Below, piece after piece: positions 1 to 64,000 of a stretch of DNA of 64,000 nucleotides. How positions within the stretch are numbered: the stretch's first letter is position 1; each line of letters starts with the position of its first letter. The notes under the pieces were generated by a model. It was not told the origin of the DNA, did no database searches, and saw only the letters and a program-made list of their open reading frames with translations. The stretch is from Halichondria panicea (Eukaryota > Porifera > Demospongiae > Suberitida > Halichondriidae): assembly GCF_963675165.1 (NCBI RefSeq), contig NC_087382.1, positions 3,883,963 through 3,947,962 of the forward strand, in the 5' to 3' direction. A program made the translations under genes and the position numbers.

Positions 1-113
1 GTCTTGTTTACGGTTCTCTAATAAGGTTTGCATTTCAAGTGAGGTGAAGTACATGTAACTTGCCAATAATTCTAACCAGTGTACACTTTACTTTACATCA
101 CTATTTTTCTTAG

Positions 114-827
114 CATCTCTGCCTTTGGCTACTGCTGACCTTTGTACTCTGAGAGTAGACGGGGTCTACCCTAGTCTGGAGGTGGTGGACATACAGGGAA
201 TGGGTGTGGCCAACCAACACAGCAAAGCCGCACTCTGGGCCATGCTAAATATCGACAAGTAAGACAAAATTTCCAGTACAGTATTACTGGAATGTGTTAA
301 TTTGCAAGCATCAAGATTGCTTTGCAAAACTAAAATCGCAAAACTACTGCTGGTACTTGTACCACGTATACCACGATCCTTGCCAGAACGCAAAAGTTAG
401 ATCAAATTATCAAATATTTTGCTGGTCCATTCGCAAAGGATTTTCACTAGCAAATATTCTAGTAATACGGCATGTTAAAACCTCTAATTACCTCATCTTT
501 AATTACCCTCCCCCCTAGTGTGAATGGAAGCCTTTGTGATGAGCCCTCGGATGCTGAGCTTCGTTATGCCATTGCCACTCGACACAGTATGCAGCGGAGA
601 GTGTCTGTAAGAACTAGAGCCATTGTGGACTTTGACCTTGGAGCAGCCCCCCTGAATGCTGGGAGTAGCGTGGTGCACATTATGATGGAGAACAAAGGAC
701 AAGTCCAGGCAGAATGGTGGGTATTATTTCCAGCGACGTTTACCACGTACATGCATTGTACATGTATAGATGTACCTATTGAGATGCTCTTTGTACACAT
801 GCACGCACACACACGCACGCACGCACA

Positions 828-868
<41 letters not shown>

Positions 869-3800
869 ACACCCACAGGGCATTCCAGTTCCCCAGTGAT
901 ATGCACCTGGAGCCAGAGTACTGGGCTGATAATGGACAGTTGGACGATGTGGAAAAACTCGAACTGAATATTCTCGATAACGAGTTATTCAGCGTTGATC
1001 CTAAGAGAGGCAGTCTAGAGCCTGGCGCTGTGTGTACTGTAGTGGCTAGCTTTAAACACAGTCACATTGGAACTAGCAGGCTTCCAGTTCTCCTCAAGAT
1101 CAACCGTGGGAGAGAAATACTAGTGAGATAGTTACTAGTTATAATAGTATCCTATGGAAAAATCTATAACTTTGACATGATAAAAGTCTATAAATTCAAT
1201 TATTGTAACTATAGTTATGTGAGATTGCTCTGTAAGTACCCGTATACATGCCGTATACATGTAGATTACATTTAAATGTTCTCTATCGGTGAACTTGGCA
1301 TTAATTTTGCTGTCTGTGCCCATACAGTTGAACTGGACAGGTGTGACTGTGGAGCCTGGTCGTTCCAACGTTCACTTCACCTCTCACTCGCACACTTTCA
1401 ATCCAGTCTCCATCGGATTACACGCCTACCCCAGACAGGTACAAATGCAGTGCTACTATACAGTAGTCTGTACAGAGCATAACGGTAGAATTTGCAAGAT
1501 TCCCAAATTACTTTTGTTGTTGCTTATACATGTAGTCTAGCTTGCTTAAAAATCTATGTTCAACACTTGTTATAACTTTTACAGTTTTGTATGACGGTGT
1601 GAACAAAGGGGCAATCATCAAACTGTTACATGTCTATTCTTATTATATGAGCTTTCCCCTTCCACCATGCAGGTGTACACACTGTACAACGTTGGAGAGA
1701 GTGCTGTAAGCTATGAGATTGACACCCGACCGTTGGACAGGCTGAAACAGACCAACTATTCCATGACAGTGCTGGAGTGTCTACAACCAAAGGGCCTCAT
1801 TCCTCGTCAGTCATCCGTGTCTGTAGAGTTTGTGTTTTCACCTCTGGAAGCCAAGAAATACATTGTAAGTATGTGTGGGTGGGTGTGTGTGTGGGTGGGT
1901 GTGTGAAGTTCATCAGTGTTTTATGTGCAGTGTATACAGTACATCACATTTTGTGTACTAAGCTGTGTGGTAGATTTCATTCAAACTGTCAGTACATAAC
2001 GTAGCTGCTAAACTATTTTGATCAAAACATAGTATCCATTAACAGCATAATTGTTTCCCAGGTTGACCTGCCCATTCATCTGTCTTCCGGAGACACAGAG
2101 TTTGTGAGTTTCTCGGGAGAGGGTTTGGACCTGAGCCAGGAATGCTTCGGAGTAGAAGTCAAAACAGTACAGGTACATGTACAGCCTTTTGCACTAGCTA
2201 TAACACATGCAAATTACATAAGGAAATTTATAATTTCAAAGTGAGTGTACAATATGAAGTTGAATTGTTATTACGTATTATGAGGCCAGGTTTCAATTAA
2301 GTTAATAGCGTAATGCCTCACAATTAACACACATGCACACACACACACAACAGACCGTTCCTGTCGATGGTAGCATCTCCATAGCAGGACAGTTGGCCAA
2401 GCTATCTCAACAAACGCTGAGGTTTGGACATGTCCCGCTTTTCTCTGTCGTTCGCCGCCTGGTGTTCCTGTCCAACCTCTCAGAGCACACTCTCTCGTAC
2501 CACTGGGACCTCAGCTCACAGCTCACCAGAGACGTGGGTTACCCTAGTATATACACGTAGCCACACACTCTATTGACAAACTAAACAGTGGGGGATAGTG
2601 GAGTAGAAAGGGAGATAGTGGACGATAGTGGGGAAGAGTGGCCTGTATGTGTACATAGCTAGGGGAGACATTTTGTTCATTTAGCATATTTTTTGGGGCA
2701 AAAAGTTGCAGTAACGTTTTTAGCAGTAGTATTACGTGTCTATTTAATTATAGTAACAGATGATATCTTTTACTATACTACATGTACTGTATGATTCATG
2801 ACTGTGTATTTGCTTCTCGTCAGGTGGTGTGTATTGAGCCGCTGACTGGTTATGTTCAGCCGGGGCACAGTGTTACCTGTAAGGTCACCTTCTGTTCTCA
2901 CTCCTCCCCTTCCTTCTACGATATGGACCTCCTCTGTCAGGTGACTATAGTACATCGGCACTCAAGTGCATTAGTCCCCTACCCTTATACACACAAAACA
3001 TAACAGTGTCTCGATGTATTACATTTGGTACTGCGTATAGCTTTCACACAGCCTGTCTCGGTACAGTTAGTACTGTACGTACACTGTATAGGTTATTGTG
3101 GCATGCTAATTGAATGCTATAGCTATTTCAGCCATAATTACAAACAAATTACGTGTTTATCCGTTAGCTTTCTAATACTCAATGTTGTGTCCATGTGCAG
3201 GTGGTAGATGAGACCAAGATGTTGGCCTACCATTCAGAGCTGAAAGAGTGGGAAAGAAAAGTGGAGGAAAGAAAACACCTCTTCACCATAACAGACAAAA
3301 ACAACATACCATCAAAGACCACAATTGTAAGTTTTGCGTATAATATTATACTCTCAGCTTTCATACTAAGGCCACTCTATAACTGGCTGATTATACCACG
3401 TTGCCAAGGTAATAAGGGTGTAATAAAAGTCATACAGTCCCTTCCCTGTTAAATTATTTTTATTACACGGTTACGTAGCCTCGAAGTATGGTTTGGTAAA
3501 GGGGTCATCGTGATAATAAAACACACATAGCACAAAAATCCTCGTGTTTTATGCTATCTGTATTTATACTTGTGCCACACCTCAGAGGCCTCAGAGCACG
3601 CCAAAGCTCAAATCACTTCCTGGAGCACAGACAAAGAAGTCGACTAAACGGCCTCTGACATCCGACAATGAGTTACGGGGGAAGCTATCAGCACTACCAC
3701 CCATTGGGGCAAAAGAGGAGACTTACGACGAGTGGAAGAAAAAGTAAGGCTTTAGTACACAAATTTGTGTATTATTTTATTTGGTAACCTCTTCTTTGAA

Positions 3801-5469
3801 CAAACATAATTTATTGTCATTATAGTTCATGAATTTTTTTCTGTACAGAGATTTATCAGTGAAATCAAAGACAAGACCTCGAGCTAGACAGACTAGTGAA
3901 AATGAGGTATGTTGAGCTAACAGCTTCAAATAAATGTATAATGTCTATTTTTCTTTTAGCCACCCTCTCCTCCCGAGTCGTTGATCCTTCACCTTGGCGT
4001 GAGTGCTCAGACCTCAACCATACCAGACTTTGCCTGTCTCGAGGGCCGCCTCGACCAGTTCTTCATTGACCAGCAGGCTCTCATCTCGTGTGATGGCCAC
4101 CCACCGAGCATTGAGGAGCCCGTGAGAGTTGGAGTGGAAGAGAAACAAGTGGTCGAGTGTATGCTACTGCAGATGATAAGGTACATTATACATACATGTA
4201 TGTATACGTGTGTATACATAAACTTACTCTATAAAATAATTATTATACATGTATGTATACATGTACGTACATGTAGATACATGTATGTATGCCACTTTTA
4301 CACGTAGGTTAATGCTAGTAATTGTGAGGTATATATAGTACTTGCAATGCTTTGATTTTGCTTGCCTTGCGATTAGCAATAATTATACAAAACTACACAT
4401 GCAGGGAGCTATTAGATGATGCCAACTTTCATACTGCTATCAAGAACGTTGCAGACGAACCCGTTCCTTACTTTGACCAATTCTCTACGCGAAATGAACC
4501 GAGCGACTCAGTCAGACACTCGGCAAGTCGCCACATCTATGCTTCAGGTCTTGCTTCTCTGCCATCTGGGCATGACTTTCCTCCACACCCCTCACACATG
4601 CCTCACTCCCACACATCCTCACAATCGTCACTGAGTGAAGATGTTAGAGAGATGACGGCAACACAGTCACAATGTAACGATTCTCCAGAGGTGGAAGACA
4701 CTATCGCTAAGCGGAGGAGCCAGGATCGTACCAATGCTGAAATTGAATCTAATATAAAACGGTATAAAATTATTTGTTTACATTGCTCATGCACGTGTAC
4801 TGGAAGTGTGGCCTGAATTATGTAAACATTCTATGAATCTTTTTAAGCGTGGTTTTAATAGAAAGTGACCTACATACATGTATGTATATACATGGGCAAT
4901 GGTAGCATCGTATTATTTATGTGAGTGGTCTCTTAGGGTGGTCAATAGTGTGAGGTGTATGAGTGGTACTTAATAGAGAGGTGGCCATGCATGCATCAGG
5001 GTACTCCAAATGACACTATAATATCCCGTCTATTGCCCTCTTCCTGCCATTGCTTGCTGGTCATCATGGTCAGTCATTATTGTCATTATTTTAATTTTCA
5101 TAAACATTTTTAAGCACATTGCCTGCATGTTGAGCAATGAAATTCATCGATGATGTCGCTAGTTTATAATGAATATTCATAGTAATGAATGAACGATAAT
5201 AAAGCTCCTGCTCGCATGTTTTTTACAGCAGGGGTACAGTCTAGAGTATAGTATAATTGGTTCTTATGCTGACTGCATGTGCATATCAGTAAACATCTGA
5301 TCATTTATGATCTGAATCTCGCCCCTACAGTTCTCCTGAGTTTACTGATCTGGTTGAGGGGATTCTAGAGAACACGATACTAAACATTCTCAAAGAAGCT
5401 TGTTCTGGCCAATTGAACATTACAGCTCCCATCTACACTATTGCTAAAGCTCCTGACACAAACCCTTGA
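114..5469 (+). CDS. CFAP65: CFAP65 (CCDC108)-like ciliary protein, 3' part
   Basis: Fourteen exons joined by GT..AG introns keep one frame to TGA 5467-5469: 114-258, 519-716, 879-1122, 1328-1438, 1673-1864, 2062-2172, 2354-2533, 2824-2940, 3201-3326, 3586-3743, 3849-3906, 3960-4180, 4405-4761, 5331-5469. The protein has successive Ig-like ASH/MSP-type beta domains. Phrases such as DFDLGAAPLNAGSSVV, LPVLLKINRGREIL, LNWTGVTVEP..NVHFTS and FSPLEAKKY match what I know of vertebrate CFAP65, a protein of motile cilia and sperm flagella linked to the central apparatus. A charged linker (about 3586-3906) and a Ser/His-rich segment precede a conserved C-terminal helix. The gene's 5' part lies before the window. 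AATAAA at about 5656 could be its poly(A) signal. CA repeats fill introns 2 and 6. Orthology rests on remembered family sequence, not a search. Confidence 0.85.
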
Positions 5470-6063
5470 GACTGTATTGTATCAAATAATTATTAGCTAT
5501 AAAATTAGTTAGCAGAACTGTATCGATTGGTTTGTGATGCATTTGTGAAAAGACATGTCCATGCAGTATTAAACGTTCCGTATAACAGCGTAATGCCACC
5601 TGTCAATCCCAAGCAAAATGATGCACCTTATCGTCATGTGTATATAAGTATATGCAATAAACAGAATTGGAACTAGCTATATGCGGTATACATACTAACG
5701 TATGATCTTTACACAACAGATCAATCCATCTGTCAATTGCAAAAACTTATAATTATGCTTGGTTGAAGCAAAAATTAGATTCATGTGCCTCTATCAGTAA
5801 TATCATCTATGCAGTAAACACTAGTTGGAACTATTGTAACAATTATACATGTACATAACTTTACACAACAAATAACAACAGATCGGACTGTATCGTAAAT
5901 ATGATAACATAAACTGAAGGTCAGTGGCATTATGTACATTGATCCGTCTGTCAATCCCATAACTTTTGCTCAGTTTAAGTAAAGAGCAGATGCATTTGTC
6001 ATACATTTCAATATCATACATGACTTGTATAATTATACATTTGTCGGAAACTCATGTACGCAC

Positions 6064-6119
6064 TATAAAAGTGATCAACTTAGAAACAGAAATAAAAACA
6101 ATTACGTTAACGTTCCAAA
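6064..6119 (+). promoter_or_regulatory. Core promoter of the 6120 gene
   Basis: TATAAAAG at about 6064-6071 is followed by GTGATCAACTTAGAAACAG, a block repeated almost unchanged before the genes at 9754 and 24061. The ATG lies about 55 bp below the TATA box, so the leader is only about 25-30 nt. The tract upstream (5640-6060) is duplicated before 9754. Confidence 0.75.
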
Positions 6120-6833
6120 ATGAAGACAGCCATTGCTCTGATAGCACTGATCTCCCTCACCGGCAGTCTGGTGTGGGCCGCACCAAATCAGCAACAGCAA
6201 CAAGTACAGGACATTCAAGAAATCCTGGGAAATGCTCGAGACACAACAGAGCAAGACGAGGATGATGTAGACCTCCAGTCGCTACTGGCAGCTGCTCAAG
6301 ACGATGATGGCAATGATGACGATGTAAAAGAATTGCAGTCACTTATCGCCAGCGAACAAGATGAAGATGAAGATGAAGATATGTCAGCACTCAACTCCCT
6401 GATGGCTGCTGCACAAGATGACGACAATGGAGATGACGAGGATGAGAATATGAAAGCTCTGACATCGCTAAGTGCAGCTGCTGAAAACGATGAAGACGAC
6501 CAGCTATCTGAGACAGCTGCTATCACTCAAAGATCCCGAAAAAGGCCAAGGAGAAATAGAAAGCGAAGGAGTTATATAAAATACTATAGAGGGCGAAGGA
6601 GATATAGAGGACGAAACTTGGCCCGCTATTACCAGCGTTATTACAATCAGCTTTACAAGAGGTATTACAACAATTATTACGCTCGATATTACAAGCAACA
6701 TTACAACAGGCAGTATCGAGGAATTAAATCGTATGGTAATTACGGATTTAGAGTGATTAATCATGTGTACAAGTACATGAAGAGTCACTACCCCAAAGTG
6801 TATCGCAAGTACTTGTACTACAACAAGGGATAA
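6120..6833 (+). CDS. Secreted Tyr/Arg-array precursor (MKTAIAL type)
   Basis: Single-exon gene, 237 aa. Residues 1-20 form a signal peptide followed by Ala-Pro. Residues 23-135 are very acidic and contain repeated helix-like modules (LQSLLAAAQ, LQSLIASEQ, ALNSLMAAAQ) separated by Asp/Glu runs. From about 137 the charge flips: an Arg/Lys stretch (137-166) and eight tetrapeptides of the form x-x-[YLHQ]-Y (168-199, e.g. ARYY, QRYY). A conserved tail follows, GIKSYGNYGF..INHVY.YMKSHYP..YRKYL, ending YYNKG. The final Gly would fit C-terminal amidation. I do not recognise the family. The prepro/cationic layout resembles host-defence peptide precursors such as Hydra arminins; a Tyr-rich structural, cross-linking or silica-binding protein is the alternative. 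The start is fixed by the TATA box and by identity with the paralogues at 9754 and 24061. Confidence 0.85.
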   Translation: MKTAIALIALISLTGSLVWAAPNQQQQQVQDIQEILGNARDTTEQDEDDVDLQSLLAAAQDDDGNDDDVKELQSLIASEQDEDEDEDMSALNSLMAAAQDDDNGDDEDENMKALTSLSAAAENDEDDQLSETAAITQRSRKRPRRNRKRRSYIKYYRGRRRYRGRNLARYYQRYYNQLYKRYYNNYYARYYKQHYNRQYRGIKSYGNYGFRVINHVYKYMKSHYPKVYRKYLYYNKG

Positions 6834-8464
6834 ACTTCATGCAGCAGCTGCAGATACAAACTTGAAGTAGCTTATGTATAGAGTCAGACTGAACAGAATT
6901 GATAGAGCACTGAAGTGCTAAACTTTCGTAGTTTCATGCCTCGTATAAAAATTTGAACAATTAAAATGTGAGTATGAAAAAATTGGCTGTACTATAATAA
7001 TTATATAGGGAGCGTGCATGTGACACCGTATATATAATATAATTATAGCCTCGAATACTCCATAATCTCAGGTACAAATCTATTTTAATGGCTCACAAGA
7101 CAAAACAAATAATTTCTTCTATGCATGCACACAAGCCCTCCGCCTATAAGATGTAATTTGATAGCATAATTTAATGTCAGAATGGAATACAACATAAATA
7201 AGGATGCATTGGTATCGATTTGTGAATGAGTATACCATAATTATAATGGTCAGTATAACTATACCTGTGAATTCCAGAGCAAAAGCAGATGTGCCTTTAC
7301 ATTTCATACAACATGCATTGGTAGGAAACTCATGCATGCATGTATACATGCATGCACTATAATTATAAGTTTACCCCTATAAAGTATATAATTATAACAA
7401 TCAGCCTATAATAGAAAATTTAAGCTTCGATTGTAAAAGGTACACCTCGACATTATATTCAATATCAAAGGTGGTTCACATAATTATAGGCAAAAAAGCA
7501 CAGCGTATATCACATGGACGCAGCTAGATGGAGGTTGTTTTCTGAACCATATATATAATGAAGAGCACTATTGAAATCAGAGTTCGTTATTTCATGCATG
7601 CTGCAGCACTTAATGAAAGCACCGCAGGTGCTGATGCCTCGGTGGAGATGCAAAGCTACATAACATAAAGCTGCTACTAATAGCTTTTATGCACATGATA
7701 AAAACAATTTAATTTTGCTGCATGCAAAAACTCAGAGAGTGGGTAATGATCCACCATGATTGTTGTTAAAACGATCTATGCCAAAAGTTCAAGTCTAAAA
7801 TTAATGGCTGCCATCAGCAGAGCCTTGCAGCTCTCTTCTCACTCTTGCAGCTACCAATAGCTAGCGTTCTAGTGCAGAGCTAACTACTAAGTAGAGTAGC
7901 AACACTCGGTAAACAAGTTTGGCTACGTGCTCTTCTAAAAAGGCTGCAATGGCATTCCAAGTAAGCAAAACTAGGCATAACTCGAGAATGAAGCATTATT
8001 TTGCAAATCCACGAATTAAAATCCAAGTAAACATGACTAGAAGCCTATAGAAACTCTTACTTGCACTTGATTCATCCTTGAGCAGCTGTAGCAGTCTACA
8101 CACACAGACAGACAGACACACACACAGACACACAGACACACAGACACAGACACACTACCGTATACCTCGCTTGCGCATGCGCACCGAGGCATAATTTGAA
8201 CAGTAAACAGAACCACATGCATTGAACCATGCAATGCTGCAATTATCTCATAGCTGACACAACCTGACATTTCACACAATAACTCTTGTATTACAATTAT
8301 CTCATAGCTGACACATGACATTTCACGCAATAACTCTTGTATTACAGGATTGAATGATTCCCGTAAAAACTGGAATAGACAGCAAGTTTATACATGATTC
8401 AGCATACTGCATAACATAACTTAGGGCATGCACGCATGTTGCATTTTATTTTCTACTCTACAAG
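6834..8464. other. Intergenic, decayed promoter and interspersed repeat
   Basis: No gene seen. 7270-7365 resembles the MKTAIAL-type promoter tract but lacks a clean TATA box, so it is probably a promoter relic. 7590-8170 is a repeat whose second copy lies at 21600-22220. It ends in a (CACAGA)n microsatellite (8098-8153) and a CGCTTGCGCATGCGC motif. A short direct duplication lies at 8215-8345. Confidence 0.5.
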
Positions 8465-8465
8465 A

Positions 8466-8550
8466 GAATATCTGGCAGGTTTGGGAGAAAGTCTGGCAGG
8501 TTCGGGAGAAGGTCTGGAAGAAGGATTGTGAGAAGGAGATACTGGCCTGG
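8466..8550 (+). pseudogene. Truncated 3' relic of the 9754-type gene
   Basis: The frame starting at GGCAGG reads GRFGRKSGRFGRRSGRRIVR then RRYWPGQQF and stop, matching the last residues of the 9754 gene (GRRIVRRRYWPGQQ). The 3' flank to about 8850 also matches 10450-10735. Signal peptide, propeptide and promoter are absent, so this is the tail of an old duplicate. Confidence 0.75.
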
Positions 8551-8883
8551 ACAACAGTTTTAAATTGGCTGAGCTTAAATCAACTGCATGAAAAACTGAG
8601 TCGTAGAAAAACTGTGTCTGTTCAGTGTAGCACTGAATAGTTAGCTATATAATAAAATGAATCACTAATCAGAGTGAATCATATTAAATTAGTGTTGTTT
8701 AACATGTTATGGAGATCAAAAGATTGGTATATACATGCAAAATAAGCGTAATTAATGGTGCATGAGCATTATTTAGTAGCTATGGCTACGTCTTATTTGC
8801 ATGCATATAGGTTTGTACTTGTAGATATAATAATAGGCACTATACTCTATAAATTGTAGCCAGTACAAGGTTGAGCTGTATGC

Positions 8884-9236
8884 ATGGCTGCTCCCACTTT
8901 CAGTCCGCTAGACGAGAGGCAAGTCGCTTGTAAACATTATGTAGACTGTTTTGCCATGCCCCCTGTGGCCGAAACGAATATCAGAGTGAAGGTTAAGTGT
9001 TCGACATCTCGTATAGGCTCTCTTCTTTTCATTTTTGTACTTCTTAACAGCTAGTTTGCGATGCTTGAGTTTTTGTTGGGCGGAGCATGTGGGTTGAACA
9101 CCTTGACATCCAGGAGTGTATTTTCATGGCGTCCTCCCCAGAACCCTTTCACAGGGACGTCAAGTCCGGCACCATCGGATACATTGGAGCTAGGTTCTGC
9201 GAGCTAGGGTTTCACCAGTCAGAGTTTGAAGAGTTT
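8884..9236 (-). pseudogene. Degenerate retroelement (reverse-transcriptase-associated) relic
   Basis: Read on the minus strand, pieces in shifting frames give SDGAGLDVPVKGFWGGRHEN, LLDVKVFNPHAPPNKNSSI, RDVEHLTFTLIFVSATGGM and YKRLASRLAD. These match, from memory, the region C-terminal to the reverse transcriptase in many cnidarian and sponge retroelement ORFs (GFWGGR..., DVRVFNP.APSN, VEHA.FTPLV.SATGGMG, FYKRLAS.LA). Frameshifts and stops separate the pieces, so it is dead. No terminal repeats or duplicated target were found. Confidence 0.65.
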
Positions 9237-9702
9237 TAAAATCTCTGGTTCTGCCGAGACGTCATGGCAGATTATGGTTAATAGATCGGCATGTGTATAT
9301 AATAATTATATGCAATAAAACAGAAGTTGCATTGAAACTATGCAGTATACATAAATTACACAACAAACAACAACAGATCAATTCATCTGTCAATTATGCA
9401 TGTTTGAAGCAAAAGTACGTCATGTGCCTTTATCAGTAGTATCATCTATAAGAGAAGTTGGAACTATGAAGCAGTATATACGTAACTTTATACACATGCA
9501 ACAGGTATAGATCGAGTATATTATTATCGTATCGTGTATGTATTATTATCGTACATAAATTGGTCGGTCAGTGGGCCAGTGGCATTACATTGATCCATCT
9601 GTCATTCCCATAACTTTGGTCAGTTTAAGTAAAGAGCAGATGCATGCATATGTGTCTTACATTCCAATTGTATACATGCATGACTTGTATGCATGCATGC
9701 AC

Positions 9703-9753
9703 TATAAAAGTGATCAACTTAGAAACAGAAATAAGGAACAACGTTGTTTCAAA
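9703..9753 (+). promoter_or_regulatory. Core promoter of the 9754 gene
   Basis: TATAAAAG at 9703-9710 is followed by the same GTGATCAACTTAGAAACAGA block as at 6064 and 23998. The ATG is about 50 bp downstream. The upstream tract from about 9290 is homologous to 5580-6060. Confidence 0.75.
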
Positions 9754-10461
9754 ATGAAGACAGCCATTGCTCTGATAGCATTGATCTCTCTCACCGGCAT
9801 TCTGGTGTGGGCCGCACCAAATCAGCAACAAGTACAGGACATTCAAGAAATTCTGGGAAATGCTCATGATGTAACAAAGCATGACGAGGATGAAGTTGAC
9901 AAAGAGGATGCTGAAATGGAAACTTTCATTCAAGATCTGATGTCTGCCCACAAACAAGATGGGGCACAAGTCGAGGACTTCCTCCATAAACTCATGAATG
10001 AAGAGGAGGAAACAGCTTCCGAACAAAAAAGCAATGATGATGATGATGACGACGATGTTGTAGACAACCAGAGCAGCGATCTCGACGAAGTTCAAAGTGA
10101 CAATGACGACGAATTGGAGGCTGCGGTCCAAGAGCTTATACAAGATGACGATAGATCTAACGATGATAGTGATTTGGATGTTGCTGCTCTTCAAGAGCTG
10201 ATCGCCAAGTCACAAGACCCAGATGTTAAAGCTCAATTTTGGGGGGCTATTGCTCGTCTCGGGACGCGGCTAATCAGCAGGGTTGGGAGACGGTTTGGGA
10301 GAAAGTTCAGGAGAACGTCTAACAAGTTTGGGAGAAGGTCCAGGAGGTCCAGGAGAAGGCTTAGCAGGTCCAGGAGAAGGCCTAGCACGTCCAGGAGAAG
10401 GTATGGAAGAAGGATTGTGAGAAGGAGATACTGGCCTGGACAACAAATCAACCAGTGTTAA
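9754..10461 (+). CDS. Secreted acidic-pro, Arg/Ser-rich cationic precursor
   Basis: Single exon, 235 aa. The ATG at 9754 is chosen over upstream in-frame codons because it lies just below the TATA box and begins the family signal peptide MKTAIALIALISLTG (1-20, then AP). Residues 21-155 are Asp/Glu-rich and include modules such as AAVQELIQDD and VAALQELIAKSQDP. The junction SQDPDVKAQFW (153-163) parallels KQDPTTAKMQW in the 26763 gene. From Q161 comes a Gly/Arg amphipathic segment (AIARLGTRLISRVGRRFGRK) and then an RS-repeat tail like a protamine or SR domain, ending PGQQINQC. It shares its prepro region with the Tyr/Arg genes but has a wholly different mature part and no terminal Gly. The single Cys is the last residue. 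Function unknown; DNA/RNA binding, antimicrobial action or mineral binding are all possible. Confidence 0.85.
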   Translation: MKTAIALIALISLTGILVWAAPNQQQVQDIQEILGNAHDVTKHDEDEVDKEDAEMETFIQDLMSAHKQDGAQVEDFLHKLMNEEEETASEQKSNDDDDDDDVVDNQSSDLDEVQSDNDDELEAAVQELIQDDDRSNDDSDLDVAALQELIAKSQDPDVKAQFWGAIARLGTRLISRVGRRFGRKFRRTSNKFGRRSRRSRRRLSRSRRRPSTSRRRYGRRIVRRRYWPGQQINQC

Positions 10462-10888
10462 ATTGGGTGAGCTCAAATCAACTGGAACTGAAAAACTGAG
10501 TCGTAGAAAAACTGCAGTAGTCTGTTCATGCAGTGTATAGCACTGCATAACATTTATAATATAGCTATAGAATTAGTGTGAATTACATGTTATTGCATGA
10601 GATTATTAAAAAAATTGGTACATGCAAAATGAGCATAATTATAATATTATTTAGTAGCTAGCTATACGTATATTTATTGTTGCATGCATGGCATGGGTTT
10701 GTACTTGTAGATATAATTATAGGTACTATAAGTCTCTTGTATACTCGACCAAATTCAATCATAATTTTGATACTATAATTTTGACCTTTTACTATAGCGA
10801 ATTTTTTAAGTGTCAATCATTTCACATTGCAAAACCTATATACGTATTATACCAGTACTTGTATGACATCACGATCCTTGCCATAGTG

Positions 10889-11106
10889 ACCGTATATAGC
10901 GGGTATATATTTCGAAGGCATACATTTTCGCAGAAATGCCTTTAGAAAGGTTTTCGCGAATTTAATTTTCGTGGAATAGCAGCCTTTTTGCAGCATGCAT
11001 GCATGCGATATTAAATTCGCAGTTATAATTAATGTTCACGGTACATGCTTAATCTGTGAAAACCACAAAAATGTATACCCTCTAAATATATCTGCTATAT
11101 ACGGTA
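10889..11106. mobile_element. MITE with ACCGTATATAGC inverted ends
   Basis: A 218-bp element whose ends are inverted copies: left ACCGTATATAGCGGGTATAT, right the reverse complement of ACCGTATATAGCAGATATAT, extending over about 35 bp. The interior repeats TTTCGCG/AATTTTCG motifs. No coding capacity and no clear target duplication. Relatives lie at 56715-56766 (one end only) and 63373-63610. Confidence 0.7.
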
Positions 11107-11327
11107 TCGCAAAAGAGTAAACATTTTCTGCTGATTTGGCTCATTTGCATCAACATGCAAGACATATACGGCATACTTATATATATACGTACATGACACG
11201 AAATAAAAATGCTAATGTATAGCATGAATATAGTCTTTCAATAGTGCTGGTATAGGAAACTGCATGTGATTCATATACATGCAAGTGCACGAGAAACAGA
11301 AAATGAATATAGGACAACATCCAAAAA

Positions 11328-11473
11328 TAAATGAAGACAGCCATTGCTGCTCTATTATGCGGATAGTATATAGCACTGTATATACTATAGATCTTTCTCA
11401 CTGCATGGCAGCCTGCACGGTGTGGGCTGCACTGGGAAACGCCCAAAAGATGCAACAAGTTCCATGCATGTAA
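11328..11473 (+). pseudogene. Relic of an MKTAIAL-type signal-peptide region
   Basis: ATGAAGACAGCCATTGCT matches the start of the 6120/9754/24061 genes. An insertion with stops follows, then GGCAGCCTGCACGGTGTGGG, matching the end of the signal peptide codons. Nothing recognisable of the propeptide or mature part remains. Confidence 0.65.
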
Positions 11474-11867
11474 TAGATCTAGTTATAATTATGAGAGCAA
11501 AAACATAATAATGGTAAAATTAATTCGAATATAGAGTCCTGAATTTTGTCCACCGCTACATGAACTATAATTTAAGAATACTATACTAATTATCATACTT
11601 GACATTAATTTTCTTACAATTAAACCATGCACCCTTAATTGCTACAGGTTTGAATGATTCCCGTTTAAAACTTGTTCAAAATTGACAACAAGAATATAGG
11701 CGCTATAGCTGCATTTGGTCCTCTAAACGTCAGCAAGTGCACTAGCTGATGTTACACTTTATTTCTACAAAATGATATAATGGCTACAGCTATACTGGAG
11801 ACAACTATACTCTGTCTATACTCTGCTATATACATTGTGTTCAAGTTACTCAGACAGTTGAAACAGT

Positions 11868-12260
11868 TCAGCGGCCCCAAACGCGAACAGCTTTCTTCAC
11901 ACCACCCCATACTTTACGGCCGATTCGGTGTCTCTTCCACCAGCCCCATTGAGCATGAGCAGTCGTACCAGGAGTTTGGATGTCTGCCATAAACTTCATT
12001 AACTGAGCTTTCGTATTTTCGTCATCTCCTTCGTCCTGTTCCATATTAGCCAGCATCGACTGTAGGCTTGCCAAGTCAGCCGGCGAATCATCTTCATCTT
12101 GAATGTTTCGCATCAGAGCTTTTTTGAGAGCAGCTTGAACTTCTTCACTTTCCATAGCTTGCTCGATTACTTTCTGCATCTCAACTTCGTTTCCTCTAGG
12201 AGCTGCATACATGTAGCAGACCAGTGTAGCAAGGATTGTCACGGTGAACACAGCCTTCAT
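11868..12260 (-). CDS. Trp-rich cationic peptide precursor (W family)
   Basis: Single exon on the minus strand, 130 aa. The start at 12260 matches the conserved start of three paralogues (13225, 18190, 20774). Residues 1-19 are a signal peptide (MKAVFTVTILATLVCYMYA), then APRGNE. Residues 24-97 are acidic (EQAMESEEVQAALKKAL; IQDEDDSPADLASLQSML; EQDEGDD). The junction IQTPGTTAHAQW (94-105) leads to a 27-residue basic peptide, Q104-R130, with Trp at 105, 107, 108, 118 and 128 and nine Lys/Arg but no acidic residue. It ends in Gly-Arg, so removal of Arg and amidation would leave a Trp-amide. This resembles linear amphipathic antimicrobial peptides; activity is inferred. AATAAA on the minus strand lies at about 11758-11763. 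Confidence 0.88.
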   Translation of the reverse strand: MKAVFTVTILATLVCYMYAAPRGNEVEMQKVIEQAMESEEVQAALKKALMRNIQDEDDSPADLASLQSMLANMEQDEGDDENTKAQLMKFMADIQTPGTTAHAQWGWWKRHRIGRKVWGGVKKAVRVWGR

Positions 12261-12351
12261 TCTCTTTTCTTTGTCGTATATGAAGTTTCTTGACAACAGA
12301 CTGAATACCAATATAGTAACTGTTATGGATATAGCTAAGGCCTATTTATCG

Positions 12352-12374
12352 TCTTAAATAGTCGAGCCTCAAAC
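12352..12374 (-). promoter_or_regulatory. W-family core promoter box
   Basis: Minus strand GGTTTGAGGCTCGACTATTT followed by AA is nearly identical to boxes before the 13225 gene (13120-13141), the 20774 gene (20691-20712) and, as GTTTGAAGCTCGAGTATATA, the 18190 gene (about 18268-18288). TATTTAA/TATATA acts as the TATA element about 90-100 bp above the ATG. Confidence 0.7.
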
Positions 12375-12549
12375 CATGCATGTTAAAAACGTAAAGTAAA
12401 CTGCAGCTGGGCCCATGCATGAGTTGATACATGAAATGAACATTGTATTTAAAAACTCAGTGAAATAAAACTAACTGCAGCTGGGACCATGGACCATGGA
12501 GCAAAAAGTTTATACTGATCCTTCAGCTGAGCAGCTGTAAAAGTCTACA

Positions 12550-12606
12550 TAGCCTCGAACAGGCCGATTAAAATTTTTTTTTGTAATCGGGCCTGGAACT
12601 GAGAAC
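12550..12606. repeat. TAGCCTCG hairpin, decayed copy
   Basis: Begins TAGCCTCGAACAGGCCGATT and folds back with TAATCGGGCCTGG, but the right terminus has decayed and no target duplication is visible. Confidence 0.55.
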
Positions 12607-12779
12607 GGCTTTAGAATAGAGACTACAACCCCCTATATAGCTATTAGGTACTGCATCATGCATGCGTGGACCTATACCACGTTCCTTCCAAAAAGTACTT
12701 TAGGGCACACATCTTGTTAGTTTATACGCTACTAGTGTACATTGCAGAATTATTAAAAAAACAATCTGGCATAAGTTGT

Positions 12780-12990
12780 TTAAAAAAACCCGTTTGCTAT
12801 GCCAGTAGGACTGCTGCTAGCCTCGAGATTAGGCCGATTAAACGTATTTTAATCTGCCTGGATTCGAGGCTAGACTGCTGCCTAATGTGACAGTAGGAAG
12901 TGGGTTTGGCCATGGGCGGTTTTCCGGCCACCCACCTACAGCTCCAGAGCCCCGGTTTATAACCCACACCGTCTACACGGGTGAAAACAT
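12780..12990 (+). repeat. Direct repeat flanking the 13225 gene, upstream copy
   Basis: Matches 13825-13985 (AACCGTTTGCT...; CAGTAGGAAGTGGG; GCTACAGCTCCAGAGCCCC; GTTTATAACCCACAC). The two copies bracket the Trp-rich gene at 13225-13623. No coding signal. Confidence 0.6.
12818..12872. mobile_element. TAGCCTCG hairpin insertion with 9-bp target duplication
   Basis: A 55-bp foldback starting TAGCCTCGAGATTAGGCCGA and ending GGATTCGAGGCTA. It is flanked by perfect direct copies of GACTGCTGC (12809-12817 and 12873-12881). A related tract at 13800-13985 lacks it, which supports an insertion. Confidence 0.85.
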
Positions 12991-13224
12991 CAGCATGAAG
13001 ATGAAACATAAGCAGCCTTCTAGGATTACTATTTACAATTCTGTTCAGTAATACAATACTCATTTTCATGTATGAACTTATGCAGCTGCAGTTTGGTTTA
13101 CATTCTAACATGCATGCATGGTTTGAAGCTCGACTATTTAATGACGATGATAGGCCCAATTATCCATAACTATATATTTCCATTCAGCCTGTTGTCAAGA
13201 ACTTCCTACAACGAAGAAAAGAGA

Positions 13225-13623
13225 ATGAATACTGTGTTCACCGTGACAATCCTCGCTATACTGGTCTGCTACATGTATGCAGCTCCTAGAGCGGGAAACG
13301 AAAATGAAATGCAGAAAGTAATTGAGCAAGCTATGGAGAGTGAAGAAGTTCAAGCTGCTCTCAAACAAGCACTGATGCAGGGAAGCATTCAAGATGAAGA
13401 TGATTCGCCGGCTGACTTGGCAAGCCTACAGTCGATGCTGGCTAATATGGAACAGAATGAGGGAGATGACGAAAATACGAAAGCTCAGTTAATAAAGTTA
13501 ATGGCGGACATCCAAACTCCTGGTACGACTGCTCATGCTCAATGGAAGTGGTGGAAGAAACACCGAATCGGCCACAAAATCTGGCGTGGTGTGAAGAAAA
13601 CTGTTAGTTGGATTGGCCGTTGA
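13225..13623 (+). CDS. Trp-rich cationic peptide precursor (W family)
   Basis: Single exon, 132 aa. The start at 13225 is the family start (GAGAATGAAT context) and lies about 95 bp below the W promoter box at 13120-13141. It has a signal peptide (1-19) and APRAGN, an acidic pro-region (26-96), the junction TPGTTAHAQW, and a 27-residue basic C-terminus Q106-R132 with Trp at 107, 109, 110, 120 and 129, ending Trp-Ile-Gly-Arg. It is head to head with the paralogue at 12260, with about 965 bp between start codons. AATAAA at 13757-13762 is the likely poly(A) signal. Its 3' coding end and 3' flank reappear in the chimeric gene at 41243-41677. Confidence 0.88.
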   Translation: MNTVFTVTILAILVCYMYAAPRAGNENEMQKVIEQAMESEEVQAALKQALMQGSIQDEDDSPADLASLQSMLANMEQNEGDDENTKAQLIKLMADIQTPGTTAHAQWKWWKKHRIGHKIWRGVKKTVSWIGR

Positions 13624-13824
13624 GGAATTGAGAAGTAGAGTAGACAGAAGAGTGAATTGAATGGACTTGTTTTGTGACGGCATGTACTTGTACTTGCGCA
13701 ATTTTATGTTGTGTGACGTTGACTCTTGTAGGCCTATGCTTTATTTATATAGCAAGAATAAAAATACGTACATGTACACGATTGTTTCTCTTATAAATTA
13801 TTAGCAAAGCAATAATTGTTGAAA

Positions 13825-13985
13825 AAACCGTTTGCTACTGCCTAATGAAAGACAGTAGGGATGCTACCTAATGAAAGGTAGTAGGGCTGCTGACTGACAT
13901 AAATGAAAGACAGTAGGAAGTGGGATGACCAGTTTCCCGCCACCCAGCTACAGCTCCAGAGCCCCTGTTTATAACCCACACACTA
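13825..13985 (+). repeat. Direct repeat flanking the 13225 gene, downstream copy
   Basis: Partner of the 12780-12990 tract. It lacks the TAGCCTCG hairpin present in that copy and has its own short internal repeat (CTAATGAAAGACAGTAGG). Confidence 0.6.
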
Positions 13986-14099
13986 CATGGATGAACTGCA
14001 ACGTAGGAGGAAGGGATCTTTTAGCCTCGGTCTCAGGCCGCACTAAAGATGAGGCCTAGTGGGTACTACTGGGATATTACGGTATGTCTTTGTTATACT

Positions 14100-14733
14100 C
14101 AGTGGCGTAGCCAGAGGGGGGCAGAGGGTGCTCCAGCACCCCCCTCTCTGGCCTCAGACTCTGCTCCACAAGTTCCTTAGCTAAGCTACATGTAGCTAGC
14201 TAGCTTATATGAGAAAACTAGAGCCGCGATCAACTCAAAACTCCACCTCCAACTAGCTAGCTCCACCTCCAAATTTCATTCCAGCCAGTGCACATGCGCA
14301 AAGCCACGTGGGCTGAGCAGACCAAGCCCCCACAGAGTTGCAGACTATTCAGCAGCTATCACCATCATCATCATGTCACTCTTTCAGTTGAGCCCAGTTC
14401 ACAGAGCAGCACTGCAAAACTGCAAGTGGCTTGCCACCCTGTCCTGCTAATTCACAAGCAGAACCTGGTTAGCAGCTGCATGATTTAATTAATTGTCACA
14501 ACTCAAAACAATGCATTTTATAGGACATAATTCAGATGAAGATGTGGCTTAACCACCAGTACCCTCAAAGCAGCAGTACCCTCATTTTTTTAGCCAGATT
14601 GCGTTAGAATCAATCTCAGAGCATGTAACAACAAAAATTTTCTATGCGTATTTTGCACCGCTGGAGCGCACTGGTAATTCAGACAATCCATTCATCCAGC
14701 ACCCCCCTCTCTCAAATCCTGGCTACGCCCCTG
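14100..14733. mobile_element. Non-autonomous hAT-like element, 5-bp target duplication
   Basis: Left end CAGTGGCGTAGCCAGAGGGG, right end the reverse complement of CAGGGGCGTAGCCAGGATTT; both ends then continue into AGAGGGGGGTGCTGG. Direct copies of ATACT flank it (14095-14099, 14734-14738). CAGNGGCGTAGCCAG termini are typical of hAT-superfamily elements. No transposase frame is present in the 634 bp. Confidence 0.75.
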
Positions 14734-15435
14734 ATACTCTCTGAGGATGAACACATGCATGCAGAAAACGACTGATTATAACGTACTTGGGTATCAGGTA
14801 CATGCAGTGCTAGGATGGAAAGAGTGGCAAACAGAGAAGAGGCCTACAGATTCCAAGGTACTGTATTCCGACAGTAGGCCGGTATTTAATTTATAGACAT
14901 GTATGGAGTATAGTTACATACCTGCACCCCCTCTAGCTCTCTATCGTGTGAGCGCCCCCTCAAGTCTAGGGGGTTAAGTTGTGAGGTTCATGGCTTGCCT
15001 GCTGTGTTCGACTGGAGAGCCTAGGAGTCAACGAAGGTGTATCAGAAAGTGAGTTAACTGGTTGATTTTTAATGTCGTGTCCTGGATCCCAGAAGAGGCT
15101 GGAACTACTTGACCTTAGCTAATTAAGGTCACTATTTCTCCAAACGTCTCTTACAGACTACTTTAATTTTAGTGTACATGTATGTATTAAAGCTTAAAAC
15201 GTTATTTTGCATTTTATTTTCGCCAATTTTGTGCAGAGATGCAGTGCTCTTGTGTTAGCCTCGAGCCTTGTTCTCGAAGTCAACCCATAGCTGGCCTCAA
15301 TACTTGTATATCTCTGCATCTGAGCAAAATTGACAAAAACAAAATTTGACCCCCCCCCCTAAAAATAACATTTTAAGCTTACAGTAGAAGTTTGGAGAAA
15401 TTCAATAATTAGGTAATGTGGTTCCAGCCTTGATG
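14734..15435. other. Intergenic, no gene seen
   Basis: Holds scattered short palindromes (e.g. GACCTTAGCTAATTAAGGTC at about 15110-15129), a decayed AGCCTCGAG motif at about 15257 and a C9 run near 15350. No reading frame or RNA gene that I can support. Confidence 0.4.
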
Positions 15436-15482
15436 TAGCCTCGAGACCAGGCCGATTAATAATCGGCCTGGATTCGAGGCTA
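15436..15482. mobile_element. TAGCCTCG hairpin, best-preserved copy, 9-bp target duplication
   Basis: A 47-bp near-perfect palindrome beginning TAGCCTCGAGACCAGGCCGA, with an ATTAAT centre, ending GGATTCGAGGCTA. Perfect 9-bp direct repeats GCCTTGATG flank it (15427-15435, 15483-15491). Confidence 0.88.
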
Positions 15483-15693
15483 GCCTTGATGCGTCCTAAA
15501 TGGAGGTAAATGTAACCACACCCTAGCCTTGCCCACTGAAATCGAGGCAGTTAGACTACGTGGAGCTACCTCCAATTAGACGCAACATAATTTTTAAACG
15601 TCCAAAAGAAAAAAGCAACCTCTGGCAGATGTCGTAATTAAATCACTAAAATTAGTTACTATAATTCTTAATACATAATTCTCTGTTATCTAG

Positions 15694-15943
15694 GTTGCAA
15701 GCATTGGTCAGACGGCAAGCTTGTGTGTGCTCAAGTTTGTTAGAAATCCTGCAAAGCAATTTTCCTTTGATTGGAGCAAAGTGGGAGATGATGACACACA
15801 GCACCTGTTCTCAGCAAATCCAACACTGTGAGCTTCCCGAGTGTGAGAGAGGAGGACTTTGGTCATTACCAGTGTGAAGTGAAGGATGCAGCTGCTGGGA
15901 AAGTGCTCCTCACTCTCTACATAGCTCTCTACAAAGAGGACAC
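15694..15943 (+). pseudogene. Ig-like domain exon, frameshifted
   Basis: After an acceptor (TTATCTAG, ending 15693) the frame reads VASIGQTASLCVLKF...FSFDWSKVGDDD, then stops. From 15831 another frame gives SFPSVREEDFGHYQCEVKDA, so the B-strand Cys, the Trp and the D-x-G-x-Y-x-C motif of an Ig domain are split by a one-base shift. It may be a relic, a sequencing error, or part of a receptor with the death-domain exon at 16316. A short hydrophobic segment in another frame near 16170-16225 could be a transmembrane exon, but the phases do not join cleanly. Confidence 0.55.
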
Positions 15944-16315
15944 GTCAGTTATCTAACCTCAAGTATAACTACTTTCTTTGCTGTTCGTAATTTTATCATA
16001 TACTAAGTACTACGTATTTCTATTTACATGTATTAAAAACGCATGCAATACAGTACAAGCAATAAAATCACTATTTACGATAATTACACACTATCTATCT
16101 TACTTCCATTATTTAATCAGTTCCATCGGATTGCTATTCGAAAGCTGGAAAATACATTATCTTGATTCCTACGAGCCCGGCATTCCCCATTGTTATACAC
16201 ATGTTGTGTTGCTTATAATATTATTGTAATTATTTGTGCATTTTCTGATGCTTATTGTACCCAATTTGTCATAAAACTGGCCATTTTTCAATGCAATATG
16301 TACTTGTGTGTGTAG

Positions 16316-16674
16316 GATCGTCACAAGAGGAACCTACTAGCAGAAACCAAACAGTAGAAATTGCACAACAACAGTCGTCCATTGTTTTGACTGGAGATGA
16401 TATTTTAACAATTTTTGAGAAGCTGAGAAGTGCAAGCAAAGATTGGTTCAACTTGGGACTGGGTCTCGGAATGAAGATTACTGATTTGGAAGACATTGAA
16501 GATGAACACCGCCATAACAAACGCCCCCTAATGAAGGTGGTAGCCAAGCGTCTTGAAGTCACTGATTCAGAACATCCAATGACATGGCCTTACATATGTG
16601 AATGTCTAAGGAGGTCTACTGTTGAGCGTAACGATGTAGCCGAGGAAATTGAAGCATCAGGACTATGTGGCTAA
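16316..16674 (+). CDS. Death-domain protein, terminal exon
   Basis: Open from an acceptor (TGTGTAG, ending 16315) to TAA at 16672-16674. The last ~90 residues look like a death-fold domain: LTGDDILTIFEKLRSASKDW, the LGLGLGM loop, then L.DIEDEH..N.R.LM..VAKRLEV, TWPYICECLR and a final V.EEIEASG helix. Such domains mediate homotypic interactions in innate signalling and apoptosis. An ATG at 16255 lies in the preceding intron-like DNA, so an exon is more likely than a complete gene. The upstream partner may be the Ig-like exon at 15694, which would make an Ig/death-domain receptor. Confidence 0.65.
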
Positions 16675-17430
16675 AGACGTTATCTTGAACAGGACATTAG
16701 ATACTTCTTCACACAACACAATTAGTTTGTACGTTTTTATTTTATTTTTATGCGTGTATAATAAGTATGTTTATGTTTATACAGTACAGAAATGATAAAT
16801 GAGCTGCATGATAATTATTATAACAGTTTGTTCCTGGTAAGGGATAACTTCAGTTGCGCAGCATCTTATTAGGTGTTAGTTTGACGATCCTTACCCACTG
16901 ACCATGCGGTACTAGCAATCGGCCTGGATTCGAGGCTAACAAAGTACTTGCACTATATAGCACGCACTACTCGCGAGCACGGCGCTGCTATTACTAACCG
17001 TCTACTAGTACCTCAACAACACAAGTCTCTAGATTTGTGCATATAATTATAGCATATCAATATAGGCTCTACGTCTTGTGTTTGTTATTATTATATGAGA
17101 TTAAATTTGGGATTCGTATAAGCAAGTCTCCAAACATGTTCGGGGAACTATTTACTTTTATGATGAAAGTGAAAGTTATTAACTTAACTTGCTCTACAAA
17201 CTTGTAATATACTTATAGTCTTAACTACATGGCCTATAAAGGGAGGCAGAGTCTTCCCCTCATGCAGTTCTCGAAGTCTTGCCGCACTGCATGGTACTAC
17301 CGTTGCACCCCTTTAGATCATCATCATGTCATAAAACTAGGATCACAATAATAAATTATTATGCTGAGAATAATCCTTAATTAGACACTGATCACTGGCA
17401 TGATCTAACTTTATCTATGGTTATAGGTCT
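16675..17430. other. Intergenic; half hairpin and a duplicated tract
   Basis: 16916-16939 is the right half of a TAGCCTCG hairpin (AATCGGCCTGGATTCGAGGC). 17033-17430 is duplicated at about 41725-42110 downstream of the chimeric gene, marking it as ancestral W-gene 3' flank. No gene seen. Confidence 0.5.
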
Positions 17431-17436
17431 AACTTT

Positions 17437-17610
17437 TGGAGATGACGAAAATACGAAAGCTCGTTTATGGCAGACATGCTAACTTCTGGTACGACTGATG
17501 CATGAAACTGATACATGAAATTACAAACTCAGTAAAATGTATATTGCAGCTGGGAACACGAGCAACAAAAGTTTTTGGAGCATTATCAAAATCGCAATTT
17601 TGAAACTAAT
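17437..17610 (+). pseudogene. Mosaic relic of W-family and long-polycation genes
   Basis: GGAGATGACGAAAATACGAA matches the W-family codons for GDDENTKA, and the tract runs through a deleted version of the TPGTT junction. Further on, AAAGTTTTTGGAGCATTATC matches codons for KVFGTLSK in the 18886 gene. The same mosaic recurs at 40364-40500 and 42138-42300, so it was already rearranged before those duplications. Confidence 0.65.
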
Positions 17611-17803
17611 AAAAGTTCTTATATAATATATATACACTGACTCAGCATACTGCATAACAAACCATAAATGCACTTTCATTGGCATGTTGCACTTTTTTCT
17701 ACAAAATAATGATTGTGGCTACAGCTATAAGTTACTTACTCTATAACGATAACTTCTTTGTCTACTATACATTGTTCAAATTCAGTCAGTCAGTTGAAAC
17801 AGT

Positions 17804-18190
17804 TCAACGGCCCCAAATCCTCTTTACACCACGCCAGACTTTGTGGCCGATTCGGTGTTTCTTCCACCAGCGCCATTGAGCATGAGCAGTCGTACCAGGA
17901 GTTTGGATGTTCGCCATAAACTTCATTAACTGAGCTTTCGTATTTTCGTCATCTCCTCCGTTCTGTTCCATATTAGCCAGCATCGACTGTAGGCTTGCCA
18001 AGTCAGCTGGAGAATCATCTTCATCTTGAATGCTTCCCTGCATTAGAGCTTGTTTGAGAGCAGCTTGAACTTCTTCACTCTCCATAGCTTGCTCGATTAC
18101 TTTCTGCATCTCGACTTCATTTCCTCTAGGAGCTGCATACATGTAGCAGACCAGTGTAGCGAGGATTGTCACAGTGAACACAGCCTTCAT
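17804..18190 (-). CDS. Trp-rich cationic peptide precursor (W family)
   Basis: Single exon on the minus strand, 128 aa, started at 18190 by family alignment. Signal peptide 1-19; acidic region 24-97 with IQDEDDSPADLASLQSML; junction TPGTTAHAQW. The basic end is the shortest of the family, 24 residues (Q105-R128), because three residues near the end are missing relative to the 20774 paralogue. It carries four Trp early or mid-peptide, one near the end, nine Lys/Arg, and ends Trp-Gly-Arg. It is divergent from the 18886 gene; the ~700 bp between them hold a tandem repeat array. Confidence 0.88.
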   Translation of the reverse strand: MKAVFTVTILATLVCYMYAAPRGNEVEMQKVIEQAMESEEVQAALKQALMQGSIQDEDDSPADLASLQSMLANMEQNGGDDENTKAQLMKFMANIQTPGTTAHAQWRWWKKHRIGHKVWRGVKRIWGR

Positions 18191-18295
18191 TCTCTTTTCT
18201 TCGTCATGTGAAGCTTCTTGATAATTAACCTGGATTGTTCTAACCAGACAAAATGAATGCATCTCCATTATATACTCGAGCTTCAAACGCATGTA

Positions 18296-18770
18296 AAGTA
18301 CTTGTAACTAAACTCCAGCTGGGGCCATGGGGCTGCTACATGAAATGAACAAGAAAGCATGTATTAAACTATCATGTTCAAACAAACGTTTTACAATCAG
18401 TGAAATATGTATTGTGATATAGGACTTGTAACTAAACTCCAGCTGGGGCCATGGGCTGTTACATGAAATGAACAAGAAAGCATGATTGTATTAAACTTTC
18501 ACATTCGATAACAAAATAATGTCTTCCGAACTCAGTAAAATGTATCTGAATAGTACAACTAAAAAGTCTAACCTGGTGCCATGACCACCCCCATGAGCTG
18601 ATACATGAAATGAACAAGAAAGCATGTATCATGTTCAATAACAAACGTCTTACAAACTCAGTGAAAGTACAACTAAAATCTATCTGAGGCCATGAGCTGA
18701 AACATGAAATGAACAAGAAAAGATGTACTAAACTATCTGTTCAATAACTTTCTGTGAAATGTACATAAAG
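18296..18770. repeat. Four tandem ~105-130 bp repeats in a divergent promoter region
   Basis: Four diverged copies starting near 18296, 18423, 18553 and 18667 share ACTAAACTCCAGCTGGGGCC, TACATGAAATGAACAAGAAA, GTATTAAACTATC and ACAAACTCAGTGAAA. Single copies of the same block lie upstream of other W genes (12400-12500, 20640-20670) and in the relics at 17515-17560 and 42210-42240. The position suggests amplified upstream regulatory sequence. Confidence 0.7.
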
Positions 18771-18837
18771 TATTTGTTCCCATGCATATAAACGTATAGT
18801 CCTCAATAGTAATCGTATGGTATGCATGCGTCCTGAG

Positions 18838-18885
18838 ATTTATATAAGTGGCATTAACAGACAGATCCACACAAAAAAATTCACC
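18838..18885 (+). promoter_or_regulatory. Core promoter of the 18886 gene
   Basis: TTTATATAAGTGG at about 18839-18851 is a TATA box about 40 bp above the ATG, which sits in a good initiation context (TTCACCATGAAG). Confidence 0.65.
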
Positions 18886-20376
18886 ATGAAGCTCACACTG
18901 CTATTGCTATTGGTGGGTATTTCCAACTTATGTGTCAGTGCACAATCTTCTTCTGCGGAGAGTGGCATTTCGAAAAGCTTTGATCAGCAACGAAATGAGT
19001 TAGAGCCAACGGATCAAGATGAAGAGGAGCTTGCACAAGCTTTATCTTCTCTCTTGACACAAACACAGGAATACGGAGATGCTCAAGGAATTGGTGATGA
19101 GGATGTGGAAACTTTGAATGCTCTCGCTGAAATGCAGGATGAAGAATTGGAGCAAGCCTTGACTAACGCAATTGCTGATGATGATGGTGCATTCATCACT
19201 GCACTTAAGGATGTACAAAAAAAACATGGCGATGAAAATGCAAGCATACAAGATTCTGACACACCAAGCAAAGAATGGCATTCTCTGATTAACGTGATTG
19301 TAAAGACTGAAGATGAGGATGGCCGCCTAAGTAAGCAAGGACCTCACCAACTTGAAAGAGAAAGAAGAGAAGCAACAGAAGGTGGTTTCACTAACAAACT
19401 TACCGAAACTCAAAATGAAAATGATGATACAAGCATGAATGCTGAGCTTGAGAAAATAGAGCAAGACAAAGTGAGGGACAAGGAAGCTTTGCAAGTGTTA
19501 GCAAATGCTCTTGCAGAAGTACAGCAAGTAGACCAAACAGAGCAAGAACTTGAAAATGAACTAGCTTCTATTCAGTACAGCAACGAGGATGATGGAAATA
19601 TTCAAGATGGTAAACTGATTAATGAAGCTATGATGGAAAAACTCTCTGCAAAAGATGATAATACTCAAAGTCAAGACCACGATGAAGATATACAAGCAGT
19701 TTCGAATGAGCACATGCCCTCCAAGCAGGCAGCCGCAATTCAAAGAGATGAAAACGCAGCCAAGGTAGTCTCAAAATTATATTCAACGGCTAAGGTACAA
19801 TGGAGACGTCGTAGACGATGGCGACGCCCAACAAGAATCATTCGAAGATCTATCCGCAGAATTGTAAGGGTCGTTCGAAAACCAATTCGCAAAATTTCAA
19901 GGGTAATTCGAAAAGTTCGCCGCATTCGTAAACTAAAAAGAATAATTCGAAAAGCTATTAAAAAGATTCAACCTAAACGCCTAATCCGCCGGATATCAAA
20001 AGTTATCCGAAAGAGTCACCCCAAGAAAGTTTTTGGAACATTATCAAAATTGCTTAAAATGTTGAAACCAAAAACAAGCTTCTTGAAAAAGCTCATTGCA
20101 AAAGCAGGAAAATTGCTCAAGAAGGCTGTTAAGTATCCCAAGAAACTCGGCTCAAAGGCACTTCAGTACGTATTGGGCTTACTTGGTAAAGGAAAAGAAG
20201 TTACTAGCATCAAAAACAGTTCAGGAGGAAGTACAGGTGATAAAAATGGGAAATCGGGAACAAGGAGTAAAGGAAGAGGATCTTGGCTGACAAAGCTCAC
20301 TGAAAATGATGGCAACAGTTTCTTGAAGAAAATGATTGTCGTTATCAAAAAGTATGGGCGTAAACGAAAAGGATGA
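18886..20376 (+). CDS. Large secreted precursor with ~190-residue polycationic domain
   Basis: Single exon, 496 aa. The ATG at 18886 follows a TATA box and starts a clear signal peptide (MKLTLLLLLVGISNLCVSA). Residues 20-298 are Asp/Glu/Gln-rich with family-style modules (EELAQALSSLLTQTQ, LEQALTNAIADDD, LQVLANALAEVQQ). The junction LYSTAKVQW (298-306) parallels TTAKMQW of the 26763 gene. From Q305 the protein is almost solid Arg/Lys with Ile/Val/Leu every three to four residues (RIIRRSIRRIVRVVRKPIRK, then KRIIRKAIKKIQPKRLIRRI), shifting to Lys/Leu helices (380-435), a Gly/Ser spacer (445-466) and a last segment ending KYGRKRKG. Several potential dibasic sites could yield multiple peptides. 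No paralogue except the relic at about 17570. Function unknown; membrane-active or polyanion-binding helices are likely. Confidence 0.85.
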   Translation: MKLTLLLLLVGISNLCVSAQSSSAESGISKSFDQQRNELEPTDQDEEELAQALSSLLTQTQEYGDAQGIGDEDVETLNALAEMQDEELEQALTNAIADDDGAFITALKDVQKKHGDENASIQDSDTPSKEWHSLINVIVKTEDEDGRLSKQGPHQLERERREATEGGFTNKLTETQNENDDTSMNAELEKIEQDKVRDKEALQVLANALAEVQQVDQTEQELENELASIQYSNEDDGNIQDGKLINEAMMEKLSAKDDNTQSQDHDEDIQAVSNEHMPSKQAAAIQRDENAAKVVSKLYSTAKVQWRRRRRWRRPTRIIRRSIRRIVRVVRKPIRKISRVIRKVRRIRKLKRIIRKAIKKIQPKRLIRRISKVIRKSHPKKVFGTLSKLLKMLKPKTSFLKKLIAKAGKLLKKAVKYPKKLGSKALQYVLGLLGKGKEVTSIKNSSGGSTGDKNGKSGTRSKGRGSWLTKLTENDGNSFLKKMIVVIKKYGRKRKG

Positions 20377-20690
20377 ACAAGTTAGACCGTGAACAATATT
20401 ATAGCTAGACAGCCTTATGATTATTATGCAGTTTAGTACACACAAATTTTATAACCTTACAACAGGTGATTTTTTTGTATGCAGATATGACATAATTATA
20501 CAGTCATGTAAAGGGAAGCAGGCCGAAATTGGCAAATTCATTCTCTCTCAAATAAGTTTGATGACAACTCATTGAAATTAAAGGTTAAACGTGCTCAAGT
20601 TTAGTTGATAATGAGATTGAATGCATGGTTGATTTGTTGTATCAACTCATGTATGGCCCCAGCTGCAGTTTACGTTTCTAATATGATGCA

Positions 20691-20712
20691 TGGTTTGAAG
20701 CTCGACTATTTA
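20691..20712 (+). promoter_or_regulatory. W-family core promoter box
   Basis: TGGTTTGAAGCTCGACTATT followed by TAA, the same box as at 13120-13141, about 60 bp above the ATG at 20774. AGCTGCAGTTTACGTTTCTA upstream is also shared with the other W promoters. Confidence 0.7.
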
Positions 20713-20773
20713 AGACAATGATAGACCGTAACTATATTGCCCCATTCAGCCTTCACACGACAAAGAAAATAGA

Positions 20774-21169
20774 ATGAATACTGTGTTCACCGTGACAATC
20801 CTCGCTACATTGGTCTGCTACATGTATGCAGCTCCTAGAGGAAACGAAGTCAAGATACAGAAAGTAATCGAGCAAGCTATGGAGAGTGAGGAAATTCAAG
20901 CTGCTCTCAAACAAGCTCTGATGCAGGGAAGCATTCAAGATGAAGATGATTCGCCGGCTGACTTGGCAAGCCTACAGTCGATGCTGGCTAATATGGAACA
21001 AGATGAAGGAGATGACGAAAATACGAAAGCTCAGTTAATGAAGTTTATGGCAGACATCCAAACTCCTGGTACGACTGCTCATGCTCAATGGGGCTGGTGG
21101 AAGAGACACCGAATTGGCCGCAAAGTCTGGGGTGGTGTGAAGAAAGCTGTTCGCATTTGGGGCCGCTGA
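20774..21169 (+). CDS. Trp-rich cationic peptide precursor (W family)
   Basis: Single exon, 131 aa, nearly identical to the 12260 gene. Signal peptide 1-19, APRGNE, acidic pro-region with EQAMESEEIQAALKQAL and EQDEGDDENTKAQLM, junction TPGTTAHAQW, and 27-residue basic peptide Q105-R131 with five Trp, ending Ile-Trp-Gly-Arg. The mature part differs from the 12260 copy by one conservative Val/Ile change, while other paralogues differ more. This suggests recent duplication or gene conversion. AATAAA at 21276-21281. Confidence 0.88.
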   Translation: MNTVFTVTILATLVCYMYAAPRGNEVKIQKVIEQAMESEEIQAALKQALMQGSIQDEDDSPADLASLQSMLANMEQDEGDDENTKAQLMKFMADIQTPGTTAHAQWGWWKRHRIGRKVWGGVKKAVRIWGR

Positions 21170-21599
21170 ATTGTTTCAACTATCTGACTAACTTGAACAC
21201 AATGTAGCAGAGTATAGACAGAGTATAGTTGTCTTAATAGAGTATAGCTGTATAGCCATTAATCATTTTGTAGAAAATAAAGTGCAACATGCAGTTATAA
21301 TGACATAATGTTGATATGCAGTATTCTGAGTCAGTGCACTTGCTGTCTATATATATTATAGTTCTGAACGTTTAGAGGACCAAATGCAGTGCTACAAGAG
21401 TTTCTTGTTGTCAATTTCGAGCCATATACGAGAATTGCTACACTGTACACTGTAGTGGGGAAGTCAGTATAATCCATGACTATAGAAGCCTATAATACTC
21501 TTACTTGTACTTCATTAATTTCTTGGCCCATGGTCCAAAGCCGTAAAATTATAGGGCCCCTACCAAATTTTGAACATCATTTGAAAGGACGGTCTCTTT

Positions 21600-22260
21600 C
21601 CTTAATCTCTGATGCCTCGGTGCCGGGATGTGTCAAAGCTACATAGTCTAGCTATTGCTAATAGAGACATAATTATTATGATACATATATATGATAATTT
21701 ATGATGAATTAATTTTGCCGCAGAGGAGGAAAGGAGGACCTTAAGCACCTTATTTTGGCTAAGGTTATTAATTGTGTCTGATTTTGCCACACAGGAAACT
21801 CAAAGAATGGGAAATGATCGACGATGATTGTTGCTAAAAAGGATGCCAGTCTTAATGGCTGCTATAGAGCCTTGCAGCTCTCTTCTCACTCTTGCAGCTA
21901 CGTAAGCTAACATTTTCTAGTGCAGAGCTAACTACTAAGTAGAGTAGCAACACTCACCATGGCCAAGTTTTGTTACGCACTGTTCTGAAAAGGCTGCAAT
22001 GGCATTCCAAGTAAGCAAAACTACCGGTAGGTGTAACTCGAAGCATTATTATTAATTTACAAATCTACGAATTAAAATCCATGACTAGAAGCCTATAAAA
22101 CTCTTACTTGTACTTCATTAATTTCTTGAGCAGCTCATGTCAGAGCGTAGCAGTCTACACAGACACACAGACACACAGACACACAGACACACAGACACAC
22201 AGACATTATGACCGCCGTACATTGTTTACCTCGCTTGCGCATGCGCACAACAAAGCAAAA
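21600..22260. repeat. Interspersed repeat, second copy of 7590-8190
   Basis: Shares GCCTTGCAGCTCTCTTCTCA, AGTGCAGAGCTAACTACTAA, GGCTGCAATGGCATTCCAAG and a terminal (ACACAG)n tract (22158-22205) followed by CGCTTGCGCATGCGCA with the 7590-8190 copy. No coding signal. The superfamily is not clear to me. Confidence 0.6.
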
Positions 22261-22589
22261 CACGGCGGTTCCAGGCCGCCCTCGAATCAAAGATGGTAAA
22301 CAATCTAATGTGCAGTAACTCCGTGGTTAATGAAGATAAAACATAAGCAGCATTCTCTAGAATTATTATATATATCAATCTACATTGTGTATCAATATGT
22401 TCAGTCTAATAGTATGCACAAATCTACTCAACTTTATGTGCAGACTGCAGCTAACATGTACATGCACTTGAAAGCTTATCGCTTGAATTTGATATCACTG
22501 TACTTCTTGTACATGTAGGGGCAGTTCCTATTCCACGTAGCGGTGGACAAAATTCAGCATCTATAGTGAAAGTTACCATATGCTTTTAC

Positions 22590-22868
22590 TCCTTTATACC
22601 AACTTGCTGTAATAGTTCTAAGTAATAGTGCCGCTTGTAATATTCCTCATAATAGCGCTTGTAATAATTTATAGCAATGACACAACCAACTGCTTTTGAA
22701 GCGTATTGGCCTTTTAATAATGGATGACACATGTTGACTGTCTTGTATAGACTAGTAGTTTTTATTGTTTTGAGCTAGTGACATCAGAGGTTTTGGTGCG
22801 GCCCACACTATAGGCTGCTGGTGGTGAGGGAGAGATCAATGCTACTAGAGTAATGGCTGTCTTATGAG
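22590..22868 (-). pseudogene. Broken Tyr/Arg-array gene
   Basis: On the minus strand the start codon region reads CATAAGACAGCCATTACTCT instead of ATGAAGACAGCC. It is followed by degraded signal-peptide codons up to GTGTGGGCCGCACC, then by YYKRYYEEYYKRHYYLELL. The acidic pro-region and the C-terminal domain are deleted and the ATG is lost. Confidence 0.75.
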
Positions 22869-22951
22869 TTTCTGACCAATGTACGTAAAGACACATCTGC
22901 TTTTGCTTCAAATTTTTGGGGACTGATAGTTGGATCTATGTGATACCACTG

Positions 22952-23008
22952 TAGACTCACCAGCCAGTCCTTCCTCTGGGTAAGAGAAAGGACTGGCTGG
23001 CGAGTCTA
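22952..23008. mobile_element. 57-bp hairpin insertion with 9-bp target duplication
   Basis: Arms TAGACTCACCAGCCAGTCCT and its near-perfect reverse complement enclose about 12 bp. Perfect 9-bp direct copies of ATACCACTG flank it (22943-22951, 23009-23017). Its TAG...CTA termini resemble the TAGCCTCG hairpins but the arms differ. Confidence 0.85.
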
Positions 23009-23017
23009 ATACCACTG

Positions 23018-23990
23018 ACCTTCAAATAGTACGCAGTCATGCATCAATTTCATGGTGTCTTTGTTTAATGTAAAAGAGCAGATGTCAACTGTTGTTTACA
23101 TAGAATGATGTCGTGTTTGTTGTTGTAAACTATCTATCTGCATGTATTATCTGGCATAGCCTACCATACTGTACTATATGCATGTCAGTATAGTAACATG
23201 ATTATTGTTGTTCAAAATAGCATTTTCTAAACAATATATTCACGTATTACGTGGGAACTGAGTATTTGTGGAGCTATGCATGGTAGCAGCAAATATGTAC
23301 AAGCACTGTATTAACAAATTGGTGAATATCATGTGTGTTGTCATACTAAAGAGGTTCATCTGCATATCCCTGGGAGTATTGCATATATACAGCTCACCCA
23401 TAAAATTATTAATATATAAAGTATACCTATGCATGTCAGTATACCATGCTATGCATGTCAGTATAGCAATATGTATACAGAAATGATTATTGTATTGTGT
23501 TCAAAACAGATGCTTTCATTTTCTTAATAAACACCGGATTGTGTATATGCATGTATTTTACGACTGAGTATGTATTACGACGAATGTATTATGGACTGAG
23601 TATTTGTGAGCTATATGCATGGTATACATAGTCTAAATAAAGTAAGAACGAATATGTATGGGCTCAGATTAACATAGGACACAGATGGAGGCTGTTTACT
23701 TGAAAACAAAACATATTTCCAAAGTCATCTATGTAAACAGCAATCAGAACTAAGATGCACCTGCTCTTTTACTTTCATTGTAAACAGCAAAGCAAGTATC
23801 TCGATAAGCGCTGTATTGTAATTGAAAACACATACTCGTAATAGTATTATGTGCTGTAAAATTCTGAGATTCTATTTGATCCACCTGGCAGCTATGTTTT
23901 TTTCGAGAGTATTCCAAAAATGTTCCTTAGTTAATACATATGCATAACCAAAATTAATGTGCCTTTACATTTCAATAGCTAATAAACTCA
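23018..23990. other. Intergenic with an internal duplication
   Basis: 23180-23285 and 23455-23630 share GCATGTCAGTATAG, CTGAGTATTTGTG and GAGCTAT..GCATGGTA in the same order, an imperfect direct duplication. No gene seen. The last 100 bp are the promoter flank of the 24061 gene. Confidence 0.45.
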
Positions 23991-23997
23991 TGCACTC

Positions 23998-24060
23998 TAT
24001 AAAAGTAAAAGTGATCAACTTAGAAACAGAAATAATTATAAGGAACAACATTGTTTCAAA
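23998..24060 (+). promoter_or_regulatory. Core promoter of the 24061 gene
   Basis: TATAAAAG at 23998-24005, then AAAAGTGATCAACTTAGAAA as in the 6120 and 9754 promoters, with a 6-bp spacer insertion between them. Confidence 0.7.
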
Positions 24061-24798
24061 ATGAAGACAGCCATTGCTCTAATAGCACTGATCTCCCTCA
24101 CCGGCAGCCTGGTGTGGGCCGCACCAAATCAGCAACAGCAACAAGTACAGAACATTGAAGAAATCTTGGGAAAGAAACATCAAAATGCAGTCAAGCAAAA
24201 CGAGGATGATGTAGACCTCCAGTCGCTACTGGCAGCTGCTCAAGACGACGACGACAACGATTATGATGCAAAAAAATTTCAATCATTTATCGCTAGCGTA
24301 CAAGATGAAGATGAAGATATGCCAGCACTCAACTCCCTGATGGCTGCTGCACAAGATGACGACAATGGAGATGATGAAGATATGTCAGCACTCAACTCTC
24401 TAATGGCTGCTACACAAGATGACGACAATGGAGATGATGAGGATGAGAATATGAAAGCTCTGACATCGCTAAGTGCAGCTGCTGAAAACGAGGAAGACAA
24501 CCAGCTATCTGAGACAGCTGCTAATACTCAAAGATCCCGAAGAAGGCGAAGGAGATGTAGAAGGCGAAATTGGGCTCGCTATTACCAACGTTATTACCAA
24601 CGTTATTACATTCAGCTTTACAAGAGGCATTACAACAATTATTACGCTCGATATTACAAGCGACATTACAACAGGCAGTATCAAGGAATTAAATCATATG
24701 GTAATTCCGGATTTAGAATGCTGAAGCATGTGTACCACTACATGAAGAGTCACTACCCCAACATGTATCGCAACTACCTGTACTACAACAGGGGATAA
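24061..24798 (+). CDS. Secreted Tyr/Arg-array precursor (MKTAIAL type)
   Basis: Single exon, 245 aa, closest to the 6120 gene. Signal peptide 1-20 and AP; acidic region 24-155 with an extra copy of the DMSALNSLMAA(A/T)QDDDNGDDE module (87-126), which accounts for most of the length gain. The basic part starts about 157 with an Arg run broken by one Cys (about 166). Nine tetrapeptides follow (172-207), then the conserved tail (GIKSYGN to YRNYLYY) ending NRG. The lone Cys is absent from the 6120 copy. A terminal Gly is retained. Confidence 0.85.
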   Translation: MKTAIALIALISLTGSLVWAAPNQQQQQVQNIEEILGKKHQNAVKQNEDDVDLQSLLAAAQDDDDNDYDAKKFQSFIASVQDEDEDMPALNSLMAAAQDDDNGDDEDMSALNSLMAATQDDDNGDDEDENMKALTSLSAAAENEEDNQLSETAANTQRSRRRRRRCRRRNWARYYQRYYQRYYIQLYKRHYNNYYARYYKRHYNRQYQGIKSYGNSGFRMLKHVYHYMKSHYPNMYRNYLYYNRG

Positions 24799-25417
24799 AC
24801 TTCATGCAACAGTTGCAGATACAAACACTTGAAGTAGCTTATGTAGAGTCAGACTGAACAGCATTGATAAGTAGAGCACTAAAGTGCTAAACTCTCGTAG
24901 TTTCATGTCTCATAATGTGAGTATGAAAAAATACTGTTAACTGCTGGTAATGGGGATTAAGTAACAGCTTTCAGCTGGAGAAAGACTTCAAAAAAGCTAG
25001 GCACTGCTGTCCTAGAAATGGGTATAGGATCTCAACCAAAGAAGCTTAGTACAGATACAGCGCATGTAAAGCAGTTACAAAATTACAGACTTTTCTCTGA
25101 CTAATGTATAAACGCAAACCTAAGGGTGAATTAACATTAAATTAGAGACAACTCGGCCTAATTGTCATCAGTGCGCGCTGTCACAGTGATTGTGACAGCT
25201 TACAGTACTTTGCACATACACTGTGTACAAATGCATTTCACTTTCATAATAAACAAGAAGTCAACATATTGGCTTGAACACATTTTACTCATCTGCCTGT
25301 TTATGAGGAACAAGAACTCATGTAATGCTACAACAAAACCAGCAGTACATCAGATGTAATCCATGTCCAATCCAAACTCACATTTTAAGTACATGTACGT
25401 AAGTCCCACAAGCATCC

Positions 25418-25486
25418 TATATAAGAAAAGAAGCATGCCCACTATTTTTAAGGTACGGCGCTACTGCACTGAGAAATTGAAGAAAG
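25418..25486 (+). promoter_or_regulatory. Core promoter of the 25487 gene
   Basis: TATATAAG at 25418-25425, about 62 bp above the ATG. It differs from the GCTATAAATAAAG type used by the other MKAAIAL genes. Confidence 0.55.
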
Positions 25487-26362
25487 ATGAAGGCCGCCAT
25501 TGCCCTAGTAGCACTGGTCTCCCTCACAGGCAGCCTGGTGTGGGCCGCACCAAACGAAGAATCAATAGACATACAAAGGTTCAATGATGCTCTTGAGAAT
25601 GCTCTCAGTCAAGCCCCACAAACACCACCTGATGGCACCAAGATTGATCAAGATGCGGCCAAACAAGATGATGGTGATGATATAGACTTGCAGTCACTAA
25701 TGGCAGCTGCTCAAGGTGGTGATGGTGAGGATGATGGAAATATGAAAGCTCTAAGGTCACTACTAGCAGCTGCGCAAGACGGTAGTGATGGTGATGATGA
25801 AAATATGAAAGCTCTGAGGTCACTAATGGCAGCTGAGCAAGAAGAACCGGATAATAAACTGGTTGTTAATGAACAAGATGACGACGAAGATATGAAAGCA
25901 TTCAATTCGCTAATGGCTGCTGCACAAGATGAAGGTGATAATGGAAATATGAAAGCTTTGAGATCTTTAATGGCAGCTGAGCAAGGAGATGACGATGATG
26001 AAAATGTGCAGGCTCTGAAGTCTCAAATTGCAGCTACTCAAGATGCGGGCGGTGACACACAAGAGGAGCTGCCAGCTAAATCTCAGTGGTATCGTTGGTC
26101 CTACTACAAACGGTACTATGCTCGGTACTACAGTAGATATTATGCTCGTTACTACAGTCGATACTACGCTGGGTATTACAGCAGGTATTACAGTCGATAT
26201 TACGCTCGCTATTATCATCGATACTACAACAAAAAGTTTAAAGGAGCAAAATCGTACGGTAATTACGGATTTAGTGTGATTCATCATGTGTACAGGTACA
26301 TGAAGAGTCACTACCCCAACATGTATCGCAAGTACTTGCACTATCGTAGAATTCGGGGATGA
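25487..26362 (+). CDS. Secreted Tyr/Arg-array precursor (MKAAIAL type)
   Basis: Single exon, 291 aa. Signal peptide MKAAIALVALVSLTGSLVWA then APNEESIDIQRFNDALENAL, the diagnostic start of this subfamily. The acidic region (45-195) has six or so modules of the form MKALRSLMAAEQ, each followed by an Asp/Glu run. Junction LPAKSQWYRW (196-204). Eleven tetrapeptides (205-248: KRYY, ARYY, SRYY, AGYY...) precede the conserved tail FKGAKSYGNYGFSVIHHVYR to YRKYLHYRRIRG. The gene heads a row with the 26763 and 27792 genes, and the same order is partly kept after 35671 and 43042. It lacks the in-frame MLK extension seen in those paralogues. Confidence 0.85.
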   Translation: MKAAIALVALVSLTGSLVWAAPNEESIDIQRFNDALENALSQAPQTPPDGTKIDQDAAKQDDGDDIDLQSLMAAAQGGDGEDDGNMKALRSLLAAAQDGSDGDDENMKALRSLMAAEQEEPDNKLVVNEQDDDEDMKAFNSLMAAAQDEGDNGNMKALRSLMAAEQGDDDDENVQALKSQIAATQDAGGDTQEELPAKSQWYRWSYYKRYYARYYSRYYARYYSRYYAGYYSRYYSRYYARYYHRYYNKKFKGAKSYGNYGFSVIHHVYRYMKSHYPNMYRKYLHYRRIRG

Positions 26363-26762
26363 TGAGTGAACCGATGAAAAAGAACTCTGAGAATTATAGT
26401 GTAGTGGAGATGATAGTTAGAGCAAACATTTAGCTAGTAAGTGAATATTGAACGCAATTTAGTCGCATAGCTATATATAATAGAACATGTATAGCAAAGT
26501 ATGTTTGTTGTATATTAGAATAAGCATTATCGACTGCATAAATTATATACATGCATGGGGGTGGGTTATTCTAACCACAAAGCACACAATGAGTATCTAT
26601 ATGGCCGAGGAAGACAGATGATACTGTTTGGATGAAAAAAAAAAAAAACTTAACATAAAAAATCAACACTGGTAATTACCATGGATGTCAATAAAAGCAG
26701 TGCATGTGAGCAAGAAGGGAAACAGAAATCCCTTCATATTTCAGAGTACCTCTTGATCGAGA

Positions 26763-27203
26763 ATGAAGCTGGTTCTCATACTCACGTTGTTTGCCCTCAC
26801 AGCCAGTGTGGCTTACACAGCCCCACAAGAGGAAGCGAACGATGAAGAAGATGGTGATGCTGAAGTGGAAGCCATGCTTGAGAAACTACTGGGACAAGAA
26901 ATGGCCGAAGAACAAGATCAGAATGGAGACGATGACAGTGACGATGACAACGACGGTCAAATTCAGGCACTCCTCTCTCAAATGCAAGACGGTGACGATG
27001 AAGAAAAAGCAGTGGCTGTTTTACAAGAGCTGTTTGCCGACAAACAAGACCCTACAACTGCCAAGATGCAATGGAGGAGGTGGAGGAGGAGGTTCAGAGT
27101 GAGAAGAATTTTTAGGAAGGTTGGCAGGTTCGTAAAGAAACACGCTCCAAAGCTTTTAAATGCTGGAAAGAAGATACTGCTTGGAGGATGCGGCAAAAAA
27201 TGA
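26763..27203 (+). CDS. Secreted acidic-pro, Arg/Lys amphipathic peptide precursor
   Basis: Single exon, 146 aa. Signal peptide MKLVLILTLFALTASVAYTA, then PQEEANDEEDGD. The acidic region (22-95) has two modules (GQIQALLSQMQDGDDEE; VAVLQELFADKQDP). Junction QDPTTAKMQW (95-104) leads to a 44-residue peptide from Q103. Its first half is rich in Arg, Trp and Phe (WRRWRRRFRVRRIFRKVGRF) and its second half is a Lys/Leu helix. It ends LLGGCGKK, so trimming of Lys-Lys and amidation at Gly would leave a C-terminal Cys-amide. The single Cys could form a dimer. It resembles cathelicidin- or cecropin-like linear peptides in composition only. Single copy here; relic flanks after 43914 show it was once duplicated. 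Confidence 0.87.
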   Translation: MKLVLILTLFALTASVAYTAPQEEANDEEDGDAEVEAMLEKLLGQEMAEEQDQNGDDDSDDDNDGQIQALLSQMQDGDDEEKAVAVLQELFADKQDPTTAKMQWRRWRRRFRVRRIFRKVGRFVKKHAPKLLNAGKKILLGGCGKK

Positions 27204-27716
27204 GACTCGTGTACAACAAAACTCAAGTATGGAGTTAAGACTCAATTAGATTTAGTAAAAACTGATAGTTGTAGTGTTAAGACTCAATTATAGATTTAGT
27301 ATAGAACTGATACATGTAGTTGCTATTATATTTGTGTCTTTAGTTAGCTATAGTTCACACATAAAGTATGCAAATGAAGAGAATTTATTGAAGTACCCCA
27401 TGTGACGTCTGTAGCTTGCATATCTTATTGCTTGGACGGATTCAAAACGAAGCAATGCTATGCGCAGCTACTACAAGGATCACATGCACATAATTATGAC
27501 GGACAAGCACCAATGAGTACAGTATAACTGTGCAATTAAGTATTGCTATAATGGCTTCTGAAAGAGTAGCAAATGAGCAGATGGAATTGTTTATATGAAT
27601 CTACGCAACCACCCCCACAGCAGACACTCTTGTTTGCATGTTTACACCAATACAAACACTAATTCGATTAGTCTAGTACCCACACACATACACTGTAGCA
27701 TTGAGGGAAACTGGTC

Positions 27717-27791
27717 TATAAAAGAAATCTGTTGGGACCAGCTAACTATTATCCTCAACATTGAAGATCATCCAGTAACAACTTGAAGAAA
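27717..27791 (+). promoter_or_regulatory. Core promoter of the 27792 gene
   Basis: TATAAAAG at 27717-27724 within CTGGTCTATAAAAGAAATCT, which is identical before the 45180 gene (45105-45112). A decayed copy lies at about 36945-36960. Confidence 0.75.
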
Positions 27792-28229
27792 ATGAAGACA
27801 TTTCTCCTCCTAGCAACCTTGGCCTGTATCATTGGCCTGGGGCTATCAGCTCCCAGCACTGCTCAGAATGAAATTGAAATACAAAATCTCCGTTCAATGC
27901 TCGAGAAAGCCACCAAGCAAGAGGACGATATTGACATTCAGAATATCGACGATGTCGAGGGAGGTGTGGAGAACCTAGATTCTATCCTAGCTGAGATGCA
28001 AGATTTCCCGGATGATGAACAGATGAACGCTCAGCTGCACGATATGGCAGCTAACAAGCAAGCACCAGCCACAGCACAATTACGAGTCACCTATAAGAGG
28101 CTGTACAGGAGGGCTCGTACTTTTGGAAACTTAGAATACCGAATGCTGAATGCTATCACCAACTATGTCAAGAGGTACCAGGGAACAATGAATTCTTATT
28201 ACCGCTACCTCAGCAAATACAGCGGATAG
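27792..28229 (+). CDS. Short Tyr/Arg secreted precursor (MKTFLLL type)
   Basis: Single exon, 145 aa. The ATG at 27792 is the first one; an upstream in-frame TTG is not used. Signal peptide MKTFLLLATLACIIGLGLSA then PSTAQNEIEIQ. The acidic middle (26-85) has EDDIDIQNIDDVEGGVENLD and SILAEMQDF. Junction KQAPATAQ leads to a basic Tyr-rich end (Q96-G145). Its YRRARTFGNLEYRMLNAITN..YVKRY......YYRYLSKYSG aligns with the C-terminal domain of the Tyr/Arg-array genes (FKGAKSYGNYGF.VINHVY.YMKSHY....YRKYLHYRG), so the two families share an origin although this one lacks the tetrapeptide array. Ends in Gly. Confidence 0.87.
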   Translation: MKTFLLLATLACIIGLGLSAPSTAQNEIEIQNLRSMLEKATKQEDDIDIQNIDDVEGGVENLDSILAEMQDFPDDEQMNAQLHDMAANKQAPATAQLRVTYKRLYRRARTFGNLEYRMLNAITNYVKRYQGTMNSYYRYLSKYSG

Positions 28230-29793
28230 ATGGTGCATTGGAGTTGCCAAGAAACTGAAACTGAACATGAGTAGTAGTAGTTGTAAATCGTTATTGAGAG
28301 ACAAGAATTAGTTGTACTGTTTCATAGTGCTAATAATTATGAGAGAACAGTACTAAAAATGTTGCCTTATTATCCAGTAACATAGCTAATATTTAAATCA
28401 TCACTAGAATGTGCCTAAACCACCAACGATCCATACCATGTGTATGCATGCTATCTTGTAAATGGTAACGTAGTTGTTACCTCACTTGCGCTTGCGCTTG
28501 TGGAAATCGGACAATTTCCAACTTCCATTTTGCAGAGTATGATGCTTTAAAAATTATGGGGAATTCTCATTTATAGAGGGGGAAATGGAGGGAAGAATAG
28601 AATCATGGCATACAAACCCTGATTTATGACGTTGTTGCACAGTAGAGGGCGGTGTCGGCTCAGTGCGCATGTGTATGAAAGAAGGGAAAGGTCGTCTATA
28701 GAACAATGTAATGGGAAAGGATCATCGTTAGAGAAAGCTGAAATTCTCTACTGCCATTCTTACTCCATTGGGAAATAATAAGTGTATGTCTTTACACAAT
28801 ATAATTCTAGGCCAAGAACAGGAATGCTCTTTCCGCCACCCCACCACCTCCACAGCTAAATGGTCCACCGTTACGTATGCAACGAAACATCTATCGTCTT
28901 ATTATCAAGAGGTGCATGCTGCACTCAGTGCAATCAAAACTGCCAAAATGGCTGATCTCGCTGCATGATAGTGATGACTGGTCCTGCACAACAGCACAGC
29001 TGTATTGTCGCAAGTAAGGCAACATTGTATATTACAACATCGTTATTATCTCTCAGTGAACGAAGCAACATGCACTGACTTTGCATGTTGCTTATACATA
29101 TTTCCCATTGATATATTTAAAGTTCAGTTTGGAACGTTTTCATTGATTATTTTACTACTTTGTCAGCCTATAGGACTCAGGGAGCTATTTACCGTGAGGC
29201 GAGCCACATGTAATCTCCACAAATCTTGAGTTGCAACAACATCTCTCTGCTATCAAGTTTAACACAGTGTAGGTTTATTGTGAGTTTATTTCGTTCCATC
29301 GTAGTTACTGAAGAAGCATAAGAGCAGAATGGTATAATTACCAGTGCTATACACTGTCACTGAGATTTTGAAGACTTAAAAATATCGATATTTGCCAGAC
29401 GAAATCGATGGAGGTATGGAGACAGCTTCGATTTATTAACTATAATGGTGACTTTTGTCTCCATCACCGCCGGTCCGACAATTGGTCTCTTCATTGTTAG
29501 TTGTACTGTTCAGCTTTCACCGCCCGTATATGTGTGGGTATCATTAAGCTACTCTGTTACCAATATATTGGCATTATGTTACATGCATATACCATGCATG
29601 CAGACACATACTGCTATATGTCAGAGCAAGCAGTGCACTATATGGAGGTAGCTAAACCTAGATTATAAAAATAATTGTGAGATAGTTTTTTACTACTGTG
29701 ACAATTATAGAAAAAAAGATATTGTAAGACCATTTTGCACACAAATAATTACTGCGAAAACAATTGGCAACATACGATCGAACAATCAATAGT
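28230..29793. other. Intergenic, one half of a segmental duplication
   Basis: 28369-29480 matches 32075-33174 (TTATCCAGTAACATAGCTAA, CACCAACGATCCATACCATG, GCACAACAGCACAG, CTCCATCACCGCCGGTC). Reading frames here are short and not conserved between copies, so I call no gene. Confidence 0.55.
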
Positions 29794-30734
29794 CTAAGCC
29801 AGTATGTCACAGCTTTTAGGACGAACCTTCATCTCAACGAAAGAGATAGCTACATGTGCATTCATTTCATACCATTGCATAGTATTAAAGTTTCCGTAAA
29901 ACAGGACACCACCACATCTAGCCCACCACCATCCACTAGAATAAAGCTGTGCACAGTTGCCACTGTATATATCATTATTCCTATCTTCAGTAGTAAACTG
30001 TAGAGGTCTTTTACCAACCTGATTGATATTCCCCGTAAGAGCATCAGAAGCATGTGTACCGGGAGAGCCTACAGCTTCTCCAATGTGGAGGGTGTAGTTT
30101 GTCTCCGGTTCATCAATCGTGAACAAGCCGTAGGTCCAATGGAACTTGGTTCCGTTAGTAGCTGTCAGATCGATTCTCATTTCAACTTCTTTTTGTGTTA
30201 GACAATGCATCTCTTTTAAGCCGTACCAAAATTCAGTTTCTAGGTCTCCAAATCCATTCTCATAATCTTTCCAGGTACGATCAAAATTAACTCGAGGAGA
30301 AACAGATGAATCTCTTCTGAAAACAACCATCCAACCATCATTGTCTGACTTCATATCACAACGAGCCAATCGGGAGCGACTGGATGTTTGGAATGGATCT
30401 ATAGAAGCATTGCAGCTGCTTTGAACTTGGTACATGTCAGGGGTGTGATAGTAGTCATGGTACACCTTTGAAAGCACTCTTCCCTACACAATCATATAGT
30501 ACATGTCAGTATATTAATAAATGCAAAAATAATCTGATAATAGAATTCTAGAATTCTAGAACTTACAGCACAGCAGTCATAGAATTTGGTGTCTCCACAT
30601 TCTTTTCCAAAGGAGGCAGTTTCCTGAAGGAGATCGCGATGTCTTGCTTCACATCTTGTATTGGTGTGGAAAGCTTGTACCCCTAAAAGCATGCTCAAGA
30701 TTAGAAGACAGCAAGCAACTAAGGTGCCTTTCAT
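29794..30734 (-). CDS. Secreted fibrinogen-domain (FReD, ficolin-like) protein
   Basis: Two exons on the minus strand, 30734-30567 and 30483-29794, joined by a GTAAGT..TAG intron in phase 0, giving 285 aa. Signal peptide MKGTLVACCLLILSMLLGVQA; a Cys-bearing N-terminal segment (RCEARH..., KECGD, YDCCA); then a fibrinogen C-terminal domain. Hallmarks are the WMVVFRR strand, FDRTWKDYENGFGDLETEFW, a DRNNDIYSGNCAQLYSSGWW segment with the paired Cys, and FNTMQWYEM. There is no collagen or coiled-coil segment. FReD proteins such as ficolins, tachylectins and FREPs bind sugars or acetyl groups on microbes; a lectin role is inferred. A broken paralogue lies at 37685-38568 next to a broken MKTFLLL gene, so the pair moved together. 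Confidence 0.88.
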
Positions 30735-30774
30735 TTTGAAATTAAGATCCAGAGATTTATGTTGTATATCAATC

Positions 30775-31090
30775 AGTAGATCTATATACTGCGGAGTACA
30801 AACCCCATACCCACTGGCTAGCCTATATAGGAACGAACATCAAAGGAAAATCTGTAGATCCATACTACAGAGTGCAAACCTCATACTCATTGGCCTCCGC
30901 TCACTGGGGAAATCTGTAGATTTATACTACAGAGTGCAAACCTCTACTCACTGGCGCATGGCATGGCCTCTGCTCACTGGGGAAATCTGTAGGTTTATAC
31001 TACAGAGTGCAAACCTCATACCCTAGGAATGAGCATCACAGGAAATCTGTAGATCTATACTATACAGAGTACAAATCACATACATCCCCT
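30775..31090. repeat. Tandem ~60-75 bp repeats upstream of the FReD gene
   Basis: Five imperfect copies of a unit containing AAATCTGTAGATTTATACTA and CAGAGTGCAAACCTCATAC, with starts near 30776, 30851, 30912, 30985 and 31043. A shorter set lies at 38625-38785 upstream of the FReD pseudogene, so the array predates the duplication. Confidence 0.65.
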
Positions 31091-31256
31091 AGGGTCTATG
31101 GATCACAAGAAATCCCTAAAATAATTATAGTGACAGTGAGGGTTTTCTCATTGTACCCGGCCAGTCAGCTATAAACCACGAACAGGCCTATACAAGATAA
31201 GACCACTTCTTATTTGAGCTCATCTATACGAATGCATTCTTCATCACATCACATGT

Positions 31257-31330
31257 TAGCCTCAGTCCCAGGCCGATTTTTTTTAATAGAACGAAGTTGA
31301 AAAATACAACTCGGCTTGGAATCGAGGCTA
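31257..31330. mobile_element. TAGCCTCG hairpin, 74 bp, 9-bp target duplication
   Basis: Begins TAGCCTCAGTCCCAGGCCGA and ends CTTGGAATCGAGGCTA with an A/T-rich loop. Perfect 9-bp repeats ATCACATGT flank it (31248-31256, 31331-31339). The paralogous tract near 38915-38945 runs through without the insertion. Confidence 0.85.
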
Positions 31331-31452
31331 ATCACATGTGTGCAAGTAGAGCACAATGACATTCACATGATTATCTCAAATTAGTTATAAACATAGTAGT
31401 AGAATAACAAAAAATTATTACTGAAATGCCTACAGTGCATCCAGTAGAATAC

Positions 31453-31503
31453 TAGCCTCGAAGTTCCAAGCGGATTAAAATACACGGCCTGGAATTGAGG
31501 CTA
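31453..31503. mobile_element. TAGCCTCG hairpin, 51 bp, 9-bp target duplication
   Basis: Begins TAGCCTCGAAGTTCCAAGCG and ends CCTGGAATTGAGGCTA. Perfect 9-bp repeats GTAGAATAC flank it (31444-31452, 31504-31512). Confidence 0.85.
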
Positions 31504-31842
31504 GTAGAATACCAAAATAGGTGAGTAGTTGTACTTAAAATTAATGTGCAAGATTGGAACATTTCTAAGAACTATTATTGTGCTGATACTGTTGTATTAT
31601 AGGTAAAGAATAAGCACAACATTATTTATTTCCCCGAAAGTTGTTGTAGTGGGAAATAATTTTAGGTGAAAATGGGGGTGATCGTAAAGAATATATAATT
31701 ATGTAACATCAATTATCTCCGGAACTATAGTATTTTCTGGACAAATTTTTTATCAAAAATTCAAGCTTACTCGATCTGTAGCCTCGGTCCCAGACTCTGT
31801 GGACCTTAGCCATAAGACTTAAAATAAATAAAATAAAATAAA

Positions 31843-32084
31843 ATAAAGACATTTCTCCTCCTAGCAACCTTTGCCTGCATCATTGGCCTGGGACTATCAG
31901 CTCCCAGCACTGCTCAGAATGAAATTGAAATACAAAACCTTCGTTCAATGCTCGAGAAAGTCACCAAGCAAGAGGACGATATTGACATTCAGAATATCGA
32001 CAATGTCGAGGGAGGTGTGGAGAATCTAGATTCTATCCTAGCTGAGATGCAAGAAATCCCGGATGATAAACATATTATCCAGTA
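31843..32084 (+). pseudogene. MKTFLLL-type gene without start codon or mature peptide
   Basis: Codons for KTFLLLATFACIIGLGLSAP through SILAEMQEIPDD are intact and in frame, but the ATG is ATA and the promoter is replaced by an (AAAAT)n run. A deletion joins the end of the pro-region straight to the old 3' flank (TATTATCCAGTAACATAG, as at 28370), removing the whole basic peptide. Confidence 0.85.
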
Positions 32085-33174
32085 ACATAGCTAATATTTA
32101 TAACCGTCACTAGAATGTGCCTAAAAACCACCAACGATCCATACCATGTGTATGCATGCTATCTTGTAAATGGTAACGTAGTTGTTATCTGACTCAAGTT
32201 GCGCTTGCGCTTGTGAAAATAGGACAATTCTCAATTTTGCAGGAGTATGGTGTTTTAAAAATTATGGGGAAGTTCTCATTTATAGAGGAGGAAATGGAGG
32301 GAAGAATATAGAATCATGGCATACAATTACAAACCCATCCTCAATATGATATGGCGTTGCACAGTCGAGGGCGGTGGCTAGGCTCAGTGCGCATGTCTGA
32401 AATAAGGGGAAAGGTCATCTCTGTTTCAGCTAATTATTGTAATGGCGAATGATCATCGTTAGAGAAAGCTCTTACAGTGAGCGTTTCGGGGAAGGGTTAG
32501 TACTTCATTCTCTACTACCATATATTCTTACTCCATTGGGAAATAATGAAAGTGTATGAAAATAATATAGTTTTATACTCTTTTACACATTCTAGGCCAA
32601 GAACAGGATGCCGCCCTTGTTATCAAGAGGTGCATGCTCAGTGCAATCGAAACTGCCAAAATGGCTGATCTCGTTGCATGATAGTGATGACTGATCCTGC
32701 ACAACAGCACAGTTGTATTGTCGCAAGCAAGGCAACATTGTATATTATTCCTCAGTGAACATAATAATTATAAGCAACCTGCACAACATAAACTTATTTC
32801 CCATTGACATTCGAAGTTCAGTTTGGAACGATTTCATTGATTATTTTATTGCTTTGTCGGCCTAGGACTCAGGGAGCTATTTACCCTGAGGCGAGCCATA
32901 TGCAATCAAGACGTCTTCCGCAAAACTTGAGTTTCAACAACATCTCTCCGCTATCAAGTTTGACATGCAGTAGGTTTATTGTTAGTTCCATCGTAGTTAC
33001 TAAAGAAGCATGCATACCGACTATTATAAGTATATTCCGGTACTAATACTGAGATGTTGAAGAGACTTACAAAATGTCGATACAATTATGCAAGACGAAA
33101 TCGATGGAGGTACAGAGACAGCTTCGATTTATTATTAAACTAATGGCAGACTATTGTCTCCATCACCGCCGGTC
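32085..33174. repeat. Segmental duplicate of 28369-29480
   Basis: Collinear with the DNA downstream of the 27792 gene, with small indels. It stops where a foldback element begins at 33175. Confidence 0.7.
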
Positions 33175-34752
33175 TATGGTGGGCCGTTTGTTTCAAAATT
33201 CAAATGTTACATTTTCATTCAGATCACAATACATTCATTCAAGATGTGCAATTTTCATTCAAGATGTGCAATTTTCATTAAAGAGCATTCAAGATTATTC
33301 ATTCAAGATTCAAGATTTTGATGGATGCATAAACATGCATAATTTCAGATGACTTTAGCCACACTTTGTGGTTTTATTGCATGGTGTAGTTGTTTTAATT
33401 AACAGGAAATGGGGTTCACAATAATCAACTCCCTCCCTCAGTAGTGGTAAGGTGATTCCCAAACCAGAAACATGACATTGATTGACGAAAATTAACAAGA
33501 GGTCAGGGGTTCGTTGCCGACCTCCGAGTTTTGAGCATTAAGCAAATGTAGCAGAGATGCTGAACTGATGAACTCTGACTCTAACCTATGACCTATGTAC
33601 TTAAACTTTGTATGTCATGTGATGTTTTGTAGACATGCGCACCAGAGTTCTGGCCATGTGCTTCTAAGATCAATCTGAATAAGAAGTGAACAGCTGAACT
33701 ATTCAACACAAAGGACATCTCTTAAATGTTGTGTTTTAATGACTGTATATATATGCATGCATGCATGCATATCTTGAATAATTATTGTCGACTTGAATGC
33801 ATTAAAATCTTGAATGACAATTGCAGGTCTTGAATGAATACTGTATATGCATCTTGAATGAATGTATTATAATCTGAATGAAAATGTAACATTTGAATTT
33901 TGAAACAAACGGCCCACCATAGCTGTTTGTTTCAAAATTCAAATGTTACATTTCATTCAGATTACAATACATTCATCCAAGATGCATACAGTATTCATTC
34001 AAGATGTGCAATTTTCATTCAAGATTTTTAACAATTCAACAGTACTTATTCATTCAAGATTTTGGTGCATTCAATAAAGATGCACTATTCATTCAAGATG
34101 TACAGCATTCAGATTACAATCATTCAAGATATGCATGCATATACAGTCATTAAAACAAGAGATGTCATTTGCTTCAAAACTCGGAAGTCGGCAATCGAAC
34201 CCACTTGACCTCTTGTTAATTTTCGTTTGGAACTACTCAATTAAAATTCTTGTATTTTTAATAATTATCAGTGACCTTGAACCTAGAATAATTTTCGTAC
34301 GTAAGTTTTATTTTCCTCGACTTTTTGACCCTCTCGAACCTCCTCTGGGGTAGTGGAGGATACATGTATATGCAGAGATATAATGGGTGCATATCTTCCT
34401 CTAAGGCGTATATGCATGGTTATAGATAAACGAAAGAGAGGCAGAGCGATAGTGAGAGAGCAGAGGAGGATCGTCAGGGTCAAAAGTATATAAAGCTGCT
34501 TCCGGAGGACTATAATTAAATCCCACTCAGCTAGCTCAGGAGATACTAGAAGTGTAGATTAGTGGATCAATTAAAATCCTTAGAGCAGAATTTGCACATC
34601 TTGAATCGAATGAATACTGAAGGCATCTTGAATGCAAAAAAATCTGAATGAAAATTGCACATCTTGAATGAATACTGTATGCATCTTGAATGAATGTATT
34701 GTAATCTGAATGAAATGTAACATTTGAATTTTGAAACAAACGGCCCACCATA
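33175..34752. mobile_element. Composite foldback element with TATGGTGGGCCG ends
   Basis: TATGGTGGGCCGTTTGTTTC begins at 33175. Its reverse complement ends at 33921 and again at 34752, and a further forward end starts at about 33923. Arms are rich in short repeats of CATTCAAGATG / CATCTTGAATG. Further inward, 33480-33545 is inverted at about 34165-34225 (AACAAGAGGTCA / TGACCTCTTGTT), so 33480-34350 is itself a large palindrome centred near 33917. It holds no conserved protein. The left junction falls inside DNA duplicated at 29480 that lacks it. Confidence 0.65.
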
Positions 34753-34760
34753 CACCATAT

Positions 34761-35640
34761 CTAATAGGATAAAAATATTTATAGGGAACCTATAACATTC
34801 ATGCATAATAATTGTCAGGAGGAAATTCAGGAGGAAATTCAAATATTTATATTTATAGGGAACCTATAACATTCATGCATACTGCATGTGCATAGGAGGA
34901 AGTGATTAGGTTAGGGTACAGTGTCTGGCTGCATGGCTATATAAATAAAGAAGCTCAAGTTAGGAAGGGAGCCTACACTGTCAGGAGGAAATTCAAATAT
35001 TTATAATCTAATAGGATAAAAATATTTATAGGGAACCTATAACATTCATGCATAATAATTGTCAGGAGGAAATTCAGGAGGAAATTCAAATATTTATATT
35101 TATAGGGAACCTATAACATTCATGCATACTGCATGTGCATAGGAGGAAGTGATTAGGTTAGGGTACAGTGTCTGGCTGCATGGCTATATAAATAAAGAAG
35201 CTCAAGTTAGGAAGGGAGCCTACACTGTCAGGAGGAAATTCAAATATTTATAATCTAATAGGATAAAAATATTTATAGGGAACCTATAACATTCATGCAT
35301 AATAATTGTCAGGAGGAAATTCAGGAGGAAATTCAAATATTTATATTTATAGGGAACCTATAACATTCATGCATACTGCATGTGCATAGGAGGAAGTGAT
35401 TAGGTTAGGGTACAGTGTCTGGCTGCATGGCTATATAAATAAAGAAGCTCAAGTTAGGAAGGGAGCCTACACTGTCAGGAGGAAATTCAAATATTTATAA
35501 TCTAATAGGATAAAAATATTTATAGGGAACCTATAACATTCATGCATACTGCATGTGCATAGGAGGAAGTGATTAGGTTAGGGTACAGTGTCTGGCTGCA
35601 TGGCTATAAATAAAGAAGCTCAAATTATTCGATAAGAGTG
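34761..35640. repeat. 247-bp tandem array carrying a TATA promoter
   Basis: Copies begin CTAATAGGATAAAAATATTT at 34761, 35008, 35255 and 35502. The first three look identical by eye; the fourth lacks about 73 bp and runs into the 35671 gene. Each unit contains GGCTATATAAATAAAGAAGC, the core promoter type of the MKAAIAL genes (TATA at about 34938, 35185 and 35432, then 35605 in copy four). Units also contain a doubled CAGGAGGAAATTCA and a repeated TATTTATAGGGAACCTATAA. Confidence 0.85.
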
Positions 35641-35670
35641 AAGCATCGTAGCAAGCAACGCTACACTGAG

Positions 35671-36507
35671 ATGTTGAAGATGAAGGCCGCCATTGCCCTA
35701 GTAGCACTGGTGTACCTCACAAGCAGCCTGGTGTGGGCTGCACCAAATGAAGAATCAATAGACATACAAAGGTTCAACGATGCTCTTGAGAATGCTCTCA
35801 GTCAAGAATCCTCACAAATACCACCCGATGGCACCAAGATCGATAATCAAGATGCGGTCGAACAAAATGACGATGATGATATAGACTTGCAGTCGCTAAT
35901 GGCAGCTGCTCAAGGTGATGATAATAATGATGATGAAAATATGAAAGCTCTGAGGTCGCTAATGGCGGCTGAGCAAAACGAAGAATCGGAGAATAAACTG
36001 GTTGCTAACAAACAAGAAGATGATGAAGATATGAAAGCTTTCAATTCGCTAATGGCTGCTGCACAAGATGGCGCTGATGACGATGAAAATGTACGTGCTC
36101 TAAAGTCGGTATTTGCAGCTACTCAAGAAGAGGATAGTGAAACACAGCTGGTTGGAAATAGTGAGGAAACTGCTAAAACTGCCTGGTGGCGTCGCAAACG
36201 TCACAGGCGTAGGAGGTCGAAGTCAGCTGCTTACTATAAACGATACTACAGTCGTTACTATAGTAACTATTACAGCAAGTATTACAGTCGTTACTACAGT
36301 AACTATTACAGCAAGTATTACAAGCGATACTATGCTAGGTACTACAGCAGGTATTACTCTCGCTACTACAATCGATACTACAGCAAAAAGTTGCAAGGAG
36401 CAAAATCGTACGGTAATTACGAATTTGGAGTGTTTAATCATGTGTACAGGTACATGAAGAGTCACTACCCCAGCATGTATCGCAAGTACTTGCACTACCG
36501 GGGATGA
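35671..36507 (+). CDS. Secreted Tyr/Arg-array precursor (MKAAIAL type)
   Basis: Single exon, 278 aa from the first ATG (35671, MLKMKAAIAL) or 275 from the second (35680), which matches the 25487 start. Signal peptide, then APNEESIDIQRFNDALENAL. The acidic region has four modules (LQSLMAAAQ, ALRSLMAAEQ, AFNSLMAAAQ, ALKSVFAATQ). The junction ETAKTAWWRRKRHRRRRSKS is followed by thirteen tetrapeptides (AAYY, KRYY, SRYY, SNYY, SKYY...) and the conserved tail LQGAKSYGNYEFGVFNHVYR to YRKYLHYRG. The G-to-E change in SYGNYEF is shared with the relics at 40770 and 42600. Ends in Gly. Transcription probably starts from the TATAAATA at 35605 in the last unit of the promoter array. Confidence 0.85.
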   Translation: MLKMKAAIALVALVYLTSSLVWAAPNEESIDIQRFNDALENALSQESSQIPPDGTKIDNQDAVEQNDDDDIDLQSLMAAAQGDDNNDDENMKALRSLMAAEQNEESENKLVANKQEDDEDMKAFNSLMAAAQDGADDDENVRALKSVFAATQEEDSETQLVGNSEETAKTAWWRRKRHRRRRSKSAAYYKRYYSRYYSNYYSKYYSRYYSNYYSKYYKRYYARYYSRYYSRYYNRYYSKKLQGAKSYGNYEFGVFNHVYRYMKSHYPSMYRKYLHYRG

Positions 36508-36999
36508 TTGAAAAAAGAACTCTGCATGAGACTTGTTATAGTGTAGTGGAGATGATAGTTAGAACAAACGTTTAGTATCAGTGAATATAATTATATTGAA
36601 CATCAATTTAGTCGCATATAGCTATAATGGAACATAATTATAGTTACGTCTACATCATGGCAATGTAATATGTGCATGAGAGTGAGTTATCTAACCACAA
36701 AGCACACACTGAGTATCTGTATGCCAGAGAGAAGACAGATGATCTTTTAAAAATAATTGCAAATGAGATAGATGGAATTGTTCATTATACACACATACTC
36801 ACAAGGCTGAAGCTCTACAAGCACACGCTTTCGTTTTGGTTAATCTGCATGTTTACTAAAGTTGCTTTATACCAATACAAACTCTAATTCGATTAGTATA
36901 ATAACAGTGCCCACACACAACACTGTAGCATTGAGGGGAGCTAGTCTATAATATATACTGAGACGACTGTATGTAGCTAACTATATACATCCTCAACAT

Positions 37000-37331
37000 T
37001 GAAGACATCATTGGCCTGGGGCGCTATCAGCTCCCAACACTACTCAGAATGAAATTGAAAACAAAACTATCGTTTAATGCTCGAGAAAGCCATCAAGCAA
37101 ATGGACAGACCCGATAACTTGCAAAATGTTGATATGTATGCAAGACAAAGTTGATGAAGGTATATTGAGGAGTCAATAATGTTCACACTACTCAGAATGA
37201 AATTGAAAACAAAACTATCGTTTAATGCTCGAGAAAGCCATCAAGCAAATGGACAGACCCGATAACTTGCAAAATGTCGATATGTATGCAAGACAAAGTT
37301 GATGAAGGTATATTGAGGAGTCAATAATGTT
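37000..37331 (+). pseudogene. Broken MKTFLLL-type gene with internal tandem duplication
   Basis: GAAGACATCATTGGCCTGGG shows loss of most signal-peptide codons. Fragments matching CTCAGAATGAAATTGAAA, TGCTCGAGAAAGCCA and TGCAAAATGTCGATATG follow. A 156-bp segment (from 37038) is repeated in tandem from 37194. A decayed promoter lies just upstream. It sits between the 35671 gene and the FReD pseudogene. Confidence 0.75.
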
Positions 37332-37684
37332 CTTAAGATACACGTTATACTCTTTCCATCAGCACAAGAGTATAATTTTTCAAGTGTGTTAAACAACATG
37401 GTGGTTGTTTGTATACTATCACTTTTCTCGTTCACAGACAAAAGACGTTAAAATCAAATGGCATTATGTTACATGTATGTATACACTATAACTATATCAT
37501 GCAGAGCAGTGTATTTTCTCAAAATAATCACTCAACTTATGGAGGTAGCTAAATTATATAAATTGTGAGACAGTTTTTTGGTGATAATTATACTATTGTA
37601 TAAAATCGTTTTTCACACAAATAATAGCTGTGAATACAATTTGCAAGGCATACAATCAAATAATCAATAGTCTAAGTCATTCTG

Positions 37685-38568
37685 TCACAGCTTTTCCTTC
37701 ATCTCAACGAAAGAGATGTTTAGAGCTGCTTTCATTTCATACTATCACATAGTATTAGAGTTTCCGTAAAACTGGACAAGACCACAACTAGCCCACCACC
37801 ACCCACTAGAATAAAGCTGTGCACAGTTACCAGTGCCATCGTATCTATCATTATCCCTGTGTTTAGTAGTGAACGTTTGAGGTCCACTACCACCATGATT
37901 GATATTCCTTGTAAGAGCATCAGGAGCATGTGTAACAGGAGACCATACAGCTTCCCCAATGTGGAGGGTGTAGTTTGTCTCCGGTCCATCGATCGTGAAC
38001 AAGCCGTAGGTCCAATGAAACTTGGTCCCGTTAGTAGCTGTCATATCGACCTCATTTCAACTTCTTTTTGTGTTAGACAACGCATCTCTTCTAAGCCGTA
38101 CCAACATTCCGCAAATCTGTTCTCATAATCTTTCCAGGTACGATCAAAATCAATTCGAGGAAAAACAGATAAATCTCTTCTAAAAGCAACCATCTAACCA
38201 CCATTGTGTGACTTCATATCACAACGAGCCAATCGGGAGTGACTGGATGTTTGGAATGGATCTATAGAAGCATCGCAGCTGCTTTGAACTTGGTACATGT
38301 CGGGGGGATGATAGTAGTCATGGTACACCTTTGAAAGCACTGTTCCCTATATATAATCATATCAGTACAATTATGACATTCAGCTACAACATAACAAATG
38401 CACATTCTGGAACTTACTGCACAGCAGTCATAGAATTTGGTGTCTCCACATTCTCTTCCGAAGGAGGCAGTTTCCTGAAGGAGATCGTGATGTCTTGCTT
38501 CACATCTTGTATTGGTGTGGAAACCTTGTGCCCCTAAAAGCACACTCAAGATTAGAGGTGCCTTTCAT
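37685..38568 (-). pseudogene. Broken copy of the fibrinogen-domain gene
   Basis: Both exons are recognisable: RCEARHHDLLQETASFGREC and FHWTYGLFTIDGPETNYTLH, then AQLYSSGWWWASCGLVQFYG. A deletion after ATGAAAGGCACC shifts the frame in the signal peptide. The WMVV strand carries a stop (GG-stop-MVA), and two further small deletions fall in the GFGDLE and MRIDLTA regions. It cannot encode the full domain. Confidence 0.85.
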
Positions 38569-40098
38569 TTTCAAGTTAAGATCCCAGAGATTTATTGTAT
38601 CAATTTGTTTTGAAAAAACATCACAGTAGATTTATATACTGCGGGAGTGCAAACCCTTATACCCATATAGGAATGAGCATCAAAGGAAAATCCGTAGATC
38701 TATACTACAAGAGTGCAAACCTCATACTCATTGGCCTCTGCTCACTGGGGAAATTATGCTATAGAGTACAAACCACATATCCCTAGGGTCTATGGATCAC
38801 AAGAAATGCTTGAAATAGTGACAGTGAGGGTGTTCTCATTGTAGCTATAAATCACGAGTAGGCCTATACAAGATATGAATACATTTTATTTGAGCTCACC
38901 TATACAATGCATTCTTCATCACACCTGTATGTGTGTAAGTAGAGCACATTCACATGATTATCTCAAGTTAGAAGTAGTGTAGTAGAATAACAATACTGAA
39001 ATGTAGTAACCTGGAGGGGACGACACAGGGCTCAGTGCGCATGTGTAATGAAATGCCTCGAATTAATGCCGCGTATTGTCTTGAAAAAACTGAAATGAGG
39101 GGAAGGATCGTCGTTAGAGAAAGCTGATACAAGGTTTTCACATTGAGATTAGGGGAAAGGTCGTCTTTAGAACAAGCTGTTTTAGCTCATTCTCCTATTC
39201 TAGCCTCTTGTCCCCCACAGGCTGAGGCCCAGGCTATATACTGCTTGCCATTGGGATAGGAAGATTTGTTGTGCAAAAGAAAAATCACATATAATTAGCC
39301 TCGATTCCAGGAGGCTAGTATATAGTGTGCCTGTTGTCAAATTTAAATGTGTGACAGACTGTATAGACATCAGATGATACGCATGCTACAGTTGTAACAT
39401 GACATTCGTCATAGTAGATCTTAGGTATTTAGTGAGGGAGCCTTAATTATTATAATAAATTACTCATGGTACTAATTAGTAATCATGACAGTGAGCTGCA
39501 TGCAGAGCTGCATGTGCACACATGCACTGTTACTATAACTATGGCTAATTGCAAAGTGTCTTGATCTGAAATCGAAACCACTTCTACATAGACCAAGAAT
39601 AATAAATATGTACTGTAATGAGATTACATTCTGCATGCCTGATTGATATATAATATTATTAAATGAGGGAGTCTGTATTATATACGGTGATATACTCGCA
39701 TGTGTAATCTACTCGTTATATCATTATTGCTAGATCTAGTTTTCATAACTGAAATGGCATGCATGCAGGGAGCCCTACTCAGCATCATACTATCAAATAC
39801 ATAAAAATAAAAACACATTCCTTACATTATGTTAAATAACTGTAGAAATGACATAAAATACGATGATGCATCTCATATAACATAATTTTATGTGTTTTTG
39901 CTGTGTACAAACCAATCTATAAATACGTGATACAGCTATCGACAGCTATCGATACGCTATGGAAGGCAATCTCGTAATTATGATTATAATTATAATTAAA
40001 TATTAAGTATTATAGCTAGCGAATAAGCAACACTCAATATAATTACCAATATATACGCACATGCAGTTGTGACATCTATTGGATATATGTAGTGCACC
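38569..40098. other. Intergenic; FReD flank duplicate and nothing else identified
   Basis: 38620-39000 matches the upstream flank of the intact FReD gene. 39296-39317 is a collapsed TAGCCTCG hairpin with no target duplication. 39000-39230 shares GGGGAAAGGTCGTC/GTTAGAGAAAGCTG motifs with 28680-28740 and 32400-32470. No gene seen. Confidence 0.5.
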
Positions 40099-40191
40099 CA
40101 GTGGCGTAGGAAGCAATTTCTCAATGGGGGGGGGCTCTAGTGTTTTGAATGGCAAAACTACGGCTATCTACATTGATATGTCACGCCACTG
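40099..40191. mobile_element. Short CAGTGGCG-ended element
   Basis: CAGTGGCGTAGGAAG at the left and TCACGCCACTG at the right form short inverted ends around 93 bp. They are related to the elements at 14100 and 51940, but no target duplication is visible. Confidence 0.5.
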
Positions 40192-40363
40192 GTACGTGAT
40201 GTGCGTAGTCGAAAGTATCGTTAAAAATGCCAGGAATGTACGAGTTTTATCGCTTGTAGGTATTGTCTCATTAACCATAATTATTTTAGATACACTTAGA
40301 AATTAACTTGAGGGAACTATCAGATTAGCCCAAGCTGCTTCGAATGCCACCACTAGTCAGTAA

Positions 40364-40500
40364 AGCTCGTTTATGGCAGACATGTTAACTTCTGGTACAA
40401 CTGATGCATGAAACTGATACAAACTCAGTGAAATGTATATTGCAGCTGGGAACACGAGCAACAAAAGTTTTCGGAGCATTATCAAAATCGCGAAACTAAA
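40364..40500 (+). pseudogene. W-family / long-polycation mosaic relic
   Basis: AAAGCTCGTTTATGGCAGAC and ACTTCTGGTAC match the same rearranged tract as 17450-17600, including AGTTTTCGGAGCATTATC. Confidence 0.6.
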
Positions 40501-40635
40501 AAAAGTTCTTGTATACACTGACTCAGCTTACTGCATAACAAACCATAAATGCACTTAATTGGCATGTTGAACTTTTTTCTACAAAATGATGGTTGTGGCT
40601 ATACTGTACAGTTATATTCTATAAAATAAATTATG

Positions 40636-40901
40636 ACAACTATACAGTAGTTACTATAGTAACAAGTATTACAAGGGATATTACAGCAGTTGATATTATG
40701 CTGCATGGATACTACAAAAACATTACTCTCGCTATAAAAATTATACTACAATCGATACTACAGCAAAAAGTTGCAAGGAGCAAATCGTACGGTAATTACG
40801 AATTTGGAGTGTTTAATCATGTGTACAGGTACATGAAGAGTCACTATCCCAGCATGTATCACTGCATGGTACGTGATGTGCGTAGTCGAAAGTATCGTTA
40901 A
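40636..40901 (+). pseudogene. Tyr/Arg-array gene, C-terminal relic
   Basis: Tetrapeptide codons (TACTATAGTAACAAGTATTA) decay into stops. Then AGTTGCAAGGAGCAAATCGT (one A lost) and codons for YEFGVFNHVYRYMKSHYPSM match the 35671 gene tail before the frame runs into unrelated DNA at about 40865. Confidence 0.75.
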
Positions 40902-41135
40902 AAATGCCAGGAATGTACGAGTTTTCTCGCTTGTAGGTATTGTCTCATTAACCATAATTATTTTAGATACACCTAGAAATTAACTTGAGGGAACTATCGG
41001 ATTAGCCCAAGCTGCTTCGAATGCCACCACTAGTCAGTAAACAATCATGAGCAGCATTCAGTTGAGACAGCTGTCACAAAGTGTGTATGTGCACTAAAGG
41101 AGGAAATGATTATATACAATGTTTGGCTGCATGGC

Positions 41136-41242
41136 TATAAATAAAGACGCTCAGGTTATTCGATATAAGTTAAGCATCCTACAAGAAAGAAACATACCGA
41201 CTATTACAATAAGGCACAACAGTTCTATAGTGCTACACTGAG
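41136..41242 (+). promoter_or_regulatory. Core promoter of the chimeric gene
   Basis: TGGCTGCATGGCTATAAATA ends at 41143. The same block precedes the 43042 gene (TATAAATA 42937-42944) and lies in the 247-bp array before 35671. The leader is about 75 nt. Confidence 0.7.
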
Positions 41243-41677
41243 ATGTTAAAGATGAAGGCCGCTATTGCCCTAGTAGCACTGGTCTCCCTCACAGGCAGCC
41301 TGGTGTGGGCCGCACCTAATGAAAAATCAATAGACATACAAAGGTTCAACGATGCTCTTGAGAATGCCCTCAGTCAAGAAGCCCCACAAATGCCACCCGA
41401 CGGCACCAAGATCGATAATCAAGATGCGATCGAACAAGATGACGATGATGATATAGACTTGCAGTCACTACTGGCAGCTGCTCAAAGTGATGATGATGAT
41501 TATGAAGATATGAAAGCTCTGAGATTACTAATGATGGCAGCTGAGCAAAATAAAGAATCAGACCTGAAATCTGGTACGGCTGCTCATGCTCAATGGAAGT
41601 GGTGGAAGAAACACCGAATCGGCCACAAAGTCTGGCGTGGTGTGAAGAAAGCTGCTCGTCATTGGATTGGCCGTTGA
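41243..41677 (+). CDS. Chimeric precursor: Tyr/Arg-family prepro with Trp-rich mature peptide
   Basis: Single exon, 144 aa, open throughout. Residues 1-107 are the MKAAIAL-family signal peptide and acidic region (APNEKSIDIQRFNDALENAL, QSLLAAAQSDDDDYEDMKAL). At about residue 108 the sequence switches to the W family: SGTAAHAQWKWWKKHRIGHK, continuing to R144 with Trp at 118, 120, 121, 131 and 141 and ending Trp-Ile-Gly-Arg. DNA after the switch, including the stop and 3' flank (GAGAAGTAGAGTAGACAGAA), matches the 13225 gene. The crossover lies within or just before CTGGTACGGCTGCTCATGCT, the conserved junction. The promoter and start are those of the 43042 gene. It looks functional: no stops, intact signal peptide, intact GR end. 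Confidence 0.9.
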   Translation: MLKMKAAIALVALVSLTGSLVWAAPNEKSIDIQRFNDALENALSQEAPQMPPDGTKIDNQDAIEQDDDDDIDLQSLLAAAQSDDDDYEDMKALRLLMMAAEQNKESDLKSGTAAHAQWKWWKKHRIGHKVWRGVKKAARHWIGR

Positions 41678-42137
41678 GGAACTGAGAAGTAGAGTAGACA
41701 GAAGTGAACTCAATTAGATTTGTGCGTATATATAGCATATCGATATACGTCTTGTGTTTGTTATATAGAGATTAAATTTAGGATTCGTATAAGCAAGTCT
41801 CCAAACAATGTTCAGGGAACTACAATAATTGACTTTTATGATGAAAGTGAAAGTTATTAACTTGACTTGCTCTACAAACTTGTAATACTTATAGTCTTAG
41901 TACTATATACATTGCCTATTAAAGGGAGGCAGTGCATGCCTTTTCAGAGTCTTCTTGCACTGCATGGTACTACCGTTGCGCCCCTTTAGGTCATAAAACT
42001 AGGATCACAATACGCCCTAATAAATTATGCTGAGAATAATCTTATATAGGTATCTAAAGAAATAATTGGCGAACACTGCATGGCATCACTGCAAACACTG
42101 GGGCATGATCTAACTTGATATGGAAAACTTTAAGATG

Positions 42138-42300
42138 GAGGTGACGAAAATACGAAAGCTCGTTTATGGCAGACATGCTAACTTCTGGTACGACTGATGC
42201 ATGAAACTGATACATGAAATGTATATTGCAGCTGGGAACACGAGCAACAAAAGTTTTTGGAGTATTATCAAAATCGCGAAACTAAAAAAAGTTCTTGTAT
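42138..42300 (+). pseudogene. W-family / long-polycation mosaic relic
   Basis: GACGAAAATACGAAAGCTCG matches the W pro-region; TTTTTGGAGTATTATCAAAA matches the 18886-type codons. Collinear with 17437-17610. Confidence 0.65.
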
Positions 42301-42418
42301 ACACTGACTCAGCTTACTGCATAACAAACCATAAATGTACTTAATTGGCATGTTGAACTTTTTTCTACAAAATGATGATTGTGGCTATACTGTACAGTTA
42401 TATTCTATAAAATAAATT

Positions 42419-42700
42419 ATGACAACTATACAGTAGTAGTTACTACAGTAACTATTACAGCAAGTATTACAAGGGATATTACAGCAGTTGATATTTTATG
42501 CTGCATGGATACTACAAAAATATTACTCTCGCTATAAAAATTATACTACAATCGATACTACAGCAAAAAGTTGCAAGGAGCAAAATCGTACGGTAATTAC
42601 GAATTTGGAGTGTTCAATCATGTGTACAGGTACATGAAGAGTCACTACCCCAGCATGTATCACTGCAAGGTACGTGATGTGCGTAGTCGAAAGTATCGTT
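42419..42700 (+). pseudogene. Tyr/Arg-array gene, C-terminal relic
   Basis: Second copy of the 40636 relic, slightly less decayed: AACTATTACAGCAAGTATTA, then GCAAAATCGTACGGTAATTA and codons for EFGVFNHVYRYMKSHYPSMY before the break at about 42665. Confidence 0.75.
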
Positions 42701-43041
42701 AAAAATGCCAGGAATGTACGAGTTTTCTCGCTTGTAGGTATTGTCTCATTAACCATAATTATTTTAGATACACCTAGAAATTAACTTGAGGGAACTATCG
42801 GATTAGCCCAAGCTGCTTCGAATGCCACCACTAGTCAGTAAACAATCATGAGCAGCATTCAGTTGAGACAGCTGTCACAAAGTGTGTATGTGCACTAAAG
42901 GAGGAAATGATTATATACAATGTTTGGCTGCATGGCTATAAATAAAGACGCTCAGGTTATTCGATAAGTTAAGCATCCTACAAGAAAGAAACATACTGAC
43001 TATTACAATAAGGCACAACAGTTCTATAGTGCTACACTGAG

Positions 43042-43914
43042 ATGTTAAAGATGAAGGCCGCTATTGCCCTAGTAGCGCTGGTCTCCCTCACAGGCAGCCT
43101 GGTGTGGGCCGCACCAAACGAAGAATCAATAGACATACAAAGGTTCAACGATGCCCTTGAGAATGCCCTCAGTCAAGACGACACCAACATTGATAATCAA
43201 GATGCGGTTGAACAAGATGACGATGATGATATAGACTTGCAGTCGCTAATGACAGCTGCTCAAAGTGATGATGATGATGATGAAAATATGAAAGCTCTGA
43301 GATCGCTAATGGCAGCTGAGCAAGATGAAAAATTGGAAAATAAACTAAAATCTAACGAACAAGATGACGACGAAGATATGAAAGCTTTCAATTCACTAAT
43401 GGCTGCTGCACAAGATGGAAATGACGATGATGAAAATGTACGTGCTCTCAGTCTGAATTCACTATTTGCAGCTACTCAAGACGATGATGTTGACACACAG
43501 CTGGTTGGAAAAGATAAAGAAACTGCTAAAACTGCCTGGTGGCGTCGTAGACGTAGGCGGCGTCGTAGACGTAGGAGGTCGAATTCAGCTGCTTACTATA
43601 AACAATACTACAGTCGTTACTATAGTAACTACTACAGCAAGTATTACAAGCAATACTACGCTAGGTACTACAGCAAGTATTACAATCAACACTACGCTAG
43701 GTACTACAGCAAGTATTACAAGCAACACTACGCTAGGTACTACAGCAAGTATTACTCTCGCTACTACAAACGATACTACAGCAGAAAGTTTAAAGGAGCA
43801 AAATCGTACGGTAATTACGGATTTAGCGTGATTAATCATGTGTACAGCTACATGAAGAGTCACTACCCCAACATGTATCGCAAGTACTTGCACTACCGTA
43901 GAATTCAGGGATGA
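43042..43914 (+). CDS. Secreted Tyr/Arg-array precursor, longest array
   Basis: Single exon, 290 aa from MLK at 43042 (family start MKAAIAL nine bases later). Signal peptide, APNEESIDIQRFNDALENAL, acidic region with four modules. Junction ETAKTAWW is followed by twelve consecutive Arg (168-179), whose codons are a tandem duplication of CGTCGTAGACGTAGG. Then come sixteen tetrapeptides (183-246, e.g. KQYY, SRYY, SNYY, ARYY, NQHY) and the tail FKGAKSYGNYGFSVINHVYS to YRKYLHYRRIQG. It has the most repeats of the five intact array genes (8, 9, 11, 13, 16). The array is also a 12-bp DNA minisatellite, so length change by unequal exchange is likely. Ends in Gly. Confidence 0.87.
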   Translation: MLKMKAAIALVALVSLTGSLVWAAPNEESIDIQRFNDALENALSQDDTNIDNQDAVEQDDDDDIDLQSLMTAAQSDDDDDENMKALRSLMAAEQDEKLENKLKSNEQDDDEDMKAFNSLMAAAQDGNDDDENVRALSLNSLFAATQDDDVDTQLVGKDKETAKTAWWRRRRRRRRRRRRSNSAAYYKQYYSRYYSNYYSKYYKQYYARYYSKYYNQHYARYYSKYYKQHYARYYSKYYSRYYKRYYSRKFKGAKSYGNYGFSVINHVYSYMKSHYPNMYRKYLHYRRIQG

Positions 43915-45104
43915 GTGAACCGATGAAAAGAACTCAGAGACTTAATTGTGTATAGTGGAGATGATAGTTAGAACAAACATTTAGTGTGATTTAGTCGTAT
44001 ATGGAACAACATGTAGCAAAGTTGGTAGGTACATTTGAGTAGCTATAGCTGTATTAGTTGTATTCAAATAACTGGCTGTATGCAGTTTACGTCTACATCA
44101 TTGCAATGTACACGTGTGTGCATGGGGGTGGATTATTCTAACCACAAAGCATGCAAACATTCACTAACTATCAGTACCCCAAAATGAAACCAGATGTTAG
44201 ATTTAGTATTTTGTTTTTGAACTGATAGTGTAGTAATGTGCATAGTGTTTACTTTTAGTTGTGTTAATTAACTCATGTCCTGTGGTTAACTTTACTTCCT
44301 GTATTGTACTTTTCTGTTATTGTGGTTTCTGTTCGTTAGTAGGTTCTTTCTGTATAGTTGTTCTTTGTTCCCTTTGTGCCTAGCTATAGGGGCCCGCTCC
44401 AGGCGGCTCTTTGTGTATGGGAGCCTCTGCTCCACTGCCTTTTGTCTTGTACATACTTATACCTTTGTTCTTGTACATTTTATCAGTTGTTGAATACGAT
44501 TTCACTAAACTCAAATGTCTGCATGAACCTGCGACATAACAGATAGTTGCCATGGGCTTATTATTATTATGTGTCGTTATAGTTTAATAGCTAGTTTGAT
44601 TATAATATACATATGCAGTATATATAGCAGTCCCTACCATTTCACATGTGGCATGCAATGTAATTAAATTAAAGCCTCCTCACAACACACAAACAACACA
44701 CAAGTGTTGCCTACTATTTCTATATAGCTATGCAACTTATAACGTACTTATAACAAAAATGTAAGAGTATTAAAGGCATATTACTTGGACGGACTAGAAA
44801 CGAAACAATGCTATTGCGCAATTACTACAAGAAATGAAAACAATCACATGCTCACATAATGTGCATGGACATAAGGATATAAGGCAAGCACCAAAGAGTA
44901 TACAGTAACTGTACATGTATATTGTTGTAATGGCTTCCGAAAGAGTAGCAATGAGCAGATGGAATCGTTTATATGAATCTACGCAACCACCCCCAACAGC
45001 AGACACTTTTGTTTTGATAATCTACATGTTTACACCAATACAAACACTAATTCGATTAGTCTAGTGCCCACACACATACACTGTAGCATTGAGGGAAACT
45101 GGTC
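43915..45104. other. Intergenic; flanks of a lost gene
   Basis: AGATTTAGTATTTTG..AACTGATAG near 44200 matches the 3' flank of the 26763 gene. 44780-45100 matches 27405-27715 upstream of the 27792 gene. A copy of the 26763-type gene was therefore probably deleted here. Nothing else coding seen. Confidence 0.55.
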
Positions 45105-45179
45105 TATAAAAGAAATCTGTTGAGACTAGCTAACTATTATCCTCAACATTGAAGACCATCCAGTAACAACTTGAAGAAA
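45105..45179 (+). promoter_or_regulatory. Core promoter of the 45180 gene
   Basis: TATAAAAG at 45105-45112 in GGTCTATAAAAGAAATCTGT, the same as upstream of 27792. Confidence 0.75.
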
Positions 45180-45620
45180 ATGAAGACATTTCTCCTCCTA
45201 GCAACTTTGGCCTGTATCATTGGCCTAGGGCTATCAGCTCCCAGCACTGCTCAGAATGAAATTGAAATACAAAACCTCCGTTCAATGCTCGAAAAAGCCA
45301 CCAAGCAAGAGGACGATATTGACATTCAGAATATCGACGATGTCGAGGGAGGTGTGGAGAACCTAGATTCTATCCTAGCTGAGATGCAAGATTTCCCGGA
45401 TGATGAACAGATGAACGCTCAGCTGCACGATATGGCAGCTAACAAGCAAGCACCAGCCACAGCAGAAAGGCGACGAATAAGATGGTACAGGCTGTACAAG
45501 AGGGCACGTAGTTTTGGAATGTTAGAATATCGAATGCTGAATGCTATCAACAACTATGTCAAGAGGTACCAGGGAACAATGAATTCTTATTATCGCTACC
45601 TCAGCAGATACAGCGGATAG
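45180..45620 (+). CDS. Short Tyr/Arg secreted precursor (MKTFLLL type)
   Basis: Single exon, 146 aa. Signal peptide and acidic region are almost identical to the 27792 gene. All notable differences fall just after the junction KQAPATA, where ERRRIRWYRLYKRARSFGML replaces QLRVTYKRLYRRARTFGNLE. The rest (YRMLNAINNYVKRYQG to YRYLSRYSG) is conserved. Change concentrated at the start of the mature peptide with a frozen prepro region is what one expects of selection on the peptide or of segment exchange. Ends in Gly. Confidence 0.87.
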   Translation: MKTFLLLATLACIIGLGLSAPSTAQNEIEIQNLRSMLEKATKQEDDIDIQNIDDVEGGVENLDSILAEMQDFPDDEQMNAQLHDMAANKQAPATAERRRIRWYRLYKRARSFGMLEYRMLNAINNYVKRYQGTMNSYYRYLSRYSG

Positions 45621-46398
45621 ATGGTGCATTGGAGTTGCCAAGAAACTGAAACTGAACATCAGTAGTAGTAGTTGTAAATTGTTATTGAGAGACAAGAATT
45701 AGTTGTGTCACTTCATAGAGAAATAGTCAAATGTAATTGATTATGAAATTTCCAATCGCTAGAAATAGTCTCTCTAGCTGATATGAAACCCCTATAATGA
45801 TCCACATGCACGTTGATCTGGTAATCTGACCTGCGCTCGTGGAGATCAGGCAATGTCCATACCGTGTTGCTAATGATAAATAGAGTCCACACATGCCTTA
45901 GCGCGCCCAGAGGTCATCATTTCAGTCACGTGATAACTTGCAGATTTTTTTACGTGGGTGTATAAAAACAAGGCAAGGCAAAGCAAAATAATAAAGAGTA
46001 CGACAAAAACAAAAATTATACAAAAAGGAAAAATATACTTGTTAGTCCATTTGGCATAAGTGTGCCTCGGCCGACACCAAATCCATTGGTGGGATTGTCT
46101 TTATGGCACGACCACGGGAGGACCGGGAGCCTCGAACACATTGTATATACACGTGATAACATTGTATGTACACGTGATAACACCTGTAGCGCGCCGCCTT
46201 ATCTGAAAAGGTCGTCTTTAGAAAAAGCTATTTACTGAACATTGGTAGAATTTGCGCAATATCATGCAGCAAACGTCTTGGCCGGCTGTGTGGCCATAAA
46301 TAGTTTGTTCCTTGAGAGTTTCATTGGAACATTGCAGAACTGAGCAATTTCTTCAACCTCGTTTGCTCATAACCATCAAGGTGCTTGCCCTCCAGTCC
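45621..46398. other. Intergenic, no gene seen
   Basis: The first ~100 bp match the 3' flank of 27792. Further on are duplicated CGTGATAACA / TGTATATACACGTGATAAC motifs (46140-46175) and a GTCGTCTTTAGAAAAAGCT tract shared with 28690-28740 and 39150. No coding signal. Confidence 0.45.
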
Positions 46399-47219
46399 TA
46401 TGGAACGCCACCTGGGTCAAAAATAGAGTATCAGCATCAAGGACCAGACTGTCAGCAATCAGTGATTCCAGGAAATCGATGCACAAGCAATCAGTGATTC
46501 CAGGAAATCGATGCACAAGCAATCAATGATTCCAGGAAATCGATGTACTAGCAATCAGTGATGCTAGGAAATGGGTGGGGCCTGCAACATCTAGACCTAG
46601 TGAATCGATGCGCCAGCAACTGATTCCAGGTAACTGATGCATCCACCCAGCAAACCAGTGATTTCAGGTAATCGGTGCTCCTCCAGTCATGGGCCTCATG
46701 GCAGATTAGTCTAGTCACATGACAAAGTTATTGCAAGACAAGCCACGGCCACGTGGCAGTTGCTCGGTTCTACCTGCAAGAGTCTCCAGACCTAATCCTA
46801 GCTCTCTTGATTTTGCCCCCGAGCTATTAGGTCTGGCCCCCAGACTAGGTTCTACCCAACAATGTCCTTCACAGAAGACCAAGCAAAAAAGCTGCAGGAA
46901 GGGATTTCATTCATTCATTCATTCCTGTCAATGGGTCACGTGACTGTAAAGCTGCAGCATTGCGACATCACTAGCCACTGCCGGTGCAGGTGTGCATCGA
47001 TTACAGGATCACAGTACTGTACTGGTAATCAATTGCAGGCCCATCCATTTCCTAGAATCACTGATTGGTAGTACATGATTTCCTAGAATCACTGATTGCT
47101 AGTACATCGATTTCCTGGAATCACTGATTGCTAGTACATCGGTTTCCTGGAATCACTGATTGCTGAAAGTCTGGTCCTTGATGCTGATACTCTATTTTTG
47201 ACCCAGGTGGCGTTCCATA
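46399..47219. mobile_element. Foldback element with tandem-repeat arms and 6-bp target duplication
   Basis: Left end TATGGAACGCCACCTGGGTC; right end is its reverse complement (to CCATA at 47219). Both arms continue through AGAGTATCAGCATCAAGGAC and then into tandem ~30-bp repeats of AATCAGTGATTCCAGGAAAT (four or more units per side). Direct copies of CAGTCC flank it (46393-46398, 47220-47225). The centre (46740-46990) has no conserved protein. The structure is like Drosophila FB/Galileo foldback elements. Confidence 0.8.
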
Positions 47220-47384
47220 CAGTCCATGCATGTCTCTCCTTTCCTTCTTGCTTGCATGATCACCATTCATTTAATTTTGACCATGCATTTGCAATTAAAG
47301 CAGGCACTAAAAACCTGGCAGGTTTGTTTGTATAATACAGTTCAGCAGGTGAGCCATTATATTATGCTTCTCACTGAAGGGGCC

Positions 47385-47460
47385 TAGCCTCGAGACCAGG
47401 CCGATTAAAATACTTTACTAAAGGGGGCCACCCTACCTATATATATATATATATATATAG
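47385..47460. repeat. Half TAGCCTCG hairpin and TA microsatellite
   Basis: TAGCCTCGAGACCAGGCCGA then ATTAAAATAC stops without its right arm. GAAGGGGCC before and AAGGGGGCC after may be a damaged target duplication. A (TA)n run occupies about 47437-47458. Confidence 0.6.
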
Positions 47461-47591
47461 GTTCTAGAGAATGCATGGATAATCTCAGCTTATTAAATAT
47501 GAACAATCGATTAACAGCAGCCGGTAATGACAGAATAACAATGATCGAAAATGAAACTTGAAAAAATATGCAATAGTGTTCGATAGTGTTG

Positions 47592-50500
47592 CTAAGTGCT
47601 TGTTTCACTTGATTGACTGCCTTGCTTGAGTACCCTCTGGTACGGTAGATGTGGGTCCATAGTCGTAGCTTGAAGTGACTGGTAGATGTGAGGAATATTT
47701 GGGAGTGAGGATTGTCTCTTTAGTTCAATTTCTTGTTGGATGCCATAAGTGCAAAACCCAGAATCATCTTGACTACTGATGCCATCGATGCAATTCACAC
47801 GTTCTGGAGATGCTAGTAGCAATTTTGGACTTGTTGAGTTAGCGTGTAGCCTCTGCATATACATAGGATCTCTTTCGTAGTCTCCACAATATTTTGAACG
47901 ATTTGCCGAGTCTTTCTGTAGCAGTAAAGATTGCACAAATGCAGGGGGCTTACCGTGAGTGCACCCGCTATTCACTACATCCCCTACAGCTGAATGCCCT
48001 GGGGGCTCGGGGCTTAATACGTACTGAGGATCGTCGAAAACGTCTGAGGCACTGCTCATGCTTGAATCTGAGGAGAGGGATTCCGTTCGAATATAAAGAT
48101 CTGGAGAGTGACTGGGTGTTAGATGTGCAGTAGCATGTTCATTTCGAGACTCAATGGGGTGGTCTGAGAATTGAAAACGATGTATTCGTGGTCTGTTCAG
48201 CGAGGGTGAATTTTCGAGGATTTGGTACAAGTGCGGTGGTCCAATTAATCTGTCGTATGCCAGATCATTGATTGAGTCTGTGGTAAATGGTACAACTGGA
48301 GAATCTCCTGTAGATTCGGAAGCTGATAACTGCGATGCAGATTGTACACTCTCCTTCTCCAGAACGTGATACGGATGTTCTGGTATAGTTTCCAAACGTG
48401 AAATTCGATGCTCTTGAGGGAAATCAAGTGTTCCAGAAATCTCTGTTAAAGCCGAATGAATTCCAGGACTTTCTAAAGTGTGATAGGGTGGGCTGTCAGG
48501 TGGCGTTGAGAAGCTACTAGTTTCAGAGAACACCCCGGAGTGTTCCCTCACTCGAACTGGTGGTAAACCTCTCTCTAAAATGTCATAGTTTTGTGATCGC
48601 CTAGCTACGAAGTTTGCTGGCCTCGTGTTTTCTGGTAGTAGAATTGGAAGGTCGTACGGATTCTCGTATTCTGAGATTCTGTACGGATCTACTGCCCTTT
48701 CGATACTGGAATGGAAGGCCATGAATCGGGGATGGGGGTGGGGCAACGGTGGCGGATTACTGGGTTGAGGATAGCTGCTGTGTAAATGATGAAGTCTTTC
48801 ATTGTTCATTATCAGTGCTGGACCTATTTCGGCATAATCTCCAGATAAATCTCTCCTTTGCGTTCCATTGAGGGATGATTGGGTCGACTCCGGTTGATAC
48901 GGGGTGTTAGGGGGACTGGAAATCTTCGGAATGGATACCAGACCAAAATCAGTCCTGCAAAAATGATTCATTTCCTAATAATTATAGTGAACAGAATAAT
49001 GAATTGCAGTCACGTACACATCATTGCTTATAATTTTATGACCATTTAGCACATAAAATTAGGAACTTGTAATTGAGTTTTCTATGGGGGGTGGAGGGGG
49101 AAGAGTAGACTATTCAAGTGGTCTCATGGTGATATTTGCTGTTGCTTCAAAATAATTAGCTATAGATCGATAGTTAATGCAGACTAGTAATTCTCAAGTG
49201 CATAGGTTAACGGCACACACCGGGCGCATTAGATTCTGGCCACTTTGACCATAATTCAATTAGCAGAAGTTCCACAATATGAGAGGGGAGGTTGGTTATC
49301 ACGACTAATATCTTTGTTGCTAGGCTGCATAACGAGCTGTTGTTATAACTGGGAATCCAGCGGAAATCGGCTGCCTATTTGGATTATGCATCATGCAAAC
49401 AACGAAGGATCCATAAGTTACAATATTATGTTATATAATTATACTTTCTAGCTAATATGCAGTTGACAAGCTTCCTTTTACATTGTCCGTGGTCAAGCTT
49501 AGTTACCTACTTGATACATTTCGAGACATTAATCACTAAGCGACCAGTACGTCTAAAATGAGCTTACTATATGGATGCAGCTATTCAGATTCTATTAGCT
49601 GCTTTTGTTTATCCACATAATCAAATCAGGCAGGTGCCATTGTTAGCGTGCTAGCAATGCTTCCAATATACACAAGAAAACGAATACCAAGTAGGTGTAC
49701 ATGCAGGTATACAAGCCAAATAGGATTATGAATTATGGGCCAGCTTTATCAGGACTAAAGTGACAGACTTGATTTCTAATCAGCTAAGCCTTTGATGTGG
49801 TGGAGATATCGGCACAGCTGGGACTCTACTACTCCTCTATTGTTGCTTTTGAAAGGTTTCACAGTTTAAAGTGATCGATATACATTGCCAATTTTTGCTC
49901 TCGTAATAGTGAAAGAGGAGCAGGTATTAGAGGGGAGGGGGCAAATGTCTTACATGCTCTAGTTTCGAATATTCCTATTGCTTAATTAATAATAACGGGA
50001 GGATATACAATTTAAAAATACAATTAGAATACTTACTGGTTTGAGAGGTGGTCGAATGCAACAACGTCCTTATTGTCCAATCCTGTAGGTAGGTACAATA
50101 ATTATGTAATCAAGCAAGGATACACGTTTGAAGAAACAATCTATTCATATAGAAGGAGCATGGCGATTTGTAGCCAATTTGTTGATGCACAATAGGGTAC
50201 TAGATCATGTGCACGGATAATAAATGAACTGTATCAAAACCCATTTGCACATTGTCGCTCTAAGTAGCTAAACATTTTCATGAGAATGAGCGCTATTTGC
50301 ACCACATAGTTTCTGCTCCATTGAATACATTTCACTAAGAATGCAATAATAAGTTATTGTTCACATCATTATTAATGCAGACTATAACACTGCTACACAG
50401 ACACAGACACGTTGCGCATTGAAACTCTAGCTCTTATTGGACACCCTGAAGATAGAGCAACTGAGATATGAAGGCCAGACTTTTATCAGTAGAAACAGTT

Positions 50501-53151
50501 TGTGTGATCAGGAGTACATGAATTCCTGTTTGTATAAAGCAACCTCTCAACAAAGGCCACCTCTTACAGGGTTCCATGTACTTTTAATTATCAACTGCAA
50601 GTATAATACGGTACTCACCATTTGCATTCACGTCCTGACATCGTCTACGACAGAGGAGCGCAATTACCATACCCAGTGCAACACAGACAATCCCAAGGAA
50701 TCCGACAAGCCCCAGAACAACATAGAGAATAAATTGTGACTCACTGACACCCACAGGGCCGGGGGATGTGTGGGTGGTGAAATCAGTCGATACAACGGTT
50801 GAGGTGGTTTCTTGGTTAGTGACGAATAGTAGAGTTTGTGAGGGTGTAGGGTGTGGTGAAGTCTCAGGGAGTGTAGGGTGGGGTGTAGTCTCAAGGGGTG
50901 TGGTCTGTGGTAGAGTGGTGAGGGGTGGGGCTTGAGTGGTCGTACCACTAGATATCCGAATGATTGAAGCACAAGTGGTAGTAGAACGACGCAATATATT
51001 GTCGCACGCAATGGGAAAGTAATTATCTTCGTCAAACAGTTGAAATACATCACTTGACGTGAGTGAACTGTCCGGTACAACTCCTTGGCACCAGTAAGAG
51101 CCCATATCTTCAGCTACATTCAAGTCACGAACAGTCAATTGTACACCAGTATTGCCATTATTTCTATGAGGTGTGAGTGTGTATTTTGTAGAGTTCATTA
51201 GAAGTGTCGCATTTGTTTGTGAGTTAGAGGAAGAAAAGTACCATCTTATTTCAATCACATCTTCTCCGACAATTTCACAGTCCAGTTGCAACAAACGTCT
51301 GTTATAGGGACTGCATACTGAATCTGCAGGGGGTTGCTGAGTATACAGGTAGTCATCCGGGCACACTGGAAGGGAGGAGAAGGAAGGTAAGCTCAATTAA
51401 AAAGAGGACATTATGCAGTGCACAAGTGACTATTATAGTAGGCAACTGAATAAATAGACTTGGTATGAACCAGGTACGTATATCTATTGTGATGTAAGTT
51501 CTGTAGAAAACACCTGGGGACATCTAATTTAAAATACACTATAGATAGTAATCTGATCTCTATTGACTCTGAAGGAGAACAAAAGTTTCTCTATTCATAT
51601 GCATTGACCATTGCGTTAACACCTAATACAAGATAGCACAATATTAACATCTGTTGCATATGATTAATGCTAGAAAAAGTTATACAAACTGATGAGTGGT
51701 GACTGACTGAATGATGAGAAACAATGATAAGATTAAACCAGCATGGGTACTCAATTATAATACAGGGTTCATTAATAATCAGCTAAAGTTTTAATCAGCT
51801 AAAGTTTTAATCAACAATGGCTGAACTCTTATTTAGCACGCAGACTGGTAGACTGCTTAGCTTGCACCCCATATACTAAAATATTCTGTGCCTCAGGCAG
51901 TTATAAAACAGTGCATGGTTGTATCAGAGTAGAGGGCATCAGTGGCGGATCCAGACAGGTTCCATGGGTTCCATGGAACCCCCCCCCCCTTCACACAAAG
52001 AAAACACTGGAGATCAACTTACAACTCAGCTTGTGATCTGTAGTTACTAGGCTGATTTCATGCAATTCATATGTGGGCAGGGCTCTCTAATAATGCGCAT
52101 GCTCATTGCTTATGACTTTTTTTACTGTTTTGGAACCTCCCTCTCAACATTCCTGGATCCACCACTGGGCATGCATATAGCTATTGTATACCAGCTCTAA
52201 TGCTTGGAGTGCATGAGTATTGTGTCTAATATAATATAGCTATCCCCTCTCAGCATATAATGCATGTCTCTACATGCACCATGCAGTACACAACGGAAAC
52301 AACACTTCTCAATGATCGAGTACTAAACCGAGCTTCAAAAGACAGTGTTTTAAAGTTTTACCTTGAAATCCATTACAACTAGATCACTGAAGTGCCGGCT
52401 AAACCCTCGCCGGTTTTACGTCTCACATATATAGACTTTTGTACAAATAATGTGAAAAACATGGAACCTAACCCTATTAAACTAGGCTATCCATGCTGTA
52501 AACGTAGTGCTATAATGGCAGCCAAGTAAGAAGACTTAGAATACATGCACAAAGAAACCAGACCGGGTTACTATAAAACCTGGGGTCACCGACGTACCTC
52601 GGACTACAATAACCTGAGACCACTCAAGCGCCTCGGAATAATAATATCATCTTATTATAGTGCCATGGAGAATACATAACTGGTTAATAACTGGTTAATA
52701 ACCGGTTCTAACTGAGAATATGGTAACCAATGTAACCAGTGTATTGACCAATTTTTGCTTGGTAATGTCTGCAGTTGAATTAGCAGTGGTTAATTTGCAA
52801 GACAAATTCCACAATGGAAGACATATAGGTGGACTACACACATGTCTTAACACATGCATGCATCTCTTTGGTCAATGCTCAAGGTCATCCTTGTGGAGGA
52901 GCCCAGTCCTGCTAAAACCATTGCTGTATTTGTGCATTTTTTTTAATCGACTAAACAGTACAATTAATATTATCCGCACAATTATGTTTAAGCTTCCGAC
53001 TCCACAGAATTCAGAAGCATGGAGCTAGATATATTATACCACACACAAATGTACTCAACAAGAACTTACTTGGGTTCTCTCCAGTTGCAATTCCCATCAG
53101 CAAAAACAATCCAGTTGCAAATAGCAGAAGAGGATAAATCCATACCACCAT
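47592..53151 (-). CDS. Single-pass Ig-domain receptor with multi-Tyr cytoplasmic tail
   Basis: Four minus-strand exons in consistent phase: 53151-53070, 51365-50619, 50082-50037 and 48954-47592, about 745 aa. The first encodes a signal peptide (MVVWIYPLLLFATGLFLLMG). The second gives one Ig V-like domain (LDCEIVGEDVIEIRWYF..., then LNVAEDMGSYWCQGV) with several Asn glycosylation sites. A Thr/Pro-rich mucin-like stalk and a transmembrane helix (FILYVVLGLVGFLGIVCVAL, continuing GMVIALLC) stopped by RRR follow. The last exon is a ~450-residue tail with many Tyr motifs: YHTL, YHVL, YQIL, YDIL, YQSL, LAYDRL (an ITIM-like match), YENP (a Grb2-type YxN) and YVL. No kinase domain is present. It probably signals by recruiting SH2 proteins. 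Its start is 271 bp from the divergent MPND start. The family is not recognised. Confidence 0.8.
51940..52167. mobile_element. CAGTGGCG MITE, 5-bp target duplication
   Basis: Left end CAGTGGCGGATCCAGACAGG, right end the reverse complement of CAGTGGTGGATCCAGGAATG. GGCAT repeats flank it directly (51935-51939, 52168-52172). 228 bp, non-coding, within intron 1 of the Ig receptor. Confidence 0.8.
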
Positions 53152-53422
53152 GGTTGTTGTGTATTTACTACTGGTGGGGTGTGCAGAGGATAATTATGAT
53201 GAGGACTTGCATCAAGGGCAGAACTTGTCTTGCAATTTCTTTCAAGCTTGATCTAGTAGACACATGGCATGCAGAGAGACAACTAAAGCCGGGCAGTGCA
53301 CATTTCATTTACATAGTGCAAGTGGACTTGCCAGACAGTGGAAGGAAAATGGGATGTATTATTGTGACGTTGATTCAGCCCTGCCCCTCTTTCCTGCATG
53401 AGAATTAATTGTGGTTGACAAA
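53152..53422. promoter_or_regulatory. Shared bidirectional promoter interval
   Basis: The 271 bp between the divergent start codons of the Ig receptor and MPND must hold both 5' leaders and promoters. No TATA box is obvious on either side, unlike the small-gene cluster. Confidence 0.45.
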
Positions 53423-63292
<9,870 letters not shown>

Positions 63293-63372
63293 GTGGGTGG
63301 AGCTTGTTGCTACTGGATACCTAGCTGTGTGTATATGCAGAACATGCAGTCAATATTCATAGCGTTTTTAGT

Positions 63373-63610
63373 ACCGTATAGCGCAAAATGTTCGAGGCAC
63401 TTATATTTCGTGGATTTTGCCTCTAAAAGCATTTCGTTGCACAATTTTCGTAGAATAACTACTTACCGGAAGCTACGCCTTTAAATCTTTGCACGTTATA
63501 GCAGATAATTCTAATTAAAGAACAATTTTTATGAACTTAATTTTCGTGTAGGATTGCTAACCCACGAAATCTGCGAGATTAAGCCCCTTGAAAATTTCGC
63601 GCTATACGGC
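63373..63610. mobile_element. ACCGTATAGCGC MITE
   Basis: Left ACCGTATAGCGCAAAATGTT, right the reverse complement of GCCGTATAGCGCGAAATTTT; the interior carries TTTCGTGGATTTTG / CCCACGAAATCTGCGAG-type inverted motifs. Same family as 10889-11106. Confidence 0.7.
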
Positions 63611-64000
63611 ATGTAGAGTGTGGGATACGTGCACTTGTACTTCCTGAGCTGTACGTAATAAAGCAAAAACAATGTGTTATTGAATGTCCACTGCTTTGTG
63701 GGGTGTTAATCAATCCAAGTGTACATGTTACCTTTAATTAGGTCTGTGATATGTACTGATAGTTGAGTGTACCCCAATTAAGGGGGTGCTCCTGCTAGCT
63801 GGACCCATTGCCATATACCCCTCTGACACCATGTATCAGTCTTCTTGTAGTTAGATAATTATTTTTGTTGTTATAAGGACTCTAATGCTCCTGCATATAT
63901 AGGAGATTGGCTAGTGCACATTATATACACTGCGTTTTACATTGTTATGGTCAGGTGTGTATTCATACAGTACACATCAGGGTGTCATACAGCAGGGGAG
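63611..64000. other. MPND intron, last exon not reached
   Basis: No exon continuing the MPND frame is recognisable before the window ends. Confidence 0.4.

Follow-up and report, generated by a model that had tools for sequence, protein, structure and literature searches.

A family of cationic peptide precursors in a demosponge

The window, a stretch of 64,000 nucleotides from a siliceous demosponge, carries 15 intact single-ORF genes between positions 6120 and 45620 that probably encode secreted host-defence (antimicrobial) peptide precursors, and our best reading is that they represent a new sponge family of such precursors. The evidence in the sequence is a common leader, a charge split, a C-terminal Gly, TATA boxes, recombinant genes, a likeness of one payload type to sheep SMAP-29 and an exon for an amidating enzyme. 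In all 15 a signal peptide (called from hydropathy alone) is followed by an acidic leader and a basic payload, in agreement with the host-defence layout that an earlier note on this DNA had proposed. A filter on charge and hydropathy found the 15 precursors in the window vs none in each of 20 windows simulated with an order-1 Markov model, and none in the 100 kb upstream; a stricter version recovered 14 of the 15.

Whole-genome searches for relatives, covering the genome contigs, brought the total to 39 precursors: 36 with a single payload and three with several units. A second cluster of 17 lies on the same chromosome, 132 kb past the window cluster, and three more lie a further 272 kb along (C6:3947963-4061399 and C6:4107963-4370999 were covered through six-frame searches only). 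One single-payload precursor is on contig C4, and the multi-peptide precursors, on C5 and C11, have 8, 5 and 2 units, each an acidic spacer plus a Q-x-W cationic unit. None of the contigs proved mitochondrial; a COX1 fragment on C1 was the sole such match. We also queried two collections not intended for animals: viral contigs searched with g14 gave six pattern stretches and no relatives, and a genome-contig collection searched with a profile of seven relatives gave 100 pattern stretches and no relatives.

Single-exon structure was deduced from open frames and nearby TATA boxes, and all 15 precursor genes are on the + strand except g3 and g5. The Tyr/Arg-repeat genes are g1 (6120..6833, 237 aa, assigned payload 6528-6830), g8 (24061..24798, 245 aa, payload 24529-24795), g9 (25487..26362, 291 aa with five strict modules, payload 26084-26359), g12 (35680..36507, 275 aa, payload 36184-36504) and g14 (43051..43914, 287 aa, payload 43537-43911). 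A short Tyr type is represented by g11 (27792..28229, 145 aa, payload 28077-28226) and g15 (45180..45620, 146 aa, payload 45465-45617), whose leaders are identical in protein sequence. The Trp/Lys helical genes (W-type) are g3 (11868..12260, - strand, 130 aa, payload 11871-11951), g4 (13225..13623, 132 aa, payload 13540-13620), g5 (17804..18190, - strand, 128 aa, payload 17807-17878) and g7 (20774..21169, 131 aa, payload 21086-21166). Another helical gene, g10 (26763..27203, 146 aa, payload 27069-27200), has a single Cys close to its C-terminus and a leader that bridges the window cluster and the second cluster. The weakest member, kept with reserve, is g6 (18886..20376), which encodes 496 aa with a long polycationic tail (payload 19798-20373) and matches only g10 elsewhere in the genome (E 2.1e-4).

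Relics of the same genes are scattered among them: the 3' half of a g2-type gene with its downstream flank (8456..8844, +), a W-type leader (17438..17620, +) whose end, 17568-17620, gives a short match to g6, a Tyr-type gene (22476..22863, -), a g11-type leader containing a 148-bp tandem duplication (37007..37332, +), and two sets of fragments, one comprising a W-type leader piece and a Tyr-type payload end (40369..40860, +), the other a W-type leader piece and a Tyr-type payload (42134..42661, +). With a g11-type relic discussed below they make seven loci, built from 12 blastn fragments. The earlier note had counted thirteen intact genes and at least eight relics; the intact single-exon plan and the presence of relics stand, while the numbers become 15 open frames and seven loci.

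A shared chassis with an acidic leader

The acidic module L-x-x-L-L-A-x-x-Q occurs in 35 of the 36 propeptides, in 73 copies, vs a mean of 4.0 and a maximum of 10 in 200 shuffles. The form first described for the family, LxSLMAAxQD, holds literally for the Tyr-type genes but is degenerate in the other types. Ala-Pro follows the signal in 29/36. Payload starts were assigned by hand, using a set of junction patterns that mostly include Q, so the presence of Q at the start of 33/36 payloads (the exceptions being g12, g14 and g15) and the acidic-residue counts (11 D/E and 617 K/R in 2012 aa of payload, vs 963 D/E and 192 K/R in 3339 aa of leader; n=36) describe the assignment and do not test it. 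The idea of a common chassis is supported.

An acidic leader of this kind would offset the charge of the payload and hold it harmless on the secretory route, which the signal peptide is predicted to open. A protease would then cleave at the A-x-x-Q-(G)W junction, after the L-x-x-L-L-A-x-x-Q-D/E modules, and the N-terminal Gln, once exposed, could cyclise. Alternatively, the acidic and basic halves might stay joined as unprocessed polyampholytes forming coacervates or gels in mucus or matrix, as the extreme charge segregation within a single chain and leaders of up to 283 aa could suggest. We regard this as very improbable: the junction is sharp and conserved, it is iterated in the multi-unit precursors, a constant C-terminal Gly would be useless, and the g11-type relic at 31843..32076 (+) has lost precisely its payload part, with the leader still open.

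Of the 36 genes, 33 have TATAWA between -160 and -20, vs 142 of 714 background pieces, and the three multi-unit genes have it likewise. The precursors are presumably expressed. No kappaB-like site was found within 400 bp upstream of any of the 36 genes (background 8/249), and NF-kappaB control, considered as a candidate, was therefore dropped.

Predicted C-terminal amidation

Most precursors (33/36; not g2, b8 and b12) end in an amidation-type C-terminus, G, GR, GRR, GKK or similar; the C5 units terminate in -DAQ without Gly. Trimming of the basic residues could expose the Gly, which PHM/PAM may then convert to an amide. The genome encodes a PHM exon on C7, recovered with PF01082 as a sub-cut-off piece (29.2 bits) adjoining an over-cut-off piece; all 13 of its 13 PDB matches at E<=0.1 are PAM/PHM. 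An over-strict DNA pattern for PHM gave no matches. Most other Cu2-monooxygenase matches in the genome look like the DBH/MOXD type.

A pyro-Glu start and an amidated end, both of them possible, PHM in the genome and the multi-copy precursors on C5 would also fit amidated signalling peptides, neuropeptide-like or hormone-like, and a phoenixin precursor with an amidation site is described for sponges (PMC9004410). At 22-192 aa, however, the payloads are long; they are also extremely cationic, they diverge among paralogues, and no short conserved peptide flanked by dibasic sites is found, which makes a signalling role the most improbable we considered.

Helical payloads, one type of them like SMAP-29

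The payload of b3/b4, relatives on the same chromosome as the window cluster, matches sheep SMAP-29 (PDB 1FRY) at E=4.2e-6, with 15/22 identities including the Gly-Pro hinge. A profile built from 13 of the 36 payloads matches SMAP-29 at E=0.005, and in comparison with the SMAP-29 stretch 17 of the 36 reach z>3 (200 shuffles). As queries against PDB, the payloads of c1, g10 and one C5 unit returned no antimicrobial peptide, SMAP-29 included. The helical moment at 100 degrees exceeds that of shuffled sequences (p<0.05) for 23/36 payloads, and at 160 degrees for none of the 36. A host-defence role is likely for the helical types, whose freed peptides would fold as amphipathic helices on membranes and may kill microbes as SMAP-29 or styelins do; SMAP-29 is described as membrane-disrupting, with a hinge at Gly18/Pro19 (PMC9871035).

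Cathelicidins share with the sponge precursors a signal and a neutralising leader followed by a C-terminal cationic helical peptide, and b3/b4 carry the hinge as KKYGPT. Unlike cathelicidins, the sponge precursors are single ORFs without a cathelin (cystatin-like) domain or leader cysteines: a Pfam scan of 23 single-payload precursors and one with several units showed no such domain (PF00666) at E<=1, the leaders of the 36 have no cysteine frame, and past residue 21 each of the 36 has at most one Cys. Payload likeness alone is insufficient to make b3/b4 cathelicidins; the resemblance is confined to the payload and looks convergent.

Among the 24 of 39 precursors scanned with Pfam, b11, c1 and c3 match styelin (PF17562) exactly at the payload start, at 13.0-14.5 bits and so below the curated cut-off of 27 for the family. 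The ascidian styelins are likewise linear cationic helices with a GW start, but their acidic propeptide is located after the peptide, whereas in the sponge precursors it comes before the payload. No cecropin match was found at E<=1 in the same 24. The curated cut-off was passed only by GET2 in g10 (27.8 bits, cut-off 25.5) and by DUF4142 in b9 alone (28.1 bits, cut-off 27); both cover only the acidic/helical leader and were treated as compositional, leaving no credible family in these 24. The first impression that none of the sequences is recognisable does not hold for the payloads that match SMAP-29 or, weakly, styelin.

Spider latarcin complex precursors and insect apidaecins are multi-peptide defence precursors with acidic spacers. 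The C5 precursors similarly alternate an acidic spacer with a cationic unit, 8 and 5 times, but with Q-x-W at the junction, and the payload profile reached only E=0.71 against latarcin 2a. Hydra arminins and periculins, compared by description only, resemble the sponge genes in signal peptide, bipartite charge and tandem paralogue clusters, and differ in the complex Cys patterns that their account stresses for Hydra AMPs and that the sponge genes lack (PMC10945409). The ASABF (CS-alpha-beta) peptide of the demosponge Suberites domuncula is also a gene-encoded cationic defence peptide (PMC3210614), with eight cysteines in four disulfides vs at most one Cys in the payloads described here, which places them outside that family.

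Tyr-type payloads on the same leader

In comparisons based on 200 shuffles, and in genome searches, leaders proved homologous between types and Tyr and helical payloads unrelated. Amphipathicity is not significant for 13 of the 36 payloads, and seven of the eight of Tyr type are among these. The Tyr/Arg-repeat payloads sit on the same chassis, and defence is our first guess for them too. It is nevertheless possible, though we rather doubt it, that g1, g8, g9, g12 and g14, and perhaps g11 and g15, encode secreted proteins with a structural or mineral-binding role on a borrowed peptide-precursor chassis, with Tyr cross-linked or modified and Arg/Lys binding silica or matrix. Payloads of 89-125 aa, not amphipathic, unrelated to the helical ones and extended through YYxR repeats in 12-bp units, would suit such a role; in PDB the Tyr-type profile matched neither an antimicrobial peptide nor any relative, and silicatein-like matches in the genome indicate that the host makes silicatein and mark it as a siliceous demosponge. 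These matches are on a different contig (C2), however, and the Tyr-type genes share TATA position, leader and C-terminal Gly with the helical types, with which they interleave and recombine; in g13 a helical payload even stands behind a Tyr-type promoter and leader.

Segment exchange and payload divergence

Exchange of segments is visible at the nucleotide level in two genes of the window. In g13 (41252..41677, 141 aa, payload 41591-41674), a promoter, signal and leader of Tyr type match g14 until 41558, and from 41571 the sequence matches g4, giving a W-type cleavage region and payload. In g2 (9754..10461, 235 aa, payload 10234-10458), the promoter, the signal and the beginning of the leader, up to about 9900, are of Tyr type and are fused to a b8-type leader with an Arg-rich payload. 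The paralogues, the relic loci and these recombinants agree with the tandem duplication, decay and segment exchange described at first. New payloads would arise from gene duplication and from swapping of payload segments between genes.

Payload omega exceeded leader omega (Nei-Gojobori) in 11 of the 12 compared pairs involving window genes, yet payload omega was mostly <1 and payload dS was often raised as well, which indicates segment exchange as much as selection. These values are suggestive of positive selection, but we claim neither that nor an arms race.

Payloads that change fast behind a constant leader might, instead of being antimicrobials, serve as toxins in defence against predators, epibionts or competitors, membrane-active peptides freed on wounding. 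The sponge ASABF peptide is reported to kill microbes and also to poison a gastropod (PMC3210614), and SMAP-29 to be haemolytic (PMC9871035). No sequence feature distinguishes toxin from antimicrobial use, and the two readings overlap; none of the 36 has the disulfide frame that many venom toxins show. We think use as toxins unlikely.

A proposed modular peptide repertoire

Within the antimicrobial reading, we tentatively propose, at a confidence just short of even, a modular peptide arsenal in which recombination swaps unrelated payloads at the leader/payload border of one chassis for secretion, masking and processing; such a fast-evolving, gene-encoded antibiotic repertoire would have arrived by convergence at a peptide like that of a mammalian cathelicidin, and might influence the sponge's microbiome. 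Its payloads would comprise hinged helices like SMAP-29, Trp/Lys helices, Arg-rich tails, polymers of Tyr/Arg repeats and multi-copy helices. In their sponge passages, two marine AMP reviews list the Cys-rich ASABF peptide together with compounds of cyclic or depsipeptide type (PMC12466427, PMC10608444). A family of 39 or more linear cationic precursors encoded by genes would mean a large innate effector repertoire of the sponge's own, supplying direct candidates for control of its dense microbiome and a list of peptides ready for synthesis. In them a sponge peptide would clearly have converged with a mammalian cathelicidin peptide, and g13 and g2 would capture payload swapping in progress.

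In favour of a defence role, fibrinogen-domain genes are also located within the window cluster; sponge genes with this domain are described as reacting to microbial patterns (PMC6208332).

Architecture of the precursors

The plan proposed earlier for the cluster is borne out: fifteen intact single-ORF genes (g1-g15, 6120-45620) each encode a protein that is hydrophobic at its N-terminus, acidic in the middle and basic at its end. A simple architecture filter found 15 precursors in the window; it found none in any of 20 Markov-simulated windows or in the 100 kb upstream. The earlier note was right in substance, and its counts of 13 genes and at least eight relics are amended to 15 intact ORFs and seven relic loci (12 fragments from blastn and window self-comparison).

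Relatives were sought by six-frame searches of the whole 131.46-Mb assembly (39 contigs) with g9, g4, g15, b11, b9, g6 and a C5 protein as queries, and precursors were then read in the DNA of matched regions. The window's own contig (C6, with the window at 3883963-3947962) carries at least 17 more (b1-b17, C6:4061911-4099406) and a further three (c1-c3, C6:4371635-4377852), and C4 carries one (d1, C4:910571-910966). Three precursors are multi-unit: 486 aa with five units (C5:3244777-3246237, plus strand), 717 aa with eight (C5:3164020-3166173, minus strand) and 245 aa with two (C11:135129-135866, minus strand). The family thus totals at least 36 single-payload and at least three multi-unit genes, which are lower bounds, the genome search scoring best candidates only. 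Both C5 precursors consist of nearly repeated units of acidic spacer and cationic helix behind the signal and Ala-Pro start that the window family also has. Among the matches listed for b9, 25 of 26 belonged to the C6 groups and the other lay on C5; the C5 protein recovered c1, b4, b1 and b3.

The chassis counts come from related genes and are therefore not independent trials. With payload starts assigned by us, on which charge and Q counts depend, the 36 leaders (acidic propeptides) hold 963 D/E and 192 K/R in 3339 residues, the payloads (basic C-terminal peptides) hold 11 and 617 in 2012, and the first payload residue is Q in 33 of 36 (W in g12 and g14, E in g15). The module [LMIF][LMIFYAV][AS]xxQ occurs 73 times, in every leader except that of g6 (35/36), against a shuffled mean of 4.0 and maximum of 10 (200 shuffles). 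At the junction, the final module before the payload runs into A-x-x-Q in most genes, followed by W or GW. Thirty-three of the 36 precursors end in G plus at most two K/R (PGR in b17; exceptions g2, b8 and b12). TATAWA lies 20-160 bases 5' of the ATG in 33/36 genes versus 142/714 same-size pieces from the 100 kb upstream, and at -50, -53 and -84 in the multi-unit genes.

Conserved leaders and exchanged payloads

Leaders and payloads were aligned separately (z against 200 shuffles). Leaders alone link the types: g2-b9 19.0, g10-b4 13.2, g10-b9 8.6, g1-b9 7.9, g4-g11 6.7 and g4-g10 5.5. The genome searches agree with this cross-type homology. Tyr/Arg-repeat (Tyr-type) payloads of g1, g9 and b7 match one another (z 11-20) and leave the helical payloads mostly unmatched. 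The weak member is g6, with a top leader z of 4.6 (b11) and g10 as best genome match (E=2.1e-4).

Segment exchange, also suggested earlier, is visible in nucleotide-level composites. The 5' flank, signal and leader of g13 match g14 (89.7%; 41102-41558), and its remainder and 3' flank match g4 (91.1%; 41571-41714), the switch falling seven codons 5' of the assigned payload. A tree built from 35 leaders places g13 with g9, g12 and g14 (100/96), though the g13 payload is of the Trp/Lys helical W-type. In g2, 9698-9900 matches b7 (82%) and 9895-10238 matches b8, b7's neighbour (88%). In both composites a Tyr-type promoter and signal therefore now drive other payloads. One relic (31843-32076) keeps its leader and has lost its payload. 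A segmental duplication (40362-41558 versus 42155-43333, 93.4% identical) carries the 5' halves of g13 and g14; it is a recent event, before or together with the g13 swap. Directly 5' of g12, a 247-bp tandem repeat (34759-35548, 3.2 copies) must be very recent, as it is perfect (100% matches).

Omega was higher in payload than in leader in 11 of 12 compared pairs involving window genes (exception g3/g7). Between g11 and g15, the leader (95 codons) shows four synonymous and no non-synonymous changes, and the payload (50 codons) 5.5 and 14.5. Payload omega is mostly below 1, reaching 1.65 (g4/g5), and dS is often higher in payload than in leader. These pairs fit conserved leaders with exchanged payloads, which falls short of proving the arms race proposed earlier. 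The pattern in the second cluster (b1-b17) is mixed (e.g. b10/b13, 0.11 and 0.21).

Likeness to known peptides and possible function

The payload common to b3 and b4 resembles the sheep cathelicidin peptide SMAP-29 (1FRY; E=4.2e-6, 15/22 identities), reported to disrupt membranes and to have hinges at Gly7 and at Gly18/Pro19 (PMC9871035). A profile from 13/36 payloads matched SMAP-29 (E=0.005) and latarcin 2a (E=0.71). Against the SMAP-29 stretch, 17/36 payloads exceeded z=3: b1-b5 reached 9.6-13.8 (0/1000 shuffles each), g10 6.4, and the W-type g3, g4, g5, g7 and g13 4.6-5.6 (0-1 per 1000). PDB searches with the c1 payload, the g10 payload and one C5 unit matched no antimicrobial peptide. Pfam Styelin matched below cut-off in 3/24 precursors scanned, always beginning at the payload. 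Helical moment was significant (p<0.05, 500 shuffles each) in 23/36 payloads. Membrane-acting host defence is very probably the function of the helical types, judging from sequence. Several of them (g10, 26763-27203; b9, b10, b13) have a lone Cys near the C-terminus, which could form dimers.

Tyr-type payloads had a significant helical moment in only 1/8 (the short g11). A silicatein active-site DNA pattern matched two places on C2 (reversed control 0), one with a 44-aa open stretch closest to silicatein alpha (6zq3, E=2.5e-12; cathepsins behind, 4e-10 and weaker); the host is thus very probably a siliceous demosponge. That the Tyr/Arg types are structural or mineral-binding proteins is a real possibility, if the less probable one; defence is the reading we lean towards for them. 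For the family overall, host defence seems likely. A C7 exon (about 569428-569547) matches the amidating enzyme PAM/PHM exclusively (13/13 at E<=0.1, best 1.5e-6), and amidation is therefore available to the host. Tandem copper-monooxygenase genes, DBH/MOXD type by eye, lie several per array at C1:14862957-14916655 and C12:176830-182692.

Signal, acidic leader, cationic peptide and tandem clusters form a known kind, reported for example in Hydra (PMC10945409). Titles and abstract openings of the mostly non-subscription literature on sponge antimicrobial peptides yielded no description of linear helical precursors, which is not proof of novelty; the sponge peptides named in the sections consulted of two reviews (PMC12466427, PMC10608444) are ASABF and cyclic or depsipeptides.

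Within the cluster lie two minus-strand fibrinogen-domain (FReD) genes that belong to a segmental duplication and are 80.7% alike across 1334 bp: 29797-30483 has an open frame of domain length, 37748-38564 shorter open stretches only. In sponges, FReD genes reportedly responded to microbial patterns when tested experimentally (PMC6208332). A minus-strand reverse-transcriptase fragment (54190-55110; RVT_1, E=1.1e-19) is probably a LINE-type element.
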